NCBI GenBank assembly: GCA_905160935.1
Contig: CAJHZI010000645.1
Location: 58,501 to 122,500 of the forward strand
Direction of reading: 5' to 3'
DNA length: 64,000 nt
Origin: Enchytraeus crypticus
Lineage: Eukaryota; Annelida; Clitellata; Enchytraeida; Enchytraeidae
Below, one piece after another: positions 1 through 64,000 of this stretch; the first letter of the stretch is position 1, and every line of letters begins with the position of its first letter. The position numbers and the translations under genes were made by a program. A model generated the notes under the pieces. It had not been told where the DNA came from, searched no databases, and saw only the letters and a list, made by a program, of their open reading frames with translations.

Positions 1-732
1 TTATGTTCCTATAATTGGAACCACTTTTTTAGAAATTTTCATTTGATATCAACATAATTTTCTTAATTTTGAAAATAACAAAGTTTTAGAAATTTAATAA
101 GAACTTGACTTAGAAATCTAATTGATTTTAAAATCTCTCTAAAATAATCTATTATTTAAAGATCTATTTAAAATCTACTTCATTTGAAACTCTAATTCAA
201 AGTCTAATCTGACTTTAACTATACGTATATAATATTAGTAAGTTGCAATATTATATTGGAGAAAGCGCATGGTACCTATAATGACACGTTAGAGGCAAAT
301 CATTTGTGCTATTTCTTTCAATTTTTTTCGATGAAAATTGTAACTAAGTCTATATAGAATAAGATGATTCAGACTTTAAAAGTAGTAAAAGTGAGATTTA
401 CTTTTCCGTAAGCACTTATTTTTAACCTCTTCTTACTTGCTCTGTCCCGTTGTCTGCCGATTTCAATTGTCATTCTGAAGTAATTTTTTGTTTTCTCGTG
501 TGAGTTCCGAATAGCATTTGATCATCTAAAATTGGCATGTAACGAAGAGGCGAGTAGCGAAGAGTTGAAGAAAGTACCTGAGAGGTCTTATCTTATGAAG
601 AATGATATTATGTCTGATGTCTGTGATAACTTTATGATGATGGCAGCGAGTATTTCCTCTCTATGGTATGCTCCTAAATGAGCAAGTTATTCGTTTCGAG
701 AAAACTCTGCAACGAGTCAGTCATTTGACGAT
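1..732. other. AT-rich non-coding DNA
   Basis: No coding signal or recognisable repeat is visible. The stretch is AT-rich with runs of short near-repeats such as ATTTAAAATCT around 115-210. Confidence 0.6.
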
Positions 733-790
733 ATGTGTGTGTGTGTGTGAAAGAGAGAGAGAGAAAGGAGAGAGATAGAGCGCGCGCGCA

Positions 791-821
<31 letters not shown>

Positions 822-846
822 TAGAGATGAGAGAGAGAGAGGGGGA
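733..846. repeat. Compound (GT)n(GA)n microsatellite
   Basis: A GT run is followed by interrupted GA runs, with a short CGCGCGCG patch at 781-788. It may be the tail remnant of the LINE family that ends in (GA)n, but no LINE sequence is recognisable beside it. Confidence 0.85.
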
Positions 847-1106
847 AAGAGTGAGGGAAACAGCAACGAAGATATACATTAACTGTATCTTAAAAGGCAT
901 AGTAGAATGTGATAGTGTTGAAGGCAGCTTATATTTCTCATTATATTGCTTATTTATTTGTAGTTGGCATTCGTATTTGTTGTAAATGTGTTATGATAAT
1001 TTGCTAATTAGTGACTGGGGTTATAGCAAGGATCTGCCGTTAGGCTGTAACATTAGCATCAATCATAGTCAGTACCCTTTTTTGAATTCTTTTAAAAAGT
1101 ATTTTT

Positions 1107-1340
1107 TGAATGTCTCAATGGCGTAGTGGTAACGTCATGAAGTTTTAAATGACAGATCCTGAGGTGAATTGAACCCTCGTGGGTTCGATTCCCAGCCGCG
1201 CTGAACTGAAAGAAAAATCTCGGACATTCACTGGACTGGTTATACGGAAAATGGTCTAAATTGCCTAACGGATTAAACATGTGGTATTAAAAGTCATAGA
1301 TATCAACATAGTTGATCATTTCACTATAATCCGCATTAAA
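1107..1340 (+). repeat. R2 tRNA-like SINE copy
   Basis: The head carries a box A-like stretch (GGCGTAGTGGTAACG) and a good box B (GGGTTCGATTCCC), the internal RNA polymerase III promoter of tRNA-derived SINEs. The body continues with CTCGGACATTCACTGGACTGG and ends near TTGATCATTTCACTATAAT. Five other copies are found at 8641, 21362, 22790, 53203 and 62718. Confidence 0.8.
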
Positions 1341-1518
1341 TAATCTACCCTAACCGTTATTATTGTATTTATTATTTTATTTTCGTAAATGACCCTTTGT
1401 ATAGCAGTGTAATGGCCTGTGAATGGTCATTGAGACTGCTTTACCTCAGGTTTCTAGTTCGATTTTTGAATTCTTTCGTTATTCAACTGAATATCAGCAA
1501 GCTTCTATACATAATTCA

Positions 1519-1617
1519 TCTTCCTATGGATATCTCTATGTTGTTGACTGACATGGGCTTTGAATCCTGACCACTTGTATCCAAAGCGAACTCTCTTACC
1601 TTTATGGCATACTCCTA
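1519..1617 (-). repeat. R7 tRNA-like SINE, head fragment
   Basis: Read on the minus strand this matches the tRNA-like head of the fuller R7 copies at 51815-52135 and 60675-60962, including the box B region around the TTTGAATCC complement. Confidence 0.6.
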
Positions 1618-1834
1618 ACAAATATTTTGTACAGATTTGTTTCAATTTCATTGAACCGTTGACTATGGTTATACCTATCCCAGTATTAACAGACAGGTCT
1701 TTATCATGTGTCGTCTATGATCATTTAAACCTCAGTGGTAATCTCAATCTCAGTATTAAATTATTTTACTGCTTTGTGTTTGGGATCATTGTCTTTCATT
1801 TCAACACATGTTCTCGTGAAGTCGTTTCGGGGAA

Positions 1835-1965
1835 CCGATTTATAGTGACTCATGATAGGGGGACGCCCCTGACTTCATCCGTGTATGAGGAAATAGACGT
1901 TAAAATCTTATTGCTATCATTAATCATGATATTTATAATAATAATTATTATTTTTATTTTTATTT
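1835..1965 (+). repeat. R5 SINE-like fragment with AT-rich tail
   Basis: The core GACGCCCCTGACTTCATCC is followed by GAGGAAATAGACGTTAAAATC and an ATT-rich tail. The same core and tail order occurs at 6947 and, inverted, at 9166, 28230, 59496 and 61370. Confidence 0.6.
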
Positions 1966-2002
1966 TATTTTTATTATTATCATGATTAATGATAGCAATA
2001 AG
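1907..2002. repeat. Inverted repeat, 24-25 bp perfect arms
   Basis: The arms at 1907-1931 and 1978-2002 are reverse complements (CTTATTGCTATCATTAATC and its complement, plus adjoining bases) and enclose an AT-rich loop of about 46 bp. The right arm continues, imperfectly, into the complement of the R5 core (AACGTC at about 2029), so this looks like two R5 tails joined tail to tail. Confidence 0.8.
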
Positions 2003-3660
2003 CTTTTAATTTCTATTTCTTATTTTAACGTCTTTTGTTATTGTTATTTTTATTATTATTGAGTTTATTAAAACGAGAATGTATGTCTATTATTTCAAGA
2101 ACTTTTCTTATAGTTGAATATAAGTTGCCGTTGCTTTTCCTCAGTGCATAGCTGTAGATGATTTAATATATACATGTAGTGCTTGCATGAGCGATATACC
2201 GCTGAACTAACCGTTGTATTGTATAGCATCAAATACACGAAAATCTAATGAAGCAGTGATGTTTTGTCGTATCTATATCCAAGATGGTTAAGACTAAACC
2301 AAACGGCGACTGCAACTCTCTCCAAATACCGATTTATGGAGTTAAAAAACGATGAAGGGAACGCAGCTTAAAAGAATCCATATTATGATGAGGCCAAGGC
2401 ACAGATTTAGGGATGAGCGCAGAGTAGCGCTCATTAGTGAGCTGTACAGTAGACTGTGTGTAGAAGTATATTCCTTGAACAGATAATTGCCTAACAATAG
2501 AAAAAACGCTATGGGAGAGACGTATGTTAAATTAACTGAGTGCTGTTCAAGCAATTTTAACATTTCGGCCAATTATAATCATTAGATAATATTAACAATT
2601 ATGTAGGTATTGTAATTGGATCTAGGTATTGTAATTTAACAATTTTGCTGTACAAATGTTCTACATGCACCCTATACTATATACTGCGTATATAGTATAT
2701 TACAGTCTATTTGCATTTTCTGTCATACAAGTCAATGAAACTTATACAGTGGCTCTATAAACTAAGATATATCGGCCTGCATTAACTACATGTACCATTT
2801 CTTTTATTCTTTTAAGAAAACTCTGGTTCATAATAATAATATTATAATAATTATTGTTAATATTGTCGGTTAATAATTGTTCATAATTTTCATAATTATC
2901 CGATAAAACTATATACACTATGTGGCATCCATACGCGCACACGTGTTATTAACAATTTATTACACAAGAGTGTTGTGGTTGCTTTGTTGCACATGCTGCA
3001 AGGATGTTGCTACTAATTTTCTGTAGGCTTGCGTTGTGTATTAGTTGCATTAGATACACTCACAGTCAATGACAACACCGAGCACAATAGTGCTCGATGT
3101 TGTGTTGACTGCTTTCGTAGATGCTTTGTAATTGTCATATTTGTATCATTTAGATTTACGACATTGAATGAAACCGGTATTTAGCCGTTAACAGTGAAAA
3201 TAAAATTAACCGCTCAAACATTCATATTAATGGTTTTTAACAATGCCGTATTTTTCCGCTTAAAATGTAAACCGTGGAGTCATAAAAATTACGAAAAGAT
3301 AGACAATTAAAACAATACAATAGTAATTTCTTTATTTTCCGTTAAAATTTTAACCGTGTTTTATACAAAATTTCAAAACATGACAATCAAAAGCGATAAA
3401 ATAGTTATTTCCTTATTTTCAGCTCAACAATTTTTAACCGTTAAACAATAAAAAAAAAAAAAAAGATATATAATAAATATAAACATATATAATAGTAGTA
3501 TTGCTTTCTACCTTGTTATCTTAATTAGACTTCGAAGAATTTTATAATGAAAAAATCGAAGTGGCAGTGATTTGGTCACCATTGCGTTTGCAACCTCACA
3601 CGAGCACGTAAGGGTGTTGTTTTGTTTATTCTTATTTTTTCAAATCCACTCTTCTCACTT
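2003..3660. other. AT-rich non-coding DNA
   Basis: I see no exon with flanking splice signals or protein similarity. Short open frames on both strands have AT-driven compositions. A poly-A run lies near 3450-3464. Confidence 0.55.
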
Positions 3661-3665
3661 ATAAA

Positions 3666-4040
3666 TAATCATCATTCATCACCATTCATCATCATTCATC
3701 ATCATTCATCATCATTCATCATCATTCATCATAATTCATCATCATTCATCATCATTCATCATCATTCATCATCATTCATCATCATTCATCATCATTCATC
3801 ATCATTCATCATCATTCATCATCATTCATCATCATTCATCATCATTCATCATCATTCATCATCATTCATCATCATTCATCATCATTCATCATCATTCATC
3901 ATCATCATCATCATCATCATTCATCATCATTCATCATCATTCATCATCATTCATCATCATTCATCATCATTCATCATCATTCATCATCATTCATCATCAT
4001 TCATCATCATTCATCATCATTCATCATCATTCATCATCAT
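3666..4040 (+). repeat. 10-bp minisatellite (ATTCATCATC)n
   Basis: About 37 nearly identical copies of ATTCATCATC are present, with one slip into plain (ATC)n at 3898-3920. An open frame across it reads as a His/Ser/Ile repeat and is a by-product of the array. Confidence 0.95.
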
Positions 4041-4389
4041 ACGAGCTAGCGAGAAGACCACCGAACTCTATTCGCCTCCTATGAATAGAGTTGAATATAT
4101 GTACTTTAATAATCAGTTTATGACACTTTGCTCGGAGTCGAGCATGTAACCAGTGAAAAGAGCGCAGCTCTCTAACCACTGTGCTATGCAGGCTAATCAA
4201 CCGCTATCACGTGATTTATAGGTGACAAACAAGGACCAGGTCATTAAACAATAAACAGCTACCGGGTACTTATGATTTACATGCAGCTCTGCAGATTATT
4301 TATGTCAGTCAAATATACTAGCCTAGTTTGTTACACTAGCTAGGCCAGAAGTGTAAAAATATAGTTGCACTTGATAGTGCACGAATCGT

Positions 4390-4490
4390 ATTTCAAATGT
4401 TTTAACTTCTCTCTCTCTCTCTTTCTCTATCTCTCTATCTCTCTCTCTCTCTCTCTCTCTCACTCTGTCTCGCTCTCTCTCTCTCCCTAG
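4390..4490. repeat. (CT)n microsatellite
   Basis: Interrupted CT run; the GA strand is the minus strand. No neighbouring LINE sequence was recognised. Confidence 0.9.
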
Positions 4491-4751
4491 CGTTCTGCAA
4501 GGTGGCTGGTCCACTATACATATAGTTTATATGTATAGTGTTCGTTTTTCACGTTCCATAGCACTCAATACATCAAAATATTTCCCATTACCTTCCTCAG
4601 GTCTTATTCAGTTACCTTTTAGGACACGTGCAGTTAACGCTTGATCAATTCTTCATTGCCCGGACACAAACCTGGAAATGTTTGAAAGTATAAGATATAA
4701 AGCAAGATTTAGACGGAATGAATCTGTGCCTATGTATTTCAAGGCACATTT

Positions 4752-5213
4752 AGGACGACGGCAGGTTTTAGCTCAACTGGTTTAGTTGCGCGTCAATTAT
4801 CGAAGTTAAGCTACATCAACCTCGGTTAGTACTTAGTGGGTGACAAAACCTTAGAAGACCGATTATTAACAGCTTAGGAAGGAAAAAATCCCAGGGTGGT
4901 GGAAGGTTATTCTTAAATCCGCGCCGGCTGCAATTGATGGCCCATCAAAAGGCAACGATTACTAATAACCATTACAGTATGTGAATGCGGCCTGGAGGAG
5001 GAGGACTTTGACCATTTGATGAACTGCAACTTGAGCGGTGATGGGGTCACGCGTGAGGATCTCAGAGAGTTCAATGATCGGGCGAGAGATTTTGTCAGAC
5101 GCTGGATTAATGCTGTATGAGGACACGATAAGAAGAAGAAGCTAATTACCATGGAGAGGAAGAAGGAAATAGGACAAGCATCTGTGCTTCCTGACCCAGT
5201 GCGCCGTTATGTA
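4752..5213 (+). repeat. R3 5S-rRNA-derived SINE (SINE3-type), interrupted
   Basis: Positions 4790-4860 resemble the 3' half of 5S rRNA: GAAGTTAAGC, then GGTTAGTACTTAGTGGGTGAC, then an AGAAGACCG stretch like the 5S internal control region. The following body (GGAAGGTTATTCTTAAATC, AAAGGCAACGATTA) recurs at 16150-16429 and, inverted, at 10800-11097. A 169-bp LINE tail (4973-5141) interrupts it. The last bases of the repeat overlap the stop codon of gene A. Confidence 0.8.
4973..5141 (+). pseudogene. 5'-truncated LINE 3' end inserted in R3
   Basis: The + frame gives a Cys/His pattern (CECGLEEEDFDHLMNC) typical of the C-terminus of LINE reverse-transcriptase ORFs, then a stop and an (AAG)n tail. 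It is bracketed by near-identical 11-bp direct repeats, CTAATAACCAT at 4962 and CTAATTACCAT at 5142, the expected target-site duplication. Confidence 0.75.
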
Positions 5214-5448
5214 TACCCATACACCTGCACCTGACAGATGGAGAGGTACTGGTTGCTCGCTGAGAGCTGGATGAAGAGGTACCTGGCTGGGAGAGATGCA
5301 GGGAGGCAGCACAGAGTGACGGTGGATCCTGCGGGAGGGTAACCCACGTAGAACACACAGAGCGAGTAGTCATCCCTGTCCATCAGAGCCGTGCGCCCCA
5401 TCAGCGACGAGTTTGTTAGACCTACCGTGAAGGTTGACAGCTGCTCGG
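5207..5448 (-). CDS. Gene A exon 5: lectin-like domain, second half, stop
   Basis: The 242-nt exon follows ACATTCCGCAG and encodes FTVGLTNSSL, DDYSLCVFYVGYPPAGS, TLCC and ARYLFIQLSA before ending VYGYT-stop. It aligns residue for residue with exon 5 of gene B. The stop codon TAA at 5209-5207 lies inside the end of the R3 SINE on the other strand, so the C-terminus may have been reset by that insertion. Confidence 0.85.
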
Positions 5449-7866
5449 CTGCGGAATGTAAGTAAAAATAGTCACTGATATTTGTACAAAATATATGAAA
5501 ATATTTGTAAAGAAGAAAATTAAAAACTAAAAAATAATAATTGAAAATAATAATTACAAATTATTTCCTATTAAACAATATTTTCATTGTATTAATTTGT
5601 GTCATATATTTTAGAATCGACTGACGAACTTACGAACAATGAAAAGCCAACTACGGTTGGTATTTAAAGAAAATTGATAAATATCATTAAGGAATAGGAA
5701 GAACTGGATGGCTCATATTCTGAGCGGGGATGGTATACTAAAGGAGAAAATTCCAGAATGAATGCAAGGAAGGTTAGAGGAAGGCCGAGACAATGTATAC
5801 TGGATAATTTGGTATTATTGTTGATATGAAAAGAAAGGTAGAGGTGAGAAATATGCGGAAGAGTTATATGCCTTGGACCTACATGTACCATATAAGAAGA
5901 ACGCTGAGAGAGATTGTAGAATTACTGCAGAGAGTTAGCTTAACGGTATCAAAACTCTCATTTAAGTCCGTTCCCTACCTAAAGAGCTTTTCAGTGATGA
6001 AGAGAACACTAGATTCGAATACTAAATCTATTGCTCCACAGTCTGATAATTTAACAATTAGCTACTGGCTCAGCCAAAATAGTAATAAATTGACAGAGCT
6101 TACGTTTCTGCACAGTATTGGTGATCTTAACTTTCCTAACGGTCGTTATGTTTTTCAGGTCCAGCATCCACCAGGAGAAGGTGGAGCCGTCCCTATCCGT
6201 GCAGGCACAGGAGGCATCCACTCCGGGACCTGATGCTCCGTCTAGCGCTCTCTCAGGACCGTTAGACTGGCAGGCGTTGTGGAAACAAGATGGCGCCTGC
6301 AATGCTGTCTTACCCGGAGACAGGTTTTCTGCTGTCCAACTGTCTGAAGTATGGAACAAGTATAAAGCTCAAAGTTAAGAGAGTGTTAACGTCAGTTTCC
6401 TCACTCGAAAGCGATGTTAGTGACGGGCGAGCCCAGGATATGAACCCCGCACATACTGATCCGAGGCCGAGAATCTTATCGACATCGCCACTGGCTCCAG
6501 CCATATGATATAGCTCAATATAGAAAATTAAGTTTAGTGTCAAGGGGCGGGAACACTAAGGGGAGGGAACACTAAGGGGCGGGCTTTAGAGCTTTGATTG
6601 ACGTGTGCGTCAGAGTCTCGGTTTAATAAAGCCATGCAGGTTCAGTTGGTTGTTAGATCCTTTCAAATAGCAATGGTTGTATTGGCTAAAACTACGGGGT
6701 TTTGGATGGTTTTTCTTGACAACTTGCCAGCCAATCTTCGCCACCTGTACTACGAAATTAGGAAAACGTGAAACTAATCTTGATAACTTTGCAAATACGT
6801 GCGATGTATCATGTGTGTAACTAAAGGAACTAAGAAATCATGTAAAATAAACTGTTCAGTATGACTTATCAACAAGAATCATGCATGTAGACATCAGACG
6901 CTTAAACCACAGATATAAATCCAGGCTAGAGATTGCGTTGTATTTGGGACGTCCCTGACCTCATCACTGTATGAAGAAACGGACGTTAAACCTTTATTAT
7001 TATTATTATTACTATTATGTTTATTTTTATTTGCCAAGTTTCTTCTAATTTAATTAAATAAAAAATAATAAAATATCTAAAATTAGTGCCAAGTGCAAGG
7101 TTACGTTCAAAATTGCAATTGTTGTTACGTGTAGATGTAGCATGTCATCAGGGTAAACGGGATTGTATCCTCTGTGAGCTACGCCCCTGCACGGTAAATG
7201 TTAGTCAAAGTTGAGGAAGGCATAGGGGTCCACCTCGTAAGTAGAATCCCAATAGTATATCAAAACTAATGTTATAGATGATTTACAGATCCACTCGTAA
7301 ATATACATGAAGAGCAAACGGAATATAGAGATGAGTAAAGGCATTATATACCATGGACCTGCCAGTAGGCAGTGCATAATGAGAGAGAGAGAGAGAGAGA
7401 GAGTTAGAGAGAGAAATACGCATATAAACGCTTATAAAGGTCAGACTACCCGAATACTGTCGCTGATCTGTTTTTCTTTGAAAATAACCAAAGTAGTAAA
7501 TAAAAGTATAAGTTTGTAAATATTAAACTAACTTAGTTTCAATATATTGCTAACCATATGACGCCGAATTTTCGACTGTAGATGAATCGTTTCTCTGCAA
7601 TTTACAATAAGCACTGTTGAGATATTAATTTAAAATTATAAAAATTTATAAATGAAATTAGACAATTTATATAAATCTCTAACAAAGACCCATGCTACTA
7701 TTATCATAAGCTCATCCAATCCGCAATTATCAATCAATCAATCACTCCATAAGAATTCAACGTCCGGTTCCTCGCCATAAGCCAATGTCAGGGACGTCAT
7801 ATACAAATACAATGTCAATTATGATATAAAAACGAAAATACGGAAATTAGATAAAAGTCGAAGAAA

Positions 7867-7901
<35 letters not shown>

Positions 7902-10900
7902 TATTCAACAACCTCAGTGTAAAGTCGCATACACACAAAGTGTACAAAAAGAGGAATAAAAGTACTAGCTTACAACAAACGTGAACTATGATTCAAAAGA
8001 CGGGAGAGATTATGATAATAAAATGGAATATTATAATAATAATAAAATAGAAATAAAATATAAAATGATAATAATATTGAGATTATGATAATCAAATGTG
8101 GAAATTATAATAAGAAATCCACTTCAAAACTTAAATGTTTATCCAAAATGATAAGGATTCTAAGCTATTTCTAATCAATGATTGAACTGAATGGTTACCC
8201 GATAAGTCCAACAGTTTGGTAAAATAGAAAGACATTCAGGCTCTTTAAGAGACAGTTGACACACGCCACCCTGTGTGTTGAATGTGAACAGACGGCACCG
8301 GGAGCCCGCTAGATAGCAAAGCAAGGCACAGTCGGTGATGCTGGAGGCAGTTTGAGTGATAGATGGGACATCCGTGGCACACAGAGCGATACCAGCTTCA
8401 TTTTTTAGGAGTCCGAACATATTTGGGTCTCCGGATGAACATAACTTCCGGTTTATAATGTTCTGGCCCACGACATCTGTTGCTGAAATATACGAAAAAT
8501 TGTTTTTTTTAATTCAATTGAAATCATGAAGGTTGAAAATATTTACGTTACAGTTAGAGTTAAGACCACGTGTTAGAGTTGAAGACAAGACTGTATATTT
8601 TTTCATTTATTACCACATACAAGATCACATAAAAAGTAAACACGCGTTATATTGAAATGATCAACTGCGTTGATATCTATCACTTTTAATACTACATGTT
8701 TAAATCGATAGGCAGTTTATACCATTTTCCGTATAACCAGTCCAGTGAATGACCGAGATTTTACTCTCAGATCAGTGCGGCTGAGATTCGAACTCACGAG
8801 GGTTCAATTCACCTCATGATCTGGCATTTAAAACTTCATGATTTTACCACTACACTATTGAGACATTCATAAGCATTTAAACACGCAGAAGGTGTAATAA
8901 ACATTTACAAAATATGTAGGTGAAGAGTCAAATATAGGCTATTAACATAGCACTTACATATTCCGTTATTAAAACTATAAAACCCTTGTGTTTAAGAACT
9001 TAAAAGTCATATTTATTGGTAAATTAGGTAAAATAGAATGTGCCAATTTGTATCAAGTAAGGATGAATTGAAAACAAAACAAATATTTACGCCAAGGACT
9101 AGGAAAAGTTTTAAACACCGCAGTAGAGACCCTATTTCCATATAATAATTATTCCTTTATTTAAATTAATAATAATAATAATAGTAATAATAATAATAAT
9201 AATAAAGGTTAACGTCCATTTCCTCATCCAGGGATGATGTCAGGGACGTCTCCAACAGCACACATCATTACAGATCAGTTCACCCAGACCAAAATGCAAA
9301 AGAACTGTGCTAAGGAGAAGTATTTGTAAAAAAAATTAATCCATCTTTAAAATGTTTATGTACTATAGGGTGTCCAGATAGGTCGTGAACGATTTTGAAT
9401 GCAAAAAATTATATGTTATGCACAATACAATGTGGAAAGTTTGATACTGGCAGATAGGCTGTTCAATTGTAAATAACAGGGAAAATACTGTAGGTTTGTA
9501 ACTTACGTTTCAAAGTGTTGACGTCATTTGCCGTGACGTCATCAAAATGTGCGTAAACAGAAAACTGCCGCAACAGTGCAGTAAATAAACGGCGTATCAC
9601 TGATTAGGCAATGGCAACATTAAACGAAGCGCAAATTAGAGCACAAGCTATTACACTATTGGAAGAAAAGTATAGTTATGGCGTTATAGCAAAAAAACTA
9701 GGTCGTAGTAAAGCGTGGATTAGCAAGTGGGCCAACCGCTACAAGCAGAATCCAAACGAAACGCTGCAGAGTCGTTATCAAGGCGGTCGAAAGTCTGTGC
9801 TGACTGCTGCCGCTCAAAAACTGATTAGGCAGTCTAAATATGTGCGTGGACAGAGTCTGCGAAAGTTAGCACGTCGATTGAAAGACAAACGCTTTGCTGG
9901 ATGCAAAGAGACAATAAGACAGTATATGCGAACGACGCTGAAATGGAAATGCTTTAAACGACAAAAGGTCCCAAAGTTAAGTAGTGCTTATAAAGTCCGC
10001 CGAGTCAACTTTGCGAAGAAGTTTAAAGATATTGACTGGTCGCGTGTCATGTTCACTGATGAATCACCTTTCAAACTTTACTACGTACCTAACAATAAGA
10101 ACGATGTAGTATGGGGATCACAAGAAACTTCTGTTCCGTGCGCGCCACAGGTGAAGTTCAGCCCGTCAGTTCTGGTGTGGGGTGGTATTACAGCTCGCGG
10201 ATTAACAAAACTTCATATCATCCCAAATAAAACTTCAGTTAATTCGACTTATTACATCAATGAGATACTGGAGAAAGAGGTCAAACCAGCATTCCAGCGA
10301 ACAGTTGTATGTACGAATTTAACAGCTACAAAGCTGTTTCGTAATAACGGCGAAGGATTGTTTCAACAAGACGGTGCACGTGCACACACATCAAGAGCGT
10401 CAGTCGAGTGGTTGAACACAAACATTAATGGATATATCTCACCAGAGGACTGGCCACCTAATTCTCCGGATTTGTCACCGATAGAAAATGTTTGGAGTAT
10501 TATGGCGGCAACGGTTTATGCCGATCCTGAACCGCAGACATTGAACAGCTTGAAACGCCGGATTCGAAAGGCGTGGAAATCGATACCTCTGAAAACTCTG
10601 ACAAATCTAATTGGCTCGATGCATGATCGACTTGACGCTGTACTGAAGAATAAAGGAGACATTATTAAATACTAAATGACAATTTTTATAAATTTGTTAC
10701 TAGTGGATTAAAAATGGCAGTCATTCAAAATCGTTCACGATCTATCTGGACACCCTATATATATAAAGGTTACTGAACTAGCGACATAAAATAGGTTACC
10801 TCTCGTATTGTTATACGGACGTCATACGGCGAGAGCTGTTTCATTGTTTAACTGTTGTTTTTTAGTTGTCACTCTTTCTTACTTCTTTTCCATTGGTATT

Positions 10901-12095
10901 TCTAATCGTTGCCTTTTGCCAATGATAGATTGAGGCGACGTCTGCAATCGATCCGATTTAAGAATAACCTTCCAGCATAACGAGATTTTGTGTTTAAAAG
11001 TTGTCAGCACTCGGACTTCCGAGGTGGTCATCCATCTAAGTAATAACCGAACTCGACGTTGCTTAACTTCGTTTTTGAAGCACACGCTAAACCAAGTCCA
11101 ATATAAACCGCTCTTGGTTTTATATACGAAAAACATGAAATGTTAAGTGGTTATCGGACTGCATTGTAACTGATCTCACTTTCTCTACTATCTATGCGTT
11201 TACTATTGCAATTAGATGATGTATAGCAGCTTGCGGTCATATGTTCCGCTTGGGACATACATCATCTTCGAGTGAGGAAACAGATGTTAAATATTCATTT
11301 TATATTACTTACTTATTTATTGTATTGTAAAGTACTGTATTGTATTGAATCGAGATAGCTATAGATAAATCAATGTTACAAAAATTGCAACAGAGTTTCC
11401 TAAAAAGAATGAAACGGTTGGGGATTGACTGACGATAAGGTATGGGACAGAGGAGTGAAGAGGGTCTATTTGTATCCCGATTCTAGTTAAACTGGGATTA
11501 AATGGAAGATGATGATGATGGTGATGATGATGATGATGATGAATGATTATGATGATGATGATGCTGATGAGTGATATTTTACTGTTATTGAACGAATTGT
11601 ATGGAGCTACATTTCTTGTCATATCGTATTGTATACTATATTATCGTATTATATCGTATAGTATCGTATCGTATATTACTACATTTGTAGTACCTCATCC
11701 TATTTCTAGCGAACTATGCTTCTTAGTATCTTCTTGTTCTTTTTGTTCTTCTTCTACTTCAGTGCACTGCCAAGTGGTAGGTTCAAGGTTTATATTCATA
11801 CTCAAAGTCTGCTTTCTCGCTCCATAAGAGCACTCCTTAGATCAACAAGTTAATCCCTTCACAAAGTCTATGCCTTATGCCTTATCCATACCTAATGTAG
11901 CCTATATCTTGGGAAAAAGTATGATTTCTGAGGTGGTTTTCCATTGCCTTCCTTATTGGTATAACAAATCATGTTTTTGTTTAAGATAAATACAGAGAGA
12001 AACAAACCTGACAGGACGAGTAGTATCACAAGCACAGTGACGTTAAGCATAACAGATAACCATACTAATGACGTCATGGTGACGTAGAGAGGCAT
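5207..12095 (-). CDS. Gene A: secreted PAN/apple plus F-type-lectin-like protein
   Basis: I predict a five-exon gene: 12095-12008, 8482-8199, 7594-7555, 6343-6104 and 5448-5207. The joined frame is 894 nt, encoding 297 residues plus stop. Residues 1-29 are a hydrophobic signal peptide; about 30-124 form a cysteine-rich PAN/apple-like module; a 13-residue Ser/Thr/Asn linker follows; the last 160 residues resemble F-type lectin / F5-8C domains (SWWMLDL near the middle, ARYLFIQLSA and CQVQVYGY at the end). All junctions have AG/GT borders and intron phases 1-0-1-1, identical to gene B. The likely role is an extracellular carbohydrate- or surface-binding protein, perhaps in recognition or mucus. 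Known fucose-binding residues of F-type lectins are not evident, so sugar binding is unproven. Expression is not shown by the sequence. Confidence 0.75.
5680..5905 (+). pseudogene. LINE 3' end fragment (GA-tailed family)
   Basis: It reads as a degenerate copy of the C-terminus of the LINE at 49558-51213: RNWMAHILSGDG corresponds to KKRWIGHILRGEG, followed by the rGRPR region and a stretch like the ATGGACCTGC end. Stops and frameshifts disable it. It sits in intron 4 of gene A. Confidence 0.65.
6104..6343 (-). CDS. Gene A exon 4: lectin-like domain, first half
   Basis: The 240-nt exon begins after ATACTTCAG and ends at AAAC|GTAAGC, a strong donor, in phase 1. It encodes the N-terminal half of an F-type-lectin/F5-8C fold with PERALDG, SCACTD and SWWMLDLKNITTVRKV, matching ADLAVDG, SCSHT and SWWQVDLQNITRVRYV in gene B. 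Confidence 0.85.
6378..6506 (-). repeat. R1 tRNA-like SINE copy
   Basis: On the minus strand it carries the R1 head (TGGAGCCAGTGGCGATGTC), a box B-like GGTTCATATCC and the shared core CGAGTGAGGAAACTGACGTT. It lies in intron 3 of gene A, about 35 bp upstream of the exon 4 acceptor. Confidence 0.85.
6540..6588 (+). repeat. 18-bp G-rich tandem repeat
   Basis: Three copies of AAGGGGMGGGAACACT-like sequence. The G runs could form a quadruplex on the plus strand. Confidence 0.7.
6947..7020 (+). repeat. R5 SINE-like element
   Basis: GGGACGTCCCTGACCTCATC is followed by GAAACGGACGTTAAACC and a (TTA)n tail. Confidence 0.75.
7150..7415 (+). repeat. SINE-like element with LINE-derived tail
   Basis: The first 110 bp (from GGTAAACGGGATTGT) match 28412-28520 but not the LINE. 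The last 110 bp (TTATAGATGATTTACAG through CCAGTAGGCAGTGCA and a GA run) match the 3' end of the LINE at 49558-51213. Two independent copies with the same junction suggest a SINE that borrowed a LINE tail, or a deletion-derived LINE. Confidence 0.6.
7555..7594 (-). CDS. Gene A exon 3: 40-nt linker micro-exon (predicted)
   Basis: The PAN exon ends in phase 0 and the next lectin exon begins in phase 1, so an exon of 3n+1 length is required between them. The 40-nt segment after AAATTGCAG and before G|GTTAGC fits exactly and encodes RNDSSTVENSASY, a plausible flexible linker with potential N-glycosylation at NDS and ENS. The G left over completes an Asp codon with exon 4. Confidence 0.55.
7722..7812 (-). 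repeat. R6 SINE-like element, (ATTG)n tail
   Basis: Read on the minus strand: GACGTCCCTGACATTGGC, then GGAACCGGACGTTGAATTC, then an (ATTG)n tail. The same order recurs at 28905, 48855 and 57163. Confidence 0.75.
7869..7899. repeat. (TA)n microsatellite
   Basis: Uninterrupted TA dinucleotides for about 30 bp in intron 2 of gene A. Confidence 0.95.
8199..8482 (-). CDS. Gene A exon 2: PAN/apple-like module
   Basis: The exon is 284 nt, entered in phase 1 after TATATTTCAG and left in phase 0 at TATCGG|GTAACC. It encodes eight cysteines, with TDCALLCY near the middle matching TECALHCQ in gene B. This spacing suits the PAN/apple superfamily, which commonly mediates protein or carbohydrate contacts outside cells. 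An alternative acceptor six bases further in (CAACAG) would drop two residues. Confidence 0.75.
8641..8878 (-). repeat. R2 tRNA-like SINE copy
   Basis: Nearly full-length inverted copy of the element at 1107-1340, in intron 1 of gene A. Confidence 0.8.
9166..9256 (-). repeat. R5 SINE-like element
   Basis: An (AAT)n tract leads into GGTTAACGTCCATTTCCTCATCC and GATGTCAGGGACGTC, the reverse complement of the R5 core. Confidence 0.8.
9366..10757 (+). mobile_element. Intact DD37E Tc1/mariner-type transposon
   Basis: The element is 1392 bp with terminal inverted repeats of about 37 bp. The left end begins TAGGGTGTCCAGATAG, and the right end is its complement with one early mismatch (GGTC against GATC). 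It is flanked by TA on both sides (9364-9365 and 10758-10759), the standard target duplication of this superfamily. One uninterrupted transposase gene fills the interior. The near-perfect ends and the open gene suggest recent insertion. It lies in intron 1 of gene A, in the opposite orientation. Confidence 0.95.
9611..10675 (+). CDS. IS630/Tc1/mariner transposase, DD37E class
   Basis: The 354-residue protein excises and reinserts the surrounding element by cut-and-paste at TA sites. Residues 1-110 form paired helix-turn-helix DNA-binding regions (YGVIAKKLGRSKAWISKW is clear). The catalytic triad is visible: D150 in VMFTDES, D254 in FQQDGARAHT and E292 in SPDLSPIENVW, with 37 residues between the second and third, hence DD37E. 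VWGGIT around 189-194 is typical of the superfamily. Length matches active relatives and there is no internal stop. The start is the first ATG of the frame, 245 bp inside the left end. Whether it is active cannot be read from sequence. Confidence 0.95.
   Translation: MATLNEAQIRAQAITLLEEKYSYGVIAKKLGRSKAWISKWANRYKQNPNETLQSRYQGGRKSVLTAAAQKLIRQSKYVRGQSLRKLARRLKDKRFAGCKETIRQYMRTTLKWKCFKRQKVPKLSSAYKVRRVNFAKKFKDIDWSRVMFTDESPFKLYYVPNNKNDVVWGSQETSVPCAPQVKFSPSVLVWGGITARGLTKLHIIPNKTSVNSTYYINEILEKEVKPAFQRTVVCTNLTATKLFRNNGEGLFQQDGARAHTSRASVEWLNTNINGYISPEDWPPNSPDLSPIENVWSIMAATVYADPEPQTLNSLKRRIRKAWKSIPLKTLTNLIGSMHDRLDAVLKNKGDIIKY
10800..11097 (-). repeat. R3 5S-rRNA-derived SINE copy
   Basis: On the minus strand, GAAGTTAAGCAACGTCG then TACTTAGATGGATGACCACC and GGAAGTCCGAGTGCTG closely follow the 3' half of 5S rRNA. 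The body GGAAGGTTATTCTTAAATC and AAAGGCAACGATTA matches copies at 4752 and 16150. It is the best preserved 5S-like segment in the window, but it lacks the 5' part and is not a functional 5S gene. Confidence 0.85.
11380..11562 (+). repeat. R4 SINE-like element, 3' part with (GAT)n tail
   Basis: GGGGATTGACTGACGATA, GGTCTATTTGTATCCCGA and AGTTAAACTGGGATTAAATG precede a (GAT)n tract. The same order occurs in the copies at 19745 and 31395. Confidence 0.75.
11835..11960 (+). repeat. R8 dispersed repeat, copy 1
   Basis: It shares AATCCCTTCA, the AGAA/GGGAAAAAG-to-TCTGAGG region and CCATTGCCTTCCTTA with 15575-15690. Only two copies are seen in the window; the origin is unknown. Confidence 0.55.
12008..12095 (-). 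CDS. Gene A exon 1: signal peptide
   Basis: The exon starts at an ATG and gives MPLYVTMTSLVWLSVMLNV followed by a Val/Leu/Ile-rich run, a typical secretion signal of 29 residues. It ends at CTGTCAG|GTTTGT, leaving phase 1. Joining the final G to the CA that opens exon 2 makes an Ala codon. The start is chosen as the only ATG that places the hydrophobic core near the N-terminus. A short N-terminal membrane anchor is the alternative reading. Confidence 0.65.
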
Positions 12096-12580
12096 TGTTG
12101 TTATGCTAGCTTTCTTTTTGTTGTAATGTTCTTCTAATTCTGTAACACTAGACGTTTCTTCTGTTTTTTTATTTTTTCACTCTGAAGTATTGTCTTTATT
12201 CAGCTAATAATTCTCAATCATAGTGATTTTCAAAGTTAATAAAACAAGCATGCAACGGAAGAGCTAAAATTACCTAGTAAACATGTTAGTACATTTTACA
12301 CTTTTTGATAAAAATATTGAGACTTTAAATGAGAGTAGGTATATACGAACAGGTTGTGGCATTAGCGGTCAAATAAAATAAAGTTCAAGTGTAACTTTAG
12401 CTTTACTTTAGTTAGAATTTCAAAATAAATGTTCTTAATTAAACTTACAACGTTGAGTAAGTTATTAACATGGAAATCATATCAAAATTATCTAATTATT
12501 CTTACTATGCTCGTTCCTTTTTCAGGAATTTAATTTTAGCTCTTCCCAATATTTTTTCTCAATATTTTTATTTATTCAGT
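12096..12580. other. Upstream region of gene A
   Basis: This is the 5' flank of the predicted gene A start. It is AT-rich; I see no clear TATA box at a convincing distance and cannot place the transcription start. Confidence 0.4.
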
Positions 12581-12587
12581 TATGCAA

Positions 12588-12760
12588 GATCCCCGTGTTG
12601 TGTCCGGGTTGCTTGAAGAATAGACCAACCGTGTAAAAATGCACGTGTCGTAGAAGGTGACATAAAAACCAGATCCAAACCAACGTCCGGAAAAAGGCTA
12701 TCGGTTGGTGAGCGCTTAGACTCCAGAAATTGCTATCTTGTCTGTTAAAATCTTGTCTGC
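12588..12760 (+). repeat. R4 SINE-like element, 5' part
   Basis: CCCGTGTTGTGTCCGGGTTG begins the element, followed by CACGTGTCGTAGAAGGTGAC and GGTTGGTGAGCGCTTAGACT. The 3' half is missing or diverged. Confidence 0.75.
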
Positions 12761-13471
12761 TAGGCAGGAGGTCACTGGTTCCAGCCCAAGCCGGGTCGTC
12801 TTTGACTACATTCTTCTGGTCGTTAGGTACTCTCAAAATCTGTTACTCACTTTTCTTCATATTAGCGCTTCTTATATTACGGATCGGTTCACTCTATGGA
12901 ATTCTTGATTCAGGAATTCCATAACATATAACATACAATAACATTGGGACTGGTATTGTAGTGTCTGAAACAAGTTCAGCTTAAATAGTTGAACGAGATA
13001 TGAACGATCCTAAATGATGTTGAGGAAATTAGAATGGGAATAATTGCATCTGTTTGTAAAAGTCATTCCATTGAAAGACGATTTTAAAGAGCAAACCTAA
13101 TAGAAACTCAAGAGACCTGTTGACTAATTTTCAGCTCATTAAATGTAAATATTTATAATACAAAAAGTTAAAAAATGAATTTAAACATTAGTTAAAGAGA
13201 ATTTCATAAACAGGACACTTAACAATTAACTTATTTTTTCATTTTAATCCTCTTAAACTTTAAATCTGGCTTTTCGGTATTTTTCCTTTCATTCACTATA
13301 AACATTTAAGTGCTTCAACCTTAACTTTATCAATTTCTTCTTTTTCTTTCTCATTTTAACTTTTAAGAATACAACTACTAACCTTTTAAATTAAATGTTT
13401 AAAAGAATTGTCCAATAAGCAGTTTAACCCGTTGATTCTCAATATTCAAAATAGACGAGACATTCAAACCT

Positions 13472-13677
13472 TTTCTATTAGAAATAGTTTCTCGAATTGT
13501 CTTTATTCTAGTTCTTTTTTAGTTTTTTGTTATTATTATTATTACTATTGTATATATGGGAATATATACAATAGTAATAGTAATAATATCCCATATATAC
13601 AATAGTAATAATAATAATAATAAAACTAAAAAAGAACTAGAATAAAGACAATTCGAGAAACTATTTCTAATAGAAAG
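13472..13677. repeat. Long near-perfect inverted repeat (hairpin)
   Basis: Arms at 13472-13560 and 13590-13677 are almost perfectly complementary over about 88 bp and enclose a 29-nt loop. The loop itself (AATATATACAATAGTAATAG) repeats part of the right arm. Both arms contain (ATT)n/(AAT)n. It could be a fold-back or MITE-like element; no target duplication is clear. Confidence 0.9.
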
Positions 13678-13779
13678 TAACAAAATAACTTAACAGTAAT
13701 AGAATTTTAAGACCTTCTTAAATAACAAATTTGTAACCGATATTATGTTTTCAGGTATGACAGTGTAAATGGACTCTGT

Positions 13780-14635
13780 ACATGTGTATGACTGTGTTCA
13801 TGTATATTGCTGTGTACGTGTATATGATTGTGTACATGTGCATGACTGTACATGTGTATGACTATGAACTTGTGTATATCTGTGTACATGTGCATCACTG
13901 TGTACATGTGTATTAGTGTGTACATGTGTATGACAGTGTACAAGTGTATTAGTGCGTACATGTGTATGACAGTGTACATGTGTATTAGTGTGTACATGTG
14001 TATGACAGTGTACATGTGTATGACTTTGTACATGTGTATGACAGTGTACATGTGTATGACTGTGTACATGTGTATGACTTTGTACATGTGTATGACTGTG
14101 TACATGTGTATGACTGTGTACATGTGTATGACTGTGTACATGTGTATGACTGTGTACATGTGTATGACTGTGTACATGTGTATGACTGTGTACATGTGTA
14201 TGACTGTGTACATGTGTATGACTTTGTACATGTGTATGACTGTGTACATGTGTATGACTGTGTACATGTGTATGACAGTGTACATGTGTATGACTTTGTA
14301 CATGTGTATGACTGTGTACATGTGTATGACTGTGTACATGTGTATGACTTTGTACATGTGTATGACTGTGTACATGTGTATGACTGTGTACATGTCTATG
14401 ACTGTGTACATGTCTATGACTGTGTACATGTGTATGACTGTGTACATGTGTATGACTGTGTACATGTGTATGACTGTGTACATGTCTATGACTGTGTACA
14501 TGTGTATGACTGTGTACATGTGTATGACTGTGTACATGTGCATGACTGTATACATGTATATATGACAGTGTACACGTGTATGACTGTGTACATGTATATT
14601 TAACAGTGTACACGTGTATATAACAGTGAATATTG
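13780..14635 (+). repeat. 18-bp minisatellite (TGTGTACATGTGTATGAC)n
   Basis: Roughly 47 copies of an 18-bp unit with base changes such as TTTGTAC or GTGTATTAG variants, more degenerate at both edges. Because 18 is a multiple of three and few units carry stops, long open frames appear in several frames on both strands; they are not genes. Confidence 0.95.
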
Positions 14636-14639
14636 CATG

Positions 14640-15417
14640 GCAAAGTATAGGCTTAAGTGTATTTATGTGTGTCAATGTGCTTGTTTAATTTTATTTGAAT
14701 GCTTGTATATGTAAATGTTTTATTTCCATTTTAGTAATGAAATACATGTAAATTAAAACAAATGCATTCTTAATTACTGCGAGTTAACTAACGGTCTACG
14801 TGTCAGCTGCACTTGTAAGAGGAAGTTCTAGGCATTCGAATGGATTCGATATTCGGAAAATTGTACTAATTATTTTACACCGATTCGATGAGTAAATTAA
14901 TCAAATACTTATATAATCTAGAAGTAAATATCGTAAATTATTATATGAAATTTATTTAATAGCTATTAATAAACTAAGTTGAGCTCTCTACTCCGCATAT
15001 CTATGCTATAAATGTTGCAGACAAGCGTCGCCTACACTAGGGCTCCTATCAAGAACATCGCAGAACTTCTTGTCACTGCTTCGCTCGATATTCTACTATT
15101 CTGACAGTAATATAAAGACCTAGAAGCAGTAAATTCATTCATCCGCTAAAGACATTATAGTTTTTTGTCGGTTGTCTGGGTTTTATTACAAATTACAAGA
15201 CCGCGACCTCTGTTCAGCGAACAGGAAGCAATAAAATCCCTCGATTGTTCTCATCACAATCCTTCACACTGGGAAAATATTTCCACTTTCCACGTGTTGA
15301 CGGTTTTGGTTAGTTGCCTCAATATAGGGCCTAAATAAGAACATCGTACGTAAATCAACACCAATGAAAAATTAAACCCATCTCAAGCGGAATCTTATTT
15401 TTCACTCTTTCTTTCAC
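14640..15417. other. Non-coding DNA, nothing recognised
   Basis: AT-rich sequence without splice-bounded exons or a repeat shared elsewhere in the window. Confidence 0.5.
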
Positions 15418-15450
15418 GCTCTCTCTCTCTATTTCTCTCTCTCTCTCTCT

Positions 15451-15505
<55 letters not shown>
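15418..15505. repeat. (CT)n(TA)n compound microsatellite
   Basis: A CT tract passes directly into about 25 TA units. Confidence 0.95.
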
Positions 15506-15508
<3 letters not shown>

Positions 15509-15574
15509 TTCTTTCATTTGGGAGGTCCAAGACATATATTTATATACTTAAAACCCTATAAAGAACACTCTTTA

Positions 15575-15690
15575 AAATAACAAGGTAATCCCTTCAAAAG
15601 GTCATGCCATATATACACCTTTAGGCCCATAGTTTAGAGAAATGTGGCTACTGAGGGGTTTCCTGTTGCCTTCCTTAGTTCATCTTATAT
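15575..15690 (+). repeat. R8 dispersed repeat, copy 2
   Basis: Matches 11835-11960 over AATCCCTTCA through TTGCCTTCCTTA. Confidence 0.55.
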
Positions 15691-15993
15691 CGCTGTAATG
15701 GTACATTCGGTAGCACTCTCGATTGATTACCATAAAGTCGTCAATTTGAAAATCATCCCAACTGACGTCTAAGGTTCACTTCATTGCACTAACTAAAGTT
15801 GAACTGAGGTTATAATATTATGCTTCGTAGATTAAAAATATGTTTTGCTGTAAATTTATATAATATTATTTATTTGACTGAACTCGGACAAAGCTCTGCA
15901 TATGAAGATTAGATATATCAAAAGTGCTGTGATAGTATAACTACTGTCCGCAGAGCCAAATATGTGGTGACTGAGAAACATTTATCAATATAG

Positions 15994-15996
<3 letters not shown>

Positions 15997-16036
<40 letters not shown>
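15997..16036. repeat. (TA)n microsatellite
   Basis: About 20 TA units. Confidence 0.95.
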
Positions 16037-16037
<1 letters not shown>

Positions 16038-16149
16038 TGTATATATAATAATATAGTATCAATATAGTATTTATCATCTAATCAATATCAACGGAGGCTA
16101 AATTAACCAACCACTCCGTAAACCTACAGCCTTTAAAGCAAAACGAAGC

Positions 16150-16429
16150 AGCGGGATCTAGCGCACGTGATTTAGTAACGCATCAATAATTGAAGTTAAG
16201 CTACTTCGGCCTCGGTTAGTAAGTACATGGTTGCGTGACCACCTTGGAAGACCGAGAATTGACAGCATTTAGTAAAAAAATCCCAAGGTGTTGGAAGGTT
16301 ATTCTTAAATCGTCGCCGGTTACAATTGATGCTCCATCGAAAGGCAACGATTACTAATAATTATGTAGAGGAAGGAGGAAATGGGTATAAACAAGCATCT
16401 GTACTGGCGGACCCAATGTATCGTTATGT
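16150..16429 (+). repeat. R3 5S-rRNA-derived SINE, uninterrupted copy
   Basis: Positions 16190-16260 resemble 5S rRNA (GAAGTTAAGC, GGTTAGTA, GACCACCTTGGAAGACC). The body follows the copy at 4752 but lacks its LINE insert, so it serves as the empty-site reference. It ends near CGTTATGT. Confidence 0.8.
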
Positions 16430-17240
16430 TAGAATCAAAGACATCTGTAGTATGGATTACGTCCATACTACTTATATCATTTGACAAAAATCTCTTTTGG
16501 TGCTTAATTTAAAAATTGTTATAGCTGACTCAAATAGGTAAACAAGATGTAATATGAACCATGATCAATGACGATAAATATAGATATATTTATGATGACC
16601 GGGCTGGTATCATCATCCAACAATACAATCAATTAATGCTATTCTTTCTTGTTACCAGTTCAGTACTCGCCCATCAGTAATATGTCTTCAATACATAGAA
16701 CTGCCTCCATAATGCTTTCAGCTTCCAGTAGTTGTCTCGGATTTCCTTAAAAAAATGCATTTTTATTTTATTTTTCAATTTAAATTATTGAGTTCAGTTG
16801 CAGCCGACGTTGAACTACGCACTTAATTTCACGTGAGCTAAACAAGACAATAGATAATCTTAATTAGTAACGTTGGACATTACCCGGTCAATACTGCGAG
16901 GAAAGTATGTATATCTCACTGATTTTGATACAAAAGATGAGAAGTAAAACTCGTTCAATGAAACACCCTCTTCTGACAGCTATCACGTTACTCTGCACAA
17001 TACGTTTTTTGTAGACCATTACATTATTGTCTACAATTATCTGACATTATATTCCTGTGCTTTTTTGAAATCTACATTTGAAGGATTTAGTTAAGTATGT
17101 CAGTATCTCGCTTCGTGTCGTTCATGGCTTGTTGACAGCAAATAGCTTTCTAATCAAAATTGCTGTAAATTAATGATAATAATAATAATAATGTTAATAA
17201 TAGTAATTATTATTAGAATTATAACAATTCGCCATCTTTA
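16430..17240. other. Non-coding DNA, nothing recognised
   Basis: AT-rich, with an (AAT)n-like tract at 17171-17215. No coding or repeat signal. Confidence 0.5.
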
Positions 17241-17249
17241 CCCATTACA

Positions 17250-18000
17250 TTAATGTTATTCTCATCTCCTTTCGTTTTCCTATTGAATCTTGTCTATTGC
17301 CAGACTACCTTGTACAACAGATAGACCATATTCTTCTACCAAATTCTGCTAAATCCTCACATTTTTAACTCCACCATATTTCGCTGGCTCCTCCTGAACT
17401 GACCGAAAAGCCAGTTCAGGAATGTGGCTTATTAAATGAATTCACGCGGCCTTACTTGTAACATAATTTCTCATATAAGAGAAGAACTAATTACAAGTGC
17501 GTTGTGGACTCGATCATCTATGCAAAATAGTTCTATTTCTTCTACATATATATTAATAAACCAGTTCAGTTCCCTGCACTGGCTCAAAGTCTTCTGCACA
17601 AGACGGCTCTCTGACATACAAGACCATCACCACACCTGGCTACATGGTTAAATGTTTCAATAATTACAAGTGTGGTCAACTACCTCCCGGCAGTCGTTTA
17701 CTAGATCCTCTATAAACTGTCCGGACTTATTTGATCTGCAATGATGTACATTGTCGTCGTTACGGATCAAATCATTGAAGTCACTCAACGGCAATACTTC
17801 TATCAGAACCTTCCCTCTTCTGGAAATAACTTCTCGATACAAACGGTCCAAGCGCTACTACCAGCACACTGTTCCACAGACATGGAATTCTCTTTCGTTT
17901 TTCGCACCCCCTCATCTTCTCTTGATCAGTCTTTCCTTCTTTATGAGTTAGTTTCAAAGGCAGTTAAAAGCTTTTCTATTTGATGTGTCCTATCCACCAT
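17250..18000 (+). pseudogene. Decayed CR1/L2-like LINE reverse-transcriptase C-terminus
   Basis: Fragments of the C-terminal part of CR1/L2-type ORF2 are scattered over the plus frames: SSLHWLKV near 17567, and TVPQTWNSL near 17870, followed by KAFLFD-like sequence, the usual order LHWLP, LWNSLP, FK. Several frameshifts and stops separate them. Identification rests on these short motifs only. Confidence 0.5.
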
Positions 18001-18009
18001 GCTTCATGA

Positions 18010-18815
18010 ACTGAAACCAACTCGTAAAAAACATTCATTCCGCTAGCACCCTTCCTTAGACTAAATATTCGGATTTTTTTCGCACCGTTTCTAAACACCA
18101 ACTTTCTGATCTTCGGTTTTGATTTTGTTTCCATAGTGTTCAATTATGTCGTGGACAACAGTAGCCTTTAATTGTATTGTTGTTGTTGTTATTGATGCAA
18201 AAGAGCGACGAAGATGGAATATCCTTCGAACCAATGGTGGGGAATTTATCTCCCATATCACAATTCTTCAACCCCCCTCACTCCCTAATTCATAGTTTTT
18301 GACGACAGTCACGTTAGCCTGTTACTAACTGAATGAGAACTAGTACCTAATATTCCATCTACATGTATAAGAAGTTACCCATTTGGTACAATTAAATCTT
18401 TTTATATTATTTTTTTCTATTTTATTGTAATACAATAATATATATTTAATATCACCCCTTTCCCACCATTGAAACGGCTATGTTGTTAGCCTTAACCTAT
18501 ATATTTCTTCATACAGTATCATTATACAGTTTTGTTTCCTCTATATATTACAGTATCACAAAAGCTAACGAATTCTCATCATTTCGTTATTTCGTACATA
18601 TTTTGACTTGTTAATTGAAGGCTGTATGGACAGTATTGGATTATTAATTAGTATCGGACATGGTTATACGCTTAGATAAAAGTGAGATTATCCTAGACAC
18701 AGTCGTGAAAATTATAATTCTCTAATTAAAAGAATAATTGTACTAGTTCCACTTTTTTCAGTTGATCCAATTCTGCAATGACCAATGTAGAATATGCTTC
18801 TTCTAAAAATAGATC
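18010..18815. other. Non-coding DNA, nothing recognised
   Basis: AT-rich sequence with a TTG microsatellite near 18176-18190 and no coding signal. Confidence 0.5.
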
Positions 18816-18819
18816 ATCA

Positions 18820-19012
18820 GCATCATTATCGTCGTCATAATTATCATTATCATCATCGTCATCATTATCATCATCATCGTCATCATCAACTTCTTCTTTT
18901 TCTTCTTCCTTAACGCCAGTTTAACTAGGGTCCAGATTAGAAAATTTTCTAACAATTTCTGGAGTCTAGGCTCCCTTCAACCCGATGCCCTTTCTGACAT
19001 TGGCAAAAACCA
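18820..19012 (-). repeat. R4 SINE-like fragment with (ATC)n tail
   Basis: An ATC-rich tract at 18820-18890 is the complement of the R4 (GAT)n tail, followed by AGTTTAACTAGGGTC and CAATTTCTGGAGTCTAGGCT on the plus strand, the complement of the R4 body with an internal deletion. Confidence 0.65.
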
Positions 19013-19744
19013 TAGATCAAATATAGATCAAAATATAGATCACGTTATAAATACTCAGACTCTTATATAACTCTGAAATAGAATGTGTGAATGTTAACTG
19101 TGGCCAGGAGAAAATCTTTGACTTTTTCAGCAGCGGAAGCTGGAATTGTGTAACGATTTTAATCGTTTTCTAGAATTAACACAAAGGGAGAAGAGTTCGA
19201 AAAGAGAAAACTTGTAAAGTGACATTGATTTTTATCATAAATCCTGTTGTTCCATAACGACTGCATGTAAATAACAGTTGTAGAACAAAAGAAAAATCTC
19301 ACGCTGGCATAATTGACAATGTTTTATAGTTCAATGTTGACAATTTTTATCGAGTACTAAAATTGCTAATTAAACATGCAAAATAACATATTTATGCTTT
19401 AAGCGCTAAGGTAAAAATGACTCAACTGTTTGCATCAAGTAGGCCTATAAAATTTTACCTGTGGGCCTAATTGCTGCAGTAGTAGCCTGTTTGGGAGGAA
19501 TTAAAGAGGAAAGAGATTTTATTTACGATATATTGATAGTAGTTCACGTCTGAATAAGACAGAACCAGTAAGCATCTAAAATCGTAAAATCGTTTCAACA
19601 GATCGGTATTGGCTTTTATAGAAGTCCCTGCCAGCATATCGGAAAGGCGAAACGAACGCCAAACTCTTAACATTGAACGTTTTTCTTCTCTAGATGAAGG
19701 CATTCAAAAATTCAATCTTTAATTTGTTGTTGATATTCGTCTAA

Positions 19745-19911
19745 ATCTCATTAGATCATAGGCTCCAGAAACTGCTACAAAAATTTTACAAGAACGAATA
19801 GAAGAGAGTGTAGGGGACTGACTGATAACATGACAATATGATATGGGACAAAAGAGCAGTGGTGAAGGTCTATTCGTATCCAGACCTTAATTAAACTGGG
19901 ATTAAATGGAA

Positions 19912-19942
<31 letters not shown>

Positions 19943-19949
19943 GTGATGG

Positions 19950-19998
<49 letters not shown>

Positions 19999-20015
19999 GA
20001 TGATGATGATGATTA
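19745..20015 (+). repeat. R4 SINE-like element with long (GAT)n tail
   Basis: AGGCTCCAGAAACTGCTAC, GGTCTATTCGTATCCAGA, TTAAACTGGGATTAAATGGA, then about 100 bp of GAT/GGT repeats. Confidence 0.8.
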
Positions 20016-20455
20016 GTCTGAATTTTTCTATCGGTTGTGTTGAATTTGTTACTGAAATTTATATTTTTAAATGTAATAAATTTTAAAATTATTAAATTTA
20101 ATAATTGATTAAAATTAAGTCATTATTTATACTTTTAATATTTTATTTATTACTATCTTATTTTTTCTATTGCTTTTTTCTAAGCAACACGACAATGTAG
20201 AGAGAATGAGTGGTTTACGTTGAATGGGCCCTGACTATATGCAGAGTTTGCTAGCATTATGTGTAATATACATCACATGTACTTGTAGTATGCAGTAAGC
20301 AGTATTACTAATTACATGTAGCTTGATTTTGTTTTCTACGAGGAATAGTCTTTCTGGAATTTCCAGATCAATATAATATTTCGTAAGAAATAATTTAAAG
20401 TAGGCTACAAGAACAATTTTCAGAAGAATAATTGAAAAAGTAAAGAAGCCTTAAA
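20016..20455. other. Non-coding DNA, nothing recognised
   Basis: AT-rich, no exon or repeat signal. Confidence 0.5.
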
Positions 20456-20467
20456 GCCGATACTATA

Positions 20468-20583
20468 GCATCAGTGTCATCTCTCGAAAGTGATATTAGT
20501 GACGGGAGAGCTCAGAATTTGAACCCACACATATTGATCCGAGTTCGGATATCTTACCGACATCGCCACTGGGTCCAGCCATT
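20468..20583 (-). repeat. R1 tRNA-like SINE copy, diverged
   Basis: The complement of the R1 head, box B region and shared core is recognisable from CAGTGTCATC to GGGTCCAGCC. Confidence 0.75.
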
Positions 20584-20599
20584 TCAATCGAAGTATATT

Positions 20600-21355
20600 A
20601 TATTAACAAAATGTCGCTCTACTCAGAAAGGCATAGGTGTATTATGAAATGAGCAATGGTTAGTCAAATGGGACAACTAAATCTTCCTTGCAACTTGATT
20701 TCAACAATTTTGAAATAGTAAAATAAAAGAATTTTACGCAAAAGTTATTGAACCTTATAGTTATCGCGCACTGTATAACAAAAGAATTTTATATTTAGCT
20801 ATATTTGTTATAGTAATATTACATATATTTATTGTTGGTTAAAGGTAAATTAAATACTTGGTTAAGTAGTTAAATTTAAAACTTTTTCATTGCCTAACAG
20901 CCAAAAGAATGTGGCCAGAGAAAGTGAATGAATTTAAAATTTCGTGAAGTGATAAAGAAGAAAAACTGATTAGACAAATATGAGATTTATAATTTTCCAA
21001 TTTATTTTTAAAAAACTTGGTTTTTGCAAATGGAAGGTGTGATTTAATTTATTCCAGTCAAGTACAAGACACCGTAAGTTCATGACATACAGCCGAACGT
21101 TTGCAGATCTTTAATCTAAGGTCTTTTAACTAAATTCTTCCATTTAAAGTTTGTCATCTAAATTCTGCAGTCCGGTAATTCAAAAGCAGATGTTTCAGAA
21201 GAACTGCCAGTGGAATCACAATGAATATTTACCATGAGAATCAGATTTAACGAGTAACTAACTGACCTTTCAAATATTTTCTTGCACATGTAGTGCAAGT
21301 AGTTTATAGCTAAACAGGCAGTTGAGAAGATCCTGAATCAATAACTTAGCTCAGT
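20600..21355. other. Non-coding DNA, nothing recognised
   Basis: AT-rich, without splice-bounded exon or shared repeat. Confidence 0.5.
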
Positions 21356-21361
21356 GTTAAA

Positions 21362-21545
21362 GTTAAGGCATGGAGGTTTATATGACTGTTCCTGAGGTCC
21401 TGGAATCAATTCCTGGTAGAGCTGATCAGAGAGTAAAATCTCGGATATTCACAGGACCGGTAACATGGATAATTGACTAAACTGTCTAACGGTTAACAAG
21501 TGGCGGTTAAAAGTGATAGATATCATCATAGATGAGCATCTCAGA
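21362..21545 (+). repeat. R2 tRNA-like SINE copy, diverged
   Basis: Recognised by CTGAGGTCCTGGAATCAATT, AAAATCTCGGATATTCAC and GTGATAGATATCATCATAG. Box B is degraded. Confidence 0.65.
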
Positions 21546-21754
21546 CGTGTGTTTAAGTTTAACCTATGCTACGTTATCTAAATTAATCACATAATGAGTA
21601 TGAAATAGCTGATATCACACGGTTGAAGCCTGTCACACAAAGCACCTAGCTGATACTCTTTAAGATATCGTCTCTAAATTTTACTTGACTGATTTAGCTG
21701 GCATCACCATCCGTTCAAAAAGCTTCATCTTAATCTAAATATCATATGCTATTC

Positions 21755-21895
21755 TGGCTGGAGCCAGTGGCGAAGTCAGTAAGACACCCTACCGCGGATC
21801 AGTATTTGCGGGGTTCACATCCTGGGATGGCGCGTCACTGATATCGTTTTCTAGTGAGAAAACTGTCGTTAGCCTTAGCTTTACTAGCTTTTACT
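21755..21895 (+). repeat. R1 tRNA-like SINE copy
   Basis: TGGCTGGAGCCAGTGGCGAA starts the element; box B reads GGTTCACATCC; the core GTCACTGATATCG and AACTGTCGTTAGC follows. Confidence 0.85.
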
Positions 21896-22785
21896 TTTTA
21901 AAATCTTAATTAAAATCTTAAAAATCTAATCTAATCCAAATCTGAAATTCTTAATCTAAATTTTAAAACCTTTATCTTAATCTAAAAATCAAATTAATTA
22001 AATCTTTAAATTCTTAATCTTAATCTAAAATGGCTTTTGTTTTACAAACAAAGCTTGTTTCAGCAGTGTAGCGGCATATTTAAAAACTCCTTTTGATATG
22101 TTGATAATGTTGCTGTTGTTGTTGTTGTTACTGCTGATTCTTCGTCCACCTGTGACTCATCTTACCCAGTCATTTTATTGTTCTCACAAATGACTCGTTA
22201 CTCGCTGTCTGATTTATAGATCTATGGAGAGCACACCATCGATTAACTAGTTTTTGTACACCACCATGTCTTAACCGCACCAGCTGGATATGGTATGATA
22301 TTGAATGACGAAGGTGGCACGTTTCAACGTTAGTATGGCAGACATATACATGTATAACAACTGCGGCATACAGTATATTCATGTACATATGCTGTAGATT
22401 AGAAATCAAAGCTTTTTCTGCAACTGGAGGTAGGCAGTTAGTTTTCAATTATGATGCTAGTTATACTGCCAGCATGTAGAAAGCAACTTGATTAGAAATC
22501 AGCTTACGGTAGATATAAAAGTTTTAATTTATCAAAACGACTGAAGAGTTCAATTTCAAATATTTATCTCGATATCAGTTGCTTTCTCAGTGCTATATCT
22601 TAATCTAGTGTTCTACCAAATGTTCTTATTTCTTTCAAGATAAAGCTAATATCTTGACAGAAAGAAAACATTGACATCAATTCAGGAATTTAGGCCATTG
22701 GGTCAAGCATGGGTTTCTTATAAGCTCTGAGCAATATTTTAAATGCTAATTTCATTAAAATTTCATTCATCTTTATAAAAGTAAA
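21896..22785. other. Low-complexity and non-coding DNA
   Basis: Positions 21896-22030 are degenerate repeats of AATCTTAAT/AATCTAA. The remainder shows no coding signal. Confidence 0.5.
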
Positions 22786-22789
22786 AACA

Positions 22790-23020
22790 CATTACAATGA
22801 AATGTTCAATCTCAGTATGTTGATATCTATTACTTTTAATACCACATGTTTAAACCTTTTGGTAATTTGGATTATTTCCGTATAACCAGTACAATGATGT
22901 CCGATATTTTACTCTCAGATCAGCAAGGCTGGGATTCGAACCAACGATTGTGCAATTCACCACAGGATCTCTAATTTAATACTTCATGATGGTACCTCTA
23001 CGCTATTAAAACCTTTAAAC
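22790..23020 (-). repeat. R2 tRNA-like SINE copy
   Basis: Inverted full-length copy; box B on the minus strand is GGTTCGAATCCC. Confidence 0.8.
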
Positions 23021-23128
23021 TGTCTTCCATTGTTCATTTATTTCCCACTAATTAATTATTTATTTCCTACCCAAATATCTTAGATCTTCACCCTATGTTT
23101 TCATATCTAGCCTATGCTCACCTCACTG

Positions 23129-23162
<34 letters not shown>
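23129..23162. repeat. (CT)n microsatellite
   Basis: Uninterrupted CT units. Confidence 0.95.
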
Positions 23163-23168
<6 letters not shown>

Positions 23169-23266
23169 TTCAAAATATCTGGTCCAAGAGATATAATTTA
23201 AAGCAAATCACAGCTAATCTGCTTAGATTTCCCGAACAATCCACTGATTAGCGGTTCATTACTAAC

Positions 23267-23293
23267 ACTATCAACTACTCAGTAGTTGATAGT
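23267..23293. repeat. 27-bp perfect palindrome
   Basis: ACTATCAACTACT and AGTAGTTGATAGT flank a single central C, a perfect 13-bp-arm hairpin. Confidence 0.9.
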
Positions 23294-23624
23294 ATCAGTT
23301 ATTAGTTATTTATTAATTATTAATATTAGTACAATAGTAACTTTTCTGACAACCTTGTTTAAAATTCGTAAAGTCAAAAGGATCGATAGGCCGCCACGCT
23401 TTCACGGACTGTATTCGTACTGAAAATCATAATCAAGTTTGCTATTGCCCTGAGTGCAGCCTTTAGCTTTTGAAAAATATATAACTGAATTCTGGTGAGG
23501 TTTTCAAAGGCCTTCCTCGGTTTTTTGCCTTTTACGACACACACATTTATCTGTTGGTCTATTCTTCAGAAGTTCGGGTGGGGCAAAGTTTTTTTCTTTA
23601 AACTGAGTTTTCATTTGTATCCTG

Positions 23625-23835
23625 ATTTTCCTCTATATCCTTGGTTTTTCTCTCTATACTGGATTTTCTCTTATCCTGGTTTCCTCTATCCTGGGTTTTC
23701 CTTTATCCTGGTTTCTTCTATCCTGGGTTTTCCTCTATCCTGGGTTTTCCTTTATCCTGGGTTTCCTGTATCTTGGGCTTTACACTATCCGGGTTTTTCT
23801 ATCTAACCTGGTGTTCCTATATCCTAGTTTTTCTC
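23625..23835 (+). repeat. Pyrimidine-rich degenerate tandem repeat
   Basis: Around a dozen copies of a 15-19-bp unit like TTTATCCTGGGTTTCC. Open frames across it are repeat artefacts. Confidence 0.8.
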
Positions 23836-23924
23836 TATTATATTATTTTTCTTTCTCGTAGATTTTCCGATAGAAAATCATTCTATTCGGAGCTTTAATT
23901 TCTAAACTGGGTGTTTCATATATA

Positions 23925-24165
23925 CGATTAAAGATTGGCTAAAACTAAAATAGTTGAAAATACCGTAGTGACAGAAATACTAGATTGCAAAAGATGCATA
24001 AGTCGACAGCTGACGACGTATATTAAGAGTCTTAGCAAATGGATGCAGTTAACCGAAACAGAGATGATCAGAGCAACAACAATGAACAGAGACATATGGA
24101 GGAATGTGACCATGACCGCCCAGGCTTGGAACAGGCACGGCACTTAGAGAAGAAGAAGAAGAAGA
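23925..24165 (+). pseudogene. LINE C-terminal fragment with (AAG)n tail
   Basis: The plus frame ends RDIWRNVTMTAQAWNRHGT followed by a stop and (AGA)n, the usual ending of one kind of LINE ORF2 (conserved Trp-Arg and final GT-stop). It ends about 15 bp below the stop codon of gene B. Confidence 0.55.
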
Positions 24166-24179
24166 TTAAACTCAGTTTT

Positions 24180-24418
24180 CTAAAACCCGTACACCTCCAC
24201 CTCGCAGAGTGTGAGATACTGTGCTGGAGCGGAAAGCTGGATGAAGAGATATCTGGCAGGAAGTGACCGTGGATCACAACATAGGGTGACGTTAGATGAT
24301 GCTGGGGGAAACCCAGGGTAGAAATAGCACAGCGAGTAACTACCCACGCGTACGAGACCTGTCTGACCAGATAGAGATGTGTTGATCAGCCCAACAGTGA
24401 AGTTTGCGAGTCGATTCT
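24180..24418 (-). CDS. Gene B exon 5: lectin-like domain, second half, stop
   Basis: The 239-nt exon follows TTTAATTGCAG and encodes NRLANFTVGLINTSL, YSLCYFYPGFPPASS, NVTLCC, ARYLFIQLSA and LCEVEVYGF before TAG. Every landmark aligns with gene A exon 5. A LINE tail lies just downstream and an R1 SINE (24450-24565) begins only about 30 bp upstream of the acceptor. Confidence 0.85.
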
Positions 24419-26836
24419 CTGCAATTAAAATGTAATCATTATCAGTCTATCAGTTTCCTCACTTTAAAGCAATGTCAGTGACGGGCGAGCCCAGGATTTG
24501 AACCCCGCACATACTGATCCGCGGTCGAATATCTTACCGACTTCGCCACTGGCTCCAACCATATTGAATGTACCTCAATCAATATACATTTAAGTTTAAG
24601 ATTTATCTTTAAATTAAATAGTAAATTATACTTCAATTAAAATATAGTTAATAATTAGAACTTTTAACATAGCAATAAACTTCAATCAGTCATGACTCCT
24701 AACATAAAATTGATATTCAAATATCTTAAATATTGAGTGTTATCTTAATTAACATGCTTTGATTTACTGTTTAGTCAATCATTTATGGAATTAATTGAAC
24801 ATCTGGCTCCTCAAAAACAGACCGATTGTATGTGCCCTCGATTGCATCGTGTAAACATTTGACTTTAAATAACAATATTCATGATTGACTATTTAAAGGT
24901 TCTGCATGCAGTGGTAATCAATTACAAAGGAAGTTTATTGCATGTACATGTACACCCATTCGTGGCCATGTTCCAATATTGGAACATTTTTTATTTTAAT
25001 TAAAAAATATGTAAATACCTCAGAAATGTCTAAATTTGTGGTAGCAGTTTGCCTATACAATAAACTGACATATTAACTCACGCTTGTTTCAGTTCTTAAA
25101 GTTTACAAACAATAGCAGACAATTTTATTGAAATATTTTGAAAAATCCCAATTAAATATTTTGGTAATTTTTTAATATTTGTTTCGTGCAGTTTTAAATT
25201 AATTAATTATGAATTTATGATAGAAAAATTTATCAACTACGTATTATAAGTCGTTAGTTCTTTGAATTTGGTACTATGTCGATCTTATCCGGATTTAGGT
25301 AAATGTTCCATTTTTAGAACATGGCGCTTTAGATGTATGTAATGATGCTACATGTTTTGTAATGATGCTCTATGTTTTGTGTTGTGGAGAAATGAATGTT
25401 AGTAAATTTTATGGCTCAAAAGGGACTGTTAGTGCCTCTAACTTAAATATGTTGTTGGATAATCTAGCTTCTCGAACTTTTACTCTTGCAAATGTGTTCA
25501 TACACCCACCACCATCAGATTCGTAAGGAGACCCCGACAAGGTCCGACGAGGAAGAAACTGAGTTCGAGCTAGTTGATCATTTTGCCTCTAATATCATGC
25601 GCGATCCTGCCGAAGTTCAACTTACAGGGGGAACGCAGTGAAACGACGGAAGAATAAATCGATGAGGCGGATGATTTTGTTGTATCGTTGGTAGAGGGAG
25701 TTGCTGCAGCAACTAAGTGTAGGAAGAATTCGTATACTTTTTCTAAGTGGAAGAAAGGTCATATAACCATTACCAAGTTACCAAAGAATAAAATATTTTC
25801 GTCTGTTAGAGAGAACAAACCAGAATCACCATCTATTGGCAAAATACTCTAGTAGCATCTAGATAAATCACCTGTCGAACTATTTAAAACATTCTTCAAT
25901 GATGAGCTGTATGTAAAACTGAAACAAGAATCTGAAGCGTATGCGAGGCTGAATGGCGCTGGTAGTACTTTCAGTCGCCAACCATTTCCAATGCTTAGAT
26001 TTTGCATCGCTTAGGTGTTAATGAGACCTCCGATTCAGCACCACTTTACGAAGCACTGAGTCACACCAGATCAAGTCATTAGATTTGCTGGGATTTATCC
26101 GTGACATTGTAGCCACCTATTTGCTTCTCTATGCAGAAAAAAGAAGCAATGGCAGACCATCCCAGTCAGCCGTGGCAGTGGTAGTGTGCAAGGTTCCTGA
26201 CGCCGTGAGAACAAATTCAGATGTCTTTCATTTTCCGGTGATATTGAAGCAGAACCATTGCCGAATCTGTAAGAAGAATACCGCATTTGGTTGTGTTGTG
26301 TATCACGTCAACATGCATCCAGTTGACAGCTACAAGACATTTCACAGTTCATTTCAAACCATCTAGATAGCAGTAGATTTGCCTATTTACTAAGGAGACA
26401 TTATTATGTAAGAAACTTTTGTAAAACTTAAGTTTGAAAACTTACACTTAGCTACATAACGATATCTATTTGGATTTGTTACTATTTGTATTGAGTTATA
26501 ATTGCTGCATTCAAAGCGCCATGTTCCAATATTGGAACAAAACTTTTTCTTTCAATTGATCAAAAATAAATGTCAAGGTAGCATTAATAAGTGTATTTAT
26601 TATGACTACAGGACCGATTCTTTTAGAAAATAATGAAAAAATTGCAAACAAAAATTTGGCCACGAATAGGTTAATTAAATATCTGCATAGACTGTATACA
26701 TGAAATTTATATGGAACTGTTTATAGAAATAATACTCATAAGTGCGTGTCTGCGTTGTGTGTATGTGTGTGTTTGTGTATGTCTGTAAAGGAGTGTGTGT
26801 TGTGTGTTATGTGCGTTACGTGTTGTGTGTGTGCGT

Positions 26837-26869
<33 letters not shown>

Positions 26870-28653
26870 GTGTGTGAGTGTGTGTTGTGTGATATGTGTG
26901 TTACGTGTTGTGTATGTGTGTGTGTGTGGGTTGTGTGTGGTATATGTGTTGCTTATTGTGTGTGGTGTGTGTGTTATGTATGTGTTGTTTGTACGTGTGT
27001 TGTAGGTTGTGTGCGTGTGCGTGTTTGTTGTGTTTGTGTATAGCGTTTAATATGTTTGTGTATGTGGTGTTAGTGACATTTGGGCGTGTGTGTTGTGTGA
27101 ATTAAGAACAATAACATTAAGAACAGCCTGAATTAAGACATAATAAAAACATGCACCACACTGTAGGTAAACATCAACACAACGACGATACATACCATTG
27201 TTATTCTCAAAGAGTGTGGAACTCTTTGAGTGAGAAGGTTGTGAATGCGATGTCAGCGAATACTTTTAAAATAAGCTGGATGTTGTAATCATGTACGATT
27301 GGGGATTAAAATAAGCCCTTGGCTTTCTTCCCTTGTTCCTGCTATCTAAGCTTGACTAAGGATTGGAATAACGAAAGATGATAGCAGTTCTGGTAAATTA
27401 CTTCTATTAAACATCAACACAACGACGAGACCATTAGTATTTCTGTTAAGCATCAACACAACGACGATACCATTATTATTTCTGTTAAACATCGACACAA
27501 CGGCCATACCATTGTTATTTCTGCTAAACATCAACAAAACGACGATACCATTATTACTCCTGTTAGTGATCTGAACGTAGCGGACTCTGGTGATGTTCTG
27601 GAGATCCACCTGCCACCAGGAGTAGGTGGATTGGGATAGATTCGTGTGACTACAGCTCTGGTTTATGACGACCGTGATTCTCGAGCCATCCACAGCCAGA
27701 TCTGCGCTGTAGGGTTTTCCATATGGAGACATGTACATGTAAGTGGAGCTCTGAATGGCGGGTTTGTGGAGAGCTAGGTTTAGTGAGCTGTCCGGTTCTG
27801 TAGAAATAGTAAAACATATAAGCGATAAACAGAGTAAAACATACAAGCGCAAAAATCACACCTCTCAGCGTCAGTGTATGTGGAATCGCCAACGATAATA
27901 ATAATAATAATGTCACGGTCATAGACACTATGGCAAACTCCTACCTGAATACGACTTCAGTCACAGCCGGTGGAGCTGCTGTTCATGCCGCCTCTAGGAA
28001 GTTGGATAAATACCGTGATCTGTACTTAGGATATGAAGTTGTTCCGGTGGCTATTGAAACCATGGGCCCGATGAATCCCGAAGGAGTTGACTTTATTAAT
28101 GATATAGGCAGACTTATTGCTGAGCAAACCGGCGATAAGTGAGAGACATCTTTTTTTGGCAAAGCCTTGAATCGTTTTTATCAAACCCCAGGTTCTTTAC
28201 ACCGGGGTAAAAATATATAATAAAATAATAACAATAATAATAATATTAATAATAACAATAATAATAATAATAATATTAATAATAATAATAATAATAATGA
28301 AGGTTTAGCGTATATTTCTTTATACAAGGACGATGTCAGGGACGTCCCAATATTGAATCACTCAAACGATTTGAAAAAACATGTACTGAATAGAAAGAAA
28401 GGAGATATGATATAATGGGTAAACAGGATTGTTTTCTCAGGGAATGACGACCCCGCCCAGTAAATATTAGTCGAAGCTGGGGAAGGCAAAGGGGCCCTAG
28501 GGGTCATAGGCAGAATCCCAAGAATAATGGTATATCAAAAGGAATGTTATAGATGATATAAAGAATTATTCGTATGTGGACATGAAGAGGAAAACGGAAG
28601 ATAGAGATGTGTGGAGGCGTTATATACCATAGACCTTCCAGTAGGCAGTGCAC

Positions 28654-28687
<34 letters not shown>

Positions 28688-31600
28688 AGCAATATATTCA
28701 CTGCTAACTTAATTGAAAAGGCAGTGATCTGACTAATTTCTCTCATCTCAGATTGTAGTTTTGCCTAATGCTGATTGATAAATTAGTATAATTGGTATTT
28801 CAAATTTAGTGGATGAACATATTGGATCAATTAGTTGGATCAATTAGTCGGATGAATCTGTCGAAAATTGCAAACTAAGCAGAGAGGGAGAGCGAGAGAT
28901 GTTTGACGTCCCTTGCCATTGCCTTATGACTAGTAATCGGACGTTAAATTCTTATTGATTAATTGATTGAGTGCGAGAGAGAGAAACTTTTTTAATTTCA
29001 CCGGTACATTACAAATACGTATAATAACATGCGCACACACACACGCAAACATATTTATTCATGAAGTCTACAGGTGAATCTGACTCACCTTAACATTATT
29101 TATTTTCATTTTCTGTACATTTTACAGCGCACTTCATGATTCAGAATCGTAGTAAATGACGACTTAGAGAATAATTTATGATGATGATCATCATCAATCT
29201 TATTGATTGATTGATTGAGAGAGAGAGACTTTGAACTGATTTTCAGGATTTTGGAATTTGCAACGTTTGTGGACCTTCTTTTTGCTCGCCGGCTTGAATT
29301 TGTCTCAATAGTGCTCGATGTTGTCATTGATGACTGTAGCACTCTAATTATTGTTGTTATTATTATCATCTTCATTAAATCTCCGCCTGGCTAGGTTCGG
29401 GATACGAGTAGAACTTCTTTTCCATTTCTTTTAGAAACATTTGTAGCTATTTCTGGAGCCTATAGTTGGCTATCACCAACTGAATCCCTTTCTGTCATTG
29501 GTTTGGATCTTAGTGCTTTGTCGCTTTTACAGTACGTGCAATCTACGGGTGGTCTATTCTTCAGTAACCGGACACAACACGGGTAACTTATCGGAAATAT
29601 TGCTGCTTATTAAAATAATTTCCTCTAAATTTAGTCTCTTGAGAAATGTAATGTTCCAACCTGGTTCATTGAAGAACTGCAGCAGCAATGGCATGACATT
29701 TACCTGAAACGACAAGAGAAGTAGTGCTTACTCAATTATCACTAATTACTAAAGTTTAACAATCTCTTTCTCTCTCTCTCTCTCTCTTTCTCTCTCTTAA
29801 TGTACTGCCTACTGGCAGGTCCATACTATCATAGTATATAACGAATGATTAAACAACACTATTAGTAACTCTTAAAAGAGAGATAATCTTGTCAATGAAA
29901 ATGTTTCGTTTTGTATTTAAATGAAATCTATTTTTTAAATGATCTAATTGCAACTTTATAATAATTTTTGTAATAACAATATCTAATCAGCTTAGCAATG
30001 GATATTTAGAGCAGGAGGTGTTGTCGTGGATGACTGATATTGTAGAATCTATGTACCTTCTTTGGATGCAATAGTTTATAATATAAATTTTAATTTAACT
30101 GTTTCTGGTATTATCAAACAAATGGACAATTTCCAGCCAACCAAATTGTGGAACTAAATAAATTTAAATTTGCAAACAAATCTGACAATATTAAATGACT
30201 TCTTTCAGAGAACATTCAAAAATGATTACGAATTTTAGTAAAACAAATCTTTAAACTGCATGTTTAAACACTGATTGTTATACTAAGTTAAGAGTTGAAA
30301 TATTTAATAGTCATTCGCCAGACACTCTCTCTCTCTTTCTCTCTCTCTCTCTTTCTCTCTTTCATTTAAAGTACCTTACCGACATCACCACTGGCTGGTC
30401 GGTAAGGTACTCGACCGCGGATCAGTATATGCGGGGTTCAAATCCTGGGCTCGCCCATCACTGACATCGCTTTCGAGTGAGTAAACTGACGTTAACATTA
30501 GCTTTTTTATCTTTTATTGTTTAGCTATCATAAGCAAAGGTATGATTAGTCACGGAGAGGATTAATAATAACCTGCCAGGAACTTGTTAAGCGGCCTCGA
30601 AGAACGGACACCGGCCATGACACCGATTTAGAAATTGTCGGAGGTTATTGTATTATTAGCACAATTTTTCACACCATAGATTTTTTCATCCTGCCTGACT
30701 GTTTCTTGATCACCGGACCGGCAACGTTTAGGATATTTTCCTTCTTTTCAGCGTATGTTTTTTCAGATCGCTTGGGGTGAATCGATTTGTAGTGACATGT
30801 GATGGGGGTGTCATAGTTCTCTATAAGGGTGCTTCAAAATCAATCTGTTCTAATTATAGATTATAATTATTTATTTATGCATTATTATTTATTCCATTAT
30901 TTATTTGTATTTATTATATGCTATGTTATTTAATTATATTAACGTTTCGTTGAATATTTATATATAGTTTTTATCTCGCTTTTTAGTTATGGTTTCTTAT
31001 TTAAAATTGAATTTAAATTGAATTGGAAATTGAATTTAAACCTTTATTACTATTATTACCTGATAGGATACGCAGCAGCCCGGAGAGCAGGGCTCGGGTG
31101 GAATGACGGGACAGACAGCCTGACCTGGAAACAGTCGACACTCCACCCAGGTGTCGTCCACGGAGACGACGCTGAAGTGGATACACCAGGACTGTGATTG
31201 ACAGTGAAGAGCGCACTCCGTGACAGAATTCAAGGTCATGGTCGTGGCATCGCTGTTAGCAGAGATGAGTGCTGCCCCAGTGTCATCCAGCAGTGGAACG
31301 TATGTTGTGATACCTGAGCAAGTAAGATTTAGTGATTTACTCTGTATATTATACAGATATATTATAGATTTTGTGATTTATTCTGTATATTATACCCCGT
31401 GTTGTGTCCGGGTTGTTTTAGGAATTGGCCAACCGGTGACTGCACGTGTTGTAGAAGGCGATTAGAACACCAAGATCCATACCAGCGTCAGAAAGGGATT
31501 CGGTTGGTGAGCGTCTAGGCTCCAGAAATTGCTACAAAAATTTAAACGAATTGAAAAGTCTCAAATAGGGGATTTGTTGGTGGTATGGTGTAGGACAGAG

Positions 31601-32098
31601 AGGATTTGAGATAGTCTATTCGTATCCCGACCCTAGTTAAACTGGGAATCAAGGGAAGATGATGATGATGATGATGATGATGACCCTGTATATTATGTAA
31701 GAGGGTGCTTCGAAGCTAATCTGTTCTATTTATACATTATTTATTTATTAATCGTTACTTATTCCATTATTTATTTATATTAATATATGTTATTTGCTTT
31801 AATTATATTAATATTTTCGTTTCATATTTATACATAGTTTCTGGTCTCGCTTATCTCGCTTGTTAGATAGAGTTTCTTATCCGCTTTTGTCGAAGAAGGC
31901 GACTAAGGCACTAAGATCCAGATAAACGTCAGAAAGGGCAATTTGTTGGTGAGCGCCGAGACTCCAGAAATTGCTACAACAATTTCTAAAACGGTTAGAA
32001 GAGATTATCGGGGATTGACTGATGATATGGCGGGGGCAGTGAAGAGTGGGGAAGGTCGATTTGTATCCCTACCATAGTTAAACTATGATTCAAATGAA

Positions 32099-32130
<32 letters not shown>

Positions 32131-35100
32131 GTTTCCTATCTCGCTGGTAGGGTGTAGTGTGTCACGTAAATTCAACATTTAGAAACACAAACTTCATTTA
32201 AGACAAAACGACACATTCGAGATACCGTCGCAAATTTTAGTGCAATATATTTACAGCTTTCATCCTATTTACTCGTAAAACATAACAATGCATTATTGCG
32301 CATAATTCAAGAATAGAGAATATTTGTATGCTAGTATATTTAAATTATTATAATTTTCATAATCACCCGTGTTATGTTAGGGTTGCTGAAGAATATAAAA
32401 ACCTTGGACTGCACGTGTCGTAAAAGTGACAAAGCACAATCAAATCAAAATTTCATATGAATCTACCAATATTTAATTGGTAATCTCAAAATTAGGATTT
32501 TAATCAGAATTTGTTAGAATTATGAGATTGAATGAATTTAAGCTTCTTTTCAACTGATGGGCTATTAGAGATTAAGCTCTTCCAGTGTATAGGATATACA
32601 TCAATAAGATACTATTTCTCTCTCTCTCTCTCTCTCTCTCTCATTGAAATGTTCAGAATCACTTCTGAGGAAGTATAAGTTTATTTTAAATACGTTTAAA
32701 TACATTTCAGGTCAGTTAGAGGTCTCAAATCATTTCAGTTTTTAAGTTTAAATCACTTCAATTTCAGTATCAGTTTAAGTAAAACCGATGAAAATCATTG
32801 AAGTTTTTCTCAGATCTGTTTAACTAAGTGTCCTTCTTCTATGGAATCTTTGTAGCTCCCGAAATGCCACAGCCTATTAGATCAGGTTTCTGAAGTGTTA
32901 GTCTTTAGGTGAGGCTCATGAATCTGCTGCTGTGATGATTTAGGCTGTTTCTCGTCAGCATCCTGCTTTTGCGTGATAATAACAATACAATATTGCAAAG
33001 CACGAATGGCATAAAAAATCTTTTTTCCAAATCGTAATTGAAAAACATATTGGATAACATAGAGATTTATAATGAGCTAGGTATTCTATAATATTTTAAT
33101 ATTACACTTCGAGTTACGGAATTTTATCTGTTTCTTATAGTTTCCAATACTTCAGATATAAATAGTGCCCATGTGATTGGTAACAGTAAATTATGATTAA
33201 GGTAAGTGTTGAGCTATGCCATAAGGGTAGACAAAATCTAATTTACATTTATATACAAAATTTGAAATGCACCCTTTCAAGAACTTATAGCTCTATATTA
33301 ATCTTAAATAATTTTAAATAATATATTTTAGATATTAATTTTCTTACAAGTAAAATATAGTGCTACAGTACAATTAAAAATTTAAAATTAAAATAAAAAT
33401 GAAGATTAAAGCCTCCAGTTTATTAAGTTCGAGATACAAATAAAATAAAATGTTTAGCCTTATATTGGATGATCTTTTTGTTTGTCATTAAAATATTAAA
33501 TTTAGGTATATTTTTGCTCCTTATTAGGGTTTGTAATAAAAGAAAATTACCAAAAATGCGAAAAATATCAAAATATTTCTATTTATTTTTACAGTGCCAA
33601 TCGGCACTAGCATGCCACTTGGACATTTTGTCCAAGATTATTATAAATCGTTATTATTGGAAAATTAGAAAATTAGAAATTAGAAATCGACTTGCAAATT
33701 GTCTAGTTTTGGTGGAATAGAAAGATTTGCTATCCATTGTGTAATTTTTCGAAATCTGCACAATATATATATATATATGGAAAGATATATAATTTCAAGA
33801 CTTGAAGGGAAATTTGCCCCTTGTAGATAGGCGACCTGCCCTCTCCTTATTTTAACCCTCCATATATTTTATGTGTGACAAATATAATAGGCCTGTACAG
33901 GTATAACTAGAGCCGGTAGCTTGTTGAAAAGTAGACAGAGGGCTCAAAGCGATTGCTCTCTCTCTGTCACTGACATCATTTTGAGACATGGAAACTGACG
34001 TTAAGCAGGCCTTTGGCTTTAGAGATATCAATAATACAGTATACATCAGCTATAAGTATATTAAACTAAGCCAAAATAAAAGATAAAATCAAATTGTATC
34101 ATAAATTACTGTTATCAAAACTAAGGTTCATGGCACACTAGTGCCGTACGGCACTGCACAAATCTATTACTTTATTTAATATGAAAAACTATATTTTTCA
34201 TTATGTAACGGCTATACTGTTCGATAATTGTATCTTCTAAATGAAAACTATTTTTAATACAACATAGTTTCAACAGAGGCCCTGTAGTTATGCCCGAAAA
34301 TGTATCATTTTTACCTCTGTCAAAATTTCTTATCAATGTTTATGTTATTGAATTTTAGCGCCAAGGAAGTCACATGGTTCAACCTTTCCATGTCGCAAGT
34401 CAAAAACTTCATAATGCCGGACGACACTAGCGTGCAATTATCGCATTTTTCGTTAAGGCATATTACTCTACATCAACGGAAAGTTACAGTGCCGTTTGGC
34501 ACTCCAGTGCAATATAGGGTTAATACCGAAAACAAGAATCGTTGTTTAAAACATTTTGCCTCGGTTTTCAGAAATTCTGCATACACTGAAGCACTTTGGG
34601 TTTCACGTGTGCTTTCAGAATTCTTTCCATTTTGCAACATTTTCCTTTGTCATCTACTACTGTGCTTAATGCTTAAACTGTTATCCTTGTGAGCTTTATA
34701 AAGGATTTTGGCGTTTATTGCCCGCCAATGACTGAATTAAAGTTAAAGTTGCCATTATTAAGTCAACTAAATTTATTTAACAATCCTAGACATCTGATGG
34801 ATATGAGCGACAGTAAATGCAAGAAAATAATGGCCCAAAACCAAAGAGCGCCACTAAATAAACGACAAGACCAGGAAATAAAAGCAATGTGTTTTGTATC
34901 TATCTTAAAAATGATATTGTTCTTCTTTAGCAAAGCGAAAATAATACGAGCAATTCAAAATCGGTATCAGTTTTACAAATTATTTTAGTTTCAGTTTTAG
35001 TATTAAAAGCTTCATTTCTATTTCTCAATTCAGTTTGAGATTCAGTTTAACATATCGTTTCAGTTTCAGTGCCAGATTTAGTTCAACTGATAAAAATCAG

Positions 35101-38100
35101 TTCAGTGTAAGTTTAAATTAACTGAAATATATGAAATTAAGGTTTAGGTATTATAGCTCTATTTGTTTGTCAATGCTGCTCCCTTCCGTCAATGAAATAA
35201 GACTTTCAATAGAATTAATTATTTTGGCACTGCCACTGTGCAAAACTCTAAAGAGATAAAGAGAGAGAGAGAGAAAGAGAGAGAGAGATGTGTTTATTTC
35301 ATCATCGACACCAAATCACTGACAAATACAAATAAAGAGATGCTAACTAATAGCAGTTGAACCGGTTGGATGGCCGAATTGATAGCACGCATGAAGGAAA
35401 ACAAGTAAGCCATCGGTTGGAATCTCAACCAGACTGTCTCTTACAGATTCTCTTGTCATACAGAAACAGACGTTAGAATTAGCTTTATTTCTTTGCCAGC
35501 AAGCTTTGTAATCTTTATTAACAAGCGCCGTAATCCAATATTACAGTATCTAAAGTATTGTAATTAAGTAAGAAATTGAAGCTTCAATTCCTGCAAATTA
35601 CCATCAATCAGGTCTACAATTCAATCAGTGCGGTTTGCATTGATTGTTTATTTATATTTATCTATTTTATTATTTAGGCCCTAAACGTTCAAATATATCA
35701 ATTTATCAAAATTAACAAAATCAACAACTATTGTTGTGTTGTTATTGTTGCCAGCCCTAGCATTGTTTACGATGCTGACCTCTTTTAACCTCAGTATTGC
35801 AAAATTCATTTTGTAAATCGTTCCTTTTCTATTCCGCTTATAGCTGAGTTGAATTCAAAAAATTTATTACAAAAAATGGATTAGAATACGGACTCATCTA
35901 ATTCATGAGCGCACTAATGTAATGAACTTAAGAACAATGAGTATAAACATTGAATAGAGCATAATCTCTGGAAAACATTAAAGCTACGATGATTACAATC
36001 GATAGATATTTACGGATTAAAGAACTTGACTCAACATGTAAAACTACTCTACCGTGTCAAAAGGAAAACGGTCTCTGTCGATTACTAGAGAATTGCTTAA
36101 TTCCATTAACACACAGTGTGACGTTTAACTATTGTTTGGTTTACAGTCTTGCAAACAATTTGCTAATTAAGTCTAAAAGCAATCTTAATTCATTGCAAAG
36201 AGCTATGTCTCTTCTGGTGAAGAGGAGTTTTTTGTTTAACCTGTTCATGCAAGCATGCAAACTGTGCTTGCTTCTTTCATCGAAGGACTTACTCAATCAA
36301 AAATTTATGAAATCGACTTAAAATCTCCCTTTTAGCGTGCCTTCTATCCCTATTCGGGGTCAACACGGAGAGAATGGTTTGGAAATGGAACACTGATGTC
36401 GGCTATCCATCTGACACTACCAAGTGTATACGACTAGGCTTTCATTCGCCATCGGAACAGAAAAACTCACGTCACTACGCAGTCTCGAACCCGCGACCTC
36501 TCGTTCAAGGGGCGAGCTCTGTAGCCGCTTCGCCACGAGGCGTTCGCATAAAATCGACTTAAACGTTTCAAATAAAATACCTTTATTAGCCTTTATAACA
36601 CATGCACTCTTAATTTGTAGCAGGGTTTATTTGTTCGCTTAGTCTCCCTCAATTAAAAGCTTGTTAATCCCCGTTTGTATAGCGAAAACAGACGGGAAAC
36701 GCTAAATTAAACCGTAGTTACATTTTAATCTATCTTGACATCTATCACCTTTAACAGATTTTGAAATAATCCGAAAGCTCTACCGGTATCGAATCAATGT
36801 TAGTTCATTTAATCTCAGGAAATGCCTGTTAAAGTTTTAAAAAATGATCTGAGATTATATAAAAGCAATTTTGCGGGGGTTTAATTCCTGGGCTCGCACG
36901 CCACTGATTTCGCTTTCTAGAGATGAAACTGACGTTAAAATCGGCTTTACAGCTTTTATTAAGTTGGGATTTCAACCGACCAAAACTGCTTGTAGTGCAA
37001 GTTTGCTATCAATTCGGCCAGTCAATCGAAAAATGTTATCTATATTTTTATTGGTCAATACAAAATCTACCTGATCTATGATTTAATGAATCATCAGATA
37101 GATGTAATAGTTATCTACCTGATCTATGATTTCATGAGTCATCAGATTAGATGTAATAGTTATCTACATGATCTATGATTTATTGAGTCATCAGATAGAT
37201 GTAATAGCTATCTACCTGATCTATGATTTAATGTGTTTATGATTTAACGAGTCAGCAGGTTAGATGTAATAGTTATCTACATGATCTATGATTTAATGAG
37301 TCAGCAGATACATGTAGATGTAATAGCTATCTACCTGATCTATGATTTCATTAGTCATTTTTGGCTGAATATGTTGGCATAATAATTACACCTGCTACAT
37401 GTTGATACGTTGTTCAACAACGGATCAGAACGTGGCAGGGTTCAAATCCAGTGCTCTCCCGTCACTTACATCGAAAAGGAAACTGACGTTAAACTTGGCC
37501 TAAACTTTTTTCCAAATTTTGGGGCATATGCTAGTGCTTTAAAGCCCTTATGTTCAATTTCGCTTTATATATATATATATATATGCTTTTATGCTGGAAC
37601 CAGTGGCGAAGTCGGTAAGATACTCGACCGCGGATCAGTATATGCGGGGTTCAAATCCTGGGCTAGCCCGTCACTGACATCGCTTTCGAGTGAGGAAACT
37701 GACGTGACCTTAGCTTTTTTTAGCTTTATTACATGGTTGTTGCCACCTGAAGAGAAATATGTTTCCAATTCAAACTTAACTCTATAGGCCTACTAACGTG
37801 AAATATAATTAACACAACCCGTATCTTATCCTGATTGTTAAACAATACGGTATACATGTATATGCAATATGACACTGTACAATTGTACATACATGTATTA
37901 CTCGAATTATATGTGTCAAATAAGCATCAGCTGAAAAGGAGAAGGGAAATAAACTCATACACTGTATTTTCTAAACACATCATTAAACTTTAAGTTTAGA
38001 TAGGGGCACAAGCAATAAGCTCAAATGTCTAATAGCATATTTAAGTAATTTTAAATTGATATGAAGAAAAATAATAAAAATAAGGGGTACAAGCAATAAG

Positions 38101-38395
38101 CCGAAATGTCTAATTTGATATTTGAGTGATTTTAAATTGCCATGAAGAAAACTAAGAAACCTAAGGGGCACAAACAGTAAGCTGAAATGTCTAATATGAT
38201 ATTTAAGTGATTTTAAATTGATGTGAAGAAAACTGTAAGAATATGTATATTAGATCTGACAGTTTAAAAGAATAAGAGAAGTCGAAAGATAGAAAGTAAA
38301 TAATGTACAGAGTCGGACAAACCTCCAGATGATGACTGATATAGTAACGAATAGTAAAGTATGACGCACAAGAACTTCAGCAACCATAGGTACAT
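24180..38395 (-). CDS. Gene B: secreted PAN/apple plus F-type-lectin-like protein
   Basis: This is the paralogue of gene A. Predicted exons are 38395-38323, 31313-31060, 29703-29661, 27797-27549 and 24418-24180. The joined frame is 858 nt, encoding 285 residues plus stop, with intron phases 1-0-1-1 as in gene A. Order: signal peptide, PAN/apple-like module, short linker, and an F-type-lectin/F5-8C domain (LALHKPAIQSSTY, ADLAVDG, SCSHT, SWWQVDL, then SLCYFYPGF, NVTLCC, ARYLFIQL and TLCEVEVYGF). The domain is close to textbook F-type lectins in its WWxVDL, ITNR and LCEVEV motifs, but the His and Arg-x-Asp fucose-contact pattern is not apparent. An extracellular recognition role is inferred. Introns are long (3.1-7.0 kb, except intron 2 and 3 of 1.4-1.9 kb) and full of repeats. 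Confidence 0.75.
24450..24565 (-). repeat. R1 tRNA-like SINE copy
   Basis: Minus-strand R1 with box B GGTTCAAATCC intact, in intron 4 of gene B next to the exon 5 acceptor. Confidence 0.9.
24955..26670 (+). mobile_element. Degenerate piggyBac-like element
   Basis: The ends CCCATTCGTGGCCA (24955-24968) and the complement of CCTATTCGTGGCCA (26657-26670) match at 13 of 14 bases. TTAA, the piggyBac target, follows the right end; the left flank is TACA, probably mutated. An 18-bp palindrome TGTTCCAATATTGGAACA lies beside the left end and again at 26522-26539, with a third degenerate copy at 25304. The interior is a broken transposase gene. Confidence 0.8.
25392..26366 (+). pseudogene. piggyBac transposase pseudogene (PGBD-like)
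   Basis: Pieces in different plus frames recall piggyBac transposases: an acidic N-terminal stretch (SDEEETEFELVDHF), the entry motif SPVELFKTFFNDELYVKL, which parallels the PxELFxLFFxDEL signature, and a C-terminal Cys/His zinc-binding tail (HCRICKKNTAFGC). The central catalytic Asp region is missing or unrecognisable, and several stops and frameshifts are present. The gene is dead. Confidence 0.75.
26742..27105 (+). repeat. GT-rich degenerate tandem repeat
   Basis: Repeats of GTGTGTATGT, GTTGTGTGT and similar fill the region; Cys/Val-rich frames across it are artefacts. Confidence 0.9.
27169..27210 (-). repeat. 39-bp repeat, detached unit
   Basis: A fifth unit of the 27409-27564 array, about 200 bp further into intron 4 of gene B. 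On the gene strand it contains AATG|GTATGT, a consensus-like splice donor. Confidence 0.7.
27409..27564 (-). repeat. 39-bp in-frame tandem repeat at a splice donor
   Basis: Four 39-bp units cover the end of gene B exon 4 and the start of intron 4. Each unit carries the donor-like AATG|GT at the same phase, and no unit introduces a stop on the gene strand. Confidence 0.9.
27549..27797 (-). CDS. Gene B exon 4: lectin-like domain, first half
   Basis: The 249-nt exon starts after TATTTCTACAG. It encodes PDSSLNLALHKPAIQSSTY, ADLAVDG, an SCSHT segment and SWWQVDLQNITRV, ending ITNRSNN at AATG|GTATCG in phase 1. The frame stays open into the intron because the region is a 39-bp in-frame repeat, so the donor could lie one or more units further on. 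Confidence 0.8.
27930..28210 (+). pseudogene. Reverse-transcriptase C-terminal fragment
   Basis: The frame reads AGGAAVHAASRKLDKYRDL, VVPVAIETMGPMNPEGVDF and, after one TGA, ETSFFGKALNRF. The P-V-A-x-E-T-x-G pattern, then a conserved R-E-T-S-F-F-like ending, is familiar from the C-terminal segment found beside LINE reverse transcriptases in invertebrates. The TGA replaces an expected Arg codon. Confidence 0.6.
28230..28352 (-). repeat. R5 SINE-like element with (AAT)n
   Basis: (AAT)n then AAGGTTTAGCGTATATTTC and GATGTCAGGGACGTCCC, the complement of R5. Confidence 0.75.
28412..28685 (+). repeat. SINE-like element with LINE-derived tail, copy 2
   Basis: Same head (GGTAAACAGGATTGT) and same LINE tail (GGAGGCGTTATATACCAT, GTAGGCAGTGCACTAAGAG, GA run) as 7150-7415. 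Confidence 0.65.
28905..28980 (+). repeat. R6 SINE-like element, (ATTG)n tail
   Basis: GACGTCCCTTGCCATTGCC, AATCGGACGTTAAATTC, then ATTGATT repeats. Confidence 0.75.
29345..29585 (-). repeat. R4 SINE-like element, near full length
   Basis: Complement of R4 from its tail (TTATCATCTTCATTAAATC) through AATCCCTTTCTGTCATTGG to CCGGACACAACACGGG. It lies just downstream of the predicted exon 3 of gene B. Confidence 0.8.
29661..29703 (-). CDS. Gene B exon 3: 43-nt micro-exon (predicted)
   Basis: As in gene A, phase 0 to phase 1 requires a 3n+1 exon here. The 43-nt segment after CTTCTCTTGTCGTTTCAG and before CCAG|GTTGGA fits and encodes VNVMPLLLQFFNEP; the G completes Glu with exon 4. Splice signals are strong, but the peptide is more hydrophobic than its gene A counterpart, so this is less certain. 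Confidence 0.45.
29762..29852 (-). repeat. LINE 3' tail with (GA)n
   Basis: On the minus strand, CCTGCCAGTAGGCAGTACAT followed by GA repeats matches the end of the LINE at 49558-51213. Confidence 0.65.
29860..30325. other. Non-coding DNA in gene B intron 2
   Basis: AT-rich, nothing recognised. Confidence 0.5.
30328..30362. repeat. (CT)n microsatellite
   Basis: Interrupted CT run next to an R1 SINE. Confidence 0.9.
30369..30520 (+). repeat. R1 tRNA-like SINE with fold-back head
   Basis: The copy is well preserved (GGTTCAAATCCTGGGCTCGC, then the shared core), but its 5' end is preceded by an inverted piece of its own head, so GTACCTTACCGA (30371) pairs with TCGGTAAGGTAC (30399). Confidence 0.85.
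30566..30668 (+). repeat. R7 SINE 3' fragment
   Basis: CCAGGAACTTGTTAAGCGG, then TGTCGGAGGTTATTGTATTA, the tail part of the R7 copies at 51815 and 60675. Confidence 0.65.
30735..30830 (+). repeat. R5-related fragment (5' part)
   Basis: GGGGTGAATCGATTTGTAGTG resembles the sequence before the R5 core at 1830. Confidence 0.4.
31060..31313 (-). CDS. Gene B exon 2: PAN/apple-like module
   Basis: The 254-nt exon follows TTACTTGCTCAG and ends TATCAG|GTAATA in phase 0. It encodes VPLLDDTGAALIS, then SVTECALHCQSQSWCIHF, VECRLF and a C-terminal cysteine cluster ending SYQ. The ECALHC motif and final aromatic residue match gene A exon 2, which ends TYR. A strand-opposite reading frame at 31220-31465 is a shadow. 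Confidence 0.8.
31395..31685 (+). repeat. R4 SINE-like element, full length
   Basis: Runs from CCCGTGTTGTGTCCGGGTTG to the (GAT)n tail and is the most complete R4 copy here. It lies in intron 1 of gene B, about 80 bp upstream of exon 2. Confidence 0.85.
31888..32131 (+). repeat. R4 SINE-like element, 5'-truncated
   Basis: GCGACTAAGGCACTAAGATC through AGTTAAACTATGATTCAAATG and (GAT)n. Confidence 0.8.
32366..32440 (+). repeat. R4 SINE-like 5' fragment
   Basis: CCCGTGTTATGTTAGGGTTGC and GCACGTGTCGTAAAAGTGAC only. Confidence 0.65.
32440..33590. other. Non-coding DNA in gene B intron 1
   Basis: AT-rich. A (CT)n run lies at 32617-32641. Open frames here are AT-driven and lack splice signals. Confidence 0.5.
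33590..34527. mobile_element. Possible non-autonomous piggyBac-like remnants
   Basis: Palindromes of the type AGTGCCNNNNGGCACT occur at about 33593, 34139 and 34486. The last leads into CCAGTGCAATATAGGGTTAA, which looks like a piggyBac right end with its TTAA. A TTAACCCTCCATATATT at 33852 could be a left end. Only weak end similarity is visible and there is no transposase. Confidence 0.35.
33928..34022 (+). repeat. R1 SINE 3' fragment
   Basis: TCTGTCACTGACATCATTTTG followed by GGAAACTGACGTTAAGCAGG, the shared SINE core. Confidence 0.65.
34530..35350. other. Non-coding DNA in gene B intron 1
   Basis: AT-rich with TTTCAGTTT-like repeats (34986-35110) and a (GA)n run at 35262-35289. No coding signal is convincing. 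Confidence 0.45.
35360..35500 (+). repeat. tRNA-like SINE with the shared core
   Basis: GGTTGGATGGCCGAATTGATAG resembles the 5' arm of tRNA-Leu/Ser; a B-box-like GGTTGGAATCTC follows. The tail TTGTCATACAGAAACAGACGT then TTAGAATTAGCTTT matches the R1 core end. Confidence 0.6.
36440..36548 (-). repeat. tRNA-like sequence, probably a SINE head
   Basis: On the minus strand, CGTGGCGAAGCGGCTACAG is a good box A and CGGGTTCGAGACTGC a good box B about 35 bp later. The acceptor stem does not pair convincingly and no CCA-proximal structure is clear, so a tRNA-derived SINE is likelier than a functional tRNA. Confidence 0.6.
36871..36965 (+). repeat. R1 tRNA-like SINE, 3' part
   Basis: GGGGGTTTAATTCCTGGGCTC then ATGAAACTGACGTTAAAATCG. 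Confidence 0.8.
37065..37360 (+). repeat. 48-bp tandem repeat, about 6 copies
   Basis: Units begin ATCTACCTGATCTATGATTT and include GAGTCATCAGATAGATGTAA; spacing is about 48 bp with some partial units. Confidence 0.9.
37412..37510 (+). repeat. R1 SINE, variant subfamily (R1b)
   Basis: AACGGATCAGAACGTGGCAG, box B GGTTCAAATCC, CTCTCCCGTCACTTACATCG and GGAAACTGACGTTAAAC. The copy at 46601 shares its variant positions. Confidence 0.75.
37591..37740 (+). repeat. R1 tRNA-like SINE, well preserved
   Basis: GGAACCAGTGGCGAAGTCGG through GGTTCAAATCC and CGAGTGAGGAAACTGACGTG; preceded by (TA)n at 37567-37584. Confidence 0.9.
37999..38240 (-). repeat. 81-bp tandem repeat, 3 copies
   Basis: Units of 81 bp start AGGGGCACAAGCAATAAG. 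They lie in intron 1 of gene B, ending about 80 bp below the exon 1 donor. Confidence 0.9.
38323..38395 (-). CDS. Gene B exon 1: signal peptide
   Basis: From the ATG the frame gives MYLWLLKFLCVILYYSLLY followed by QSSSG, a short signal peptide with a plausible cleavage site after a small residue. It ends at TCTGGAG|GTTTGT in phase 1, the same border and phase as gene A. The G joins GT of exon 2 to make Gly. A longer upstream frame exists but lacks this phase agreement. Confidence 0.6.
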
Positions 38396-38471
38396 GATTA
38401 ACCTTCCAGACACGAGCCAATAAAAATTTAGCGTCCGTTTTTCTCCTTAACACGCTCACTCCACTCTTGAC

Positions 38472-38555
38472 TTCACTGAATTATTTTAATTGTTCCAATT
38501 GTCCGAATTTTCACTGAATTACTTTAATTGTTCCAATTGTCTGAATTTTCAATAA
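38472..38555 (-). repeat. 38-bp direct duplication upstream of gene B
   Basis: TTCACTGAATTATTTTAATT and following bases occur twice (38472 and 38510) with one or two changes, just above the predicted start of gene B. It may fall in its 5' UTR or promoter; no core promoter element is assignable. Confidence 0.75.
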
Positions 38556-38559
38556 CATT

Positions 38560-39090
38560 TTCGAAATCTTTATAATATTTTATGCTGCATATTCAAAAAT
38601 CATTAAATAGCTGAAAATTTAACAGCGGAGAATTTAAAAGCTTCCGACATGCATATATATACTTTATATTTGTAGTAATTATTCATTTAAACATTCAACC
38701 TTAATGAAAAGGCCGGTAGGTTATCCTATATCGTACTGTAGTTTTCACAGTTTTTAGTTATTAAAAATATATTCAATAAATAGCATTCAGCTCCGCGCTA
38801 AATTGCCCTCAATTACATTACATTACATTGCATGACATTACATTACATTACAGCGTGCAACTAAAATATCTGATATGCTGTGTAGCCAAAAGTAATGAAT
38901 GGCCCGTAAGTTACTCAATATGCTGTAATTTTCACAATCTAAGTCATAACAAAAAACACTCAGCATCGCCGCGCTAAGTACATCATTATAAATGACATCA
39001 ACGACTTTCACTCACTATCCGAGAGCTACTTAATGAAGAATTTCTTAGGTCTAATTCGGATTAAAACATCAGAGCTAATGAAGATATAGA
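38560..39090. other. Non-coding DNA
   Basis: AT-rich; a short (ATTAC)n tract lies at 38812-38852. Confidence 0.5.
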
Positions 39091-39092
39091 GA

Positions 39093-39732
<640 letters not shown>

Positions 39733-39904
39733 AGAGAGAGCGAGAGAGAGAGAGATTATGTATTAATTTACCACGAATGAATCTTACTAATTTCTCATGC
39801 GCACTAAGCTCAGAGAACAAAGAAAATTTAAGTAATTAACAATCGACCGGCATTGCTTCTAAAAATAATCTTTATCTAAATCGGCTTAATAAAATGATTG
39901 CGAC

Positions 39905-40935
39905 GACTGTAGACCTCTCATAGTACAGGGCATGTGGTGAGAGTAGACCTGTCATAGTACAGAATGTGCGATGAGAGTAGACCTCTCATAGTACAGGTGA
40001 CAGTAGACCTCTCATAGTACAGGGCATGTGGTAAGAGTAGACCTCTCATAGTACAGGGCATGTGGTGAGAGTAGACCTCTCATAGTACAGGTGAGAGTAG
40101 ACCTCTCATAGTACAGGATGTGCCAGGAGAGGGTAGACCTCTCATAGCACAGGTGAAAGTAGACCTCTCATAGTACAGGATGTGCGGTGAGAGTAGACCT
40201 CGCATAGTACAGGTGAGAGTAGACCTCTCATAGTACAGGTGAGAGTAGACCTCTCATAGAACAGGACGTGTGGTGAGAGTAGACCTCTCGTAGTACAGGT
40301 GAGAGTAGACCTCTCATAGTACAGGTGAGAGTAGACCTCTCATAGTACAGGTGACAGTAGACCTCTCATAGTACATGTGAAAGTAGACCTCTGATAGTAC
40401 AGGTCGTGTGGTGACAGTAGACCTCTCATAGTATAGGACGTGTGGTGAGAGTAGACCTCTCATAGTACAGGTGAGAGGAGTAGACCTCTCATAGTACAGG
40501 TGAGAGTAGACCTCTCATAGTACAGGTGAGAGTAGACCTCTCATAGTAGAGGTGAGAGTAGACCTCTCATAGTACAGGTTACAGTAGACCTCTCATGGTA
40601 CAGGTGAGAGTAGACCTCATGGTACAGGTGAGAGTAGACCTCTCATAGTACAGGTGAGAGTAGACCTCTCATAGTACAGGTGAGAGTAGACCTCTCATAG
40701 TACAGGTGAAAGTAGACCAATCATAGTACAGGACGTGTGGTGACAGTAGACCTCTCATAGTACAGGTGAGAGTAGACCTCTCATAGCACAGGTGAAAGTA
40801 GACCTCTCATAGTACAGATGAGAGTAGAGCTCTCATAGTACAGGTGACAGTAGACCTCTCATAGTACAGATGACAGTAGACCTCTCATAGTACAGGACGT
40901 GTGGTGACAGTAGACCTCCCAGGTCTACTGTCATT
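39905..40935 (+). repeat. 26-bp minisatellite (GTAGACCTCTCATAGTACAG)n
   Basis: About 37 units of GTAGACCTCTCATAGTACAG plus GTGAGA. A recurring long form inserts ACGTGTGGTG-like bases, giving 33-36-bp units. The last unit meets an inverted copy (AGGTCTACTGTCAT) at 40920. Confidence 0.95.
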
Positions 40936-41564
40936 TATATAATCTACTTGTCAGTTATTTAAGGCAATTAAAATTGCCTTTAATAATTTAACTAAACTTG
41001 ACAAAATCAGCACAAAAATATCAAAGTTTGATGCGGATTAAAAACCTTTCTGTGGAATAAAGTTCTTTAGATATTTAAAGGTGATTAATGTTTAATGAAG
41101 TATATAATATAAGTCATCTCTAGTTTACAACAGATTCAGCCACTGAATTATTCGCCGGTTGGTTTGTACCGGTTGTATAAATGTAATTGTAAAACCGGAT
41201 TTCGCCAGATGACAGCAGATTTTTCCTTATGATGGCAGATTTCACTACGGTTCATAGGATTAAAAACAACAACTACAACAATATAATTAGATTGCTACTG
41301 TCGTCCATGACAGCATTGGGCATTGTGGTACCAAATCAAATCCGATGAGCAGAGTGCGGAGTCCAAAAAAGGTGCAAGCCAAAATCCGGGTGTTCGGTCC
41401 GAGGAAGGGTACTAGTGGAATGAAGGTTTGCGTGTTGGTCTCAGTTCCTGTGTGTTCCTCAGTTCTATGGATAGTTCCTTTCAAAAATTCTAACAACAAA
41501 ACTAACTTAGCTAATGCTACTAACAAAATGCTAACTTAGCTAACACTACTAGCAAAACAACTAA
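40936..41564. other. Non-coding DNA
   Basis: No supported gene. Overlapping frames at 41287-41539 on both strands are not backed by splice sites or known motifs. TAACTTAGCTAA-like repeats occupy 41500-41570. Confidence 0.45.
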
Positions 41565-41985
41565 CTTAGATACAGTGTTGTATAGTAACGAAGTAAAAAT
41601 GCTTCGCTACAAGTAAAAAGTAGTCAACCGATACTGTTACTTGTAACGAAGTACCCAATTTGCCTGGGTACTTTTTACTTGTAACGAAGTAATTTTTAAG
41701 TACTCTGTACTTTTACTTTACATCCGTAGAAGTACAAAAGTCGCGTTACATTTTAAAAACTATGGATATGTCAATTGCCAAATTTTTAGGTAATAATAAT
41801 TTTTAATACATAACAAAGTATCATGTGCCACCTGCTTTTAGTTTGGTTTTGGTAACAGCTGTATGACGTAGATCAAACGTTTTGGTATGACGTAGATCAA
41901 ACGTTTTGATATGGCGTAGGCTTACCGTACATTGAACTACGTCATTTCAATAATTAAGCTTTGACATTTCTTCTCTAGTATTGAT

Positions 41986-42285
41986 TAGTGGTTCCCAACC
42001 TGCTTACCCCAACGACATCTATTTTTTTCCTTTCAGGTGGCGACCCTTGAGTTTTTTTAGCAGTCCTCTATTCTTTAATTAGAATTAATTAAAGAATATG
42101 TGGAAGATTTTTATTATATTCTAATGTCAATAATCACATAGGGGCTAGACTACTTCGTTTACTCCTTGGATGTCAACCAATCTAAAAGGAACTCGGCTGT
42201 CTGCTGTATGGATGATTTATTTCGAGAATATAGACATATCTAGCGCGCTCCCTATCTCTCTCTCTCATTCTCTCTCATTTTTTTT

Positions 42286-42317
<32 letters not shown>

Positions 42318-42357
42318 CCCTCTCTCTCTCACTCTCACTCATTCTCTCTCTCTCTCT

Positions 42358-42448
<91 letters not shown>

Positions 42449-42781
42449 CCTATACATAAAGCCCTAAGCCTTGGAGGCGTTGTGATTTTACTGCCACTTT
42501 ACTGCCCAAAGAATTGGATCAGTAGGACCATTTGGGACCCTAATTCTCGGACAGTAAAGTGGCTGCAGCCTGCCGGCACTATAAGATGTTTAAAGCAGGC
42601 ATTAGTAGATATTGTGGCTAAAGTCATAATGATGATGTATGATGTCATTTAGTTAATTTATAATTTGGTATGTGTTGCGAAATTGTGCTTTTTTACTGTT
42701 GAAATTAATATCAGGCAGCTATTACACTGATTTGATGACATCGAATCAAGATGTTCGGGACCCACGTGTTGAAAACCCCTG
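41986..42781. mobile_element. Possible second hAT-like element nested inside
   Basis: TAGTGGTTCCCAACC at the left and the complement of CAGGGGTTTTCAACACG at the right resemble degenerate hAT ends. Flanking 8-mers agree at only 5 of 8 positions. Confidence 0.4.
42255..42446. repeat. (CT)n then (TA)n compound microsatellite
   Basis: Interrupted CT for about 145 bp, then about 22 TA units. Confidence 0.95.
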
Positions 42782-43339
42782 CTGTAGATGATTTACCAGC
42801 ATAAACTTCAAAGCTTAATTATAGCCTTTGATCTACGTCACACAGCCGTCCTAAAGCCGTCCGGCCGCCTATGTCAACTAGTTACAACCCCCGTTCAACA
42901 TTACCTGATTTTTCATTAGCCTTTATTTTTCAGTTTCGTTTTTAATTATAATTAAATCAAGTAATTTGAAATTAATATGAGAACGTTTAACTTAAAACGA
43001 TTCTATCAATGTATATATATATATTTTTTCTTTAAAAAAATATGAGTACTTTTACTTTTAACTCAAAAGTATTACTTTTTTGTCGAGTACTTTTACTTTT
43101 TACTTAAGTAAAATTCTGCTTAAGTACTTTTTACTTTTACTTTTACTTTCACTAACCATTTGCTTTTTACTTTTACTTAAAGTAATTCGCCCAGTACTTT
43201 TTACAACACTGCTTAGATAGCAATACTATCAAAACTCACTTAGCTAACCATTCTAAAAAGCTACAGGCCTAACCAATTAAATTAACGGAGCTAGCAAGAA
43301 GTGGTTAAAGAACTGAGGCGAGACAGAGGCTGAATAGTA

Positions 43340-43342
43340 GAA

Positions 43343-43405
<63 letters not shown>

Positions 43406-43685
43406 TAGAGAGAAAGAGTGAGAGAGAAACCAACAGAAAGAGGCGTGGAACTTAAAGTTATAGAGCGACGTACTGTGTGTGAGTGTGCGAATGAGGGTAT
43501 TTGTACAGAGAGATAGATAGAAAGAGAGGGAGAGAGAGAGAGAGAGATAGAAAGAGAGAGAGACGCAAAGAGAGAGGTGATAGAAATAGAAAGAGAGAGA
43601 GAGACGGTAAGAGAGTGTTTATAGAAATAGAAAGAGAGAGAGAGAGAAAGAGAAAGAGAGAAAGATAGACAAGCATAGAGAGAGT
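43340..43685. repeat. GA-rich microsatellite cluster
   Basis: Several GA and GATA tracts with unique spacers. Confidence 0.9.
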
Positions 43686-43689
43686 AAAA

Positions 43690-44220
43690 TAGTTCTAAAT
43701 GGCACGTCAGTTATACGCAGCCCTTCAGCTCACTGGTTGATGACATTTAGTGACCAGTAATGGATGATTATTTACAGTCTACTGACCGCTGGACACACTC
43801 TCAGAGTGGTCAACCCACAATTACACGACATCGCTTGTATCCTCACTTCCTATCTCCCTATCATCCTCTCCTTCCTTTCCTTGCCTCCTCCTTCTCCCGG
43901 CTACACTTGTTGTAAATGTTCAAATTCTCTTGGGAAAACAGAGAATTACCAAGTTAACGTTAAGTGCATTTTAGTAACGAAACCTCATTTAAACGTAAAA
44001 GCTATTCAACATCTCTATCGTATTTTTTCTTTTACATTTTCTAAAATTGTAAATTAAGATATGTAAAAGAACTTAAGAAAATTCTAGTCATAATATTGCG
44101 GTCTTCCTCACATCTAAGGTTGAGGCCAACAAGCCTCTATCATGCTTTGTGATGGAGTTATTCACCTGTTGTAAAGATTTTCAGAAAATGTAAGCTAAGG
44201 CTGATGAATCTTTTATCCTA
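43690..44220. other. Non-coding DNA
   Basis: No exon or shared repeat is recognised; the open frame at 43764-44057 lacks support. Confidence 0.4.
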
Positions 44221-44224
44221 GTTT

Positions 44225-44772
44225 TTATCTGGAACTAATTATCTCTTGTATGAGTTATCTCTTGTACTAGTTATCTCTTGTACTAGTTATCTCTTGTACT
44301 AGTTATCTCTTGTATTAGTTATTTCTTGTACTAGTTATCCCTTGTACTAGTTATCTATTGTACTAGTTATTTTTTGTACTAGTTATCTCTTGTACTGGTT
44401 ATCTCTTGTACTAGTTATCTCTTGTACTAGTTATCTCTTGTACTAGTTATCTCTTGTACTAGTTATCTCTTTTACCAGTTATTTCTTGTACTAGTTATCT
44501 CTTGTACTAGTTATCTCTTGTACCAGTTATTTCTTGTACTAGTTATCTCTTGTACTAGTTATCTCTTGTATTAGTTATTTCTTGTACTAGTTATCTATTG
44601 TACTAGTTATGTCTTGTATTATTTATCTCTTGTACTAGTTATCTCTAGTACTAGTTATCTCTTGTACTAGTTATCTCTTGTATCAGTTATTTCTTGTACT
44701 AGTTATCTCTTGTACTAGTTATCTCTTGTACTAGTTATCTCTTGTACTAGTTACCTCTTGTACTAGTTCTTG
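44225..44772 (+). repeat. 16-bp minisatellite (TTATCTCTTGTACTAG)n
   Basis: About 34 units with little spacing variation. Common variants are TTATTTCTTG and GTACCAG. Confidence 0.97.
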
Positions 44773-44774
44773 GA

Positions 44775-45450
44775 CTACATCGCACTCTCCTAACTCTTGA
44801 GTTTCTACGAGTACAATCATTAAACAGACATAAATTGGTCAAGAGGAATAATATACGAAAGATCAATAAATTCGAGATTAATATTTCGAATTTGCTTTCA
44901 ATAAGGCTATATTTAAAGTAATTAAAACAAGCGATTTGTAGTTTGTAGGAGTGTTTTTAACATTTTTTGCTAAAATATGGTAACATTTTGTAGTATGGTA
45001 AGATATAATGATATGGCAATATAGGCCTATGTTATTTATCCAAGATAAATACATGTATATTTTGAGAAAAAACTGGTTTTTGTTAAATTTGAATACTTTG
45101 AATACAGTAATTTGCACCATTAATAGCTTTTTTCACATGAATTTATTTAGTGAATTGCAACAATAAGTAACGTTTCTTAAATGAATTCATTTTCTGAATT
45201 TTTTTAGAATCCTATTTTTCAATATTTTTGTAGTTTTTCGCGTAAGTTTTTTTCTGTCACCTTTAAGTTAAATAAAGATTGACGGACAGTGGATGACAGC
45301 TAAGCGCAGAACTGGAAACAGTGATCAGTGGAAGATCTCGCTGAGTGGAAATGAAGAGGACGTGAAGAACAGCCGGAAGTTAATTTAGAAGTCACAGAGA
45401 GGATATAACCTTACTGTCCTAATCCGTCTTCTCTGCTTCCTTATCACCTG
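44775..45450. other. Non-coding DNA
   Basis: AT-rich. The stretch 45290-45400 has a more coding-like composition but no open frame with splice signals. Confidence 0.4.
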
Positions 45451-45454
45451 CATG

Positions 45455-45780
45455 ACACAGTGTCGTGTCATAGAATGTCGTATGACATGGTGTCGTGTCA
45501 CATAGTGTCGTGTCATAGAATGTCGTATGACATGGTGTCGTGTCATATAGTGTCATGTGTCGTGTTACATCGCCTGCATGATATCGTGTAGTATTTTATT
45601 ATGTGTTATCATATGTGATCATATGATATCATGCTGCATCATATTTGATCATGTGCTATTAGGTGCTATCACCTGTTGCCATATGTTATCGTGCTTTTTC
45701 ATGTGTTTTCTGTGTTATCATGTGTTATCAGGTGCTACCACGTGTTATCAAATGTCATCTTCTATTATCATGTGGTAGGT
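45455..45780 (+). repeat. Degenerate GTCGTGTCATA / GTGTTATCAT repeat
   Basis: The first 100 bp repeat TGTCGTGTCATAGAATGTCG-like units of about 30 bp; the remainder degenerates into 10-12-bp GTGTTATCAT variants. Confidence 0.8.
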
Positions 45781-45929
45781 GCTGTTATTTAGAACCCGCA
45801 TAAAACTACAATAACAGAGAAATTTGGAATAACATTCACCACAGAAAAATCTAATAGTACTAAAAACTCAAAATGGCATAATAATATTAAATCTGCATGC
45901 AGTACTATTGCAGTATGGCACAAGCACAG

Positions 45930-46070
45930 TGAAGTATCAAGCTGACCACGTAGATGTTTAGTGCATCAGATCTTAACGTAAAGCCCAATGAGGTATCTAG
46001 TTGACCACATAGATGGTTAGTGCATCAGATCTTAACGTTAAGTGAGGTATCTAGGTGACCACGTAGATGA
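45930..46070 (+). repeat. 54-59-bp tandem repeat, 2.5 copies
   Basis: Units start TGAAGTATC/TGAGGTATC at 45930, 45989 and 46043 and share GTGCATCAGATCTTAACGT. Confidence 0.85.
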
Positions 46071-46329
46071 CAAAAAGGTTTCCAGTCACGTAAACGTTCA
46101 ATCAAACCCTGTGATGTGGCCTCTAATCTCGATACAAATGGAAACGAACCCGGATGTAATTTCTTAGCATTGATGACACGATTCCTAACAAATCCTCTTT
46201 TAACTCCAGTCAGTCCCTTCACTGCAGGACCTAGCTTCACACCTTTCCTCTCTTCTTTATTCTACTTCTCCATGCGTAATAGATTCTTCGACTTTTTATT
46301 ATTTTAATTTTTTCTTTCCATCCATCTTC

Positions 46330-46560
46330 CATATATCTTTTCTTTCTTTCTTTTTTCTTTCTTTCTTTCTTTCATTCTTTCTCTCTTTCCTTCTTTCTTT
46401 CTTTCTTTCTTTCTTTCTCTCTTTCTTTCTTTCTTCCTTTCTTCCTTCCTTCTTTCTTGCTTTCTTGCTTTCTTTCTCTTTCTTTTTCTCACTCTTTTTA
46501 TTTTTTTCTTTGTTTGTTTCTTTCTTTGTTTCTATATATCTAACTATCTTTCTTTATAAT
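46330..46560. repeat. (TTTC)n pyrimidine tract
   Basis: Interrupted TTTC, TTCC and TTTG repeats. Confidence 0.95.
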
Positions 46561-46600
46561 TCTTTCTTTATATTTCCTTTTTATCATTTTTTGATTTTTT

Positions 46601-46860
46601 AACGGATAAGTAGGTGCAGGGTTCAAGTCAAATAAAGTGTGTACTTTAGTTAATTTTGCATTATATATGATCCTCTATTAACTTTTAACGTTGCTTTTGT
46701 TGTATTTCTTTTAGATGTTCATTTCTATTTATATTTGTTAGTGATTTGGTGTTGCTGCTGATATAAACACTTATCTCTCTCAATTTCAGTGCTCTTCCCG
46801 TCACTGACATGCTATTCGAGCAGGAAACTGAAATTATATTTGGCTTTGGCTTCATTTAGC
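46601..46860 (+). repeat. R1b SINE split by a 157-bp insertion
   Basis: The left half ends GGCAGGGTTCAAGTC-like at 46629 and the right half resumes CAGTGCTCTTCCCGTCACTG at 46787, adjacent positions in the copy at 37412. The inserted sequence is unrecognised. Confidence 0.7.
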
Positions 46861-46954
46861 TTTACTTTTATTCTTCAACCTGTAAAATTCTATAAGAGAA
46901 TGTAAAACCGGTAGATCTTCAGCCGCAACGGCCGAAAAGGAAATAAGAAACCTC

Positions 46955-47221
46955 ATGTGTGTATTCACAAATTTTATCCCGACAACAGAGTTCAACAAGT
47001 TAAACGATGTCTGTATTCAACGAGATCTGCCTGTAATTGATGCTGTTTATGTGCAGATAAGTTGTAAACAGACTACGCGAGCGAGCGTAAGAGAACACCA
47101 GTCGATATGTAGAGAGAAATCAATAGCGTTGACTAAATCAAAACATAAAGCAGATCCTGGCGTATCCAGTGATACCAAAGCAACCGCTTCTCTACAACCA
47201 CCCATTTTATCTGTACGATAG
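46955..47221 (+). other. Open frame of 88 codons, unrecognised
   Basis: The frame (starting MCVFTNFIPTTEFNKLNDV) has a balanced amino acid composition unlike the surrounding repeats, but no known motif, homologue or splice support. It could be part of an exon or chance. Confidence 0.2.
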
Positions 47222-47224
47222 ACC

Positions 47225-47372
47225 TCTCTCCCAATCCTATCCCAATTATCCCCCAATCTCTCCCCCCCCCAATGCTCTCCGAATCCTATCCCAATTTTCC
47301 CCCAATCCCCCCCCAATGCTCTCCCAATCCTATCCCAACTATCCCCCAATCCCCCCCCAATGCTCTCCCAAT
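47225..47372. repeat. C-rich repeat, G-quadruplex candidate on minus strand
   Basis: Repeats of CCCAATCCTATCCCAATT and runs of eight or nine C. The complementary strand has many closely spaced G runs. Confidence 0.85.
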
Positions 47373-47374
47373 CT

Positions 47375-47945
47375 TATCTATCGTGGAATAACTTTCATCG
47401 AAGCAGCAACTTGAAACAGTCCGCGGCAACGTGCTAGAGGTTCTGATAGTCTTGTTGGTTAGGGTTAGCCTTAGGAAGTGTTTCGCATCTTTTTCACGGA
47501 AATAAAACTCAGAATGGCGATTTATTTAAGTTCCTACCAAGTATCTGTGTTTACAATTTAGTTTTGTTTAAACACATTTTGTGATAAGTTTATGTTTTAA
47601 TTGGGGTTAAAATACTGTATTAACTATTATTAAGGCAAACAATTCCTTGTTTTAAACTTCAGTTTAGCAGTTGTAAGTTATTTACTTGATTAAGAACAGA
47701 AAGAAATGTCCACGAGTATTAAAAGTACGAAACGAGCTTTGGGAGCAAAATTAATAGTTTCAAAGTTAATAGTTTCCTGCATCATTTAGCATTAAACGAG
47801 TTATTAAGTTTTCGTCACCTAAACTACTACTTTTATGAAGAAGTGTGAAATTTCTACTGGCTACGTTTCTTCTAGTATGATGTGGGTGATGAGTAAATGC
47901 AGGCATAAGATGGGAGTTGGTGCTCACCGTAGCCATATATACAGT
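47375..47945. other. Non-coding DNA
   Basis: Nothing recognised. Confidence 0.45.
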
Positions 47946-47948
47946 AGG

Positions 47949-47950
<2 letters not shown>

Positions 47951-48008
<58 letters not shown>

Positions 48009-48078
48009 TATATGTATATATATATATAATTATATATATATAATTATTATAATTATATATATATATATATATATATAT

Positions 48079-48109
<31 letters not shown>

Positions 48110-48125
48110 GATATATATATATAGT
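47951..48125. repeat. (TA)n microsatellite with TAT interruptions
   Basis: About 170 bp of nearly pure AT dinucleotides, self-complementary. Confidence 0.97.
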
Positions 48126-48129
48126 TTGA

Positions 48130-48850
48130 AAGTTTACTCTCAATTGATGATGGACACAAATCTTCAAAACTGAGTTCAGAGTTCAGTTCAAAATTTTATC
48201 TTTTTTAGCTCGTTCTAAACAAGTTAACTGTTGACTATACAGGAGTTTTTATCACAAGAACATTTGGGTTTACTAAAAGACTAATCTATCGCTGATACTA
48301 TGCCTGATAGTAGTAACTCCGACACTCTAATCTATTCTCACTTCAGCTGCTCATTAGCTGGTAAGCTGCTCCGGCAATAAATCGCAGAGTTATGATGGAT
48401 CACTCTGTCACCTACAGAGTGACGCTTATTTTAAAATTTCCTGCGTGAGTCGATATCTAAGAGCTAGAAAGACACAGTATATTTAGAGTGTAGATTTCTA
48501 TAATTAGAGTTAAACATTGGTGACAAAATATTGACTATTTCTTTACTAAACCTGTACATACAATATAATCAATTAAAACAATTTCATAGAAATCATTAAC
48601 AAAACTTCAGAAAATCGGTCATGCTTCCAGTGTTTGAATTTATGTCTAATTATCAGATAGCGCACTTTTCAAAAGCTTCAACTATGCGTAGCTGTTCAGT
48701 CGCACAAGGACTTTTGGTCTGCTGATTCTAAGTGCAGGAACAACTGCAGCAGAGAACGTCTAACACGATTAAAATGTCAAACAGTTTCTCATATCAATTT
48801 GTCTTCTTCAGCAGTGCAATTGCAGAAAGACGTCATTACAAACAAACAAT
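48130..48850. other. Non-coding DNA
   Basis: Nothing recognised. Confidence 0.45.
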
Positions 48851-48854
48851 AAAA

Positions 48855-48935
48855 CTTAAAATCAATCAACAAACAAATAGAAATTTAACGCCCGGTTTCA
48901 CGTCGTAAGGATGTATTAGGGACATTTCCAGCAAA
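48855..48935 (-). repeat. R6 SINE-like element
   Basis: AATCAATCAAC leads into AATTTAACGCCCGGTTTCACG and ATTAGGGACATTTCC on the plus strand, the complement of R6. Confidence 0.6.
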
Positions 48936-49487
48936 GATTCTGCAACAAAAAACGCCAGTCCATCACATGGTAAAGGGAACGTTAAAAACAGACAGGAAAA
49001 TATTTAGGACCATTCGAAAGAATCTAGAAGAAAACGTATACAGCATTCACTGTTAATGGTGGCGATGGCGTAGTAAATGGTATCTTTACTTATTTATATC
49101 CTAACTATTTTTTACTTTAATTTTTATATTTTATTTTATACTTTATTCTTTACTCTTACATTTTTTACTTCACTTTTTATTTTATTCTTTACAGTATATT
49201 CTTTTTTTCTGTATTCTCTACTTAGTTTATTTATGTTACTTTATTTTTTACATTATTATCTTTATTACATCTATTACTATATATTATCATTATTATATAT
49301 TTTGATGGAATGGATACACACATGACAACCGCATGTGTTTAAAAAGTTTCTTTTCTTGTTTTTTTTTATTTTCATTATTTCCTCCTTCCTCTCCGTGGTT
49401 ACTAGTATGCAATACTTGTACGTTTCCTTTGACGCGCAGATAAATTGAGTGCACTAAATCCTGCCCCGATATACATACGTATATATG

Positions 49488-49495
<8 letters not shown>

Positions 49496-49552
<57 letters not shown>
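49496..49552. repeat. (GT)n(TA)n microsatellite
   Basis: Short GT run then about 25 TA units immediately 5' of the LINE. Confidence 0.95.
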
Positions 49553-49553
<1 letters not shown>

Positions 49554-49557
49554 TGCA

Positions 49558-51210
49558 GATATAAATAAAGAAAAGATGAACAAAGAAAGATGGAGAGAAT
49601 ATGTAGAGGAATTGTATGATAAGGCTGGGAAACGAGAGTTCAAGAAGATTTTTAAATAGAAGAAGAGAATATCATAGAAGACGATAAAAGGGGCCCCGAT
49701 TTAATGAAGGAGGAAATTTATTCTGCAATTAACAGTATGAAGAAGGGGAAGGCAGCCGGAATAGATGAAATCCCAGCAGAATTCTTGAAAATGTTGGAAA
49801 GAGAAACACTCAAAAAGTTAAGGGAGGTATGTATGGAAGTGTACAATACAGGTATTTGGCCAGACGACTTTACCAAGTCAGTGATGATTCCAATTCCCAA
49901 AAGACCAATGCTGTGGAGTGTTCGGAATACAGAACAATCAGCTTAATACCTCATGCATCGAAGATCTTATTAAAGATAGTAAATAATCGCATTCAGTCGA
50001 AAGCAGAGATGATACTGAGCAAGACACAATTTGGATTTAGGAAAGGATGAGGCACAAGAGAAGCAATAGGAGTAATGCGGGTTCTTTGCGAAAGAAGCGT
50101 AGAATATTGACGTCATTGAATAATGATGTTTTTGTATGCTTTGTAGACTTCGAGAAGGCCTTTGACAGGATTGATTTGATAACGATGATGAATATCTTAA
50201 AAAGAATAGGAATTGACTGGAGAGATAGAAGACTAATTTTGAACTTGTACATGAATCAAAGAGCAGTAATCAAAATCCAACAAGAATACTCAGAAGAAGG
50301 TAAAATAGGACGTGGAGTAAAACAAGGTTGTAGCATTTCGCCGCTGCTGTTTAACATTTACGCTGAGGCAATGATGGAGGAAGCTATGGAAGACATGGAA
50401 GAAAGGATAAAAGCAGGAGGGAATTTGTTTCAAGATATATGATTTGCAGATGACCAAGGAATGGTAGCGTGCAGCGAGATTGGATTGCAGAAGATAACGG
50501 ATAAGCTGAATGATACGGCCCTAAGATACGGCATGAAGATTAATATAAAAATGACCAAGGTTATGAGAGTGTCCAATAAAAAAGGTGAAGTTAATATCAC
50601 AATAAATGGTACGAAATTGGAACAGGTAAGGAGTTTCAAATATTTGGGTCATACTATAACCGATGATGGAAAATGTGAGACGGAAATATGCAGTAGGATT
50701 GCACAAACAAAAGCGGCCTTTGGTAGTAGAAAAGAACTATTAACAAAAAGTCTAAAGAAAGACACAAAGATAAAGATAGTGAAAACTTTGGTTTGGACCA
50801 CGCTATTGTATGGATGTGAAACATGGACCTTAAGGAAGGAATATATTAGGAAACTGGAGGCATTGGAAATGTGGATTTGGAGAAGAATGGAGAGGATTAG
50901 CTGGACTCAAAAGGTTACAAATGAGGAAGTCCTGGAGAGAGTTGGCACATATAGACAGTTGATAAATGTATTAAGAAATAGGAAGAAGAGATGGATAGGA
51001 CACATTCTAAGGGGGGAAGGTCTATTAAAAAAGGTCGTAGAAGGTACAATGAAAGGAAAAAGAGTCAGGGGCAGGCCGAGATTAGGTATGTTAGATGATT
51101 TAAAGACCCACTCATATGTGGAAATGAAAAGGAAGGCGGAAGACAGAGAAGAGTGGAGGCGTTATGTACCATGGACCTGCTAGTAGGCAGTGCACTAAGA
51201 GAGAGAGAGA

Positions 51211-51213
<3 letters not shown>
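49558..51213 (+). pseudogene. Broken LINE: reverse-transcriptase ORF, RTE-like, (GA)n tail
   Basis: The copy keeps the reverse-transcriptase core over several frames. Visible motifs are MKKGKAAGIDEIPAEFL, YRTISLIPHASKILL, FGFRKG, FVDFEKAFDRI (motif A), KQGCSISPLLFNIYAE (motif B), FADDQG (motif C, with a stop just before it), FKYLGHTITDDG, ETWTLR and a C-terminal KKRWIGHILRGEG and GRPR block. The endonuclease domain is missing, so it is 5'-truncated. Frameshifts or stops occur near 49655, 49945, 50047 and 50440. The 3' end GTAGGCAGTGCACTAAGAG runs into GA repeats. The motifs suit the RTE-like LINEs of invertebrates; clade assignment is uncertain. This is the reference copy for the tails at 5680, 7150, 28412, 29762, 56660 and 58706. 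Confidence 0.85.
50461..51183 (+). pseudogene. LINE ORF2 C-terminal open segment (240 codons)
   Basis: This is the longest surviving open piece of the LINE, from just after the FADD catalytic motif to the natural stop. It covers the thumb region (KYGMKIN-like RYGMKINIKMTKVMRV, FKYLG) and the C-terminal domain through RRYVPWTC. It is not an independent gene. Confidence 0.85.

Positions 51214-51264
<51 letters not shown>
51214..51264. repeat. (TA)n microsatellite
   Basis: About 25 TA units directly after the LINE (GA)n tail. Confidence 0.95.
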
Positions 51265-51267
<3 letters not shown>

Positions 51268-51810
51268 ACATTATTAGTTTTACTATCATAATATATGTGT
51301 TGCTTTTAGCTTTTACCTTTTGACATACATTCGGTTTCAAGTAAATGACTATATTCTGTTGTCAGACAGATGTGCTTCCCACTGCATTCAACGTTTATAA
51401 CTATTTTTGAATCGATCGTTTCTTCGGCAGTGAAATGGTCGGCTAACGGTCTTCGAGTATGCTTTACAGGTTTTACGTCACGTTATCCTTGTACGATTAG
51501 TAATATATTAGCTGTTGATATATCCCACAGACAGCAATCTCCGATACACGATTAATCTTCCTAGGTCCTAGGGTATGTCCATTTGTTGTTGTTTGGCCAA
51601 TGCTCTCATTCCAGGTCAATTATAAATTTAACCATTTGATGAGTGCGGAGGTGTGCTGAAAACATCGCAAATCGAGTTTTTAAAGTAATAATTTTCTACC
51701 TTTATATCGCGTCTTCACTTTCGTAGTAGTAACCTCTCGGCGATTTTAAATTAGTCCAACATAACTTTGCTTAAACTACTAAAAAAATTGCATTCTATGG
51801 TAATAATATT
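51265..51810. other. Non-coding DNA
   Basis: Nothing recognised. Confidence 0.45.
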
Positions 51811-51814
51811 AATA

Positions 51815-51817
51815 ATA

Positions 51818-51850
<33 letters not shown>

Positions 51851-52135
51851 ATAATAATAACTATAACCTCCGACAATTTCTATAGCGGTGTCATGGCAGG
51901 TGTTCAGTTTTCGAGACCGCTTTACAGATTCCTGGCAGGTTATTATTTGTACATTCCATGGTAAATTAAACCTTTGATATTGATAGCGCCAATCAGCAGT
52001 AAGCTCCGATACAAGATTAGCCTTCCATAGGCCCAAGGGGATAACCATGATTACTTAACTGACCAGGGCTTTGAACCCAGACCACTTCTATCCGAGGCGA
52101 ACACCCTAACCGTTAGCCATACCCCCTCCCATTAA
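51815..52135 (-). repeat. R7 tRNA-like SINE, near full length
   Basis: On the minus strand a tRNA-like head (box A near ATGGCTAACGGTTAGGGTG, box B GGGTTCAAAGCCC) is followed by CCTATGGAAGGCTAATC, CTGGCAGG..., AAGCGGTCTCGAA and GGAGGTTATAGTTATTATTG with an ATT-rich tail. It aligns along its length with 60675-60962. Confidence 0.85.
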
Positions 52136-52139
52136 TGCT

Positions 52140-52675
52140 TCGTCATCACAAAAGTGTTGGTCATTACTTCAGATGCTGAGGCATTCCACGATGAGTCGAT
52201 TTGAGTGAAGATCTATTTTAAATTAAAATATCTTAGAAATGCTTCTCTCTTTCCTATGTAGATTTCTCTAAAGAAAATTCTAGAGCCCGTTGGCGAGCAA
52301 TTCTAACCAGTTAGAGAACGCTTGCAGTGTATTATAGACTTACAATCTTATAAAGCTTTTTCTCTTTTCCTTCTCTTCCACATAGGAATCTTTATCCATC
52401 AAGGACTCTGAAATCTCCCGGAAGGAGCATCACTTCCCTCTCACTTTCATGATTTCTCCAAGTCGACTCAGAAATATGATGTCACAGACCAAGGGGCGAA
52501 ATGAAATGTGAGCAGCTAAAATTAGTCAAATTTTTTAATTTTTATACTAAAATTATGTATTAAAAGAAACTTTACCTCATTATTTTCAATATAATACATC
52601 ACAGAGTTAAATTGCATTTTATATCATTCCATCCGATTGCATATTCAAATCAAATTTTTATCTACAGTTTAATCT
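52140..52675. other. Non-coding DNA
   Basis: Nothing recognised. Confidence 0.45.
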
Positions 52676-52680
52676 GTTAA

Positions 52681-52820
52681 TTGGCTGGAGCCAGTGGCGA
52701 AGTCGGTAAGATACTAGATCGCGGGTCAGTATGTGCGGGGTTTAAATTCTGGGCTCGCCGTCACTGACATCGTTTTCGAGCGAGGAAACTGACGTTAATC
52801 TTAGCTTTACAAGCTTTTTA
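52681..52820 (+). repeat. R1 tRNA-like SINE copy
   Basis: GGCTGGAGCCAGTGGCGAAG start, box B GGTTTAAATTC, core CGAGCGAGGAAACTGACGTT. Confidence 0.9.
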
Positions 52821-53004
52821 TCAGCCATATATCATTCAATCAATTAATAATTACTTATGTGTATTTATTTTCATCGTCGATGCAAATTTCTGCAGTACAA
52901 CAAAATTGATATAAACAAATGTCTTCAATTGAATCAATTGACAAATGACAATCAAGTAGTTTGGACTAATATAAAACTCCGCCACCTACTAAGCAAAGCT
53001 GCAA

Positions 53005-53128
53005 AGAGAATGTTAACGTCAGTTTCATCTTTCGAAAACCTTGTCAATGACGGAGAGCCCAGGACTTTACCCCGCACATACTGATCCGCTGTCTGGTATC
53101 ATACCAACATCGCAACCGTCTCCAGCTG
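53005..53128 (-). repeat. R1 tRNA-like SINE copy, diverged
   Basis: Complement of R1 from TTAACGTCAGTTTCATC to CGTCTCCAGC. Confidence 0.8.
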
Positions 53129-53202
53129 ATGGCGACGTATCAGCGAGACCTCCGTTTGGATAAATCAAAAGCTTCATCTAGCTTCAAAATAAAATAAAAA
53201 AG

Positions 53203-53436
53203 TAAACACGCATTATAGTGAAATGATCAACTATGTTGATATCTATCACATTTTTCAATACCAAATGTTTAAACCGTTAGGCAATTTAGTCCATTTTCCT
53301 TGTATCCAGTCCAGTGATTGTCATAGATTTTACTCTCAGATCAGCGGCCGGGATTCGAACCCACGAGAGTTCAATTCACCTCAGGATCTGTCATTTAAAA
53401 CTTCATGACGTTACCCCTACGCTATTGAGACATTCA
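53203..53436 (-). repeat. R2 tRNA-like SINE, full length
   Basis: Minus-strand copy with box B GTGGGTTCGAATCCC and the typical GATCATTTCACTATAATGCG end. Confidence 0.85.
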
Positions 53437-53859
53437 AAGATGGCGGAGTGATGCCTGTTCGGCTTGAGATGTATGCAAGGCTAGTGCTAATAGCTGAGGG
53501 CACTGGATAAACTCATCCTTAGATCTGAGTGCATTAGGATTCGCTCAACACAATCCACTGAAGAAATGCTTGAGACTAGATTATCGTTAAATTGCAATAA
53601 ACACCTGCTTCCAAGCACGCTCATCAGCCTGAGGAGCTATTCTATGTGCTACAGTCTAGTCTCAAATGTGCTTAAATAGTCCATGTGCTCAAATAGTCCT
53701 CAGTGTGCTTAGTGCTTATCTTACCTGGTATGCAATGTGCTTAGCTTTTCTAATCTTCAATGTGCTTAGCTTTTCTAGTCTTCTATATGCTTATCTTGTC
53801 TAGTCATATTTGTCATAGCAGGGTAACAAATAGCAGCTCTTAATGATGTTACCGCTGCA

Positions 53860-54545
53860 GCTACAACTGGTAGCAGCTTTTGCTACTGCTGCATTTTTGC
53901 TGCTGCTACTACATCTCATGCTGTTGTTGCTGTTTCTACCATTACATTACTTCTGCTATTGATAACACCGTTGCTACCATTGTTGCTGCTACTACAGCTG
54001 ACAGTGTTCTTATTGTTATTGTTGTTGCTACCGTTGTACTACTGGTACTACGGTTTCTGATGGTTCAGCCACAGCTACTGATATTGCTGCTGCTGTTGCT
54101 ACATGCAGCTGTTCTTGATGTCGCTGCTGTTGCTGCTACTGATGTTGCTGCTGTGCTGCAGCAGCTACTGATATTTCTGCTGTTGCTGTAGCATCAGCTA
54201 CTAATGTTATTTATGCTCCTGCTGCATATGCTACTAATATTATTGCTGTTAATATAGCCGCTGCTACTTAATTCGTTGCTGTTGCATAATCTGCTACTGA
54301 TGTCGTTTCTGTTATTGCAGCAGCTGCTACTGATGTCGCTGCTGATACTGCATCAGTTGCTGTCGCTGTAGCAGCTGTCACTAATGTTATTGCTGTTAAT
54401 GCAGCCGCTGCTACTTACGTCATTGTTGCTGCAGCAGCTACATATGTCGCTTCTATTACTATAGCAGCTGCTCATGATGTCGCTCCTGTTATTTCAACAG
54501 CTGCTGTCGCTGTAGCAGCTGCTAGAGCCGCAGCAGCTGGCACAA
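53860..54545 (+). repeat. Imperfect triplet-rich repeat (GCT/GTT/ACT)n
   Basis: About 680 bp of degenerate trinucleotides such as GCTGCTACTGATGTCGCTGC with many CAGCAGCTGCTG palindromes. A Leu/Val/Ala-rich open frame is a by-product. Confidence 0.85.
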
Positions 54546-54549
54546 GCCG

Positions 54550-55190
54550 CTAGCACCTCAATGTCTCAGAGCTCAGAAGGTTGTCAGGACTGACACAGTA
54601 GAGTCCAGCTTTCAGCTCACCTGTGCTCTCATACTCCAGTCATTACAGCCCTGTTACACTGTAGAGCCAAATGATTCGAGTCCAATATTCAGTATTGTTT
54701 CCACCCGTCAAATTAGATTTGATCTACCTATAACTGTAAGTGTTCGTGAGAGCCGATTAACAGATATATATTGCACTAAACGAGAATCTACAGAGGATAA
54801 TAGTATCTAATAATCTACAAATAATAGCTGCAGAGAATCTAATAGAGGATATTTAGTTTCAGTTATAGGGCGCAGAGTTGGATTGGGTACAGGCTGACCA
54901 TTTATAGTGTTATTTATTAATTATTAAATGATCGATGAAGCGCTCATTGGCAAATTCGACAGGAATTCGGTATAATAATATTTAATTTATAATCTCTCTT
55001 CTGCTACTATATATACACGTATATATATATATATATATATAATTATTATTATTGCATATTTATGGGAAATGATCTGGAAATTCACACAAGAAATCCTTAA
55101 TTTTTGCCATTTACAATTTAAACTTTTCATAATCATAATTCTCACTGGAAATATTTATTGCTACTAAAGTGATTCAGTTAGAATATGTTT
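54550..55190. other. Non-coding DNA
   Basis: No gene recognised; a (TA)n run lies at 55019-55042. Confidence 0.45.
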
Positions 55191-55203
55191 CTATATCATG
55201 GTG

Positions 55204-55205
<2 letters not shown>

Positions 55206-55252
<47 letters not shown>

Positions 55253-55270
55253 AATATATATATATATAAC
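55206..55270. repeat. (TA)n microsatellite
   Basis: About 22 TA units, a TGTAAA break and a further TA run. Confidence 0.95.
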
Positions 55271-55757
55271 TTGTATATTAGAATGTGTCCAAAATATGGT
55301 AGAATACGTTACTATACTAGGCCTATATTAGAATAAGATTCTAAAAGACGGTAAAATGCGCTTCTATAATACTTGTATAATTTAGTTTATCGTTTAGTAT
55401 CGTTTATATGTTCATAACAGCACATATTATACAAACAATAGGAATGACTGTTCATGTAGTTAGATAAAGGAATACCTATACGAAAGAGGCTACCATAAAC
55501 AGGCCATAGCTCTGTTCGGTAATACCATAATTAGTAGCTATAGCGGAGTGTACTTGAGTCTGAAATTCAAAAAAATTATATTACAATACCAATTACACTA
55601 AACCTTTGGCAGCCGTACAATTGAGTATTTTAAACTTGCAATAATTAAGACAATTGAAGTGCAGAAGATTTGGTTGAGACGTGTAATTAGTTCATAAGTA
55701 GATTTATGTATTTAGTATACATTTTGTATGTATGTATGTGTTTAGTATAACTTAGGC

Positions 55758-56324
55758 ATGGCAGGTATATTCACTATCGACACAACCGTCTCCTACAGAC
55801 CTCACAATGGAGAGGCTTCACGCGAATCAAATGATCTGACTGCAATGAGCGTAACTACCAACGAGGTCTTAAGTCCTTCTGTTAACTGCGATAAGATGCT
55901 TGATAAAATCATAAATACTAAAGCACCTAATGAAGCCAGCGATAGTACTTTAAGGACAGGCGAGCGGAATCTTTACACAGCTATCAGCACTAACACTGGT
56001 AGTGATAATTCCAAGAGCATACCTGCGATCAATCAATATCAACTGGATAATATTACAATTGAGAAAGTGGATAATAATACAATTGAGAACGACTCTAGCG
56101 TGATTAGAATGGACTCCATTGATCAAGTCTTCCATCCTCACTCCCATTTTCCACCCGCTGGGGTGACGCCACCCCGCGTGACCTCAGAGAATCCTGCTGG
56201 GTATGTAGCTGACCACCCCGCGACCTCACTGGTAGGCTGTGAGGCGGCGGGACAGGACTATTGCTGTCCTGAGAGAATGGGTCCGACCCGACCCATCCAC
56301 TTCCACATCTGTAGACCGGTATGA
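55758..56324 (+). CDS. Probable coding exon of unknown function
   Basis: A 188-codon open frame with balanced composition and no repeat content begins MAGIFTIDTTVSYRPHNGEA. It is rich in Ser, Thr, Asn and Asp in its first 120 residues, has a His/Pro patch (HPHSHFPP) and a cysteine-containing end (GCEAAGQDYCCPERMG). No signal peptide or membrane segment is visible, so the product would be cytoplasmic or nuclear, or this is the N-terminal part of something larger. AGACCG|GTATGA at 56315-56326 is a possible splice donor just before the in-frame TGA, so it may be a first exon. I do not recognise the family. Confidence 0.45.
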   Translation: MAGIFTIDTTVSYRPHNGEASRESNDLTAMSVTTNEVLSPSVNCDKMLDKIINTKAPNEASDSTLRTGERNLYTAISTNTGSDNSKSIPAINQYQLDNITIEKVDNNTIENDSSVIRMDSIDQVFHPHSHFPPAGVTPPRVTSENPAGYVADHPATSLVGCEAAGQDYCCPERMGPTRPIHFHICRPV

Positions 56325-56329
56325 CAGAT

Positions 56330-56650
56330 CACTCTCTATTCTGTTATTTAATTTATTTAAGTTATTTTGTCGAATAATCATGATCAGACTTTACTCTATT
56401 TTTAATTTTGATATTAGACGAAGTAAATTCGCTATCTGATTGGCATCTCATATACATAATTAAATGAATTGTTTGAACATTACATTGATATTAGATTAAT
56501 TATCTTCCAATGGCTAGCGCAGCTATATGTATATTATCTAAAATAATAAGGGTATTTCATTTTATATTAGCCCAAAACGATAGGCCTACTGCACCAGTAA
56601 GCTAGTAGGAATCTATATGATATTTAGATATATTCATTCTTTAGCGCTTG
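56330..56650. other. Non-coding DNA
   Basis: AT-rich; nothing recognised and no follow-on exon found for the frame upstream. Confidence 0.45.
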
Positions 56651-56659
56651 GTATATAAC

Positions 56660-56805
56660 AACAAGAATGAGTATTGCTAGATGATTTAAAGTTTCACTCA
56701 TATATAGACATCAAGAGGAAAGCGGACGACAGAGAGGAGTGGAGGTGTTATATACCATGGACCTACCAGTAGGTAGTGCACCAAGAGCGAGAGAGCGCGC
56801 GTTTG
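56660..56805 (+). repeat. LINE 3' end with (GA)n-like tail
   Basis: TTGCTAGATGATTTAAAG, GAGTGGAGGTGTTATATACC and CAGTAGGTAGTGCACCAAGA match the end of the LINE at 49558-51213. Confidence 0.8.
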
Positions 56806-57162
56806 ATAGTAATTTAGATATAAAGGTTTCTCTTTTTGTTGTATTTTTTCAAAATGACGATAAAGCAAGTTGATTAATCGGTCATAATGTTCAAATAGAA
56901 GGTTATATGTCTTATCCTGATCGAGAAGTAGCGAGAGTTGGGTGCAGATAACGAACCTGTTGTTAGTGTTATCATCATGAGGAAAGATTGTGCTATTCAT
57001 TTCATTTATTCTTACCGCGGTAATTAATGATATTGTAAAATTTTTACTTTTATAACCAAATGAAATCACAAGATTTAAAATATTATTAAACACGGTAATT
57101 TCAAATGTTTTCTTATAAGCTAGGCGACTTACATTTAGATTTATTTGAGATATGAGTAGTTA

Positions 57163-57233
57163 AATCAATCAATCAATCAGCAAGAATTTAACGTCCGGTT
57201 CCTTGCCATAAGGCAATGTCAGGGACGTCTCCG
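57163..57233 (-). repeat. R6 SINE-like element
   Basis: (AATC)n, AATTTAACGTCCGGTTCCTT and AATGTCAGGGACGTC on the plus strand. Confidence 0.85.
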
Positions 57234-57236
57234 GAT

Positions 57237-57500
57237 GAATATTTAAATGTATAAAGATATTGTGTCATATGACTATTTAAATATATAAAAATGTCGCGTT
57301 ATACGAGGAGTAGGTAGCCAAAACACATAAAAATGTCGTTTAATTTGAGTAGTTAAATATATAGTGATATTATGGTATAAGAACAGCTAAATTTATAAAG
57401 ATGTTGTCTTATATGAGTTGGTAAGCATATAAAGATACTGTGGTATACAAGTGGTTAAATATGAAGATACCGGTATATGTTTTATATGAGTATTCAAATA
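57237..57500 (+). repeat. Degenerate ~35-bp tandem repeat
   Basis: Units resembling GTTAAATATATAAAGATATT plus TGTGTTATATGA recur about seven times. Confidence 0.6.
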
Positions 57501-57504
57501 CTGA

Positions 57505-58700
57505 ATGATACGTTTTTAGTTGTTTTCTGTGTAATATTTGAAAGCACTTTTATTAATGTTGACAAAAAAAGAAAAGAACTGTTGACTTGAATGTCGATAA
57601 ACGATGCATCTAACAAAAAGATTCTGCGAATAATTTTTTGAAGAGGCGAAATTCAACCAAGAAGGAATTGCCTAATGCTATGCAATTATTAGTACTAGAA
57701 GTAATTATTCCTCTTGGCGTGAAATGGATTTAGATACTTTTACAGCGAAAACCTCTATTACTGCATCAATATTTATTTACCAGGAATATTTCATGAAGCA
57801 CTGCATATTTTCCTACATCTTCAAGCACACATATTTCTTCCTCATATCGAGAAGATATATTGAATATATTAAGGAGATTTAATTGCGACTGTTTTATAAT
57901 ACCGAATGGTTGAAATGTCAGTGCCTGATCAGTATTCGATTCGAAGTCTTTCAATCGAAACGCAGCTGCCTAACTGATTTGATCATCCAAGATGATCCCA
58001 GCGCAGTACATATTCGCGAGATTTTGGATTTATAGATGTTAAAATAGCAGTTATAGAATTCTTTGATGAGAAATTGCATGTATTCGACAAATCAATCTGC
58101 AATTTAATGAATGTACGTAATTGGAAATTCTATAATTTGTAGCTAAATTAAATTTACATCAGGATTGCGGGCCTCCTGTAATCGAAAGGCGGAAAGTGGT
58201 TATTAAATAAAGCGGTGGAATAAATTTCATCTTCTCTAATTTATTCTAGACTAGAGTAGCTGGCGAGGCGTGAATTGGACAATGTTATTTCACGTAGAGT
58301 TCATCTCGTTATGATCTAAGCTTACACTCGAGTCGTGATCATTAGAAGAAAAGATGTGACAAGATTTAAGTAGAGTTACAGCGATACAACGTAGAATAGA
58401 GAAGATGTGACGAGATCTAAGATAGAGTTTCAGCGTTATGTTGTCGCTCAACAGCTGAGTGTCTAATTACGTCGCAACAACATTAACAACATTCGTGTTG
58501 TCACTAACACACGGTAGGTTGCATTGAGTTCTGGTTCAGATTGATTTATTGATGAACTGGTTGTTTTACGGATTGATTGTTTGATTGGCGGAACAGTTGA
58601 TTGGCTGTTTGACCGATTGATTTAAATTTAAATTAAGAAAGTGATTTCATTCAAATTGTCTGTTTGATTAAACTACAAAAAATTGAGTTTTTTATCCGAT
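57505..58700. other. Non-coding DNA
   Basis: No gene recognised. An imperfect 55-60-bp duplication (AGATGTGACAAGATTTAAG and AGATGTGACGAGATCTAAG) lies at 58352-58435. Confidence 0.45.
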
Positions 58701-58705
58701 TTACC

Positions 58706-58885
58706 GATCTCTCTCTCACTCTCTCTCTCTCCCTCTTAGTGCGCTGCTTATTAGCAGGTCCATGACATATAGCTTCTCCACAGTTACAATCTTCTGCGTT
58801 TCTCTTCATATCAACATACGATTAGTTATCAAGTTATCTAGCATCTCAAATCTAGGTCTTCCACTAACCTTTTTTCTTTTTCCTA
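58706..58885 (-). repeat. LINE 3' end with (GA)n tail
   Basis: On the minus strand, AGAGATGCTAGATAACTTG-like sequence through ATGGACCTGCTAATAAGCAG and AGAGGGAGAGAG follows the LINE at 49558-51213. Confidence 0.75.
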
Positions 58886-59191
58886 CCTCTTTTAGTAAAC
58901 ACTTTCCTATCAGATCATGACTGCTCCATTTCTTGTTTCCATTCATTACCATATATGCATTACAATATTTGTAAAATATTTGTATTTTATATTCAATATT
59001 AATTACATTTGCATTGCGATATTTACCAATTTTCTGTTTAACTCAACCCTATTTAGCACTTCTTCACTCGCACTTTCAAAGTGCATATTAAAATTAATTT
59101 ATTAGCTACTACAGTTATTGTTTGCAAAAAACGTGCCGAAGAAACCATCTGCTGCCAATCGTGTGCCGGTTAGATGAACAACATCGTAACA

Positions 59192-59330
59192 CTGGCTGGA
59201 GCCAGTGGCGATATCGGTAAGATATTCGACCGCGGATCAATATGTGAGGGGTTCAAATCCTGGGCTCGCTCGTCACTGACATCGCTTTCGAGTGATGAAA
59301 TTGACGTTAACATTAGCGTTTCATTGACTT
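59192..59330 (+). repeat. R1 tRNA-like SINE copy
   Basis: CTGGCTGGAGCCAGTGGCGA, box B GGTTCAAATCC, core CGAGTGATGAAATTGACGTT. Confidence 0.9.
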
Positions 59331-59495
59331 TTTACACACTTACGCAGTCAGCAGACAACCAATGATTCCAATTCACAACTTGTAGACTCTAACAGTTCCT
59401 TGTAGCAGGAAACAAAGATTAGACTTAACTTAGCTAATTTAATGCTTTTTGTTCTAACATTTTGCAATAATCGTCGTAATAGTAAGATTTTCGAT

Positions 59496-59596
59496 AACAA
59501 TAATAATAATAATAATAATAATAGTAATAATAATAATAATAATAATAAAGGTTTAACGTCCATTTCCTCATCCAAGAATGATGTCAGGGACATTCA
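59496..59596 (-). repeat. R5 SINE-like element
   Basis: (AAT)n then AAAGGTTTAACGTCCATTTC and GATGTCAGGGACATTC. Confidence 0.85.
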
Positions 59597-59599
59597 TAA

Positions 59600-60210
59600 A
59601 TCCTACAGGAAGCAGCAACAAGACAAATGACCAGCTGAAGGTAATTGATCCCGTGAAGAACGTTAGATGAACATAACGTGCTGATGTTAGATCTAGTGTA
59701 CTCTGGGATTTGTTGTAATGGCTGCGTTATGTCAAGCGAATCTATCACGTGATCAGTGCATTATCTGACCGAGAGACAGAGAGATTGAAAGGATTTCATA
59801 ATTTAGAGAAATACAAAAATCGTCAAAATATATAGAGTACATATTCATTTTTTTTATTCCTTAAAAAGAGACAGGATCAAGATGCATCACATATAAATAT
59901 ACACACACATATACACACATAAACATAGGATCTCAAAACTTTCAAAATGAATTGTAGGAAACTTAACTAGAATTCCTACTATCAAATCAATCGATGTATA
60001 TAAAATCAAGTTCGCACAACTAAGCTATGCTGTGTTAATCTTTTATCTAGTGATGCTAAATATTAAAATTCTTGTCTAATTGAAGAAGATGACTGCTGAA
60101 TCATCTGTGATGTACACGCGAGAGATGATGGCAAATAACCTCAGTACTTTGAATGTTTCTAATCAATTTGACATTCAATCTTTAGTTGAAATATCTGCTA
60201 CTAAATATTA
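59600..60210. other. Non-coding DNA
   Basis: Nothing recognised. Confidence 0.45.
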
Positions 60211-60213
60211 GTA

Positions 60214-60292
60214 GTGGCCCGTGTTGTTTCCGGGATACTGAAGAATAAGCCACCTGTTATCAGAACTAGTCGTAAGAGGCGACTAAGCAAGA
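60214..60292 (+). repeat. R4 SINE-like 5' fragment
   Basis: CCCGTGTTGTTTCCGGGATAC, GAAGAATAAGCCACC and GTCGTAAGAGGCGACTAAG. Confidence 0.7.
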
Positions 60293-60674
60293 ACTGAGTA
60301 GGGAAACATAAATCCACCACAGACATCATATTTTTACAAGCAATATGCTATATAAGTTATGGAGAGGCCTACGTTAGAATCTTTTGCTAAGGGTTTAACT
60401 TGTTGATGGAAGGAGTGCAGTTGATGACGCGTGAAGAACAGCAGATGAGAAGGAATATGTACCTAAATACCTATTTTCCGACAACATGAGAGAGCAAATA
60501 GTAGTGTTACTCTTTATAATTGTTGCAAAGTATGGAGATGCGTTTGCACGATAAAACATATTTTAAAAGAATTAAATATGCTGTAGATATATTTTACGAC
60601 ATTGAGCTAACTTGCGGTTATTTTCAAAATTCCAAAACATCATAAGTGTTACAGCGGAATTCAATAGAGTTTCA

Positions 60675-60962
60675 ATTTTCCAAGTAATAGTAATAACAAT
60701 AACCTCCGATAATTTGTATAGAGGTGTTATGTCCGAGATGGTCTTCGAGACCGCTTTACTGGTTCCTGGTAGATCATTATTAGTCCTTTCCATTGTTAAT
60801 CATATATTTGCTATTGATAGCGCCATTCGGAAGCAAGCTCCGGCACAACATTAACCTTCCATGGGCCCAAAGAGCTATCCATCATTACTTGACCGACCTG
60901 GGTATTGAACCCAGGCCACTTATATCCTAGGCGAACAGTCTAACCGTTACGCTATATCCTCT
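60675..60962 (-). repeat. R7 tRNA-like SINE, near full length
   Basis: Minus strand: box A TAGCGTAACGGTTAGACTG, box B TGGGTTCAATACCC, then CCATGGAAGGTTAATG, CCAGGAACCAGTAAAGCGG and TCGGAGGTTATTGTTATTAC. Confidence 0.85.
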
Positions 60963-61369
60963 CCCCCAAGTAGAAAGTCGGAGTGAATATGAGAGATGGA
61001 AGAGCTGGAAAGGAAAGATCGTAAAGATCAACAGTGGAGCTCGGGGTGTGGAGGGGCAAAGTGGGGTGAATGTGAAAGTGAAGGAGGGTGGAGGGCGGAA
61101 TCGTGTCGTGTTTCTAGAAGTTTGAGCAGATTTTATCACGTTTTAATAAGACGTCTCGATATCGCCAGGTCAAATATCGAAGAATAAGAAAAGAATATCT
61201 GAGAAAAGGGAAAGAATGTCGGAGGATGAGAAAAGAATAAGACAGAGTGAATGTATATGAGATAAATTGGGCATATACGGAGAAATGAAGATAATGTTTT
61301 CGAAAAGCTTTTAGATCGATTTGTGATGGGAACACTTAAGACAGAAGACATTATTTAAGTGGTTTGTAA

Positions 61370-61440
61370 ATAATAATAATAATAATAATAAAGGTTTAAC
61401 GTCCATTTCCTCATCCAATGTTGATGTTAGGGACGTCACC
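61370..61440 (-). repeat. R5 SINE-like element
   Basis: (AAT)n, AAAGGTTTAACGTCCATTTC and GATGTTAGGGACGTC. Confidence 0.85.
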
Positions 61441-61674
61441 ACAGAAGTAAATAGCAACTAAAGCAGGTTTTTCATGAGGTAAGGTAATAGCTCAAATGCT
61501 AGTAAATGTTTTCCTGGAATGTTGTATTATTTGTCAGGCATCTTGACAAATATTATCAGTTGCTAACACAAAATAACAATTCTCAGTTTATTTTTCAATT
61601 TTAAGTGAGATATAGAGAGGACTATGGGTAGGAATTCATACACTGGACTTAACATTTGACAGAACACTAGCAAG

Positions 61675-61742
61675 CGAGAGAAAGAGAGAGAGAAAGAGAG
61701 AAAGAGAGAGAGAAAGAAAGAAAGAAAGAGAGAAGAGAGAGA
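61675..61742. repeat. (GA)n/(GAAA)n microsatellite
   Basis: Interrupted GA and AAAG repeats. Confidence 0.9.
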
Positions 61743-61744
61743 AT

Positions 61745-62460
61745 GTGCGTATATTAAATACAAACAAAATATCAGTAACGTGTTTGCTGAAAGGAAAACT
61801 CGCTAACCACTCTGCCACGCTGTCGATATTGTATCGACATGTAGTTATACAATTATAGGCGACCTGATTGGGATCTGAGCGAGGTGATTGAAAGGAAATT
61901 GAGAAGTGGAAAATTGATCGAGGAAGAGTTGGTCGTCCGGCTGGATAGGAGGGATTGTGTGTGATGGGGGAGAGTTGAATGAATGATAGAGGGAAAAGAA
62001 AGAGAGAATAAATATAGACAGGGATGGGAATGAGGTGGAAGGAACACAAGGTTTGCAAAGAAGAGCGTAATCTAATCTACAATATAAAGTTGTTTAGTGA
62101 AATTTCAATTTTTCTACTCCGCTATTGGAAATATGAAGAAATAAGATCTGTTATTCTTGCCAATATGTTGGCTTTGACACAATACATGTATCTCGTACAC
62201 TTTGATTTTCTGTTAATTTCAATTTCTACTACTAATCTGTGTTAGAAATAAATATAAACCAATTTTCTCATAATAACGACAGTCTATTCCCCGGGATGAA
62301 AAGCGCATTAAACAGCGCTGTGGAAAATGCTATGAAACAATTTTCCAGATCAGTTTGGCTGGGGGGCAATGGAGTGAGGAGAGGGGATAGGGTTGATACG
62401 ACAACCGTTGTGTGAGGTGTGGAGATCTTAGAGAGATAAGAAACAAGGGGTCCGCGTACA
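61745..62460. other. Purine-biased non-coding DNA
   Basis: 61860-62055 is G/A-rich on the plus strand; no supported gene. Confidence 0.4.
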
Positions 62461-62469
62461 CCCTCGGGT

Positions 62470-62488
62470 CAAATAGACCCGTTCTTTA
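62470..62488. repeat. Palindrome CGGGTCAAATAGACCCG
   Basis: Preceded by ACCCT; the arrangement resembles the palindrome-bearing ends of the piggyBac-like elements at 24955 and 34486. No second end was found. Confidence 0.45.
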
Positions 62489-62717
62489 CATCGTTCAGAT
62501 ACCTTTTAGTGATTTTTACTTGAACACCAAACGGTGTCAAGCTTGGTATACTACATTTAAATAAAATTATATTTTTATGTTAATTTAGAAGCAAAATCTC
62601 ATTTATAAGTAAAGTTTTTGTGAGCAAATTTTATGAATAATTTGTACTGTGCTTTCTGGTATAATATTACATACACGCCCACATGTATATACAATAGAAT
62701 GACTTTCAGAGTTTCAA

Positions 62718-62935
62718 TTCAGCTAGACTGAATAGTTTTAAATGACAGACCCTGAGGTGAATCGAACTCTCGTGGGTTCGAATCCCAGTCGCGCTGATCT
62801 GAGAGTAAAATCTCGGACATTCACTGGACTGGCTACACGGAAAATGGAACAAATTGCCTAACGGATTTAACATGTGGTATTAAAAGTGATAGATATCAAC
62901 ACAGTTGATCATTTCACTATAATGTGTATTATTAT
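62718..62935 (+). repeat. R2 tRNA-like SINE, 5'-truncated, (ATT)n tail
   Basis: AGTTTTAAATGACAGACCC, box B GTGGGTTCGAATCCC, then the R2 body and an (ATT)n tail. Confidence 0.85.
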
Positions 62936-63217
62936 TGTTATTATTATTATTATTATGACTCTGGATATTTTATATATTTATTCGTTAGGCCTACATGTAA
63001 CTTGTAGATATTTTACTCATGACTTTATAGAAGACTGTAGATTTTATTGAATAACTATTATCGTTTTTCCGATGTTGTCATGAACTGATGATGTTTGATT
63101 GATAGCATTTGCTAAAACTTGAGAATTGAAAATGTAAAGACTCTGTGTGTACCGTAAAAGCAGTATTATCAGACTAAATGAAATATTGAGGAAAATGAGA
63201 TGATTAAAGTACAAATT

Positions 63218-63418
63218 AGCCCTTGTTGTGTCCGAGCTGCTGAAGAATACACCAACCGTAAACCGAACGTCACGTAGAAGGTGACAAAGCATTCAGATTA
63301 AAATCAACGTCAGAAAGGGAATTCGTTTTGTGAGCGCCTATGCTCCAAAAACTGCCACAAAACTTTCTGAAACCCGACCCTAGCTAAATTGAAATTCAAG
63401 GGAACGTGATGATGATGA
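63218..63418 (+). repeat. R4 SINE-like element with short (GAT)n tail
   Basis: CCCTTGTTGTGTCCGAGCTG, ACGTCAGAAAGGGAATTCG, CCCGACCCTAGCTAAATTG and GTGATGATGATG; an internal deletion removes the middle. Confidence 0.8.
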
Positions 63419-63419
63419 C

Positions 63420-63795
63420 TACAATATTCCTGAAGAAAAGTTTTTAAAAGAAAATTAAGGATAAATTAATGAATAAAAGTTTTAAGTTGAATTAAAGATG
63501 AAACCTATGAGAACGAATTATCTTGATGGATTTTCTTGCCACACTTAAGACGAGTTTGATGATTTTTTGACATTCGATCGTTAAAATGTTTTCTGTTGTA
63601 TTCAACTGTGGATTAGGTCGCAATAAAATAAATGAGATAGATAAAGAGGAAAATTGCGAAACTTTATATTACATTTATCCTAACCATTAATCTAAAACTT
63701 AATCCTAATCCTAATGTTAACCCTAACCTAAAGCCTAACTTTAAAAACGAGTAAAAGAAGACTTTCTTAGTAGCACACTTCCTTTCAATTAAATA
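63420..63795. other. Non-coding DNA
   Basis: AT-rich; CCTAA-like motifs at 63680-63745 are a degenerate short repeat. Confidence 0.45.
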
Positions 63796-63797
63796 TC

Positions 63798-63825
63798 TCT
63801 CTCGTTTTCTCTTTCTACCTCTCTC

Positions 63826-63888
<63 letters not shown>
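63798..63888. repeat. (CT)n microsatellite
   Basis: About 35 uninterrupted CT units after a degenerate start. Confidence 0.97.
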
Positions 63889-63891
<3 letters not shown>

Positions 63892-64000
63892 GATAAGGAG
63901 GACCTAATCAACTGCCGGGGACTCGAGTTATCCGCTTGAGCGATATTAAAGGAATTTTCTACTCGGCGGGGTAACCCGGGTTCATCCATACCACATTACT

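Follow-up and report, generated by a model that had tools for sequence, protein, structure and literature searches.

A large, partly tandem family of genes with predicted PAN/apple and F-type-lectin-like domains in Enchytraeus crypticus

The window analysed, a stretch of 64,000 nucleotides from contig CAJHZI010000645.1, contains two genes on the minus strand, here called A and B (Table 1). The original prediction, made from the sequence alone, assembled ten minus-strand segments into two five-exon genes with intron phases 1-0-1-1, and its coordinates and open frames were confirmed. Gene A comprises 894 nt (297 codons), with AG/GT at its junctions, and gene B 858 nt (285 codons). In-frame stops lie 81 nt upstream of the ATG in A and 51 nt upstream in B. 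The peak 15-residue hydropathy of the whole A protein (2.76) falls in exon 1 and that of B (1.91) at the N-terminus; judged from this hydropathy, both N-termini are probably signal peptides, although that of A could instead be an anchor. The two proteins share 40% identity over 267 aligned residues (E 5e-50, with B taken as a 282-residue model).

Table 1. Predicted exons of genes A and B, in window coordinates
Gene	Exon	Position	Strand	Predicted content
A	1	12095-12008	minus	Start codon and hydrophobic N-terminus, probable signal peptide; ends in phase 1
A	2	8482-8199	minus	PAN/apple module, phase 1 to 0; PAN_1 3.2e-7 with the exon alone
A	3	7594-7555	minus	40-nt linker exon, uncertain; a linker is demanded by the frame
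A	4	6343-6104	minus	N-terminal half of F-type-lectin-like domain; triad His replaced by C, first Arg by T
A	5	5448-5207	minus	C-terminal half of F-type-lectin-like domain and stop codon; second triad Arg replaced by Q
B	1	38395-38323	minus	Start codon and hydrophobic N-terminus, probable signal peptide
B	2	31313-31060	minus	Divergent PAN-like module
B	3	29703-29661	minus	43-nt linker exon, uncertain
B	4	27797-27549	minus	N-terminal half of F-type-lectin-like domain; triad His and first Arg present
B	5	24418-24180	minus	C-terminal half of F-type-lectin-like domain, second triad Arg and stop codon

The weakest part of both gene models is the short exon 3, which is uncertain in each, its choice leaning partly on the codon numbers of the original prediction. 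In A the tabulated exon tops the 40-nt candidates, but slightly higher scores went to one 43-nt candidate (7575-7533) and to some of greater length. In B the tabulated exon is second by splice score to a 25-nt candidate (28652-28628) and was selected for giving 285 codons together with an exon 4 that stops at 27549; candidates of 49 or 52 nt were rejected, one 52-nt choice introducing a stop. A donor at 27558, giving 282 codons, scores the same as that at 27549 but misfits the loop length of the family, and the latter was preferred on the grounds of its equal score, the codon number obtained with this exon 3 and the loop length seen in paralogues. When A exon 3 was aligned with the B intron, the score was 34, compared with a mean of 32 and a maximum of 41 in 50 shuffles. 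With the frame imposed in five paralogues, a conserved candidate for this exon is 25 nt long in C765_1, C765_2 and C765_3 and 19 nt long in C345_5 and C328, where a 40-nt alternative is also available. Chance assembly of the exons is very unlikely, since the same exon order recurs in paralogues outside the window. Sixteen GA/CT runs are scattered through the window; such runs have been noted in oyster bindin introns and are not counted here as evidence.

The PAN/apple module is clear in A, which matches PAN_1 at 4.8e-6, above the Pfam cut-off, whereas B (as the 282-residue model) reaches only 0.018, under the cut-off. A profile built from the PAN exons of 14 paralogues, with A and B left out, found A at 2.1e-15 and ranked B third in the window (E 0.031), behind an unrelated frame at 0.029. 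The score of 63 for B exon 2 aligned with A exon 2 exceeds those of all 1000 shuffles (highest 59), and six cysteines are invariant across all 16 aligned PAN exons, those of A and B included. Taken as a set, 14 of these 16 match PAN_1 at a limit of E 0.1 or better. The assignment of B exon 2 as a putative PAN module is weak, being drawn from its position, its phase, the six cysteines and the alignment to A.

For the C-terminal domain, A matches F5_F8_type_C_2 (1.3e-6) and B, in the same 282-residue form, matches both F5_F8_type_C_2 (8e-9) and F5_F8_type_C (1.1e-6), all above the Pfam cut-offs. The predicted pairing of PAN and lectin-like modules is thus upheld by profile search for both modules of A and for the lectin-type module of B, but not for the PAN module of B. 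The best solved relative of both proteins is FBP32, the binary tandem F-type lectin of striped bass (PDB 3cqo), with values of 3.3e-20 over B residues 130-281 and 5e-15 over A residues 168-296; the eel lectin is also matched (B 1.6e-5, A 4.1e-5). Solved sequences were found at E 1 or better for both proteins (eight for B and seven for A); F-type lectins or fucolectin-related proteins lead these matches, which include no coagulation-factor or discoidin domain. At the positions of the His-Arg-Arg triad, the role of which is stated in a review of F-type lectins (PMC5712786), A has C, T and Q and B has H, R and R. The earlier impression that fucose-contact residues are not obvious therefore holds for A and fails for B.

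A search of the organism's own genome (524 Mb) gave at least 30 exon-5 matches and at least 27 exon-4/exon-5 pairs on eight contigs, A and B included in both counts, with many of the pairs in head-to-tail arrays. Genes in the four larger arrays are spaced at about 8-15 kb, apart from a single 26.8-kb gap. The expectation of further members outside the window was borne out, and at this size the family is not the small one originally envisaged. Within the window, profiles of the three coding exons brought only A and B above threshold, and no further complete copies were found. Analysis covered 21 of the 27 pairs, the six left out being two on C208, one on C286 and three on C345; exon-5 places at C345:1314024 and two on C706, where the exon-4 match is weak (5.3e-4), are not among the modelled genes. 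C345_3, whose exon 4 is truncated by the locus edge, is absent from the tree, from the mean exon identities and from the column counts; its triad state was entered manually. Nineteen of the 21 genes analysed have a PAN exon upstream, and none was found in the upstream DNA examined for the other two. A and B are sisters in a 22-row tree (support 97/92), in agreement with the proposed origin of tandem paralogues by local duplication, although the long end branch of A (1.32, the longest, compared with 0.44 for B) makes its place unsure.

The complete His-Arg-Arg triad is kept in eight of the 21 genes (B and seven others) and is absent from 13, and so sugar binding may not be a shared function of the family. 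The A-x-D-G of the cation motif is kept in 20 of 20 rows. None of the 21 genes has the full motif HX24RXDX4(R/K), from which some published F-type domains also deviate (PMC5712786); B has the H, R and R, with N instead of D and five residues between the arginines. As taken from predicted exon-4/5 junctions and alignment columns, this spacing is five residues in 13 genes, seven in three and never six, with one or both arginines absent in the remaining five.

In all 21 genes the fucose-motif loop offers a place for the last intron between the positions of the two triad arginines, and a phase-1 exon-4/5 junction, the only phase searched there, is available in every one. The PAN-exon donor is in phase 0 in 16 of 16 genes, with one tie. 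When all phases are allowed, the best exon-4 acceptor is in phase 1 in 17 of 20 genes and the best PAN-exon acceptor in 12 of 16, the exceptions to the latter being C208_3, C286_2, C286_3 and C696. Because this intron cuts the loop between the arginines, exon 4 would carry the triad histidine and the first arginine along with several ligand-side loops; the second arginine and much of the conserved scaffold would fall to exon 5.

The two halves of the domain diverge at different rates. In all eight of the hand-chosen gene pairs pN is higher in exon 4 than in exon 5, five of these pairs singly reaching p<0.05, and in the A/B pair it is 0.47 compared with 0.26 (p=5.9e-5). Mean identity over 16 genes, however, is lower in the PAN exon (0.364) than in exon 4 (0.441) or exon 5 (0.493); the PAN exon is thus less conserved across the family and exon 4 is not the fastest part overall. 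Positive selection was not detected in the pooled exon-4 loops, which have a pN/pS below 1 (0.70); their pS is itself elevated (0.40, compared with 0.23 and 0.22), and in the C286_1/C286_2 pair loop pN lies below framework pN. These results therefore do not demonstrate diversifying selection.

Taken as a whole, A and B are probably members of an expanded, tandemly arrayed family of secreted PAN-F-type lectins that recognize glycans, the function being inferred. Once spliced as modelled, each transcript would encode a signal peptide, a PAN/apple module, a short linker and a single F-type-lectin-like domain, in that order. After secretion, the top loops of the lectin domain would serve to bind terminal fucose or related glycans, and the PAN module would tether the protein either to a partner or to further copies of the same protein. 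For B, retention of fucose-type binding is predicted; A, having lost all three triad residues, should bind something else or no sugar. Duplication, together with exon 4 changing faster than exon 5, would provide proteins of a shared body with differing recognition surfaces. The family may act in immunity or in gamete recognition; F-type lectins act in immunity and fertilization (PMC5712786).

FBP32 shares with this family the F-type domain, the triad positions and the cation motif, and its second domain likewise has five residues between the arginines and no Cys-Cys pair; according to the review, the triad is present in both of its domains though one has lost the Cys-Cys bridge (PMC5712786). 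It differs in having two F-type domains and no PAN module, where the present proteins have one domain and a PAN module, and in the introns described near Glu123-Cys124 in eel numbering (PMC5712786), compared with the intron between the two triad arginines here. Expansion of a fucolectin gene family is likewise described in the gastropod snail Gigantopelta aegis, and 'PAN' as a whole word is absent from the main text of that report (PMC7895826). Fibrinogen-related proteins of Biomphalaria and Lottia, which are mollusc immune-type proteins, also join PAN/apple to a recognition domain; there it is a fibrinogen domain (PMC7588048) and here an F-type lectin domain. As to the original suggestion that this domain order may define an uncharacterized family, the PAN and F-type lectin architecture was not met in the open-access literature searched, which is weak evidence of absence.

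A more specific possibility, put forward tentatively, is that the repertoire is built for diversification by exon: with the last intron splitting the fucose-binding loop, exon 4 could change or move between gene copies without involving the PAN module or the exon-5 scaffold. The loop shifts in length at the splice edge (five or seven residues), and alternative donors, such as the two equal-scoring ones 9 nt apart in B, could give loop variants from one gene.

Exchange of exons is also central to the idea that these genes form a gamete-recognition set resembling oyster bindin, made up of sperm or egg proteins, which is considered unlikely. As the review describes the oyster sperm bindins, each of their F-type domains is interrupted midway by an intron at which recombination takes place, and triad-bearing forms occur alongside triad-less ones (PMC5712786); a mid-domain intron (the likeness resting on that description) and mixed triad states recur here. 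Synonymous divergence is unequal between exons in three of the eight pairs (at least one comparison with p<0.05, uncorrected), most strongly in the C172 pair, with 0.09 in the PAN exon, 0.53 in exon 4 and 0.24 in exon 5 (PAN versus exon 4, p=2.5e-6). No such difference is seen in the other five pairs, however, and loop pN/pS is below 1. The bindins are also described as having one to five tandem domains in few genes, with no PAN module mentioned in that account (PMC5712786), whereas here many genes each carry one lectin domain and a PAN module rather than tandem repeats.

It is similarly improbable that the C-terminal domain serves in adhesion or in the matrix as a general F5/8C (discoidin-like) domain rather than as a fucose lectin, the proteins being secreted matrix or mucus adhesins and the triad of B a leftover. 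The best Pfam match, F5_F8_type_C_2, is described as a galactose-binding domain, and the loss of the complete triad from most genes, with all three residues gone from A, would fit such a role; the F-type-lectin or fucolectin-related nature of the best solved matches, the eight genes that retain H-R-R and the constancy of the A-x-D-G motif argue against it. That A is a decaying copy and B alone functional, as the long branch and lost triad of A might suggest, is very unlikely given that all five A exons are open with GT/AG splice sites, that its PAN match is stronger than that of B and that exon 5 has a pN of 0.26 and a pS of 0.68 in comparison with B.

The reading as secreted PAN-F-type lectins would thus join two known recognition modules, in an order not met in the open-access literature searched, within a large and partly tandem family. 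A single exon holds much of the presumed sugar-facing surface, outpaces the other half of its domain and stops within the binding motif. The sister genes, B bearing the triad and A lacking it, stand side by side as a natural pair for functional comparison, and the family may offer a testable case of how invertebrates diversify glycan recognition.

The ten minus-strand segments assemble, as originally predicted, into two five-exon open genes, A and B, with shared intron phases (see table). Exon 1 encodes a hydrophobic N-terminus, exon 2 a PAN domain (in B a divergent, PAN-like one), exon 3 a short linker and exons 4 and 5 the N- and C-terminal halves of an F-type-lectin-like domain. The splicing is predicted, using scores that are simple counts devised for this analysis. 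A first, 282-codon model of B was set aside because comparison of paralogue exon-4 ends favours a donor at 27549, which yields 285 codons. Exon 3 is uncertain in both genes: rival candidates score equally well or better, and the choice rests in part on the codon counts of the original prediction. Among five paralogues inspected with the frame imposed, C765_1, C765_2 and C765_3 (genes on contig C765) have conserved 25-nt exon-3 candidates with good splice sites, and C345_5 and C328 share a conserved candidate, likewise well bounded by splice sites, of 19 nt, or 40 nt via another donor; a linker exon is probably a family-wide feature.

Positions of the genes and other elements in the window
Feature	Position	Strand	Description
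Gene A	5207-12095	minus	297 codons, open, phases 1-0-1-1
Gene B	24180-38395	minus	285 codons, open, phases 1-0-1-1
Tc1/mariner-like element	9364-10759	opposite to A (A intron 1)	DDE_3 match, terminal inverted repeats
Reverse-transcriptase fragments	50041-51180	plus	RVT_1 8.7e-12 and 0.0019
Dispersed repeat, 30-base core	6416-6445, 24474-24503, 30436-30465, 37649-37678, 59251-59280		five copies

The Tc1/mariner-like element has an open 355-residue frame (DDE_3, 5.1e-9, 9608-10672) and 38-nt terminal inverted repeats that are 97% complementary. The repeat core was counted at up to three mismatches, against a shuffle expectation of mean 0.00; it has, as an impression only, a tRNA-like look.

Both predicted domain classes were recovered above the Pfam cut-offs in A (PAN_1, 4.8e-6; F5_F8_type_C_2, 1.3e-6), whereas in B, for which every domain and structure search used the 282-residue model, F5_F8_type_C_2 (8e-9) and F5_F8_type_C (1.1e-6) exceeded them and PAN_1 (0.018) did not. 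Among solved structures, the top match of both C-terminal domains is FBP32, a two-domain F-type lectin of striped bass (B, 3.3e-20; A, 5e-15), followed by eel lectin, a fucolectin-related protein and Sm-hPAF. When solved structures were searched with a profile built from 16 PAN exons, PAN/apple proteins were among the 37 sequences matched with an E-value of at most 1; MIC4 was best (2.9e-7), and plasminogen and hepatocyte growth factor scored 0.0021 and 0.0033. A 14-paralogue PAN profile that left out A and B recovered A in the window at 2.1e-15, and B third (0.031), after an unrelated frame (0.029). The PAN domain of B is the weak point of the domain assignment. Its exon retains the six family-invariant cysteines, as well as position and phases, and aligns to exon 2 of A with a score of 63, above the maximum of 59 from 1000 shuffles.

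The window is part of contig C550 of G000, a 524-Mb assembly of 802 contigs. Genome searches with exon 5 of A and exon 4 of B gave at least 30 and at least 28 places, respectively, A and B included, both counts being lower bounds. A same-strand exon 4 precedes 27 of the 30 exon-5 places at a distance of 0.5-5.8 kb; these pairs, A and B counted, occupy eight contigs, bearing out the suggestion of members beyond the window. Without a partner are exon-5 places at C345:1314024 and two on C706, and the exon-4 place C345:1297223. Detailed examination covered 21 of the 27 pairs, including A and B, and placed an upstream PAN exon in the correct order in 19 (16 at first, three after longer flanks); none was found in the upstream stretch inspected for C345_1 and C345_6. 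On C345, C208, C286 and C765 the genes form head-to-tail arrays with exon-5 spacings of about 8-15 kb, apart from one 26.8-kb gap on C345. In a tree of 22 rows (20 family genes and the two FBP32 domains) genes cluster mostly by contig, which fits tandem duplication; the C328 and C696 genes fall among those of C345. A and B are sister genes (support 97/92), in line with their proposed status as tandem paralogues, with the placement of A unsure because of its long branch. On C696, stop codons lie in frame just 5' of the PAN match (locus L020, about 5757-5846), and a search by splice score found no good PAN acceptor; this copy may be damaged in its 5' part.

The PAN donor is in phase 0 in 16/16 genes, one a tie, and the top-scoring PAN acceptor is in phase 1 in 12 of 16 (phase 0 in C208_3 and C286_2, phase 2 in C286_3 and C696). 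With all phases permitted, the best exon-4 acceptor is in phase 1 in 17/20. An exon-4/exon-5 junction in phase 1, the sole phase scanned, is possible in all 21 genes, and so set it sits in each between the two arginine positions of the fucose-binding triad. In contrast, the FBP32 introns lie elsewhere, near Glu123-Cys124, as described in part of PMC5712786; oyster bindins, compared through the description in that review, have a mid-domain intron in each domain, with recombination there.

The F-type lectin triad is His52-Arg79-Arg86, within the motif HX24RXDX4(R/K), and FBP32 retains it in both domains (from sections of PMC5712786). The predicted lack of obvious fucose-contact residues holds for A (Cys, Thr, Gln) but not for B (His, Arg, Arg). 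Among 21 genes (20 aligned rows, with C345_3 added separately), the histidine is present in eight, the first arginine in 18, the second in 16 and the full triad in eight. None of the 21 shows the canonical six-residue spacing of the two arginines; judged from the placed junctions, the 16 genes with both arginines have five (13 genes) or seven (three). The second FBP32 domain likewise has five, without the Cys-Cys pair; since it keeps the triad, a short loop alone is no argument against sugar binding.

The nonsynonymous proportion (pN) is higher in exon 4 than in exon 5 in 8/8 selected pairs; five are singly significant (p<0.05). Between A and B it is 0.47 in exon 4, 0.26 in exon 5 and 0.47 in the PAN exon. 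Mean identities over 16 genes (PAN 0.364, exon 4 0.441, exon 5 0.493) indicate that exon 4 changes faster than exon 5, yet the PAN exon is less conserved than either. In the pooled data of seven pairs, with loop limits drawn by hand from the alignment, exon-4 loops have a pN of 0.28, against 0.11 for the exon-4 framework and 0.09 for exon 5 (pN/pS 0.70, 0.46 and 0.39); pS is also raised in the loops, and C286_1/2 runs opposite to the trend. These sequence comparisons show faster change and are no proof of positive selection. Synonymous differences are uneven between exons in three of the eight pairs (C172, C286_1/2 and C765_3/4; p uncorrected), as gene conversion or exchange of single exons could produce. 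The other five show no such contrast, and the DNA alignments do not decide the point. In the C172 pair the PAN exons are 92% identical over an isolated 267-base match (L015 5704-5970, L016 4617-4883), exons 4 and 5 are 69.7% and 82.4% identical, and DNA alignment gave no in-place match in the flanking introns. Exon-wise conversion is a possible source of this match.

Fucolectin expansion is described for a gastropod (in part of PMC7895826) and the joining of PAN with fibrinogen-type recognition domains for molluscs (in part of PMC7588048), so each ingredient of the family has precedent. An open-access literature search of partial coverage, including passages of PMC8878817, PMC7895826, PMC3269628, PMC7588048 and PMC7191736, did not turn up the PAN plus F-type order, and PAN is absent from the partner domains that the domain-organization section of PMC5712786 lists. 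We infer the secretion, ligand and biological role of the family from sequence. The best-supported reading is that A and B belong to an expanded family of PAN-F-type lectins, probably secreted, whose recognition surfaces have diversified, and in which B is likely to bind glycans and A probably has a changed specificity.
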